Shown piece after piece: positions 1 through 46,898 of a stretch of DNA of 46,898 nucleotides. This DNA comes from Heterotrichella gracilis (lineage: Eukaryota > Sar > Xanthophyceae > Tribonematales > Xanthonemataceae): NCBI GenBank assembly GCA_032358255.1, contig JAULBX010026485.1:1-46898 (forward strand), in the 5' to 3' direction. Under the pieces are notes generated by a model. The model did not search any database. It had not been told where the DNA came from and saw only the letters and a program-made list of their open reading frames with translations. Made by a program: the position numbers and the translations under genes. Every line of letters begins with the position of its first letter. The stretch's first letter is position 1.

Positions 1-1
1 G

Positions 2-1350
2 CCTGCCAAACCAGCTGCCAAGGCCCCGGCCCCCCCTCCGCCACCACCACCTGACCCCATCATCACCACCCATATCACCTTCCGACTGCCAAAGAATAAC
101 AAGCTGGTATTGGATCGAACCATTGTTTTTCCTGGTGGAAAAATCGTGAATGAATCCCAGTCATCAACTTGCTTCCCGTTCACTGTGGTAAGGAAAGATC
201 CCACAAAAAATCATGGTGACCTTCCATTTGCAGACAGTGTTTGTTACATTCAAGAATCAATGAAACAAGGTGCATCTCCCTGATGTTTGTATCTAAGTAT
301 TGGCTTCCCTTGAAGCTGGCAACTGTTCCTTAACTTCGGATTGCTTTCCTAGACGCATGTGCAGCGTGTCCCAACATGCAACACAATGTAGTGAGAGCTG
401 GGAAACAGTTCATTGTACTCCTTGGCTTAGGGCACTCCTTGAAACCTTCCGTGTGCTGCATATGACATGGCCAGCACAACTGTTGTTCTGAAAGTGCACA
501 TTGCATCAAGGAATGATTGAGAGAGTCTTTCCTGGCCAATTTCAAATCCACAAGAGGAGCATCCCTTGTCCCCACGTGCAGCCCCGGGGAGCCTCCCGAT
601 TCCGCTTTGTTGGCCAGTGCGGCAACATCGACACCCGCACCTGCTTCCAGCAGTTCCAGGCCACCATCGTAGTGTTCCCCACTGCCCCAACCATCAAGAT
701 GCCAGCGGCAGCGTGCGGGGCCGACATCCGGGGCAAGCGCTGCGCATGGGATGCAGGTGGGTGGTGCGACCCAGCGCGCTATGTGACCCATGGGATTGTG
801 CAGTAGATGTGCGCTCCACCAACGCCCATGTGACCCACAAGCATTCATGCAATGCAGCACATATTTGCCTCGTGTTCTTTTCCCAGTGCATGCTGTATTC
901 ACCTGATCTACATGCATGTAACTGGAAGTCATATACGAATACGTTTTAACAAAAGCATGTGTCATAATATCAACCATCACCCACCGTGCAGCGCTCCCCA
1001 TTAGCGGCCGCACGACCACCAACATCCGGCTGTGCATCGGGCCCGGAGTCAGGGCTGCCAAAGCACCACTGCCCCCTCAGCAGACCCCACCACCCACTAG
1101 GCGGGCCCCACCACCCTCCCTCAAGACCCCACCACCTACCCGCAAGCCCCCACCACCCACCCGCAAGCCCCCACCACCCACCCGTTTGCCGCCGCCGCCC
1201 ACCCACAAGCCCCCACCATCTATCCGTTGGCCGCCACCGCCCACCCGTAACCCCCCACCATCCACCCGCAAGCCCCCACCACCCACACAACGCCCACCAC
1301 CCACACCGCGCCCACCGCCAAGCACCCAGAACCCACCGTCACCCAAATGA
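2..1350 (+). CDS. 3' part of a secreted proline-rich cysteine-containing (HRGP-like) protein
   Basis: Three terminal exons can be read: 2-187, 582-756 and 992-1350, joined in phases 0 and 1, with TGA at 1348-1350. The gene runs off the left edge, so start and signal peptide are not seen. The visible protein begins with a lysine/alanine/proline stretch and a run of seven prolines. A roughly 110-residue domain follows with six cysteines (near CFPF, QCG, TCFQQF, ACGAD, RCAW, LCIG). It ends in about 95 residues of PPP-T-R/K units closing on NPPSPK. Cysteine-rich domains bordered by polyproline are typical of chlorophyte cell-wall hydroxyproline-rich glycoproteins such as pherophorins. I cannot confirm the pherophorin fold by eye. 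The large gene downstream ends in the same PSPK way and may be a diverged neighbour of the same class. An extracellular structural role is inferred. Confidence 0.75.
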
Positions 1351-4201
1351 CCCAATGGCACCCTTCAAGAAATTGTCTTCCCCCTAGCCAGACAATAAGT
1401 ATGCCCGCCCGTATGTTGTCATTTTATGCAACCGGGTTGGGGCTAATCCTTTGCTTTTACGTCGATTTTTCTTTTCTATCCGAATGACACTGCTAATAAA
1501 CAAACCACATTAATCAGGATTTATTTGTTGTATTGTGCAGATTTGTGTACTGGGAAATTCAGTCTATTCTGAGCAAATGGTGCGGGTGGTACAAACAGTG
1601 CCAGGAAGGATTTTCTGACTTCTAATTCAGCTGCATTGCTGGATTGCTTGCAACTAAATAACTGTATGCATCGCTACACCGGATTGCATGGCAGGGTAAG
1701 ATTTGAGCCAAGCTTGGCGTGCGCCTGTGATTTATAAGGATTGTATGATACAGGTAGTGCCCCACTTGGTTGAATCTTAATGACCTTTAGGAGGACTGTT
1801 ACGGTCCTGCAGTAGGACCCTATGGGGACAGTGCAATGCCTATGCACACCTGTGTGGACCATGCACACTCGATGCACCCAGTCTGGTGCATACCCAACTT
1901 TACTCCTGTGCAGCAGGCTCTACTGTAGCACAGCACAACTAGCTAGGTTAGAGCCCTAGATGCCATCAACTGGACCACTTGCATAATATGATATTATCAA
2001 TATGAATCCCTTCAACTGCACTGCATGGCATGGTGTGCATACGTGCTGCCAAGCAACTTTGGATGTTGCAAAGCCAGCAGGAGCCTGCTGCAGCCATTGT
2101 TTCCCACCAGTACCTGCGCATTTTCCCATGCGTGCACCACAAAGCCAGACGAAGACTGCACATGGTCAATGCTGTAAATTACATTAAATGCTGCAACTCA
2201 TATTTAATGATTTATGATGACCTGCACTAAGTCTTTTGTCAAGTGTTCGCCGGTGGTCCACTGGCCCAGGGCACATAGTGACTGTGCCAGACAAAATAAT
2301 CCCTAGACAACTTCAGATGGGCATGTTGTTTGCTTGCACTGCTGAACGTTTGGCGTTTTTTTAAAAACTCGTGTCCTGCTAGGGATTCCCTCTGGCCCTA
2401 AGTGGGTGGTTGCCGCCAATACACCCGGTAAACCAGTCACCTGCCAAAAGGCGCTTGACGAGCACAGGCCATATGTGTACTTTGCTATCAGTACCACCTG
2501 TGTATAAAACTGCAGTGCAACCAGCTGCAACCTCTTGAATATGTAAGGAAGATTCAATTCCAGAATTCGTATGCAGGTCTCTGAATTGGGCCGCCAGACA
2601 CAATTTGCACAACCGGCAACGTGGCACACATGCCTCGGATATAGACTTCATGTCCGGGAAAGCTCCGAGATATGCCTGCGGTGAGTCACAGAAACATCCG
2701 ACCACTCCTTTTTGGCAAGGAGTCCCTGCCAAGTACGCCTTGGTCTGGCCTTCCGTCCACTTTGCTTGTGTCCAGGAGCCTCCTCTGCACTGGAACACTT
2801 GTCAAGCGCAAGGAACAACATACCAGCGTCGCCTTCTTTCGCCGTCGTGGCCAGCACGCCTTGCTTGCAGTGTTGGCGGGCTAAGACTCCCCATTGCTAA
2901 GCGGCACTGGACAGCTGTCTTGCAACCACATCAGGAACCGGACACAGGCGCACACGTTGAGCCTGTCTATTCGAGGGAGGCTTGAGACTACTTGGCTGGT
3001 GACAGAGGTGGGTTGCACGAGAGGGACGAGGCGTGGACCTTGGGGTGGAGGGGGTTGGGCATGCCTTCATTCACGTGGCATTACGGCCTCCAGGCCGCAC
3101 AGGAGGGTATTGCACCCGCGCGACGCTGATTGGTACGGGATGTAAGTGGGTTTCTGGTGGTATGTGTTTATCCTCGAGCTCCTGCAAAGTAAGGGCTTCA
3201 GGCCTCGTGGTTTGTATCTTATCCAGCAGGGTTCAAACCCGGGGTTCAAACTGGCACAACCCAGCCGCTGCAAACACGGCATTGTAACGGGCAGTCGAAG
3301 GCATGTTTAGTGGCTGCGTGCATCTTCGTATGCTGTCCTTGCTTCAAGTACGGGGACAGATCCCCGGGTCTTGCTTATGCATCGTCATGGATGGCACGGG
3401 GTTTGGGGTATGGGCCACTTCTTTTCTTTTTCTAGGGTGCTTCTTTCCCACTAAATTCCTTTGCATCTGCATTCTTATCTAACTACTTGCTTCCTGGCCG
3501 TCTCCATGCGGTAATCGCGTTTGGGACAGGGGTGTGGGTGCTCGACATGCACTACTATGGCACCCCTTCAGAATCACCAACTTAGACCACAGTCCTGCCA
3601 TTGCTCGGCAAGGAAGCTTGCTCCATGTTAGTGTGCAAAGGGCAGCCCATTTGGCCCCTGCCTACAACTTGGGCCTTGCTGCATCTAGCCCAGCCTGCCC
3701 ACCTTGTGATTGCATGGCGTGGCTGTGATGAAATCGCTGGTGAGAGGTTGTGACAGCAGTACCTAGCAGCACCAGGCTGGCACCCAGCATAAAGGGCAGG
3801 CTGCTAGCTTGTATGTGCTTCTGGAGGGTATATACCTAACTAGCTACCTGTCCTTCCACCCACCCCAGCAGGGTAAGCTGCAGTACTTTGAACCCACCAG
3901 CCCCGCCTCTCAACAAGCCTTTGCCACACAGCCTCTCTGGTTGATGTGAACACACCCCAACCCGCCTTTCCTGACCAACACCCCCTTGCAGATAGGTCAT
4001 CAACAAAACCACTGGCAACCTAGCTGACTGCGTTGCACCCACCCCAACCTATACTTTCCGTGCTTCCTTCCGCAGGTAGCCAGTGCTTCTCCCTGCGCAG
4101 CAACTAGCACCCACGCCCTGCCCAACAAGTTTGGCTAGGCAGCAGTCACGCTGGCGTACCCCATGGCAGACCCCACCTAGGGTTTCCTAGGGTTCCCGCG
4201 G
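1351..4201. other. Intergenic region between the two proline-rich protein genes
   Basis: No convincing gene is seen on either strand. Open frames here are short, lack credible splice partners and have no recognisable motif. An AATAAA-like string lies near 1496, but no TGTAA (the usual chlorophyte polyadenylation signal) lies close to the upstream stop. At 3219-3262 the sequence GGGTTCAAAC occurs twice in close succession. The last few hundred bases must contain the promoter and 5' UTR of the large gene; no clear TATA box was found. Confidence 0.5.
4163..4180 (+). promoter_or_regulatory. Possible five-codon upstream ORF ahead of the giant gene
   Basis: An ATG at 4163 opens a five-codon frame (MADPT) that stops at 4178-4180, 21 bases before the proposed start ATG at 4202. 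It matters only if transcription starts upstream of it, which the sequence alone does not show. Between it and the start, CTAGGGTTT and CTAGGGTTC telobox-like strings occur. Confidence 0.2.
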
Positions 4202-4292
4202 ATGGCGCGCCACACGCCATGCGGCAGCCTGCTCCTGCAGGCCTGCCTCCTGGTGGCGCTGATTTGTTTGCCCCCCCTGGTCACCCCCCAAG
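4202..4292 (+). other. Exon 1: signal peptide of the giant protein
   Basis: The exon encodes 30 residues plus one base. It starts MARHTPCGSLLLQACLLVAL and continues with a hydrophobic ICLPPLVTP stretch. This is a classic secretory signal: a basic residue near the start, a leucine/valine/alanine core, and small or polar residues near the likely cleavage site. The donor is AAG|GTGAGC in phase 1. The start ATG has a G at +4. This is why I place the gene start here rather than at an upstream ATG. Confidence 0.75.
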
Positions 4293-7200
4293 GTGAGCGC
4301 TGCACCTCGGCAAAGTGTGGGGCATGCCTGCAGCTAGTGGACGTGCGGGTTTGTGTGTATCAACCCATGTGCCTATGTTCAAAACCTATGTATCAGTGTA
4401 AGCACTGCATGCACAGCAGGGCAAGGGTGGGGGTACCAGGGCTGAAACGGGATTGAAGGGCGAAGGCAGGGGTGCGCGGCACGTGGCAAAGTGGTTGCGC
4501 TGCGGATGCACACCAGGCATGCATGTATCGGGCAGAATCTGTACCTATGTCCCACACAACCAAAACTTTGCCCTCGCCCTGACCTCATACCCCGCAGGTA
4601 TCAAGGTGAGCAGCGATGCCACCTGGCACGGCGCGGGCGGCGGGCTGTGCGGCAGGTTTGAGCTGCAACTAGCGTGCGCACCTTCCTGCACCAAGGGGTG
4701 TGAGCTCGATATATCAGATGCGGGGAGGACGCGCGCCACGTACCAGGTCTTTCACCAGGTGCGCTCCCCCTGAGGGGCAGAAATGGGTACAGAACTGGAC
4801 TGGTGTCAGCTCCCTAGTCGTTCCCACGTTGCTTTCTGGGGCACTGTACTGGCAACTTGTTTTTGTCGTCAGCAGCCATACCCTGCTAGGGCATCGGATT
4901 GACAACAGCCGCCACAAACAGCGCGCGTTGGCATGTAATCCACATGCCTGTGCATCCTATGTAGTGCATGCTATTATTGAATGCTCCCCTTGCAGAGTGA
5001 CAGTCTCATTAACAACAAAATTGCTGTGCAGGGCACTGTGCTGGCAACCACCCCCCGCTACTCCCACCTCAGCACCCCCCCAGATGGCCGCATCGACCCC
5101 TCACTGGATTTCCCTGCATTCCGCCACGGGGGTGCAGAGCACTACTCCGCCGCCGGGGTCCTATTCCCCCCTGGCACACACACCCTAAGGGTTTTGGCTC
5201 GTGTGGAGGGCGATGCATCGGAGGGTGGGGAGGGGTGCGCTGTGGTGCGCGCAATGTGCTACTCGCCAGGTAAGCACTTGCTTGCACACCGCGCAGCCTA
5301 AGTTTGCTTTCCCCAAAAAGTAGTGCGCTGCTTAGACTGCAAAATAATTCCAGAAAGTAGGTACATATGACCCTCCACCACCACGCAGGTTCTCCGGCAG
5401 AGGTAGCTGGCCTGCTGTACCGCCCCCAGGGTGCAGGGCTTGTGGTGGACAAAGACCCTACAAGCGCAGCAGCCCAAGTACCGCGGATAACCCACTCCCC
5501 GCAACAGGCCTGGCAGCAAGGCAACCTAGGGTTCCATGCAGAGGATAACCCTAGCAAAGGGTCTGCCACAACCGGGGACGGCGAGTTTCAGGTGTGTGGA
5601 TTGGCACACAGCCGAAACGCTGCTGACTGGTATCCATGTTCTCCACCTGCCATATGCCCATGCGGCGAAGCGAGTGATTGCACTTCTACTGCCATGCATG
5701 AAGAGTGCCGCGCTTTCTTTAAAATTACCATTACAAGCTTTGTTTGAAACGCTTCATTGCAACGTGCAGCTGGCAACGCAAGGGTCCATATCCCATGCGC
5801 TGGAGGGCGCCGTCCAAATGGCGTGGGATGCGTTCAATTTCCGGCCCACCGCCTCCCCTCCCAACCCACACAGCCCGTCCCCTGCCCCGGCTCCCCACCA
5901 GCAACTCAGCCAAGCAGACTCCAACCAGGATCCAAGTGTGAGTGCGGGTGCTGGGCGCCAGTCGCATGAAGCAGTGGTTTCCGCGAGAAATGCTGCCCTG
6001 GCCCCGCCAGTAGCAACCCTGCAGGCGGAGGGTGGTTCGCCTGGTGCCGATGTGGCGCAAACACTCGCCAGCCAGCAACAGGCAGTGCGCATGGACTCGC
6101 CTGGCCCTGCCAGCTCGCAGGATGTGGATTCGCCTGGCCCTGCCTCCGCCTCCGCAGCGGTTGAGATTCCACCTCTGCAGGACCAGGAGGCCGCAGTGCA
6201 AGCGAAACCACTCCAGGAGGTGGGTTGGCCCCCGCATATGACTGTATATTACAGAAAATTTTCAAGCTACATGTGTTCACACAAAAAATGGAATCTGCTA
6301 TGTTTCTCGCTGACTTAGTTATCTTTCGTCTGGTGACCCATCTGGCACACCACAACATCTGGTTACATTAAATGCACTCTTAAGCCACACGCCGCTGCCA
6401 GCACCATCACACATGCACAATGGCCACCCCATCCCCTGATCCCCACATCGCTCCCCTGCAGGCTTCGCCCCTGCTGGGGCCACTGCAAGCCCACCTCGAG
6501 TCAGCACAGGCGCTTGTGAGGGGCCTGTTCCGCACATGGGGCGGGTCACCCACCACCACCACCACCACCACCACCACCGCCGCCACCACCACCACCACGG
6601 AATCGGTAGCAGACGGGGGCATCGGCCAGTTTCGCGATCCCGCTGTAGCAGCTGGCAATGCTTACGCGGGTGGTGACAGCGGTGGCATGGAGCACCCGCT
6701 GCTGGAGCCCGCGCACCTTTCTCCAAGGCAGGCGCTGGCAACGGCGGGAACCACCATGGCACCCACCACAGCCACCACGACCACGACCACCAGCGTCGCC
6801 AGCGGTGGCGGCGCATCAGCCGGGTCGGTATCCTCCGGCGCCGCGCAAGTGCGCGATACAGCAGCGGACCAGCTGCGCAACCCTGGTGCAGCAGCTGGCA
6901 ATGCCTACGCGGGCGGCGACAGCGGCAGCATGGGGCACCCGCTACTAGAGCCTGCACACATGGCGCCCAAGGAAGCACTGGCATCTACCACAGCAGGCGT
7001 CGGTGCATCCGCAGGCCAGGCTAGCGAGGGGCAGGGTGCGGATTTGGTCCCGTCCGGCATGGGCGCCGACCACTTGCGTGACCCTGGAACAGCAGCCGGC
7101 AGTGCTTATGCCGGTGGTGACAGTGGCAGCGTGGGACACCCGCTACTGGAGCCTGCACGCATGGCGCCCAAGGAAGCCCTGGCAAGCGCAGGGACCATTA

Positions 7201-10200
7201 GCATCTCCACCTCCACCTCCACCCCCACACCCACCATCGTCGGCGGTGTCGGCAGCGCATCAGCGGGGTCGGTATCCACCGGCGCTGCGCACTTGCGCGC
7301 CACAGCCGCATACCAGCTACGAGACGCATCCTCAGCTACTGGCGCTGCGTATGCCGGCGGGGATAGTGGCAGCATGGGGCACCCGCTACTGGAGCCAACA
7401 CACATGCCGTCCAGGGATGTCATGGCAACTGCGGGAATCACAGCCACCACCACACCCACTCCCTCCACACCCATCATCAATGACAGTGGCAGCACATCAG
7501 CTGGGTCAGTATCCTCCGGTGCTGGGCAGTTGCGGGACCCAGATCAGCTACGAGACCCTTCCTCAGCGGCTGGCGCTGCGTATGCGGGCGGGGATAGTGG
7601 CAGCATGGGTCACCCGCTACTGGAGCCAACACACATGCCATCCAGGGATGTTATGGCAACTGCGGGAATCACAGCCACCACCACAACCACTACACCCACA
7701 CACTCCATTCCTACCATCACCGGCAGCAGCAGCGCATCAGCAGGGTCGGTTTCCTCCGGAACCGCAAAAGTGCGTAACCCAGCAGCGTACCAGTTGCGCG
7801 ACCCTTCCTCTGCGGCTGGCGCGATGTATGCGGGTGGGGATAGTGGCAGCATGGGGCATCCACTACTGGAGCCTGCACACATGCCGTCCAGGGATGCGTT
7901 GGCCACAGCCTCTGTTACCGCCACCACCAGTACCCCCACCGCCACGCCCAATATACCCACCACCAGTGGCAACGGCAGCGCATCAGCGGGGTCGGTATCC
8001 TCCGGCGCCGCGAAGTTGCGCTACATAGCCTCGGCCACCAGCCACCAGCCACCGGTGGTGCTGCGGGTGAATGGGGAGTGGTGGGGGGGTGAGAGTGTGG
8101 GTGAGCCGGCAGGGGGCGTGGATGCGCTGGATTCGGATCTGTGCGGCGAGTTCAGGGTGGAGATCCAGTGCTCCTGTGCGAATGGATGCCTGCTCGACGT
8201 CACAGGTGGGAACAGGTTTGGGGTGGTGACTTGCGTTGAATTGTGGTTTTACTTGCAGCAAGCCTAGCCTCACCAGCAGTGGTTCATGCGGCATTGCCAT
8301 GTGGCAGCTGTGGATAGGGGTGGCGGGTGTGCGCTAGGACCGCTGGATGCATTCCTACTGGGGCACAGGGATGAGGCCCAATAGGAAGGGTGTGGGATTG
8401 AGGCATTGCTGTGATATGCCCTTTGCTGTTGTTCAAATAGCAATCTAGGCTTGCTCATTCATAGTTGTTGCATCAGCCAGCTCCACTGTCCTCCTGCTGT
8501 ATCTCTCCCCTCTGCTTCACCCCTTTCCTCCCCCGCTGCAGACTTTGGAGCCCTGCGCAGCTTCTTCGCCCTGCGCAACGTTTCCGCCACCCCCACCCCC
8601 CTGGGCTCCACCCCTGTGTACCCCGACCCCATGGTAGGGGCCTCTGGGAAGGTGCACCCCCTGCGGCATTTCCCCGCATTTGGGCCCACCACGCCCTCCT
8701 TTGTGGGCGGGTACCACTACAGGTACGCTTGTCTGAAGCATGCGCTTCTGCCAACCTATTATTGATGTAGCTTCCTTATTGCATGCCTGCCAGGATAGGA
8801 AGTGCCCTGCCCGGGAGGTGAATGTGGTTTACAAAAACTGCTGGGCAGTTTCAGCTCGGCACTGTTATGCTGCTGGGGATTTCGCCCTTGCACCGCCACA
8901 TTGTCCTCCCTTCCAGTCCTAAATCAAGTTGCAGACCCTTACTTGACCCATGGCTGCCTCCTGTGGCCACTGGGCCTTCCCGTGCATACCACTAAACAGT
9001 TTGCTCAATTCCTTGTTGCAGTGCCAAGAGCTTCCCCCTGCCAAGAGGGGAGCAGGTAGTGGAGGTGACAGGGACAAGCATGCTGACCCCCGCCGGTGGG
9101 AAATACGAGGCACCCCTGGAAGCCGCCCCCTCTGCATGTGCGCTCATCAGGGCAAGCTGTTCCCCTGCACCAGGTGAGCTTCCCAAACCCTGGCCTGGGC
9201 CGTTGGCCCTTACAAATACAACTGCCCCTAGAAGCTGGCTGCTCATAGTGTGTGGCAATTTGTGCAACTTATGCCTCGGCCCCTGGATGCTATTTCCCCA
9301 GTGGTGCTGGTGCTGTCAGCAGATTGCCTCAACCCCCACACCACCCACCTTCGACTCTGCACACTCCATCCCTGCATGCATTACAGTGGTGTTCAGCCCA
9401 TCACCCCTGTATAACCCCTGCAACGCGTGTGCCCACTGCCCCTCCCCTGCCCCTCTCCCAGTTGAACCCACCCCTGGCGGCGTCTTCACTACCTCACCAG
9501 AGACCCTAGCTAGGGCCCAGGAGGCAGCAAGGGAGGCGGCGCTGCGTGTGGCAGACGGGGAGGTGGACCATGCCTCCATCCCGGGGATTGGGCTGGGGGT
9601 GATGCACGGGGATGTAGAGGTGTTCCGCTACGACGCCGCCACCCACCTGCCCGCCTCGTTTTCAGCGCTGCTCCCCCAGGGGGGCAAGGGAGTGGCTGTG
9701 GCGGCTGGAAAGACCAGCACCCCGGCTGTGGTGGAGCACCCTGCTTTTGAGGATGAGGAGGAGGGCGCAGATGGTATGCAGTTCTTGCTCCTGTCGGCAG
9801 CAGAGTGGCAAGACCAAGCCGAGCTGATGTCATTCCAGGTGGGTGAAATCCCCTCATTCTCCCCCCATCAGTGTGTACATTCTTGTGCTGAAAACGTGAC
9901 TCCACCTTGACTGAACCAGGACACTGCAGCCATTCCAACCCTTGCACCGCCTAGGCAGTGCGCCCAACACCCTCCACCCACAGCTGGTGCAGGACGCAGT
10001 TCAGGCAAGGGTGCTCGTAGGGTAGAGGTTGAACCCGCTCCTTGTCACCCCCACTGAGCCCCCCGCCCCTTTCCCGCAGGCTGTTGAAAAGGCCATCCGT
10101 GCGCAGGACAAGCGCGTGGCTGATGCCCAACCAGACCAGGTGCCGGAGGCAGGGGGCGCGACACAGAACGTTACGCACAAGGGTGAGACCCCTGCCAAAG

Positions 10201-13200
10201 CACCCGCAGTGCCTGTATGCATCCGTATGCCTGCGCCCGTGTTCTTTGAATGCACTAGAGGCACTGCCACACGCTACCCTACCAAACTTGACAGGAAAAA
10301 ATGTACCCAAATTTTACTCTAAGATGCGAGAGGAATTAATATTTCTCAGCATTCCCTGACCAACCCCTTTCAATAGAACTTCCAAAGCCCAAACCAGGCC
10401 CCACCAAACTCGCTCAACGCTCTCTGCAGGAGTGACTGTCACTCAATACTCACCGCACCCGCATGGGTTGGCGGATGGTACCACACCACCCCTGCCCCTG
10501 CCCCCCCCGCGCAAACCTCACATGGAGGGAGTCATGTCGGCATTCAAAGCGGGTGCCTCAAAATCTTCGGTGGGTAAAAAATGATGGGTGTGGGAGGGGA
10601 GAACTGCTGCGAAGTAGCTGCGATATTGGTGGAGGCATGCATGCATCCACGCCTATTGCAATGTCAGTCACTGGCACAACATTTGCATGACCAAGCTTCT
10701 TCAGAAATTTGCAATGGCAGCATCTCCCATGTGCGCTTGTAACTCTGAAAGTAAACCCTTCTCCCCCGCCCTCCCCCTCAGGACACGCACCGCCTCTTGA
10801 TCAGAGACTCACCTGCCCGCCAGATGCACACGTTGCACATGGCGCACAGTGCGAGCGAGGCCAGGGGTGTGGACCTGGGGGACGTGCTGCTGGGCGCTGA
10901 TGTGCAGGTGCGGGGAATGTGGGTTCTTCGCAGCGTGGACGGTGATAATGTAGTGTGTTTTTAGTGGCAGGCCAGATACGTGTGCTGGGCAAAATTAAAT
11001 GGCACAAACACATGGCGTCCCTCAAGCAAGCCCACTGTGGGGTTGCATTGGCACCCCTTGCACCCCAACAGCCGTTGAAGGATGCTCGTGTGTGAAGCCA
11101 GTGCCATTGCGATAGCATGATATAAACATGATCCACAGGTATTACCGAGCAGACACCACTCATTGTGATCAAACCCTCCCGCATGGTTGCGTTGCTGCCC
11201 CATTCTTGCCCCCCGTCCGCCCTACTTTCAGCATCGCTGACGCACATTTTCCCCCCTGCCAGGTGGTGAGCTATGGACCAGCTACTGGGGAGCCAGATGG
11301 GTCCCTGGGACTGTTGGCAGCAGACCTCAAATACCGACAGGTGGCGGCCACGCAGGGGCCCACCACACCACGGGTAGGGTTTAGGGCTTCTGGGGAGGGT
11401 TGCCAGGGCTTCTCGGGAGTCCTCAAGGTGGATGATGCATATGTGCATGCATTAGATGCTCCCACTCCATGCGTAAGAATTTAGGGTTTTTGGAAAAGGG
11501 TGGAGGTTTGTTGGGGAGGGTGTGCCCACGGGCAGAGGGGATCTTGGGTATGTGGAGGAGGTCTTACAAATGTGGTGTTCGGTAGAGGTGTATGGAGCAC
11601 TTGGCATGCAGCGCAGTTGTAGTGTACCAGGCGGAGTGCTGGGTGGATAGCCACAATGGCCACTTGATGCCGCAAAGGCCTCTTGACCCCTCACACAACC
11701 TTTGCGCCTCTCCCAAGAAAGCTGAATCCCATCAACCGCACCCCCTCCCTGCAGGCGAGCCCCCCATCCCAACCCCCAGCTTCATCTTCACCCGCCACTG
11801 GCGCCGTGGCTCAACCCCCTCTGGGACCTTCCCAGGGACCCTCCCCGGGACCCGACGAGGATGAGGAGGATGATGACAAGGACGATGATGAGGACGATGT
11901 GAACGACGTGGCGCTGCTGCCTGCCATCGACGTTGAGGACGACGAGGAGATGCTGCGGGCGCTGCAGGCGGAGGGGGTGTCGTTCCACTATGTGGACGCC
12001 AGGGTCCCTGCTCAGGGGCCTGACACCCTCCCAGGGACCAAGGAGAGCAGCTCCAGTCCCCTGAAAAAGCGGGGCGGCACTGGTGCCGGCGTGGTGGTGG
12101 CGGCAGGCTCATTCTCTGGCATGCATGCGCCTTCAGAGCTGGATTCTGTGCTGCGGGATAGGATGGCGGCGCATGCCGCTACCGGCGCTGGCCCCCAAGG
12201 GTACATTGATGAGCGGGGGCTGCTGACGGTTTCCTCGGGGATGCCGGTCAAGCGTGTGGAGTCCCCAGGCAGCACCCAGGCTGGCGCTGTTTCGGCTGGC
12301 GCTGTTACAGCTGGCGCTGTTACAGCTGGCGGTGACTTGCCTGGCGCTACTGCAGCTGGGGCTGGTACGCCTGGGGCTGGTACGCCTGTCGTGGAGGAGC
12401 CCACACCCTTGGCCGCTGCTGCGCTGGCGATGGAGAAGGGACTCCTGGTGCGGAGGGGTGGAAACCAAGGTTCTGAAAAAATAAAAAATATATTGCATAA
12501 CCAAAATCAATGGAGATGAGATTTGATTAGGATTTAATTAGTAGCTACTGTGGGGTAATTTTGAGGAAAACAAACTAGCAGGTGTTCCACTTGTGATCTG
12601 CATCGTTGGCCAAAGCAGCCACCACATCCCCTGCCCAATGGGGCAGCAACCTGAACCCACATGGCATTGACGCTTGCCCCCTCCACGTGCAGGACTATGC
12701 GGCGGTGATCGCTGCCAACCCCGACCTCACCCCAGACCAGCTGGCAGAGTCCCAGATGCTGTTCCGAGGCGCCGCCATGGTGGCCACAAGGCTGCGCTCA
12801 CACGCAGGGCTGCCTGACATTGCCACACCGCAAACCCTGGCAGTGCCAGTGGCCCAACCCGTGAGGAGGCGTGCCATGGAGGTGGCGGGCGGGGCGTTCC
12901 ATGTGGGCCAGGTTGATCCAGCTCGCGCGGCGCAGCTGTCGCATGCGCTGGATGCCGCCATTGCAGCCGACATGGGCATGCAGGCGGGGGCGGGAGCCAT
13001 GGCCGCCAAGGCGTTCACCGCATCACACCCCGAAACCCCAGTCTCACCTCCCCCTGCATTCCGCATGGCGCCCGCTTCTGCTGCGCTTGCCAGCGAGATG
13101 GCGCAGGCTCTTGATTCTGCCATGAAGGCCGATATTGGCATGCAGGCAGGTGCAGGAGCCATGGCCGCAGCGGCTTTTGCCACCAAGCAGCAGCAGCAGC

Positions 13201-16200
13201 AGCAGCCACCACCCGTGGCAGCCGAGCCTACTCCCACCGTGGAGCGCAGCGTGCTTGAGGTCCCTGCTTCAGTCCAGCACGCAGCCCTTGCCCATGAAGC
13301 ACCACATGGCACTGTCACCCAGCCCACCGCCCAGCGCCAGGCAGAGCTGTCGCATGCGCTGGATGCCGCTATTGCAGCGGACGTCGGCATGCAGGCGGGG
13401 GCGGGGGCGATGGCCGCCAAGGCGTTCACCGCATCGCACCCAGAGACCCCAGTCTCACCTCCCCCTGTCTTCCGCATGGCGCCCGCCACAGCTGCGCTTG
13501 CCAGCGAGATGGCACAGGCGCTGAATGGCGCCATGAAGGCCGACACCGGCATGCAGGCGGGGGCAGGGGCTATGGCCGCAGCGGCGTATGCTGCTAAGCA
13601 ACCACCGCGAGACGTCGCGGGCGATGTTCTCTCGTCCAGCCTCTCTGACAGTGCACTGCCAGCAGAGGATGGTAGCCAGGCGGGCTCAGACCCCACTGCG
13701 GTGCAAGGTGGTTTGGATAGCATGGGTGCTGGAGGTGTGCATGACGTGCTTGAGCTCCCCCCCAGCCAGCAGTATGCGGCGCTGGCCAAGGACGCCCTGC
13801 AGTTCAAGAGTGTGCAGCCCGGTGCTGAGCTGCGTGCCGAGCTAGCTGCTGCGCTGTCGGATGCGACAGTCGCTGACACCCGCCTGCATGCGGTGGGGGG
13901 CGGGGAGGAGGAGGGGGTGGCGGGAGGTGAGTGGGGTGGCAAGGAGTTTTGGGAGGCCAAGGTCTGATTTGCTTGCACCTGTGATGTTGCTTTTGCCGGC
14001 AGTGTGTATGTGGGGCATGGCCTCAACATGCAAGGCATGCATGCTTAATTTAGGTTCTTGTATTCCAGCACTGCAGCCAGAATGGTTGTCAGTTCTGCAG
14101 AGCGCACGTCATGTTAATCAAACGATGCTTGACCAAGTTGTGAGGTGCCACTTGTGTGGACGTGAATGTGAATGGAGGCCAAGTTGGTTGTTTTGATGCT
14201 GCTTGCAGGCCAAGGGGGCGTGCACCGATCAATGAAGCTGGAGGCCAAGCAGGCGCTGTCGTCTGCGGCACTGGCGTCTGAGGTGGCGGTGCGTGTCCAA
14301 AACCCTGTGGGCGCACACATGACCCTGCATGGATGCCCACTCTGGAACCCTAGGCCCTCAACCTGTAGCAAATAAAGGACCGTTGGCACCTAATCATCCG
14401 CATGTGACAAAATATTTGCATCCCTCAGCTAATAAGGGGTATCCCCACGCCCTTCTTCATGCAAGAAGACTGCTGAGTATTTGAACTCTGCTTGCTCGTC
14501 AGTCACAATCACAGGACTGACTTGCTTCCTAGTGAATATGATACCTCATGCGATTGTCACAGTGTACTGAACCCTGTGTGTGTCCTGTGCAGGAGGCGCT
14601 CCAACCCGCCAAGACCAAAGATGACCAACTGCCGCCCACCACCACCACAGCCACAGCCACAGACACCACCACAGCCACCACCACAACCGAAGCCTCAGCC
14701 ACAGCCACAGCCACAGCCATATCCACAGCCACAGCCATAGCCACCATGCCCACGCTGGGGATGTCTTCCCAGCTGCCGCACGATGTGGTGCAGCAGCCTC
14801 TCCCCATCAGGTCCATATTGCCGGGCGACATGGACCACCAGGCCCTGCAAATGTCCTCGAAATTGCCACACGACATCCAGGACGCCCCTCTCGTTGTCGC
14901 CTCTACCCTGGCAAGCAACGTGCAGCAGCTACACATTACACCGCCTGGCCCCACGAGGGCGGAGGTTGCGGGTTTGATCGTGGGTGTTGCGGCGCCTGTG
15001 GAGGATCTTGAGGTGCACGACATCTCCGGACTGATTGAAGAGGTGCCGTCAGAGGGAGAGGTGCGCTGGACCCTGCCTCCAGGAGGAAACCCTAAAACCT
15101 AAACCCTGAAAAGAGTTAGAAGTAGCCTAGCCCCCACATCATCTGGGCAAAATCTGCTGAATGCCTGTTGGCGCGCATACCGCAGTTTGGGTATATGTTT
15201 GGTCAATCAATTCTCAACACATCAGGCAACCTCGTGCAAGGCGGGTCTCACACACGCTTGCAGCGTGGGGCCTGGGTGCCTGGGTGCACTCGGATGGCGG
15301 GTGAAAGGCTCTGGGCTGGGTACCTGCACTTTGCTGTGTGTTGTCGAGGGGGCCATGGCTGTGTGGGAGTACATGGCACAGTTGGAAAGGGGGCACCTTT
15401 GAATGGTCTCCTCTGATCCCGAGTGTGAATGGTTCCAGGAGGTTGCTACCACGCCCACCTCCCCACCACCAGCCGGCCCCGCCTCCCCAGCCGCCACCAC
15501 CCCACCAACCCATGCCCTGCCAGCCGATGCCATGTCACCTGCCCAGGCAGCGCCAGCAAACCTCCAGCCAACAGCTGCAATCCCAGAATCTGGTCCCCAG
15601 CCAGAACCTGTCCTCCCAGCTATCCCAGCACCCGATCCCCAGGTTCACACACACCTGCTGCCGCAGCAAGTTGCTGCACTGGCCGCTGCTGCGCAGTCCC
15701 TGGGTGAGCAGGCAAGGGAGATGCGAGCGGTGGTGGAGGGGAGGAGAGGGGAGGTGGCGGACATTGACCACAACATGCTGCAGGTGTGTGCGCGAACAAC
15801 CCCTGTACCCCTACCATAGGTGCCCTGAAGGGCGCATGCGCGGCGCCTGTGGTGCAGGTTTTAGTTGCTTATGGGTGTGCAGTGCCATGCTGTATGCGAA
15901 ACACATGCCAGGAATGTTGTGGTGTTTTAAATGGCCAACTAATGCTGTTACAATTCAATGCAGTGGTATGGGGAGGCACTGGAGCTGTGATAGGCATGCA
16001 CACCAAGTTGCATCCGCCCCTGCGCCTGGCTCCAACTGGTGGTGTGCATTACTGTAGCGCCACCCTGCCCTTGCAGACACGCAGGCATCCTGTAGGGCTC
16101 GATAGCTCCCCTCTGCCAGCGCAAAACCCTAAACCCTAACCCTGATGCCCCTGTCCCAGGCTGCTGCGGAGCTGACCGAGAGGCTGCTGGCGCATGCTGC

Positions 16201-19200
16201 GGAGCTCAACCAGGGGGTGGTGCAGGTGCGGGAGAAACCCTACTGAAACCCTACCATTAGTATGCGTAGGTTGTGGATAATGATTACTTACTACTAATCA
16301 CACACTTCAGGCTGTGCAAAACAGGCAGCATAGAAGGCTCGTAACCCCACAGAAAATCTTAAACCCCATGCACAAACCCCTTACCAGCGCCACCATGTGT
16401 AGGTGCAGCCCGCCTCCACCCCCACCACCTCGGCGGGCACAACAACAGCCACGCCATCCCCGGCACCCAAACCAGCTGTGGACAGCAACACAGAGGTGCC
16501 TGCAGCACAGCAAATAACCCCCAAGCCTACTGCGCACAGCCCTGCTGAGGCACCCCTGGTGGCGCAGTCCAGGCCCGGACCCCCCTCGGGCTCCTCCCAC
16601 GGCGCCGCTGTGGCCAGCACGTACGGTGTGGGTCCCCGGGGTGCGGCGCGGTCCGAGTCTGTTGGCCAGTTCCTCATCAAGCTGCGCACCAAGCAGGTGG
16701 GTGGGGTGATCGCATGCATGTACTGCAGTGTGGAGAGGGGGCGGGGGTGGGTAAGGGGCTGCAGTGCTGGTTTGTTGGGGCTGTCCAGAGTGTGGGTCGT
16801 AGGGTGGGGGAAGCAAAGGCGTGGGTGGGTGCAGCAGCGATGTTCTGGGGGCGTTTTGAGCTTGAGGGGTTTAAATTATAAGCTCCTCTTATGAGTCAAA
16901 TAATATGTTCAGTTCTGGATATTGTTGAAATTATGGGCGTTTTTTTGTGTATTGATTTTTTGCCCTGATTTCTTTCCCAGGCGCACCACACCATGCGCGG
17001 CGGCCAGCCCCATCTCTCCTCCGGCGCCAGCACCGCTGTTGACCCTGATCCTGAGGACCTGGTGGCGCGGCCAATCTGGAAGCTGGATGATGGCACGGTG
17101 GAGAAGGTGGGACAGGAGTTTCCTAGAGTGCTCATACCTACCCCCTTTGGAGGGTAGACGCTGCATCGATCAGGATTCCTGTCCTTGCATGACACTCCCA
17201 ATGTGACTACATTTTCTACATGGCCAGTCCTCGCCCAAGGATGTTAGCATGGGACCCTGCCGACAGGACCTCGTTTTATGATCATAGACCCTTCCACCCT
17301 TGATGACATTGTCTGCGCAGCTCATCCCCTCCCCTTCTGCCCACCCTCCCACCCACACGCATCTGACCACATTTCCCCCAATTCAGGATGCGGATGCCGA
17401 TGCGCTCCCCCACACCATCGGCGGGGTCTCCACCACCCTGGATACATTCACAAAGTGGTACAAGGCGGCGGTGGTGGGGCGCACATCGCCCCCCGCCGCC
17501 CCGCCCTCCATTTCCACTGACGCACCCCCCTCGCCAGACCCTGCGCTCGCCCACGCCATGCGCCTGGCGGATGAGCCAGGGGGGTTGTTGGACGATCTGG
17601 TTGCGCCGGCGGGGCAGGTGTTAGCGGTGGATGATGGGACAGTGCCCCAGGTGAGTTGTCAGTGCTCGGTATCTAGGAATATGGTTTCAACGCGCAGAGG
17701 GTACCCATGCCAAAGGGACAGCAAGCAACTTGCCTGCAGCATATGAAGCGCTTTGGAGACTTTGAGGTCGTTTCAGTATGGCAGGACGTATGTACTTCCT
17801 TGCTATGTGTGACCTGACCCCACTGTTGGCTTAATGCGTGCACATGGAGCGGGCAGAGCCCTGTACATCCGCCGGTACACCCAGTTGGCACAACAGAGCA
17901 AGCCCCAGCAGGCACATGCATTCCACCTTGTCGTCAACATACCTTTCCCCCCTTGCCCCCAGGAACCCGCTGACGACGAGCCCTCTCACACCATCGGCGG
18001 CGTCTCCACCACCCTGGACACATTCACAAAATGGTACAAGGGGACTGTGGAACGCAGCGCACTGCCCCCCGCCGCCCCCACCCCCACACCAGTGCCCCAG
18101 CTGCCCGGTGTGGATGGGGGGGAAAGGGCGATGGCGCACACGCGCAGCCTGAGCGCTGCCCAAGGGGGGCTAATGGACGACATGGTGGTGCCGGTGGCCC
18201 TGCCAGTGGCGGTGGATGATGGGACTGTGCCACAGGTAAAAAAACTAGCGCAAAACCCTTGGTGGGAAAAGCCATCCTCTAGTCCCAAATACTGAATCCA
18301 TAAGTATGAATTGCATGTGCCCCATAATTGTAAGCTGCAGTGCTTGATGCTTGGCAGCCCCAAGGGTGCCTTGCCGCCCATGCCCCTGGCTACCACACCT
18401 TGTATGCCCATCACAGACAGGACCTGGCATGGCCATCCAGTCACAGGTGAAAAGCAACCTCTCCTTCCTTGGCCAAACCCCCTTCCCACCTCTCCCTCAG
18501 GAGCCCTCGGATGACGAGCTCTCCCTCACCATTGGGGGTGTCTCCACCACCCTGGACACATTCACAAAGTGGCACAAGGAGAGCCTGGGAACCCACGACC
18601 CGCCCCTTGCCGTCCCCTCCACCACCGGCGCTGACGTTCCCACCTTGCTGCCACACGCGCGAGAGGAAGCCATGGGCAGTGCCCAGCGCTTGAGCGCTGC
18701 GAGTGTGGGTGTGGCTGATGATGTGGCGGTACCGGTGGCCCTACCGGTGGCGGTAGATGATGGCACAGTGCCACAGGTAAGCTTTTATGTTTGCATTCCC
18801 ATGGAAAACCATGGCCTCTCCACCCCTGATGACCCACCACCACCATGGTTGGCGGCTTCCATCATCTCTCGATTATGTGGGTTATGAGTGGCTTCAATTC
18901 CCTTCCCATGAAACACCCGCGAACCTGTCATTGGCATTGACGTACGTTCCTCCCCCTTGCCCCCAGGAACCCACTGACGACCAGCCCTCCCACACCATTG
19001 GGGGCGTCTCCACCACCCTGGACACATTCACAAAGTGGCACAAGGCGGCGGCGGTACTCAACGTACCAACCTCCGTTGCTGCTGATGCGCCCCCCCTGCC
19101 AATTGGAGATGCGCAAGGCCGGCCCACAGTCCACTCCCGCAGCCTGAGCGGGATTGGTTCGGAGGGTTTGGATAGGGTTTCTAGCGAGGTGCCGGCGGAT

Positions 19201-22200
19201 GTGAGGGACGCCGTGCAAGGTGAGCCGTTGTTGCCTAGGTGAAGAAGGGAAATGCTGTTAAGGTTCATGAAGCGACATGGCTGTGCATGGCGCCGTTCAA
19301 AATTGCGACGCAGTGGGGTGGATCTGGCATATATTGCGAATATTCGGTAGGATTGCCTCTGAGGGTTTGGATAAGGGTTTTGAGTTCGTAGGGAACTATA
19401 TGTGCATGCGTGCACCAACCTGCATGGTTCACCCCAACCCTTGTGTCCTGGCATTGCCCTCACTCCCCATGTAATCCCCACACCCACTCCGTGCAGATGC
19501 TTCCACCGATGGGCAACCACACGGCGCCACCTCAGCACCAACCCAGGTGGAGCCCATCGCTGAGAGTGAAGCGGTTGTTGCACCGGGCCAGACAGGTGGG
19601 GTGACACGCAACACCCTAAACCCTAACCCCTTGCATTCTCTGTGGGGCAACCCAGGGATTGCACCTTGCACCCAACCAGTCAGGTGTGGCCACAAGCATC
19701 GCCTGTGGAGAATGTGCATCCACACACCTGCACCACCAGCAACAATCAATGCTGTAGGCACTGCTGCATGTGCCTTGTGCATTTGTCCTCATCCTGCATT
19801 GGCATGGCTGCCGGCCGTGGCTCCCAGATGGCGGCTTTCCAGGCGGCTGTGAGTGACGGCTGGAACCTACGTAGCGAGCCAACCAACTCACAGACCCACT
19901 AGCCGACTGACTATGCTCTTTAAAAATGTTCACTTACTTGCATGGAGATATAAAAGAACGCTCCAAGCAGTCAGCAAATCAACCGCCATGCCCACTGTTT
20001 GCCAGCAGATGACTCTTCGCTCCACGACATTGCTGTCGCCTCGCATGCACCCACCGCCATGGCTGGCGGTGACCCCACTGCTGACATGGCGGCCATGCTT
20101 GAGCGCATGGAGAAGCAGCTAGTGCAGGAGCCGCAAGGGGCAGAGGGACTGGCCACCGACTGGGACGCACAGGTGCGGGGCAGAAATAACATTGTTGTTG
20201 TAATATGTTTGTGTCGACAGTGATGCCTGGCTTTGAAAACTGAAAAAAGTTAGAAATGTAATGGGTGTGGCGCCTTGTGTGGGAGGGACGCGTGCGGCAA
20301 TGATGATTGATTGCCAGTCACACGTGCTGTATCGTGGTTTTATTCTGCCTGGCGGCGCAGGCAGGGGTTACCCACTGGCGTGTGCAGATGCTATGCAGTA
20401 ACACTGGATGGCCAAAACAGCTTAAAGTGGTGATGAATGCATCCTGAAGGTTTCTCCCTTGCTGCAGTTCTCTAAGGATGCTGCCGCAGCCGCCACAGCC
20501 GCTACTCCCCCTGTTCCCTCCTCCCCTAGCCCTGCGGGTAATTCGCTCACCTTGCCGCCAGAGCCGCCTAAGCAAGGTGGGTCCTGACACACACCACTGT
20601 TTGATTGAGTTGGTCCTGCAGTGGTGCTGAAATAGGGGCTTGCAGAAAAGGTGCAAATTCAAACATGTTTCTGTATTTTTGGTGTGAAGAGGACCATGTG
20701 GTATTTCTATCATAATGAAATAAGATGGCTTGCTTATACCATGGATCCCCTTGCAGGCATCCACCCCGCAGCAGCGCACCTTGCCCTGGACGACCTGCAC
20801 GACGTGCTCTACTCCGTGCTGGCCGCGCACTTCAAGGCGCTGCCGCAACCCCAGGAGGGGTCAGGTTTGGCCCATGGCTCCGCGCACCACGACGATGTGG
20901 CGGCTGCGGCGGTGGCTGTGCAGCAACGCCTGGTGCAGGAGGCACTGAAAGGTAGGGGGGGATGGGATGAACCAGAATGAGTAGGAATAAATTTGATTTT
21001 GAAGTTGATTTGATTGCTGAAATGTGTGGCAGGCGTCTTTTTGGGGGGGATTGCATCATGCATTTGTGTGCACGCTGGTTGCCTTGTTTGTTGTTCGTTA
21101 GTGCTATTTTCCATGGACTGTTTTGTTGCTGCTCAAGTGCGTTCACCGCTTGCCATTGATTTCTCTATGCACTATTCTCCAATACCTTTCTGAGTCTCAT
21201 TGTTCCCCCACTTTGCAGCGCCTTCAGCAGAGGCGCCGGCACCAGGGGCACTGATGGTAAGCACCCCCTTTTTCACCTCCCTGCTCCTGGTTGCATCCAT
21301 CATCATCAAATAATGCATGCTGCATGTCCATGATGCCTTGTGCAAAATCCACCCCCTGCTTTTTTGCATGTCGCGTTGTCTGGCTTGTTTAGGGTAAGTC
21401 ATTGTTTAGGGTGAGCCAATGTTCATGGTAAGCCTAAGCTTAGCCCCAACCTGTCCACTTACCACCCAGGGTGGCTCTCTGCCCACGTCACCACCACATG
21501 CAGTTGAGGCCCTTGCACTCCTGTTAACCCACACCCTGCTGCCATGCCTCATTTGAACCTGTACCAGGCATTGTGAACCCTACACCCCAATCCACAGTCC
21601 CTAACTCCCGCCACCCACACCCTGCAGGCCGCCAAGGAGTGGCTGGCAGGCCGCGTCACCGACATGCTGCGCGCACGCAAGGACACCCAGCTGCGGGCCG
21701 CCTATGCCGCAGCCCACGGGAGCCACGTGTCCCTCTCCGACGGGCTGGAGTTTGAGATCCAGGAGTGGCCCGCGGTGCTGAAGGACCTTGAGTCGCTGCA
21801 CCTGGGGGCAGAAGTGGAGGAGAGAGAGGCAAAGGTGAGGCCATTTAGGACCCTATGTTTCGCCCCCAATGGCACAGGAGGGCTGGGCTGACTGATGATT
21901 AGTCCCATGCGCTCCTGCAGTGCAGCCAGATTTCTTAAAACTTGCACAGTTGTCAGCTGAACATGTATCGGTGTCTACAGGACACTGATAGAGAAAAACT
22001 CCACAATTGTTCGAATCCCAGACCCCTTCACTCCTGTTTCACCCACCCCATCATCTGGCGCAGGTTGAGGCGATGATCGACTCGCGGCTGAGCTTCAACG
22101 GCAGGCTGAGCGGTGAACAGGCGGCGGACCTGGCGCCCAAGGGGCAGGACCTCAAAAAGGTGGGGAGGGGACACAATGCCCATGGCAATTGAACACAACC

Positions 22201-25200
22201 CATGGCGTTGGCAGGGAGCACCAGCTTGGTCATCTACACGCGGTCTGTGCCTGTGGCTAGCACACTATGATAATAATGTAAATATGTTTTATAATAAAAT
22301 AACTACTAAATCTTATATTTATTCACTTTTATTCTTCTGATGCTAAAGCGTGCCTGGCTAATACCGCTGCCCCGGCCCCTCCTTTGGCTATCCAGGTGAA
22401 CCTGGTTGAGTTTGAGTCTGAGCTGGGCCACCTTGCCCGCCTGACCCACCTGCAAGGCTGGGACAGCGCCAAGGGGGAGGTAACACTGGAGCCGCTGGAG
22501 GAGGTGCCGGAGCCACTGGACGCACCAGGTAGGCTACTGCAGGGTAAACTGGACAGGGCACGTACACATCCACTTCTAGATTAGGGAAAGGGTTAAGGGT
22601 AGTATATAGCTACTGCTTGTAGCAAGGCTGGCACAAGCCTTGTCCAGGGCTTTGCAGGGTTGCCATTGCACTACGCTGCTTCAGCATCATGAGGCTATCA
22701 ACCAGTATTCAATGCAGCGCCCCGCGCCCTGCCCATATGCTATGGGCTCCGGCCCTCACCAGCCGCAGCCAAACGCCAGCCCCACCCACGCCGCCCCTCC
22801 CATATGTCCAGGCACCGCCCTCCCCCCGGGGGCCACCCGCCAGCGCCCCTCCGTCCAGCGCAGGGGCTTGGACGACGTCACGGAGTGTGGGGACTGCAAC
22901 TACGGGTTCCCCTCCCCGCCCCCCGCCCCCCCCACCCCCCCCTCGCCCCCCACCATCGTGGACGACTACCCCATCCTCATCGCCGACACCCTTGTGTCCA
23001 TCAATCCCAGCCTGCCCCCGCTGGTGGTCAAGTTCCCGCCCATCAACCTGCCATCGCTCAACCTGGTGCGGCCACAACCACGCTGCAAAAAATAGAAAAC
23101 AAACAAGAATCAAGACCCTGAACCCTGCCATCTGTTAACAGAGTAATAGTAATTATTATTGCTATTCACATAGCAAGCCAGCTGTGGACAGCCTAGGACC
23201 TCTGAGAAGAAATCGACCCCGCGCCTTGTCAACTTGCATGCTTGCACCCACGCCCATCACCACTGCCCCACCACCGTGCACACACGCATGCTCACCCCGC
23301 CCCCTTCCCCTGCTTCCCCAGCCCACGCAGCTCATCATCCCCCTGTCGGGGATAGTGCCTGTGGCGCAAGCCCCCTCGGAGGAGTCCGCGCTGCGCCTGC
23401 TCAACTCCATCAACGCCAAGGGGGTCAAGGCGGTGCAGCGGAGCACGCAGAGCGTGATGCGCAGGTGGGGGGGTGGAGCCAGGGTGCTAGGGTGTGGGCT
23501 GGGGGTTTGAGCAAGGGCGGCGCTCGACTAGGGTCAGCATCGCAGGCTGAGTGCGGTGCAGCAGACGCACAGAGTTTGCTGCGTGGGTGGTGCGTGTGGG
23601 TTTAGGGTTTGGGTCATGGTTTGTGGTGCCTAGGGTTTGGTTTAGGGTTTAAACAAGGATTGCGGCGCCTAGAGTTTGGATCTGTAGGTTCTGTAAAGGT
23701 GGAGTGTGAGGAGATTTGCTTGAGGATGCTGGGCACCCCCGGAGGCAGGGTCTGCAGCACACATGCTCGTCTGCCTGGGTTTCGATCCTGTACAATCCCC
23801 TAACCCTCGCCTCCATTTGACTGACACCTGCCCCACCCGTGCCTCAGCCCCCAATCCACCACCCCCACCGAGCCAGTGGGTATCATCATCACCCTGCCCA
23901 CCACAACCCAGGAGGGCACTGTGGACCTCAGCGTGCTGGGGGTGCCCAGCATCCACATCCCAGTCATCCAATCGGTGAGCATAGCACGCACCGGTGCACA
24001 CCCTTTTCGGAGTTGAAACCCTTTGACTCTGAACCCCAGCAACAAATTTCAATTGCAGTGCATCCTGCTAAGGGAAGTCGTGGAACTGAGGGTATGGCAG
24101 TTTGAAACACCTACACTGCCGATGCCCACACCTCAACATTCCACAACACCCCATTCTGCTGCTGCCTACCTGATTTTACTGCACACACACCTTCAACCCC
24201 CCTCTCCCACAAACCGAACCCGCCCCCCCGCGCCACCATCATCGCACCATCGCTTGCCCGCAGATCCCCTTATCATCCCTCTCATCAAAATCTGCTCTTA
24301 CTTCCAACACCCCATTAAAGTACCCACCCACCCACCCACCCACACTTCTGTCCCTGCAGCTCAACGTCACCATATCGGTGATCGATCTCCAGTACTCACC
24401 CATCCGGGAGGTCAGGTCGGCCCCCCTCACAGACCTCAACGCCCCGCCACCCCCGCCACCCCGGCGGGGGGTGGGTGACGCCATCAAGAATGTGGACCGC
24501 ACGAACATACTAGTGACAGACGACACACAGGTAGGAAGGGATGGAGTCGGTGGCTGGGCGGTTGGGCTTTGGACCACGGTTTGCCAGTGTGCTGAAGGTG
24601 GAGTGAGGTGCATTGCAACTGTGGTGCTGCCTTGGGGGCAAAGCTGTGTTGTGGCAGGGTGCAATTGCTCTGGATGGGGGGTTGCTCACGTGGTGCTCGC
24701 ATGGGTGCAGGAGGCAACTCTTGACGCCTCACCGCCGCCGCCGCCACGCAAGAAGTCCCCACCACCACACAAGAAGTCCCCGCCACCACACAAGAAGTCC
24801 CCGCCACCACACAAGAAGTCCCCGCCACCGCACAAGAAGTCCCCACCACCACACAAGAAATCCCCGCCGCCACACAAGAAATCCCCGCCGCCACACAAGA
24901 AATCTCCGCCACCACACAAGAAGTCCCCACCGCTAAAATCCACCAAAGCCACCCACCACCCACCACCACCCAAGAAGCACAGCCCGATTACAACCAAGTC
25001 CCCACCGCCCGCCAAGTCAATCACTAAACGCCCCCCACCCCATGTGACGACCCACAAACCACCACCCCACATGAGCCCCAGGAGGGCGTCGCCACCCCCT
25101 CCGGCCACCGCCAAGCTCCGCCCCCCACCCCGTCGCCCTCCACCCTCCACCACCCGCAAAACACAGGCTGCTGCCATCAGCCAGCAGGGGTTGGGAGGCA

Positions 25201-25556
25201 CCAGCACCCTCCAACGCGCCACAGCCAGTTTACCCGCACAGGCCCTGACACTGGGAGCTGGATTAAGTCCGGAGCTTGCTAATGCGCTGCCTCAGATTTC
25301 ACCGGCGCCTGACTCCGGAGGAGTGGGGACCTCTGGTGGGGACTCCCCAAGCCCCAGCCCCATCCGGAAAATTGGGCCTGGCGCACCCACACACCTACCA
25401 CCACCACCGGTGCCCGGGGGCCCACCACCACCGTCACCGCCACTGCCGCCGCCATCACCGCAACCAGCACCACCACCATCGCCACCACCAGCACCACCAC
25501 CGCCAGCGCCGCCGCTCACCCCACCAGCACCGCCAGCGCCGCCCTCCCCAAAATGA
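4202..25556 (+). CDS. Giant mosaic secreted cell-wall/ECM protein (about 3,708 aa, 40 exons)
   Basis: I could chain 40 exons from an ATG with a signal peptide at 4202 to a TGA at 25554-25556 without breaking reading phase. Of the 39 introns, 26 are phase 0, 11 phase 1 and 2 phase 2. Exon coordinates are in the block entries that follow. Order in the protein: signal peptide; six-cysteine module (residues about 31-175); linker; YAGGDSG repeats (about 465-940); second six-cysteine module (about 945-1085); acidic and alanine-rich regions (1086-2049); LPHD and coiled-coil exons (2050-2482); four duplicated exons (2483-2837); mixed helical exons (2838-3184); hydrophobic/proline domain (3185-3427); extensin-like tail (3428-3708). 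No transmembrane anchor is evident after the signal peptide. I recognise no named family for the whole. A structural extracellular-matrix role is inferred from the signal peptide, cysteine modules and SPPP repeats. Splitting into two or more genes cannot be excluded without transcripts. Confidence 0.7.
4598..5269 (+). other. Six-cysteine module, copy 1 (exons 4598-4758 and 4996-5269)
   Basis: Residues about 31-175. Key positions are LCGRFELQLAC, then C-x3-C-x3-C, a glycine-rich hydrophobic stretch, the motif FPAF, a P-G-x-x-x-L-R-V strand, and a closing CAVVRAMC. It matches the second copy at 8028-9173 in cysteine order and in C-x8-C and C-x6-C spacing. Alternating hydrophobic residues suggest a disulfide-bonded beta-sandwich, perhaps binding sugar or matrix. 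I cannot assign a named family. Confidence 0.6.
5389..6219 (+). other. Linker exons d-e (5389-5591, 5770-6219)
   Basis: Residues about 176-393, joined in phase 0. The first exon is polar and rich in Gln, Asp and Gly. The second begins with an amphipathic stretch, SISHALEGAVQMAWDAF, and then becomes a Pro/Ser/Ala/Gln-rich linker containing DSPGPAS twice. The SHALEGAV string recalls the SHALDAAI strings of the alanine-rich repeat block at 12693-13926, so this may be a single outlying unit of that block. No enzyme motif is seen. Confidence 0.6.
6462..8205 (+). repeat. Large exon with poly-threonine tract and six YAGGDSG/HPLLEP repeats
   Basis: One 1,744-bp exon entered in phase 0 after CCCCTGCAG. 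A run of ACC codons (about 6548-6599) gives a poly-Thr tract. Six repeat units follow; their YAGGDSG motifs start near 6663, 6906, 7107, 7350, 7581 and 7827, so the period is 201-246 bases (67-82 residues). Each unit has a leucine-arginine-asparagine/aspartate-proline start, an A-A/S-G-x-x-YAGGDSG core, GHPLLEP, a helix-like MPSRD or MAPKEALA stretch, and a Thr/Ser/Pro spacer ending SASAGSVSSG. Spacers are likely O-glycosylated. The last part of the exon (from about 8028) starts the second six-cysteine module. Confidence 0.7.
8028..9173 (+). other. Six-cysteine module, copy 2 (end of exon f, exons 8542-8722 and 9022-9173)
   Basis: Residues about 945-1085. It holds LCGEFRVEIQC, then C-x1-C-x3-C, the HFPAF motif, a phase-2 junction at 8722/9022, a P-x-G-E-x-V-V-E-V strand, and CALIRASC. 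The order of all six cysteines, the FPAF landmark and the final C-x6-C match copy 1 at 4598-5269. The intron after the first half is at a comparable place but in a different phase, so the duplication is old. The 336-bp intron 8206-8541 holds no recognisable feature. Confidence 0.6.
9462..11373 (+). other. Exons i-m: helical and mixed region
   Basis: Exons: 9462-9838, a tentative 27-bp micro-exon 9984-10010, 10080-10182, 10430-10569, 10782-10907 and 11263-11373 (donor GTAGGG; an in-phase alternative donor lies after 11340). Residues about 1086-1380. The first exon has an alanine/glutamate/arginine helix (ETLARAQEAAREAALRVADG), then a glycine-rich beta-looking stretch and an acidic EDEEEGADG cluster. 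The others are short, polar and histidine-containing. No family is recognised. Introns 10183-10429 and 10908-11262 show nothing notable. Confidence 0.55.
11755..12447 (+). other. Exon o: acidic cluster and Ala/Gly/Thr repeats
   Basis: A 693-bp exon (231 residues, about 1381-1611), phase 0 at both ends. A Pro/Ser lead is followed by about 20 nearly unbroken Asp/Glu/Lys residues (about 11857-11910). Then come a mixed segment with MLRALQAEGVSFHYVDAR and a low-complexity run in which AGAVTAG-like units repeat (about 12280-12390). The acidic cluster could bind calcium, a common feature of matrix proteins, but there is no formed EF-hand loop. The donor is CTG|GTGCGG. Confidence 0.55.
12693..13926 (+). 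repeat. Exon p: alanine-rich GMQAGAGAMAA repeat block
   Basis: A 1,234-bp exon (residues about 1612-2022). After a 60-residue lead beginning DYAAVIAANPDLTPDQLAE come four copies of a helix-plus-motif unit. Two read SHALDAAIAAD(M/V)GMQAGAGAMAAKAF. The alternate copies read SEMAQAL(D/N)xAMKAD(I/T)GMQAGAGAMAA. They are arranged as two long A-B pairs, with ASHPETPVSPPP and FRMAPA joining A to B. A degraded fifth copy ends the exon (AELAAALSDATVADTRL). A CAG run near 13188-13203 gives a short poly-Gln. The alternation of an amphipathic helix with an alanine/glycine run loosely recalls the seed maturation (SMP/LEA) domain. That similarity is only by eye. Confidence 0.65.
14209..17106 (+). other. 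Exons q-v: LPHD repeats, Thr/Ala tract, coiled-coil-prone exons
   Basis: Exons: 14209-14288, 14593-15060, 15439-15783, 16160-16225, 16403-16696 and 16981-17106, all phase 0 after the first junction. Residues about 2023-2482. The second exon starts with a Thr/Ala tract from ACAGCC-type codon repeats and has two MSS(Q/K)LPHD motifs (near 14764 and 14851). The third is Pro-rich, then turns helical (QQVAALAAAAQSLGEQAREM). The fourth is a pure 22-residue helix (ELTERLLAHAAELNQ). The fifth is a Ser/Pro/Ala linker. The sixth ends in KLDDGTVEK, which resembles the VDDGTVPQ end of the four duplicated exons that follow. Introns 15061-15438 and 15784-16159 carry telomere-like motifs. Confidence 0.6.
16124..16143 (+). 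repeat. Interstitial telomere-like motif (CCCTAAA)
   Basis: AACCCTAAACCCTAACCCT lies just upstream of the acceptor of exon t in the giant gene. It is plant-type (TTTAGGG) telomeric sequence, only two to three units long. Similar short runs occur at 15090-15106, 19613-19630 and 23599-23650. Confidence 0.8.
17387..19219 (+). repeat. Four tandemly duplicated exons (IGGVSTTLDTFTKW repeats)
   Basis: Exons 17387-17650, 17963-18235, 18501-18776 and 18967-19219 encode four copies of one module of about 84-92 residues (about 2483-2837). Each opens with an acidic D/E-P-x-D-D stretch, then HTIGGVSTTLDTFTKW(Y/H)K (the third copy has LTIGG), a Pro/Ala spacer, an R-L/S-x-x motif, a DD(L/M/V)V-P-A stretch and, in the first three, VDDGTVPQ. 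The first three are symmetric phase 0-0 exons; the fourth ends differently, in phase 1. The polypyrimidine acceptor CTTGCCCCCAG is identical before copies 2 and 4, so intron ends were copied too. This is tandem exon duplication. The function of the module is unknown. Confidence 0.7.
19497..22528 (+). other. Exons aa-hh: mixed helical region
   Basis: Exons: 19497-19595, 20009-20172 (a NAGNAG acceptor allows 20006), 20468-20576, 20757-20951, 21219-21256, 21628-21834, 22064-22159 and 22396-22528. Residues about 2838-3184. Phases chain without break. The segments are mostly helical and charged, for example MAAMLERMEKQLVQE, LDDLHDVLYSVLAAHFKAL and AAKEWLAGRVTDMLRARKD, separated by Pro/Ala linkers. 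The 69-residue exon 21628-21834 looks like a compact helical domain (EFEIQEWPAVLKDLESLHL). No family is recognised. Introns 19596-20008 and 21257-21627 hold short TTTAGGG-like strings; intron 22160-22395 contains an AT-rich patch (22265-22340) of unknown origin. Confidence 0.55.
19613..19630 (+). repeat. Interstitial telomere-like motif (CCCTAAA)
   Basis: ACCCTAAACCCTAACCCC lies in the intron between exons aa and bb of the giant gene, 18 bases after the donor at 19596. Confidence 0.75.
22812..24530 (+). other. Exons ii-nn: hydrophobic beta/proline domain before the tail
   Basis: Exons: 22812-23065, 23322-23464, 23848-23974, 24059-24091 (33 bp) and 24360-24530; phases 1, 0, 2, 0, 0. Residues about 3185-3427. 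The first exon has TECGDCNYGF, a Pro-rich stretch, and VVKFPPINLP. Later exons carry strand-like segments: QLIIPLSGIVPV, VGIIITLP, VPSIHIPVIQ and LNVTISVIDLQYSP. The arrangement of an aliphatic, proline-punctuated domain between two proline runs resembles the first visible exon of the upstream gene (PIITTHITFRLP). I could not place a further exon in 24262-24318, although IIPLIKICSYF can be read there, because its phase does not fit. Confidence 0.55.
23599..23650 (+). repeat. Cluster of TTTAGGGTTT motifs
   Basis: TTTAGGGTTTGGG, CTAGGGTTTGG and TTTAGGGTTT occur within about 50 bases in the intron 23465-23847. Together they form a degenerate telomere-like tract. Confidence 0.7.
24711..25556 (+). 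repeat. Last exon: extensin-like SPPPHKK tail
   Basis: The 846-bp final exon encodes residues about 3428-3708. It contains nine SPPP(H/R)KK-type heptads in a row (about 24739-24930), where CACAAGAAGTCCCC units repeat at 21-bp period. More Lys/His/Pro-rich sequence follows, then a 60-residue Ala/Leu/Thr segment and a final run of PP, SPP and APP units ending PPSPK and TGA. SPPP and SPPPP are known substrates for prolyl hydroxylation and arabinosylation in plant and algal extensins. The strong positive charge would favour binding to acidic wall polymers. A candidate TGTAA polyadenylation signal lies at 25997-26001. Confidence 0.8.
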
Positions 25557-27080
25557 GTCCCCACACCCCACCCGTTCGTCTGCTGTTGCAATAGTTGCTG
25601 TTGATACCCAGAGTCTGTGGTTTGCGCACCTCGGGTTTCTTCGCTCTGCGGCTTGTGTGCCGCAGGGTTTCTTTATCTACCTGTTCTTTTTCCTATGGCC
25701 CTGCACGCTCTGAATATTGAAGATACAAGGGTTTTAGGCATGTGGTTGCCTGCCATTGGGCCACCCATCGGCGTTTGTGTTAGCGTACGAGTGCTACATT
25801 GTTAATCAAATCATTTGACAGCCAGACAGTTACAGTAATATTATTTCGTTCAACATTCAACTTACGCCAATGACACCGCTGGCAGCCTGTCATCAGATTC
25901 TTTCAATGGTGTTTTGAGTGCCTTGGAACCATTAACACACACAACGGCAGAATCTGATTCTGAACAATCCAGTCACTCATTTCCAATTCCAATTGGTGTA
26001 ATCATTATGTCACGTGGTCGAAGAAAGAAAGAAAGAAAGGAAGGGGACGCACAAAGGCGTAGTTTAGGGGGCACTGGCTCGCACCAGGGCACCGACCAGC
26101 CAGAACGGCTGGTCAAGCACAGGCCGTAGCCAATGCTAACATGCATGGCATGCAAATTTTGAAGGGTTTGACGTTTCAAACTTTGGTGTACACAGGATAA
26201 GAGCCTTGGATAGCTTGATCAGCGCCCAAGACTCGGCAATGACAACTAGACGGCGACTCAGATCGAGTGTCACAGTTCTGATCAATCTGTTTCAGTGGAA
26301 CGTTGGCAAACTTCAAGTTTAATGTTGAAATGCTGCAGCAGTCAGTGACAAGCTGGCGCTCAGCGGCTAGCTTGAGCATTATGACAATATATCATAAATA
26401 TTAGTGGCGTTGTTTACATGACATTGAATTATCAGCATGCACGCCGCCTCACGCCGAGCATCAGTGATCTGATTCTGAATCAGCTGACTAGTCTCCCGGA
26501 GCGAGTATCTGGCAGTGCCACGCGAGTCTGAACCATGTAGTAAATCCAAAATTTATCATAAGATATTATTGAATATAGGTATACCGGCTGCCGGCGCCTG
26601 GCCCAGCGCACGGTGAATTTTATGATGTCATTGATTAAATTTTACTGTAACAGTTTTAAACAGTATTATACCACGTATTAAATACTATATATTAAATATT
26701 AGGTAAAAACAGTAATACCTGGTATTATATCACAGCGATGAAGTTGGTGTCAGCACACCTGGTAGGACCCAACCAGCCGAAAGTATGGGCGCATATCCCG
26801 CAATGGCAAGCAGATGCAGCCGCTGTGCTGCAGCAGTGAGATATCTATATGCTGCAAAATATTGCACCATCACACCTGAGGCTGAGATCCGTGAGCCAGT
26901 GCTTTGAAGACCATCTTCATTCTTTACTGAGTGGCCAGTGGCCATGGCAGGTCATAATATGCTGCTGGGACTACGTACAAAGCAGCGCAATGGAGTGAAC
27001 CACTGGAGGCAGAATATTGGGGTTCACGCTCCCCAACCGAGCAGTCCTCTAGCTGTTTGCACCTGACTTTTATCACCTGC
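25557..27080. other. Intergenic region between convergent genes
   Basis: This holds the 3' flank of the giant gene and of the - strand hypothetical gene. I see no gene. Base composition drops to AT-rich between about 26370 and 26740, including TAATACCTGGTATTA, a near-perfect short palindrome. A GAAA microsatellite lies at 26020-26041, and CACGTG occurs near 26010. None of these has a demonstrated role. Confidence 0.5.
26020..26041 (+). repeat. (GAAA)n microsatellite
   Basis: About five GAAA tetramers in a row, breaking down into GGAAGGGG. It is simple-sequence DNA in the intergenic region. Confidence 0.8.
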
Positions 27081-28125
27081 CTACGCGCTGAAGTCCAACT
27101 TGACCTTTGCCACGCCATGGTCAGTGCCCAACCCAGACCCCTCGTGCTCCCTGCCGGGGCGGGCTGGGCTGGTCTGGGCCCCAAAGAGGCGCGTGTTGTG
27201 GGGCCAAAACAAGTGGTCTTTGTACAGCGGCAAGTCAAAAGCATTTGCGCGTCGCTTGCGCTTGCGCCCTTTCTTGCGCAGGGCCTTGCTGCCTCCCCCG
27301 CCATCCATCCGGCGATAGTCGGATTGCAACAGGGTCCTTCGCGGCCCACTGGTTGGCGTCACCCCTTTGTGGCAGCCCCAGTACCGCTGCAAGAGGGTGC
27401 GCATGTTGACAGCCTTGGGAGCCAGCTCCTGGGAAGCCCCTGTATGTGGCTGCTCCTGCAGCGTTTGCAGGCCCTGGTCCCTTTGTTGCTGCACCTGCTG
27501 CCAAGTTGGTTCAGGCCCCACAGTGCCTGGGGCTGTGCGCTGGGGTACTGGCTGGGTGCTGTTTCTCGGGGCCACCAACTGTCCCGCCACACCCAGCGAC
27601 CGCTGCTGCCATAGGCTGTCTGCAGGTGGAAACAGTATTAGTAACCAATAAATAAAAACAGTTCCAAACTAGCAACCAAGGTTGGACAAGTACACGCGGG
27701 ACAGCCACACACACTGCTAGCCACCCGCACTGCATGCTTGGTAAGAGACAACAAAAAAACGGTGTGGGATGCCAGCGCGTTTATTAATACAGCATGAAGG
27801 TGCCAGTCTGCAATTCTTACGAAGTGCTTCAACCCACAGCAAGCAGTCAAAACCCACTGTCTCGAACGTGTACAGGTACTACCCAGCGCAAGTACGTTGC
27901 TTTCCATCCAAGAACAAGACCAAGCTCGTGGACCAGACAAACCCTTCCTGCAACAGCAGCAGGCAGAATGGGCTAAACGCCTATATTAATGCATTGCACC
28001 AGGCACGATACCCAATAGAGGTACACTATCCTGAAACAAACCTCGGTCAAAACAAGCCCACGCACCTTTACTTCCTTGATCTCCGTGTACTGCTTCCGCG
28101 CCGCATTTGCAAGCGAGGCAACTTG
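27081..28125 (-). CDS. Hypothetical protein, 3' exons
   Basis: The best evidence is a final exon 27619-27081: acceptor TTCCACCTGCAG and 179 codons to TAG. It is GC-rich and codon-like amid AT-richer flanks. It has a Gln-rich segment (WQQVQQQRDQGLQTLQEQ) and a basic cluster that could be a nuclear localisation signal (ALRKKGRKRKRRANAF), then DLPLYKDHLFWP. Two weaker upstream exons are possible. One is 28125-28066 (ends KQYTEIKEVK, donor GTGCGT). The other is 27947-27896 (ends FLDGKQ, non-consensus donor GTACTT); it is needed to match phases. I could not find the start. I do not recognise the family. A nuclear or nucleolar basic protein is only a guess from the lysine/arginine cluster. Confidence 0.4.
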
Positions 28126-29777
28126 CTAGTACCACCAAGCACCTGAATGCCGCTCGCCAGTGGTGAGGGATCATGGCGTCACCACCGTGGCAAGCTGTCA
28201 AGATCTACAAGAGTTACTCGGTGCTTGGCTCAGCATGTTGGTTCTGAGGCAACAAGAGGAGTCCAAGGAGCGCCTTATCCAGTCTTGTGGCGATATAAAG
28301 GATTGCCCAAGGATTGCAGTAGATCTATGGTAAGAAGCGGTGCTCGGGTGCTGCTGGGCAGTTTGTGGTGGTGCCAGCAGGAAACATAGCTGTGATTTAG
28401 TGCAAGTTTCAGCCTGGGCTGCCGCCCGAAACTGATTTGCGACAAGAGTTTGCCAGCTGCAATCGAAACTCGAGTGTGTGTGCTGGGTTTTCAACCAGAC
28501 TTGAAAAGGAGGCTTTGCAAGAGACTTGAAAGGGAGGCTTTGCAAGAGACGCAAGCGAGTTTTTATAACAGCGTTTATCTGTGTTAACGTGGTCATACTT
28601 GTGGTGGTGCATCAAATCTCCCAACAACATTTTATACTGCATTGCCAGGCATTGTGACGAATATATATTTGATTGTTTTTTTTAACTGGCCCAGCCCCTT
28701 GCCACGGTGGGTTGTGAGGTCCAGACACATGCAGGCAACCCATGTTCTTTGCCAGTGGCCACCGTCAGTTAAGTGACACCTTGGGTTGAAGCAGCATATG
28801 CGATAAATGCTCGCCATATCCGGGGTAAAACCAGCGCAAATAATTACAAGTTTGGCTGTGACAAGTTACAACAATATTCACGACTAGGCATGGTGCCCTA
28901 GCCACTGCATCCGCATCCAGCATATGAGTAGTAGGGGGACCACTTAATGCACACATGCAGCGGCGGTATTCAAAACTTGCTTCAAGGCATGAATGCACCC
29001 ATGTCACCTCCAAGTGCAGCATGCCTAGGAATAAAGAAGCGTAAAACACACAGTTAACCAAAATCTTATCGATAATTTTACCAATTGTTTGCCGCTATGT
29101 ATCAGTGCAGGACACAACGTGTGGTGTAGACACCCAAACATTGCCACACCCCTCAAGCCTTGAGGAATTCAACATCCTGAACAGCCGTTATCATGAACGG
29201 TGCACCAAACAGTAAAAATGCACTCTGGCACGAACTTGCCCAGCAACTGTTGGCAAAATCCACCCTTGTGCCAGCACTTGGTTGTAATGCTCACCACAAC
29301 GATACGGCATTCTACATAGATTTGCAGCTGTGAAGCTTGTGAAAAATAAAGCAGCATGCACTCTCAGTCAGGCCTAATAAACTCAAACGCATGCCTACAA
29401 GCCACAGCCCCACCTGCATGTCCAACAGTGCAGGGAATGTTAAGTCCTAGCAGGGCTGTGGCACCAGTGTTGCACTGCTCACGCACAACTCCTGCGCTGC
29501 GCAGCGTGAAGGTGCACGCTTTCCTCTCCACCGATGACTCTCCTATTAGTCTGGCCTACCCATTCTCTTCCCCACCCACCAGTCCCCAAAATCGTCCATC
29601 ACTGTGCCCGTGGTAACATCGCACCCAAATAAGAAGCCCTTTCCCCAGGCTGTCCAAGGGTCGCGCCTGCCAACAGGACCTGATGTGTCAATTCAGTTGC
29701 TTATCTCCCAAGGCACCCATAGTTGGTCTGCGGTCGCCTTCAATGGTTGAAGGCTTCCTCCAAAACTCGCAGGTCGC
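28126..29777. other. Intergenic region or unresolved 5' part of the hypothetical gene
   Basis: No exon could be supported. Upstream exons and the promoter of the 27081-28125 gene should lie here, together with the 3' UTR of OHP1. Apart from a 25-bp tandem duplication at 28501-28550, nothing structured was noticed. Confidence 0.4.
28501..28550 (+). repeat. 25-bp tandem duplication
   Basis: Two adjacent 25-base units, each TTGAAA(A/G)GGAGGCTT followed by TGCAAGAGAC, differ at one base. No function is evident. Confidence 0.85.
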
Positions 29778-30853
29778 TTAGAACTCGAACGGCAACCCGT
29801 TCCCGATGCTCAGTCCCAACATTTCCAACAACCCCTTGCCAGCGATAGCCTCCACAGCTATCAAGGCAAAGAAGCCAATCTGCACAAAGAGAACCCATGC
29901 CTGTCAGCAAGTATACCCCTTGTTGGACTAAGCCAATATACTTCGTTAGCTGTGCTCAAAGCCATCTACACTATACTGCTAGTCTGCAAGGCATTTGGCC
30001 GGCCAGGACTCAAAACACAATAGGGTACGTAAAAAACTTGAGTGGGAGTGAGAAAGTCCGTTGCACCGCAAGTCAACGTACTCTTATTTGCCTAGGTGAT
30101 GGTACACCAGCAACCATGGGTGGTTGCCAGGCAGGCTGGCACTGACCCAGCAACCTGGCACCCACCTAGCTAACCACGCTTGCACAGGACCGAAACTGGG
30201 AGACCTAATGGTAGCTCAACACACGAGTGCGCCCACCAGCCACACTCACCATGGCCGCTCGGCTGTTGATCTTCTCAGCCCAGTCCACAAACCCGAAGCG
30301 CATCAGCGGTGTTTGTGGCGTCACTGGGGGCTGGGTCACCCCCTCGGGGGCCTTCCTCACCATGGCAGTTGGGGCAAGCGCAGCACGGCGGGCGGCGCGT
30401 GCAACTGGGCGGGGGCGGAAGGCTGCCAGCCTGTGGTGGCAGGGGTCAGTCAGTGGCATGCATTGCAGTAGTACAACCCCAGCAGCAGCCTGCCTACCAG
30501 GCTCGGCACTGTACATCCTGGCACTTTCAATACATTCATTGGTCTTGCACTAGTGTCCGCTCAGCAAACTTGACCCAGGAGTGTGCACCTGTGTGAGCTG
30601 GTGCAGCAACCCGTGCTTGCTACCCATGTCCTCCCTACCAGCAATGAGTGCTGCCTGGCACGGTGGGGTTGCAAGCGATCCAGGCTACAAGACTAGCTAA
30701 TGTTTTTGTGAGGATTTGAGCGTCTTTGTTGCTAAATAGCGTTTTATAGTCATAACAGATGCTTCCTAACAAGAAGCACTGTGAACTGAAGCTGGTAAAT
30801 TACCTAGGCAGTCCTGCTGGGTGTAGAAGAGTGGAGGTCATCGCTAGGGCCAT
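29778..30853 (-). CDS. OHP1: One-helix protein 1 (high-light-induced-like, chloroplast thylakoid)
   Basis: Three exons on the - strand: 30853-30804, 30430-30250 and 29879-29778, encoding 110 residues. The first 45 or so residues (MALAMTSTLLHPAGLP, then Arg/Ala/Pro-rich) look like a plastid transit peptide. The mature part has the chlorophyll-binding signature AEKINSR (E-x-x-N-x-R), immediately followed by one transmembrane helix (IGFFALIAVEAIAGKG) and a C-terminus LLEMLGLSIGNGLPFEF. The helix continuing into GKGLLEMLGLSIG fits OHP1 better than OHP2. In plants OHP1 works with OHP2 and HCF244 in early assembly of the photosystem II reaction centre, binding pigments. The second intron falls exactly between the ExxNxR motif and the helix core. 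The ATG at 30853 was chosen because it opens the transit peptide; a second in-frame Met is four codons later. Confidence 0.9.
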
Positions 30854-31691
30854 GATGGCTGCAGTGGGTGTAGCGCAAAACAGAAAGCCGCAGCTGTTGC
30901 TATTTACCAAAACCAGGTGACACAACAGAGGTGCGAACTGGAAGGAAAGCAAACTTAACAAGCAAACTCCTGGTGGGCGACACGGCGTTAAACAGACATT
31001 TGGGTTGCAATGATACGAGTATCTCAGCACAAAGAGGAGTCAAAAAGTTGCCTAGCAGCAGAAGCCTTGTTCTGAACACCCCAGCGCTTGCAATGGGTTT
31101 GCGTGGCGCGCACACACACCAACAATTCGAGTGGCTCAGGTGCCACCACCAAGGGGGGAGTAGTACTTGCAATTGACAACTTGGCAACGCTTGGAATTTC
31201 ATCATTTATTCCTGTTTATTCTGGCATTTACTGCCATTCTCACTGCTCAATCTGTGCAGTGCAAATAATCCATGTGAAAGACTTTCCTGCCGTGTTGTTA
31301 CAGCATAACGTAAACAAGCACCTGGGGAGGGGTATACTGTGGTACATTTTCGAGGGTCGCACCACACACACAAGCATGCATGCGCAGCACAGCAGCTACC
31401 AAGGCAGCCAGCGATGCGCAGCCAGTGGCACACCAAGTGCTGCGGCAGTGCCGCTGCAAGCCCCGCAAAGCCCCGCAGGTAATCTACACACAGCATGATG
31501 CGCCAACGGTACAGAGCACCACGCCATGCATATGCGGGTCCAGTGGAAATCCCCAGGCAATCGCTGCGCACAAAACCCCCCCAAAACACCGCTTTGTTGA
31601 CCCCCGTGCAAGGAATACGGCCGCTGAGGTATCCCGCTGGCACCATGCTATTTGTCCCACTGGTGACCCTTGCGCAATGCTGCCCCTCCAA
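30854..31691. other. Intergenic: OHP1 promoter side and SNRNP27 3' flank
   Basis: No gene is seen. On the - strand a TGTAA lies near 31300-31296, about 390 bases past the SNRNP27 stop, and is a candidate polyadenylation signal. OHP1 regulatory sequence must lie in the left part; I recognised no light-response element with confidence. Confidence 0.4.
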
Positions 31692-33980
31692 CTAGTCAAT
31701 GGTAGTCTTCACCCCAGTGCGCTCCGCTGGAAGGGGGCGGTTAAACCCTCCCTGCAAAACCACAAAGGTTCAGTGTGCGCAATGTGAGATGCTGTCAACG
31801 CTACATGCTGTAGTAAGACCTTCAAAGCCAAGCACAGGCTTCAAGTGACGCCATATGAACATATGCGATTCCAGGGCCCACAGCAGCGGGAGGTTGCGGG
31901 TTCAATCACAATACCAGGCCTTGGTGCTTGCAGGTTAACATCAGTAGCAGCAAACATGCAGTGGGCAACTGGTTGGCCACAAGCTAGTACACTGGTGGGC
32001 TGGACAGGCACTTCCATTACCAGCAGCGCCGCAGGCAGGAGTGCATGCAAAGGGAGTGTGATGGTGGTGTGGTTAACGCGGGTCAGCTAAAGGAGGTGTG
32101 GGGTCCAGGGTCTGGCATGGGCTTGATATGTACGAGTCTTACCCTGCGATTCATGTACTGCCTCGCCTGGCGCGTCTCCTTGGCTTTGACAAACCCTAGG
32201 TTGGCGCCCGTGTCCTCGACCTCGCGACCCTGGGTGGTGTCAAAACCCTGCACATGGGTGCACAATGGGTGTCAAAACCCCACACAAAGGGGAGTACGCT
32301 GAATATCAAAATCCTACGAACAAGGGAGTGCAGTTGGTGTCAATTGCTCATACATTAGGAAGCAGGGATGTTAAACTGCAAAAATCTACATGGCGTAAAC
32401 ACAGGTTCATGGGAGTGGTGAAAGGCTATCCCCATTGATACATCATTTAAAACTCCTGGGGGTATCGTCAGCTAGACGGCATCCTCAGCTTCCACCTCAT
32501 CCTGGGTTTGGCTCCATTTAATATACCTAGGGCAACAAGGCAGGGTTCCAGGGTGATCAGAGTTCAAGAATGCGTACAAAGGGGATCCCCATTGCCTGCA
32601 TCATCTGGATCTCCTCGGGCGTGATGTCAGCATCCAGCTCAATGGCAGGCTCAGCAGGAACCTCCCCTTCCTCCACCTCGTCATTTCCTCCCCTGCGTCC
32701 CCGCTTGCGACTACGGCCCTGAAGAGCACAACAACGGGCATGAAGAAAAGTTGGGGTGTCAGCGGTAGTGCAGGTGGGAGTCAGGATGAGGCTAAACAAG
32801 ATGATTGAACAATGCCCGCCCCTGCATGCCATGTGCTCCCAGGTGGGGCAGGCCTGGGGGAGCATGGTCGAATGGGCTAAGATGCAGATGGTTGGGAGAT
32901 GCAGGAATTTGGCCATGCACATGTCGGAGTGTGTGGGCTGAGAAGGTTTTGAAGCATTGGGGTTTTGATGCCATGGGTGTGCATGCGGTGGACCCTACAA
33001 TAGGGTTTTCAGCACATACCACTGGGGACCGGCGGCGCTCTCTCCGTGGTGATTTGGACCGACTGCAGCAAGGGGGGGGTGTTTTCATTTAAGTGCGGGG
33101 GGAGTGAAGCGAATAAATGATGGTGGTGATACTGGAAGAGCTTTCCACTGTTGCTTACATCATGTACACGATGATCACCATGGCAGTGGTTACGGAGGTG
33201 GTGGTAGGTGGAGGTTGGTGGTGGTGGTGGCTTTGATAGTGACAATGGAGCAGTTCAGCACATGTTGCTATTGATGGTGGCCACAATGACCCCATGGTGG
33301 CCATAAAATGGTCATCACACTCATGCCTGTAGCCTGCCAATGCCACACCTGCGTTGGCGCTCACGCTCGCGCTCAGGCTCCCTGGGCCGATCCCGCACCC
33401 GCTCCCGCTGCTTCTCGCTCTCCCTCTCTCTCTCCCTCTCCCTTTCTTTTTCCACCTCCAGCTCCCTGCGCTCCCGCTCCCGCTCCTTCTCCAAATCCAG
33501 CCGAGCCCTCTCCTTCACCCGCTCCCGTTCACGCTCCTGGTCAGCAACCCTTGCCCGCTCCTTTTCTTTTTCCAGTTCCAGCCGCGCCCGATCCCGGTCC
33601 CTACCGGCATCCCGCTCCTTGTCACCATCCCTGCCCCGCTCCTTTCCCCGCTCCTTCTCCCCACCCCTCCCCCGATCCCTGTCTTCCCCCTTGGGACCCT
33701 CCCTCACCCTCTCCCTCTCCCGATCTCTGTCTTTCCCCCTGTCCCTGTCCTTCTCCCTCTCACGGTCCTTGTCTTTCCCCCTGTCCTTCTCTTTATGCCG
33801 CTCCTTGTCCTTCCCCCTGTCCTTCCCCCGATCCCGATCCCGATCCCGATCCCTGTCCTTGTCACGATCCTTGTCCTTGTCGCGGTCCTTCTCCCTTGGC
33901 TTTACCCTATCCCCCTCCCCTGCCCTCTCCCTGTCCCTCCCCCCCCTGTCTGCATCCATCCTATCGCGTTCCCTTGACAT
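31692..33980 (-). CDS. SNRNP27: U4/U6.U5 tri-snRNP-associated 27 kDa protein homologue with long charged head
   Basis: Five exons on the - strand: 33980-33349, 33062-33020, 32718-32578, 32247-32143 and 31751-31692, giving 326 residues. The C-terminal third is diagnostic of the SNRNP27 family: acidic DADITPEEIQMMQAMGIPF, then GFDTTQGREVE, then RQARQYMNRR joined across an intron to GGFNRPLP. The family takes part in the spliceosomal tri-snRNP in the nucleus. Ahead of it is a short RS-like patch (SRSKSPRRERRRSP). Exon 1 encodes 210 residues of almost uninterrupted Asp/Arg, Lys/Asp and Glu/Arg dipeptides, likely a charged extended helix. The human protein is about 155 residues, so this head is unusually long and RD/RE-type rather than RS-type. 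The TAG stop follows KTTID. The ATG at 33980 is the first in frame after a short non-coding lead. Confidence 0.92.
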
Positions 33981-34545
33981 GGAACCCAAAAAGCACTGTC
34001 ACAGTGATTTTGATCAGCTGCCTGGCTGATGACTGTCCACTGATCGTATGCCTGCTGGCGCTGGATGGCTAGCTAGCTGCCTGGAACCACTGATTAGCTG
34101 CCTGCTGTCGCTGATTAGCTGATTGTAAGATTATTGATGACTTAGTGGTAGCTGATTGCTAGTACAATTGCTGCGCAAGCTGTCCAGGCACAGCGCTGGT
34201 ACACCTGCAACAGCAAAGCACCAAGCAATCAACCGATGGGCACACATCCAGCACCAAATAGCGCAACCAGTGGCTATCTGCTGTACGCGGAGTGTCTGCG
34301 GCTACAATACCCATGCACACTGGTGTCCGCCACATGCAGGGCCGCCCACCACATCGATGACTCCCTAGGACTGTGACTGATGCTCTCACAATCCCCCTGG
34401 GCTGCATGCTGGCAAGGTACAGTTGCCTCCCCAGTCGAAACCTGTGTCCTTTTCCATTTACTGCATTGTTTCTTTCTTTAAAAGATCCCTATAACATCCC
34501 ACAACTCCCCCCTTCCCCACCTGTGCGACTGCCCTCCCCTCCTCT
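33981..34545. other. Intergenic: SNRNP27 upstream region and COA6 3' flank
   Basis: No gene is seen. Near 34090-34130 the strings CTGATTAGCTG and GCTGATTG recur several times as a low-order repeat. This 565-bp gap must include the SNRNP27 promoter; no TATA box was identified. Confidence 0.4.
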
Positions 34546-35895
34546 TCACTGGCTCTGGTCCTTCCCCCCCTGCACTCCCCTTGCCCTGGGCGCTGACGCA
34601 GCGATGTTCCGCTGGATGCTCCTCAGCAGCTGCTGCTCTTTCAGGTGGAGGGTGTCAAAATGGCGCACCTGAGGAAAGCGGGAGACTCATTGGACGGTGA
34701 TGAAACTCCTTGTGGATTCTTTCATACCACCTATACCCTCGAGTTGAAACCAAGGAGCCCCTGAACCCTGAGCCATTAATCAAATACTCTAGATGTGCTG
34801 CAGGGGAGCTCACCACAACCCCCAACGCCATCCCCATGCCGCAAAAGCCACACATGCACCTACCCAGGAGGCTGGGCACAGGGCCTCGTACTTGTGGCGC
34901 AGGTGGGTGCAGGGCGGGGGCGGGGGCGCTCCGGGGGCAAACTGCACGCCCTGCTCCTCCAAGCAAGCAAAGAAGGAGTCTCTGGCCTGGACACACACAC
35001 GAAGGAATAAATGCAGGAAAACATAGAACAAGGAGTTTGTAAGAAATATGCGTACTTTGTCATAGTTTTGTTCCGTTGCAAACGCTGACTTTTTTCAAGT
35101 TCTTTTCAAGTTGATTTTCTTCAGGTTTTTTTCAAGTTCCATTGCAAACACTGATTTTTTTCAACCCTGGTGCCCTCCAAGCCACGGCATTGTAAAACAC
35201 TACAGGGCTGGGTGAGGTGTCCCTGGCTTGGATGTCAAATATGAATTTCCACAAAGCTCGACTACAGTCAGCCTCCCCCACGGGGTGAAATTCACATTCA
35301 CGCCACAGACACCACACCCAGCCCTGCAGGATTTCCCTTGTGCGCTGCATCAGAGGAGTTCCCACACAGCACACCTTGTGACACCTCTCCCGTTGTTCCT
35401 TTGAGGGTGCTGCAGTCCCTCCCTTGCTGGCCACTGTCTGGGACATACAGAACCTGCTTGGAACTGGTGGGAATTGCGCAGAACCTGGCAGCAGTCCTCT
35501 CAGCCCTCTCGGTGTCTTTATTCCAGCTGGCACACGCGGTGCTGCACCCGATGGTAGCCTGTGATTTCAAGCGGACTGTGGGCCCAGTTTGGTAGTTGCT
35601 GCCTGCGGTACAGCGGTATGTGGTGTTATGTGGCAACAGCTAGGCAAGCAGCTGTATGCATCAACCTAGGTGTAGCAGAAATACTGCGCATATCCGTCAA
35701 CCACCAAGTGCACCAGCCAAAAGAGGCACTAACCGTGTGCAAATGCCACAGCTGTCTTGAAGTGTGGGCCAAACCTGAGCACCTGAGCCACCCAACAGCA
35801 CCCATTCCCGTTCATTGCTGGGCGCCCACCGCCCAACACACTAGGGCCTTGATCACCACGGCAGCTGCCCACTGTACACCCCCGTATGCATGCAT
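34546..35895 (-). CDS. COA6: Cytochrome c oxidase assembly factor 6 homologue
   Basis: Three exons on the - strand: 35895-35830, 34986-34864 and 34668-34546, all joined in phase 0, 103 residues. Signature: VCW at the end of exon 1, then ARDSFFACLEEQ, giving a C-x9-C pair. Next comes C-x10-C (CTHLRHKYEALC), followed by PASW and, across the last intron, VRHFD. This is the twin-cysteine COA6/COX12 (subunit VIb-like) family of the mitochondrial intermembrane space. COA6 helps deliver copper to COX2 with SCO proteins during complex IV assembly. A proline run (PGAPPPPP) lengthens the loop between the two cysteine pairs. The start is the least certain point: the frame stays open upstream of the ATG at 35895, and the first intron is long (843 bp). 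The C-terminal tail after about residue 85 is not conserved in my recollection of the family. Confidence 0.85.
35070..35164 (+). repeat. 29-bp direct repeat in COA6 intron 1
   Basis: GTTCC(G/A)TTGCAAAC(G/A)CTGA followed by (C/T)TTTTTTCAA occurs at 35070-35098 and 35136-35164, with three mismatches. The space between contains more TTTTCAAGTT strings. It may be a slippage-prone T-rich intron segment. Confidence 0.7.
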
Positions 35896-37538
35896 ATAGG
35901 CAACACAACCTAACAGCGACCGCGTGCACCAGCAACCCTTGTGCATGTCTTTCAAGCACCTAGTCTTCGTGCAACGAAAAATAGGCAACTTGTCGATCAG
36001 AAGCCCCTTCGACCACCAAGTCCAGTTGCTAGCCACCAAAACACCCATATGCATGCATATCCATCCACTACAAGACCACCACGTTGGCAGCGTCGAAGTG
36101 CCCAAAAGCAGACCGTTCGTTTCCCTTCGCAAGCATTCGCACGCCTCGCAAGGGATGATGCGGCAACACCGGCAAACGCACCTGGACTGACACAGTGTTG
36201 AGCATGCGGTATGTGACTGGGACAAAGCTGCAACCACAACGTCGCGCTGGCTCCGTATTAGCCACTTGCTTTTGACAGCCGTGTTTGCAGATGGCACGCT
36301 TCTAGGTGGTCCACCCACTTTGCATTGTGCGGTTGACGGGGCAGGTGTGTCGTTGTTGGAGCAGCTGCAGGCGTTGAATAGTAGGCTAGAGTTAGGTGTG
36401 CTGCTGTAATTCGTGCCGGCCCGCAAAAATAGTGGCCGGCCTTGCTGCAGCAGGTTCTAGTTATCGATAGTGCCTTCATGCATTCCCTTGCTACTGAAAC
36501 TGACTGAACTATAGTATTTTTATTTTTTATATTTTCTATAGTAAAAAAATACTTTACCCTAGTCACCTTGGGGTTCATTACTGTGTGGAGTGCACTGTGG
36601 TGCCCTGGTGTGAGTCAGTGGATCCTAACTCCGCCTTGGTGCATTGACATTCTGTGACAGTGATGTGGTCTTCCAGAGTCTTTCCCTCGTACCAAATACA
36701 AAAGCCAGTGTACATATGTCCCCAGATTGGACCAGGTATAGGGCATTGGATTCCACCCATTGGTTGCTAACTAACGTTGGCGTATTCAATGTGTTACTGG
36801 CCGCATAATGCTCCTGAGTCAGGTGAACAATGACTGTCACTACCTACTGTGCCTACAGACAACAAATCTGCATAGCAATTTTCAGTAGAATTAAAGAATG
36901 TCCTAGTATTTGAAAACGAAAGAATGGCGGACAGCAATGTAGCGACACGTCTTGATGTCAGGCTCACAGACCAACTCTACAATCCCACAATAATCTTTTA
37001 CCTGTAGCCAGGCCAAGTTTCAACAGAATCTGGCACACAGCTAGCTTCCTGCCATTGGTTCAAAAACTAACTATATAGTCAGGGCTACATGGATACTTAT
37101 GTCCCTGTGTTATACGTCTCGAAAGTAAGGTTGACTATACCAGGCTGGCTACACCAATAACTATATTAAAAATGTCAAATATATCACATTATCCTATTTT
37201 TTTTCTAGCAGATTACCATTGCTCCTGTACAAAACTCAATGTATGCCACTGAGATGCACAATATGGCAAAAGTAAGACCCATTTAAATGTTTTCAAATGG
37301 ATCGGCTCAAAAGAAGAAAAACAAATATGACGAAGAAAAAAAGCAGGCGGCAACCGTGTCTGGGAATATTCATTGATCGCGAAGGAAGGCCATCTCAAAA
37401 CTACGAAAATGTTCGTGCCAAATTTGTCATGCATTCACTCTCCACACCACCCCTGGTGCAGGTAGCGCTGAAGCGCCTACTGCCAGCAAACCCTTGGCCA
37501 GGGTAATTCACTTCCAGGAACCCTCCGCTAGGGTGTGT
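35896..37538. other. Intergenic region between COA6 and the bZIP gene
   Basis: No gene is supported. A 204-codon - strand frame, 36426-35812, overlaps COA6 exon 1 in the same frame but has no motif upstream of residue VCW. From about 36500 to 37230 the DNA is AT-rich. An inverted repeat (AGTATTTTT at 36513 against AAAAAATACT at 36544-36553) could form a hairpin. The bZIP 3' UTR should lie at the right end. Confidence 0.4.
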
Positions 37539-40500
37539 TCACTCCTCCTGGTTCGGGCTGTGCGGTTCAGCTGTGGTCAGTGCGTGTAGCAAGGGGAGGG
37601 GGTTGAGGTGGTGTGGGTAGGAGGCCACCAGCGCACGCGCAGCCTGCACAATGGGAGAGGCGAAGGTTTCAGTTGCACCCGTTGGTGTGTGTGATGGAGG
37701 CGGTGGAATGTGGTGTAGGGAGGAGGCCACCAGCACAGGAAGTCATGCGCGGGGGTGGGATGAGGGACGAGAACAGAAATGGCCCACAAGGGGTTAGCTG
37801 ACGAGTGCACTGGATCTTACTGGCGGGGGCAATTGAATCATAGCAATACCATGATTGAATACCATATAGATGTATTACTATAGATATATGGTACACGGCA
37901 AGCTGCAGTTAACTGCTGGGCCACCTCCCCTGGACAAGCCCAAAGAAAACCACATGCCGCCCACCCATGCCGCAGGGGGGCAAATACAGATAACACGGCA
38001 CAGCACGCGATGCCTTTGAATCACACACCCACTGCCAGGGTGCAGCATACAGCGCTAGCAGACAGCTGGTCACCTGCCGCACCCCCCCTTCGCCCAACCC
38101 ACCCCGCTCTTACCTGCACGGGCTGCAGGACCTCGCCCAGGCACACCCTCAGGGTTTCAAACAGCGCCTCTGCCTCAGCCTCCAGTGTGGGCCCCAAGCG
38201 GTGCAGCATGTCGGCGGTGGGGACCAACCCCCCCGCGCCAACCCCAGGTCCGGCAGCTGGGGATGCAAATTGAGCAAGCTGGGACGCAATTTCATGGCGC
38301 TGCTGCACGATGCTGCAGTGTAGAGAAAGTTTGAATTCAACAGCGTCTGGGGAAATGTAATGTCATTGTTGTCTTAGGACACCATGCCTCCTTTTACAAG
38401 CAGCATATGACAGCATACCCAGTGCCACACACTGGCCCTAGTTAAACTCCCTACCCATCCGCACCATTGCACCCTAGCGGCCACGCCTGCCTGTCACCCG
38501 AACCCAATGCTATATGTGCGCATGTGTGTCATTGTGGGCGCCCATCGAGTGCACTTACATGCACATCAATTGTTTATCGCCTTTCTTTTTTGTCCTGTGT
38601 AAGGTATGGTGCAGTGGTTTATGAGCCTTTTCCGTCCTGTGTAAGGTGCAGGGTTTCGTGAGCCTGAGCTCGGCCCCATGCAAAAATGCCTCTGCACAAC
38701 AGCCATGTGCTACATGTGGGTCCCTCAAATGAGCCTGCGCTGTGCAATCGCAACTCATCCCCTCCTACCCAGCGCCCCCCCAGGCACCCCAGCACACCCA
38801 CCCACACACGCCGTCACCACCACCGCCGCCACCGCTCACCTGCCAAGCGTCCCCCCTAGCTCCTCCTTCAGCCTCCCCAGCCGCTCCACCTGCTCTTGAG
38901 ACAACCCCAGGCCCCGCACACATGCCTCCATCGCCCCCGCCACATCCCCAGCGCCGGGCGCATGCAAGGCACGCCTGCGGTACGAGTGGTGGGTGGGTGG
39001 GGGGGTATGGGACAGTGTGGGTAGGCCTAGATGTGTAGTACTTGTAGGTGGTGTAGGTTATGGTGCAGTGAGAGTATTTATCTACTGGAAAACAAAAAAG
39101 GTGACATAACTCACTAAGAACAATGTATTGTAGGTACAAGGTTCTGGAGTGTTGAGCAGCTGTTAAGGTGCACTTGATGCTCGAAGGGTAAGCCCAACAT
39201 GGCAAGTGGGTGCAGGCCTGGCTTGTGAAGGGGGGGTGAGGGAAAAGGGGCTAGCCAGCTGGTCCAGCTGCCCAGCCAATTCACATGTCTCATATGGGTA
39301 CTAAGAATACACCGAGAAGGCAATAGGGATGTACGGCTTGGATCGTAGCTGTGTGGTCGGGTTGCAGTTCGATTTTGGTTTAGGGTTTCACCGTGCATGT
39401 ATTTACTCATGGCATGCAGCACCTTATGTGTGAGCGCTCCCCTTGAGACTCCCCCTCCCCATCCCCACATCCCGCGTCCCTGACAGCAGGCGCGTGCACC
39501 ACCCGCCGGTACCCTTTCGCAGCCACCACCAGGACACGTTGCACAATGGTTGCGATGGGGTTTGAGGCAGGGGGGGACGCATTGTGAGGAGGGGAGGAGG
39601 GAGGGCCATCTGATTCCAGGTCAAGCAATGCCTGCTGCAGCTCCGCATGCTGTGGGAAGATGGGCAGGAGAGGGGTTATTAACAGCCATGGATTTCGACA
39701 CCCTACACTACGCCATAAACCACGCAGTTTACTGTACATCACAGATGCAGCTAGGGATTCACAATGCGTCGCATTTTCGGAATAAAATGTGTAATACGTC
39801 GCATTTTAGCCATATTTCGGAATGCGTACGCATTATGCGTAAAAATGCGTTAAATGGATATTACAAGATTTACAAGATTTATTAAAATATTAAAATTAAA
39901 TGAAATTAAAATATATTGAAATAAATCCCCTATTGTTTTTTTAGCTGTGAAAGCAGGGCTTGCCAAATGAATTAAGGTGTGAGCTCTGTGGTGGTTGGGT
40001 ATGGCTTGTGTATTTTTCTTTTAAAGACATATTATGTAATTAACGCATTTCACGCATCTTCAACGCACGCTAAAAACTAAAATGCGTATTTTTACGCAAT
40101 TATTCGTTTGCGTAAAAATCTGCGTAAAAATACGATTCGTGATTCCGGGATCGGATGCGTAATTCGTGATTCGTGATTCTGATCCCGTATTGCGCATTAC
40201 GCATCATGAATCCCTAGATGCAGCATCGGTGGTGTGCCCCCCTGCACCTTGCGCCCAAAATATTGTATGCACATTTGTTGGAGAAACACAATTGATGAAT
40301 CGCAGGACTTCCGGGATGTATGTAATATGTGCAATAGCACTGCCCACCGCTATGCTGCAACCATCACATGGTCCTGACCCAAACGTTACACCCCACCTGG
40401 CCCAATACACTGAAACCCACGATAGCCTCAAGGCTTGTCTGGCTGTTTCCCTCCTTGCTAGGTTGCGCTGAATCTTGCACCTTACCCTGGCCTTTCAGCA

Positions 40501-43054
40501 AGGAATCGGTACCACCCACCATTGTCTCCAGCCTCCACTGGCTGCTTTCTCCATCCTCAGGAGGTTCTCCAAAGCCGTGGGACAACGCCGCAAGGCGCTC
40601 CAGCAGTGCAATTCGCGTCACTGCTGCCTGGCAGGACGGGGAAAAACTTGTCAATCGAAGGAAACCGAACCGTTTCAGGATTGCAAACTGTCTGTTTTAT
40701 TCCTGTTATCCTAGGGGTGCCAATGCATGCCATGTGGCTAGCCCTGTGGAGCATGTGGTGTTGGCAGGTGGCACCAGCAGTGGCACACATGCGGGTGCAG
40801 CATGATATTGGGGCAGGGGGGAGGCGCGTAGGAGGGGGGGAGGGGCAGCGCGAGGGTGAAGGCAAACATGCACACCGTGCCATACACGAGGGAAAACATT
40901 GGAGCCTTTTCTGTGACCTACAGCCATGCCCACTAGCCTGCTCGCATCACCCTTCTCCCCGAGGCTTGCCTCCTCACCTTGAGGGCATCCCTGGTTTGCG
41001 CCAGCTCCCCCTGTGCTTCCTCCACCTGCTGCTCAAGCCCAGCCACCTTCTGCTTCTTTTTCTCCCTGCACACAAGGCAAGGCTCAGGGCTCACATCCTA
41101 GGACATTGAAATTTAAATTGACAAAAAATAATAATTCTATATTGAATAAAGTTGATTGGATTTTAGAAAATGTATACATAGGCAACGAATTGATATCATT
41201 AGTTTACTATTACAATTGTTTTTGAGTAAATTGGATAAATAAGTACATTTTTGTGAAATAGTTGTTGGATAACATGCTCCAAAACTTGAAGATAGTAAAG
41301 GGTATAGGGTGCTGCAGGGTTTACAATCCAGGTTTTGCACTATAATACTTTAATAGGCTTTGAGCTTCGATGCCACTTGCATCTCCTTGGACGATACAGC
41401 ACATGTAGCACGTGCAACGCACAGTGCATATGCGGCTATTACACATGCGTTGGATCACGTGCATTAAGTTATACTGTGCGTATGCGCTGGGACATGTGCA
41501 CGCGCATTGCATACATCGCATGGCGAGCATGTGGTCAGGCTCCGCACCTATGCCGCTTCTGCGCCAGGCGATTCAGCACCTTGGTGTGCGGGTACAGCCT
41601 CCTCTTCCTCCCCAGCTTATCGCCCCCACCATCTGTCTCCCCGGTGGTCTTTGTGTTCAATGTACCCCCCCCCACTCCGCCACCCACCCCATCCATCATC
41701 GCCTGTGGCAGCCCAGCACCCCCTCCCGCTACTTCCGCCGCCGCTGGGGTGAGAGATGGGGCCACCCCGGGGTACCCCCTGGGCCGCGAAGTGATGGACT
41801 CGTTCCGACCCAAGTACCCCGAATGCCGCGCTGCCAACGCCACCGTGACCATGTCGGCGCGATGCCTCTCCAAGCCCGCAGGCTTGCCGGTGCCGGCATT
41901 GCCAGCGCCCGGATCCAGGTCCGCTGACCCGTGTGGCACGCGGTGTGCTCTGGGGTCCACACCTTGGCTACCTCGGCTGCTGCCGGAATCGCCTCCCCCC
42001 GCCACTGCTCTGGCGTGGTCTTGTGCACCCGGCATGTGAGGATGGAGCAGGTGCATGTCCGGTTCTAGGTGGTTTGCGCCCAGGGTAGAATAATACCCAG
42101 TGCTCCCGCCGCTGCCCGCCGGACTCCCCTTGCGGGCACGCATTCTAGATGTTCTGGCGGCTGCCGCGGCAGCTGCATAGCAGGTCATGGCAGGCACATA
42201 TGAGGGCGCAGCTGAGCTGGCCCCGTACATGTCCTGGCCTGGGTACATGTGGGGAGGGGGCTGGGGGTGGTGCAATTTGGAACCCAGTGAGGGCTCTAGG
42301 GTTTTGTAGGGTGAGGACACCGTAGGCAGGTGGTCAAAGAGTGGCGCGTCCGCCCGGGTGGTGGGACCAAGATAGCGCATGTCTCCCTCCCCCCGCCTTC
42401 CGTGGATCAATGCCGTTACCGGAGGATGCGCACTCTGGCATTGGAGCTGCTGGAGCTGGCTGTAGACAGCGGCTGAAAATGGATCGGGGGCACTCTCCCC
42501 ATACCCCCCCATGCCGTACCCCCCTTGCAGGCCAGAATTGTACCCCCCTCCGGGGGCGGAGTGGAGGGGGCTGAAATACTGATGGTGGTGGCCGTAGCCT
42601 GCTGCCATGTGTGCTTGGCCTGCAAGGTCGGCGTCGGCTGCCATGAGGGCCTCCATGCGTGCGTGGTCCCTGGGGTCTGCAATGTATACAGGGTGGATGT
42701 CACTTGTATCATGGCACATTACATGTGGTGTTAATGATGATTCATGTGATGTCACATGTGGTGTGGGCGCACATAGCGCACACTCTTTATGCTTTAGGGC
42801 AAAACAATGACAGGACAAAAACTCCACTCACCAGCCCCAGCGGCAGCCATTGTGTACCCCTCCACCAGCACCTCCATCTGAGACCCCTGCCCAGGGTTTT
42901 GCTGGCGGGCCCCCTGCATGGCACCCTCGTGCCCTTCCTGCTGCTGGCAGTGGGCGCCAAACATCATGTCATCCAGAGTAACGTCGTGGGCCCTCCGTGG
43001 CTGGGGCGGCCTGGGGTGGTGGTGCGGATGTTGGTCGGGGTCTGGGTACTCCAT
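37539..43054 (-). CDS. bZIP transcription factor with Yap-like basic region
   Basis: Eight exons on the - strand: 43054-42832, 42676-41548, 41065-40978, 40627-40520, 39649-39423, 38974-38840, 38312-38114 and 37643-37539, 737 residues. All phases agree. The basic region is NRLAQKRHR followed by EKKKQKVAGL, matching the canonical N-x7-R-x9-L spacing. GRKRR just before it is a probable nuclear localisation signal. The zipper is weak: heptad d positions read L, A, T, A, L, while a positions V, L, L, I are hydrophobic. The N-terminal 420 residues are His/Pro- and Gly/Ser-rich and disordered-looking, with a seven-alanine run. The C-terminal part has LSQEQVERLGRLKEELG and QQRHEIASQL helices, a pattern I recall from other chlorophyte bZIPs. 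The gene acts in the nucleus; target genes are unknown. Translation could start upstream if another 5' exon exists, since an acceptor (CCCTGCAG) lies just before the ATG. Confidence 0.85.
39752..40216. mobile_element. Non-autonomous hAT-type MITE in a bZIP intron
   Basis: A 465-bp element starts TAGGGATTCA and ends TGAATCCCTA, giving 10-bp perfect terminal inverted repeats. It is flanked on both sides by GATGCAGC (39744-39751 and 40217-40224), a perfect 8-bp target-site duplication. TIRs beginning TAGGG and an 8-bp duplication are hallmarks of the hAT superfamily. The ends are filled with subterminal motifs such as ATGCGT, ACGCAT and GCGTAAAAAT in both orientations, and the middle is AT-rich. 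It has no open frame for a transposase, so it must be mobilised in trans. It lies inside the 870-bp intron 40519-39650. The intact duplication suggests a fairly recent insertion. Confidence 0.9.
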
Positions 43055-43623
43055 GGCACAGCCTGCAGGGGCAAGGGTGTAGGGTCAATTCCGGAAGAAA
43101 ATGACCTTCCTGGGCTCCTTGTGTTGCTGGTTGGGCTGGTGTTCTAGGTCAACGTCATGGTGCAGTGTGCGGTTTATGTGGAGAGGTGGGCAGTGATTAT
43201 CACAACCATCTACAAACACACAGAGCAGTTGCTGCACTTGTGCTGTACAGCCGGAACTTATGGAACATTACTGAGGTCTTGCGGAGAGTTCATACCTCCA
43301 GATTGCCGCAACTCCTTACGTGCAGGGCTTCGTCATGAGCTGGGTCATCCAAGCTGGGCTGGTGTCGTTTGCAGCTGTCCTGCTGTATGCCACTTGTTGA
43401 CAGCTGCAGGTAGGCACCGAAAATCGTGGTGTGGGTGGTGTTGTATGGTTGAAAGAAATACCGACTAGCGCATGGCAAGCCAGTAGTTGTCTTTTGCATG
43501 TGCTGGTGCGCGCTGGTTGCTTGGTCTTGGGCTGGAACACTGTCTGGGGGAACAGCAGTAGTTCATTTTCATATGGCAGAACTAAATCACTTGATTTTTA
43601 CCAAGAAATGTTTTATACTTTGA

Positions 43624-43639
43624 AACCCTAAACCCTAAA
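43624..43639 (+). repeat. Interstitial telomere-like motif upstream of the bZIP gene
   Basis: AACCCTAAACCCTAAA lies about 570 bases upstream of the bZIP start. In plants, AAACCCTA teloboxes near starts can be bound by Myb/TRB-type proteins; a role here is not shown. Confidence 0.7.
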
Positions 43640-46600
43640 GCATTTCCACGAAATCAGGGTCCAAATATTCCGGGCTGTGAACAACACCCCGTGCGACTGC
43701 TGTTCACAGGGGGTAGAGTTTGAGTAGAGTTTGAGAGTACATGATCCATCCCCCCATTGCCTCCGACCATTGCGTACCTGGCAACGGCAGTGAATGGTGG
43801 ATGCTGGCCAGATAGCAGCAGGGCAGCGGGTTTGGCTGCAGTGGGTTGTTCTGCTAGAGGGGCAGGCGCCTAGGGGCTGCCTGCTGGGTCCGCTGACCAG
43901 CCTCAGGTTCAGGGCTTGCTGGGGGCTTGGCGGGGGCCAGTTTGGCGGGACTCGGGACGCCAAGGTCTACTGAAGCTTCCTGAATCCTGTGACGCAAAAT
44001 TGGCCACTATTCAACTGGTTGTCGCAGGATAGTACGAGGCACAGACAGTACAAGATTCCAGGTCATGTAAACACCGATGACCCGGCTACAGGTAAACACG
44101 ACTAGGTAGGTGACGGCTTGATGATCTGGCATAGAGGATTAGTGACGCAATCGCGGGGGTTCGAAGTACCTCGCTAGCAGAGGTGACAGGGCGGCAACGA
44201 TCGTGGCCTGGAATACAATGCAAAGGCTCTGCCAGGGTTGCGGGGCGTATTGACAGGTGTATCCTGGTCATGCCCACCAGAAACCACGAAGCGGCATGTC
44301 ACACGTATCCCTGGTGTTGGGCTCATGCCCGGCAAGGACACGGTTGCATCCAAGCTGCGCTGCACCTGGCTGGTGCAACTACAAACGCTGGGAAGGCTAG
44401 TGTTCCAATCGACGGCTGATTCGAAACAGGCGATGACGTCGACACGACGAACAGAAGCAAACGCGACACTGGTGATGCAATACAAGTGCCAACCGGACGC
44501 GAGGTCGAAGTCGCAACGAAGAAACTGCCTGTGACATAGCAGCCACTGAGATAAAACATGGACAGCAAGTTGTGGAAGTGCAAGCTAACGGCAACGTAAG
44601 GCACCGCGAAAGGTGCAAGGCTGGTGTACAGCTCGGGGTCCATGCCGGGTCCACTGTTCAGGTACCGTGTCCAATGCAAAGTTCCTTGCAACCACTGAAG
44701 ACCAAGCTGTATTCAAAACAGCGGTGTGTCAGTCAAGACCGTGTCAACCACAACCACCTGGCTCGATGCAGGCTCCCTCACCTGTTCACCTGGACGCCAC
44801 CAAGCCGCTGCTGCCGTTTCCGCCCTTTCTTAGCAACCCATGGCTAAGATGTTCATACACTGACAAAAGGCTACGGTCTAAGACAGTGTGTTGTCACTAT
44901 GTACACGGCTATGAGGCATACACCAGCCCATCGGAACCTAGCACACTTTTGACGCACCGATGGAGATGTCCTACCCTAGATACCAAGGAAGAAGGTGACG
45001 GAAGAAGGTGACTGTGCTTATTACTTCAAACGAGAAGCACAACACCATGCCACTGCTGAGAACAACTCTACACTAGTGCTTGTGCAGGCACCATCCTTTG
45101 CTCAGGTGCATTTTCAAACGCCTCTCTCGTGTACTTTTTGCCCGGATCTTGTGTCGGCAGTACCACTCGAGTGCCCACGGCTGATCGCCTTCACGGACGA
45201 GGCCACATCTGCTCAGCGTGACGTAATTTAGTCAAATCCGGGGGCTGTTCGAATTTCCAAGCGCCGCCGGCCGTAGTCGGCTGACGGCATCCGCCTAGGC
45301 GGCTGTAAACTCCCTCCCAGTGATGTTGACATCAAACTTTCAAGCTGCACAAGAAGCGCAACACACTCAGGAAGGGCAATGCTGGACATATCAGTGATAG
45401 AGTCCTAGAAACAGAGCCGAACCGTGGCCGGCAGTGCTTCAGAGCTACGAGGAGGTCACTCACGATCGTTTTGCACTGGCGCAGTGAACCTTGTCTGGCA
45501 CCGTGGGGCAGGGGATAAGCTGCCTTGCAAAGATTCAAGATCGATCCAGACACCAGACACCCTCGTGGACGGCGCCATGGAAGAACTGCCTTTGCGGCAA
45601 GGTTTGTGCAGTGACCCCTTGCCTTTTTGTTCCGGCCCAGGTGACATTCCAATTTGATCGACTCACGCCCGCTTCCATGATCTTGTTACCAGATTGTTAC
45701 CAGAACGAGATCTTTACACAGGCACGGGGTTGCGTTGTCCATTTGGCCGTATATAACTTACACCTGGTGTGTCGAGCGTGTAGTGAAGGCTGTATAGGTA
45801 TTCATTTTACACTCGCCTCGTCAGCAATGTGAGTCCAGGGAAAAGTTTGGGGCCCCTAGATCGGTGTGGGGTACTTGGTTGGAACGTGGCTTGTTTGTGT
45901 GCAATGCTGTTGCTCATATATACCTTATTATAGCTGTGTGGGAGGGTTCCCGGCCTCCGAGGGCTACCGGCAACTGACTATTGGTCTTAACTGATGAACA
46001 ATGGATGAACTGCTTAGCCCGAGTGTGGGAAAATTCAACAGACCGATGCCTGGTCATGTACAGGTTAAGTGCAGGGTTGTATGTCGTGGAGCTGCAGCAT
46101 GGTGTGGGTGCGTAAACACAGTGCTAGAGGTCCAAACTGGGGTAGGAGCCAATTGGCAGCCACCCCATGTGGATGAAAGGCTTCCACTGGAAGTTCCAAC
46201 AGCCTATGGGTCTTAGGCTGTGTATATTCCAGGTTGCACCCATTGGCCGTGAGCGTACTTGCGTATGTGGCCACTTGCCCAACCTGTTAGCAGGCTCCGT
46301 TAGTTAATGTACACTAGTCACTTCAAGACACCAAAAATACAGAGCCACAGTCCTTCAGGGACTGCCTGTAAGGTACGGAGAAAAAGCAAGCTGGGCTGTA
46401 TAATATGTAGCGATATGCCCCATGTTTTCTGCATGTTTGCCCATATTTCACTATCCACCACTGCTTGAACGGCCTCCATTGCCATCCTGCAGGGTGACAC
46501 TGGTGATACCACCACCAGCCACTGCCTGAGCACACCCACCCACCACCAGCAGCCACCACCCTGGGAGTGGTGCCTTGACAACCGTGGACCCCCCGGCGAC

Positions 46601-46821
46601 GAGGCTTGGCCGGGACAAGCGCCCCCCCCGCATAGGTGGGGCATGCTCACAGCCATAGTCGGGTAGCAAGTGGATGGTTATGGGCATGCCAGCAGTCCCA
46701 GCTAGCTTATTAGTCCGCCTTCCACAGCTTGTGCCACCCCACTCTGTGTTGGCCTTGTACCTTTTTTTGAGTCGAATCAGCAGCCACAGTGACAGTGCAG
46801 TAGCAGGTACCTTGTATGGTA

Positions 46822-46843
46822 TAAGTAAGTAAGTAAGTAAGTA
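46822..46843 (+). repeat. (TAAG)n microsatellite
   Basis: Five TAAG units in a row plus a partial unit, near the right edge of the window. Simple repeat. Confidence 0.9.
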
Positions 46844-46898
46844 TTTGCTTTCCAGCTTTGAAGCCAGGTTAGCAAGTCTGGGTATGCCTCACCCCAGT

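Follow-up and report, generated by a model that had tools for sequence, protein, structure and literature searches.

The window, i.e. the whole stretch of 46,898 nucleotides that was analysed, very probably carries one single gene between positions 4202 and 25556 of the forward strand, as judged from splicing logic. The gene is likely to encode a giant secreted hydroxyproline-rich glycoprotein (HRGP) of a chlorophyte alga, of the kind known as 'long chimeric extensins', which would serve as a scaffold of the wall or matrix. The features read from the DNA support well that the product is a giant mosaic secreted protein of the HRGP type, and a scaffold role can reasonably be proposed from its leader, its SPPP tail and its composition. 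As no domain could be assigned, this role is based on composition. The CP26 of the same genome was chlorophyte-like.

The gene model was built by dynamic programming, and the exon boundaries were then corrected by hand. From the ATG at 4202 to the TGA at 25556 the exons form an in-phase GT-AG chain with zero internal stops. The sequence-only reading had described such a chain with 40 exons and about 3,708 residues; the chain itself held, in the form of 38 exons that comprise 11,115 coding bases and encode 3,704 amino acids. All 37 introns start with GT, finish with CAG and are 119 to 413 nt long, and the reading frame is maintained over all of them; retaining an intron would cause a frame break or a stop in 35 of the 37 cases. 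For control scoring, a codon table from three paralogous genes (1,097 codons, giant gene excluded) and hand-set splice weights were used. The giant chain scored 775. For the controls, up to 12 start/stop choices were tried and the highest score was taken: 146 on the reverse strand, and 70 (forward) and 109 (reverse) in the remaining window. Three first-order Markov shuffles treated in the same way gave -1.9, 7.9 and 9.6. The coding score was positive for 36 of 38 exons, the exceptions being 5389-5591 (-5.4) and 10430-10569 (-2.0). The run with this codon table predicted 39 exons and had 10,402 of the 11,115 coding bases in common with the 38-exon model. It recovered 23 of the 38 exons exactly, so the boundaries of the other 15 are uncertain. 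Because the middle regions are without significant relatives in the genome, their exons rest on splicing logic and codon score.

The first exon (4202..4292, forward strand, as are all following features) encodes the hydrophobic leader MARHTPCGSLLLQACLLVALICLPPLVTPQ and is followed by a phase-1 intron. A signal peptide at the front had been proposed, and hydropathy agreed with this: the hydrophobic segment lies near residues 5-29, and its best 19-residue window reached 2.34, with nothing comparable further on (1.62 past residue 40). Six-cysteine module 1 is encoded by exons 2 and 3 (4598..5269) with phase-1 introns on both sides, and module 2 by the end of exon 6 and exons 7 and 8 (8043..9173, the start being approximate). 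The modules correspond to residues 31-176 and 921-1085, and the proline tail to residues 3424-3704. Twelve of the 18 cysteines of the protein are located within the two modules.

Elsewhere in this genome, three loci (C747, C301 and C61) share the leader exon, the phase-1 intron and the six-cysteine module with the giant gene, although only one module was found in each of them instead of two. The aligned modules are homologous as judged from their sequences, and all six cysteines are invariant in the five copies (giant 1 and 2, C747, C301 and C61). The phase-1 intron after the leader exon occupies the same codon in all four genes. Another phase-1 intron follows the terminal proline of the module in four of the five copies (giant 1, giant 2, C747 and C61), and one after D[VI]T is common to module 2 and C61; splice use at all these introns was deduced by reading the sequence. 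No counterpart of the internal intron of module 1 (4758) was seen among the compared modules. The C747 module has no internal intron, and the internal intron of C301 lies near the second intron of module 2 but differs in phase. The exons of C61, which were read directly, follow the order seen in the giant: the leader, the module, a low-complexity stretch and an SPPP-rich tail that continues beyond the contig end. The automatic gene model of C747 was poor, its second exon lacking the N-terminal half of the module, and therefore only directly read exons were used. C90 (E 0.12) and C189 (E 0.58, sequence inspected by eye) were not accepted as relatives of the module. Pfam gave no family for the modules at E-values up to 1 (giant) or up to 10 (paralogs), and no matching chain was found among PDB sequences, also with a profile of the module. 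In viral contigs, none of 69 candidate stretches was confirmed as a relative of the module. This module family, together with the particular set of repeats, looks new from these comparisons.

At least five repeat families had been proposed for the protein. The counts were two six-cysteine modules, six YAGGDSG units, four GMQAGAGAMAA motifs and four IGGVSTTLDTFTKW exons; LPHD was dropped as a repeat family with just two occurrences in the whole protein, both in an exon rich in threonine and alanine (14593..15060). The repeat search located the six YAGGDSG...HPLLEP units in part of exon 6 (6462..8042), with threonine-rich spacers and a spacing of 67-82 amino acids; pairwise omega was 0.10-0.34 (15 pairs) and pN/pS 0.30. 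A unit of 87 amino acids with two GMQAGAGAMAA motifs apiece occurs twice at 12924..13600 with 86% DNA identity, an omega of 0.14 and a pN/pS of 0.18. Both the YAGGDSG and the GMQAGAGAMAA repeats are under strong purifying selection. The IGGVSTTLDTFTKW (IGG) exons are positioned at 17387..17650, 17963..18235 and 18501..18776, with phase 0 at each side, and at 18967..19219, where the 3' half has diverged and the exit phase is 1. Constraint on these exons was weak outside the core (pooled pN/pS 0.68). An acidic exon with a DEDEEDDDKDDDEDD run (11755..12447) has a pI of 4.2 and a net charge of -22, and the spacer as a whole, residues 1086-3423, a net charge of -138.

Structure prediction had been suggested for each module separately, and the IGG and GMQAG units were modelled with AlphaFold. 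Confidence was low for both, and insufficient for a search by fold: the IGG unit gave one helix at a pLDDT of 55.8, and the GMQAG unit mainly two long helices at 58.4. Pfam hits below the curated cut-offs were not relied on; these were DUF5076 (E 0.024, 145-aa query from residue 3047), Glyco_hydro_52 on the GMQAG exon (E 0.27), and FAM186A_PQQAQ (0.067), New_glue (0.1), Mucin (0.11) and PRCC (0.32) on low-complexity exons. Searches with six other regions of the giant protein gave no significant match elsewhere in the same genome, and the middle repeats had no counterpart at significant E-values in C747, C301 or C61. The middle of C747 matched the YAGGDSG block at E 7e-6 in a search that applied neither low-complexity filtering nor composition correction, and this match was not relied on.

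The non-repetitive C-terminal region comprises four exons (22812..24530, 232 amino acids), and no significant paralog of it was found; a resemblance to the C747 gene ('VVKFPxIN') was not significant (E 0.05). The last exon (24711..25556) encodes the basic proline-rich tail, which ends with PPSPK-stop and has 36% proline and a net charge of +35 over 281 amino acids. The extensin-like SPPPHKK tail noted earlier was confirmed by the repeat search, with eight copies of the motif, repeating every 21 nt, close to the beginning of the tail (24756..24923). The giant protein contains 16 SPn motifs (n >= 3), 12 of them within the last exon, and just one YxY. Its overall composition, determined on a slightly longer earlier model, was 15.5% A, 12.1% P, 8.8% G, 8.7% S, 8.0% T and 6.5% V. 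The upstream gene on the same strand also has a similar proline tail with a PPSPK end; its match to SCRL (E 0.084) was below the curated Pfam cut-off and was not relied on.

Green algae are known to make very large wall proteins of mosaic build; one class described from them is the 'long chimeric extensins' (Liu et al. 2016, PMC4769139). According to that class description, such proteins are longer than 2,000 residues, carry two or more SPPP motifs as well as hydroxylated, O-glycosylated proline regions, and possess an HRGP domain in which Pro, Ala, Val, Ser, Gly and Thr are abundant; a signal peptide was present in 76% of the extensins studied there. The giant protein has 3,704 residues, provided that the gene is one unit, and 16 SPn motifs. 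Hydropathy and the same first-exon design in the paralogs point to a signal peptide, and the tail and the whole-protein A/P/G/S/T/V content give an HRGP-like composition; non-HRGP parts and a chlorophyte host are further similarities to the class (PMC4769139). Compared with the class by these published criteria alone, the giant differs in its six-cysteine module without Pfam match and in internal repeats without significant match elsewhere in the genome. The earlier view that no described protein has this layout is therefore right in part, as length, SPPP motifs and leader agree with the long chimeric extensins. Classical extensins carry SPPP repeats throughout the mature protein, unlike the giant with 12 of 16 SPn motifs in the last exon.

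It is unlikely that two or three adjacent genes on the same strand were merged, for example a gene for a secreted six-cysteine protein that starts at 4202 and stops around 12.4 kb, plus one or two more downstream, of which the last would have the proline tail. The one-gene model rests on splicing logic, the sequence-only reading itself had doubted positions 12450 and 17106, and related tandem genes may occur here because the upstream gene has a similar PPSPK tail. Nevertheless, the protein has no second leader-like segment (1.62 against 2.34), the gaps between exons never exceed 413 nt and the frame persists over 37 introns. It is extremely improbable that the locus is decaying or unexpressed and that some of its exons are fortuitous. 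The middle regions without significant relatives and the weakly constrained IGG exons would fit such a locus, but 11,115 stop-free coding bases, low omega in two repeat families and conserved intron positions argue against it.

Alternatively, the single secreted protein could function outside the vegetative wall in a fibre of the cell surface, for example as a mating agglutinin or in a ciliary filament resembling a mastigoneme. This is rather improbable, even though MST1 and the mating-type agglutinins are likewise described as large chlorophyte HRGPs (PMC11015965; PMC3149072). The giant resembles MST1 of Chlamydomonas mastigonemes as a long secreted HRGP with a cysteine-containing region and a proline helix near the C-terminus. 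However, the cysteine-rich domain of MST1 is described with 26 disulfides (PMC11015965), for which 18 cysteines, 12 of them in the modules, are too few, and the module profile matched no PDB chain. In Volvox and Chlamydomonas, the pherophorins form a large family of HRGPs (PMC9818292). These matrix proteins of the Volvocales share a leader and globular and proline-rich parts with the giant, and the cysteine module would suit a pherophorin whose DUF3707 has drifted past recognition. Such an origin is very unlikely: DUF3707 was not among the families listed in the Pfam scans of the giant and its paralogs, where the modules matched no family up to the E-values given above, and membership by Pfam was thus rejected. 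PF12499 had no match in this genome, but since none of the control genomes gave a match either, this does not show that the domain is absent. Moreover, the proline tail is at the C-terminus, while pherophorins have a globular-rod-globular arrangement.

As a long chimeric extensin, the giant would be produced from a single transcript and secreted via its leader, with one six-cysteine module at the N-terminus and the second copy past the Thr/Ser-rich repeat block. The modules, presumably held by disulfides, may bind wall partners. The long, net-acidic and largely low-complexity spacer with its partly tandemly duplicated units would give hydrated, flexible reach. The basic SPPPHKK/proline tail would be hydroxylated and O-glycosylated to a stiff polyproline-II rod, and its charge (+35) could anchor it to acidic partners, either polysaccharide or parts of adjacent molecules. 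More tentatively, and with considerable doubt, the six-cysteine module may found, in this algal lineage, a separate family of matrix proteins with the role that pherophorins have in the Volvocales. The giant would then be the master scaffold, formed when another module was gained and when exons, as well as units inside exons, were duplicated in tandem, and acidic spacer and basic tail would allow the molecules to cross-link head to tail.

Matrix proteins of chlorophytes beyond the volvocine model algae appear to be poorly catalogued. The compact cysteine module with its clear paralogs may help to find the family of wall proteins in this lineage. The giant would illustrate how duplication of phase-0 exons and in-frame expansion of repeats can lead to a very long matrix protein.

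Exons of the forward-strand gene at 4202..25556 were chained, from the ATG at 4202 to the stop codon at 25556, in a dynamic program that weighed coding score along with donor and acceptor sites. The boundaries were adjusted by hand where a codon table trained on parts of the gene itself skipped proline-rich exons or took a weaker acceptor. The resulting model comprises 11,115 coding bases in 38 exons and encodes 3,704 residues without an internal stop. The in-phase chain proposed in the sequence-only reading was retained, while its 40 exons and about 3,708 residues were revised. All 37 introns have the form GT...CAG and are 119 to 413 nt long, and retention of 35 of them would shift the frame or introduce a stop. 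The G+C content was 66% in exons versus 53% in introns (the latter calculated for a slightly earlier model).

As the chaining program always yields some chain, controls were run with a codon table retrained on 1,097 codons from three paralogs at other loci of the genome. The forced chain of the gene region scored 775. With up to 12 start/stop choices, the best chain reached 146 on the reverse strand; outside the gene, the window gave 70 on the forward and 109 on the reverse strand, and three Markov-shuffled sequences gave −1.9, 7.9 and 9.6. The training set also has proline-rich codons, so that composition effects remain in this comparison. With the same table the coding score was above zero in 36 of the 38 exons, the exceptions being 5389-5591 and 10430-10569. 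The retrained run gave 39 exons, reproduced 23 of the 38 model exons identically and had 10,402 of the 11,115 coding bases in common with the model. The general outline of the exon set is therefore firm, but not each of its boundaries.

The proposed six-cysteine repeat is a module that occurs twice in the protein, at residues 31-176 and at residues 921-1085. Searches of the genome of the organism (68.5 Mb, 903 contigs) detected it on three further contigs, C747, C301 and C61. When all five modules were aligned, none of the six cysteines varied, and W, CGxF, GC, D, TP, PA, CA and R positions were likewise invariant. Splice signals read from the sequence place a phase-1 intron between the leader exon and the module in all four genes, another after D[VI]T in module 2 and C61, and a third after the last proline of the module in both modules of the gene, C747 and C61. 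Since phase-1 introns flank it on both sides, module 1 is a symmetric 1-1 unit. No counterpart of its internal intron was seen in the other modules; the C747 module has no internal intron, and that of C301 lies near the second intron of module 2, but in a different phase. The common intron positions are support for the model start and for the module exons that does not depend on codon statistics. Pfam searches gave no family for the two module copies at E up to 1 or for the paralogous modules at E up to 10, and neither single-sequence nor profile searches of the PDB matched the module. The remaining regions, except a few short exons, gave only Pfam lines below the cut-off.

Most other repeats named in the sequence-only reading were recovered. 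YAGGDSG...HPLLEP occurs six times inside a single exon, and its cores (39 codons, 15 pairs) had Nei-Gojobori omega values of 0.10 to 0.34 and a pooled pN/pS of 0.30. The two GMQAG (GMQAGAGAMAA) units of 87 aa each had an omega of 0.14. Four IGG exons (17387..19219) share an unchanged 15-residue core, TIGGVSTTLDTFTKW, and are looser outside it (pooled pN/pS 0.68). SPPPHKK is present in eight copies. LPHD was dropped as a repeat family, having only two occurrences. Own-genome searches with the IGG, GMQAG and YAGGDSG repeats, the protein regions 1086-1389 and 2969-3191 and the C-terminal region found the gene itself as the only significant locus among the best candidates scored, where diverged copies may be missed; weak, non-significant extras were on contigs C259 (E 0.96) and C155 (E 0.14). 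Short exact coding repeats, ACC x9 (6552-6578), CAG x6 (13188-13205) and CACAGC x3 (14700-14717), encode Thr-, Gln- and Thr/Ala-rich runs, and their length possibly varies between strains.

The chain could also be read as several genes, and the similarity of the C-terminal region to the C747 paralog was indeed not significant. Against this, the best 19-residue hydrophobicity mean was 2.34 in the leader versus 1.62 beyond residue 40, where the scan found no second hydrophobic leader, in agreement with the single signal peptide suggested earlier. The frame is kept throughout, and no gap between exons exceeds 413 nt. Moreover, the C61 paralog (locus L019, C61:119500-126640, at about 3578-7141 of that locus) has a leader starting at 3578, a single six-cysteine module starting at 4423, a low-complexity stretch and a long SPPP-rich tail reaching past the contig end, in like order, its exons having been read singly and unchained. 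These observations argue for a single gene, and the locus is a real and large gene, probably one unit, for a chimeric matrix protein of the extensin type.

The net charge of the protein is −133, with −138 in residues 1086-3423 and +35 in the last 281 residues. The product may be a secreted scaffold in which the cysteine modules of the first third would act as binding heads, the basic proline rod, hydroxylated and glycosylated, would serve as an anchor, and an acidic low-complexity spacer, built in part from duplicated units, would lie between. Such a rod is plausible because MST1 has a proline stretch near its C-terminus that adopts a polyproline-II helix and is glycosylated (PMC11015965). Disulfides, cross-links and any binding partners can only be surmised.

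Positions 1-1350 (forward strand) hold the 3' part of another gene with cysteine-containing exons, for which Pfam gave nothing above the cut-off. Its proline tail (PPPTRK/PPPPTHK) ends in PPSPK-stop, as does the giant gene, and the window possibly carries a small cluster of matrix-protein genes. At 32557-33998 on the reverse strand lies an RDRDRE-rich reading frame, near a frame with DADITPEEIQMMQAMGIPF, a motif reminiscent of the U4/U6.U5 snRNP 27 kDa protein; neither frame had a Pfam match.

A CP26 fragment of the genome scored 306 bits with 7pi0, 301 with 6kac and 268 with 8bd3, which we take to be Dunaliella, Chlamydomonas and Chlorella, versus 125 to 132 with 3jcu and 8c29, presumably land plants. 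By these scores the host is likely a chlorophyte, perhaps within Chlorophyceae.

Pherophorins were rejected: DUF3707 was absent from the Pfam scans, a genome-wide PF12499 search run without a positive control was negative, and the layout given in PMC9818292 is unlike that found here. Long chimeric extensins, according to Liu et al. (PMC4769139), exceed 2,000 aa, contain SPPP motifs and occur in green algae, not in embryophytes; a review says the same (PMC10762512), and in chlorophytes Newman and Cooper describe SPn proteins that have a high molecular weight and are heterogeneous in architecture (PMC3149072). The predicted protein agrees with the long chimeric extensins in the measurable features of that description. 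Membership of this class turns on size and motif and not on descent, so the assignment says what the protein resembles and nothing about its ancestry. The earlier claim of a layout without described parallel thus holds in part: the kind, a chimeric extensin-type matrix protein, is known, while the six-cysteine module family and the repeat set look like a new variant of it.
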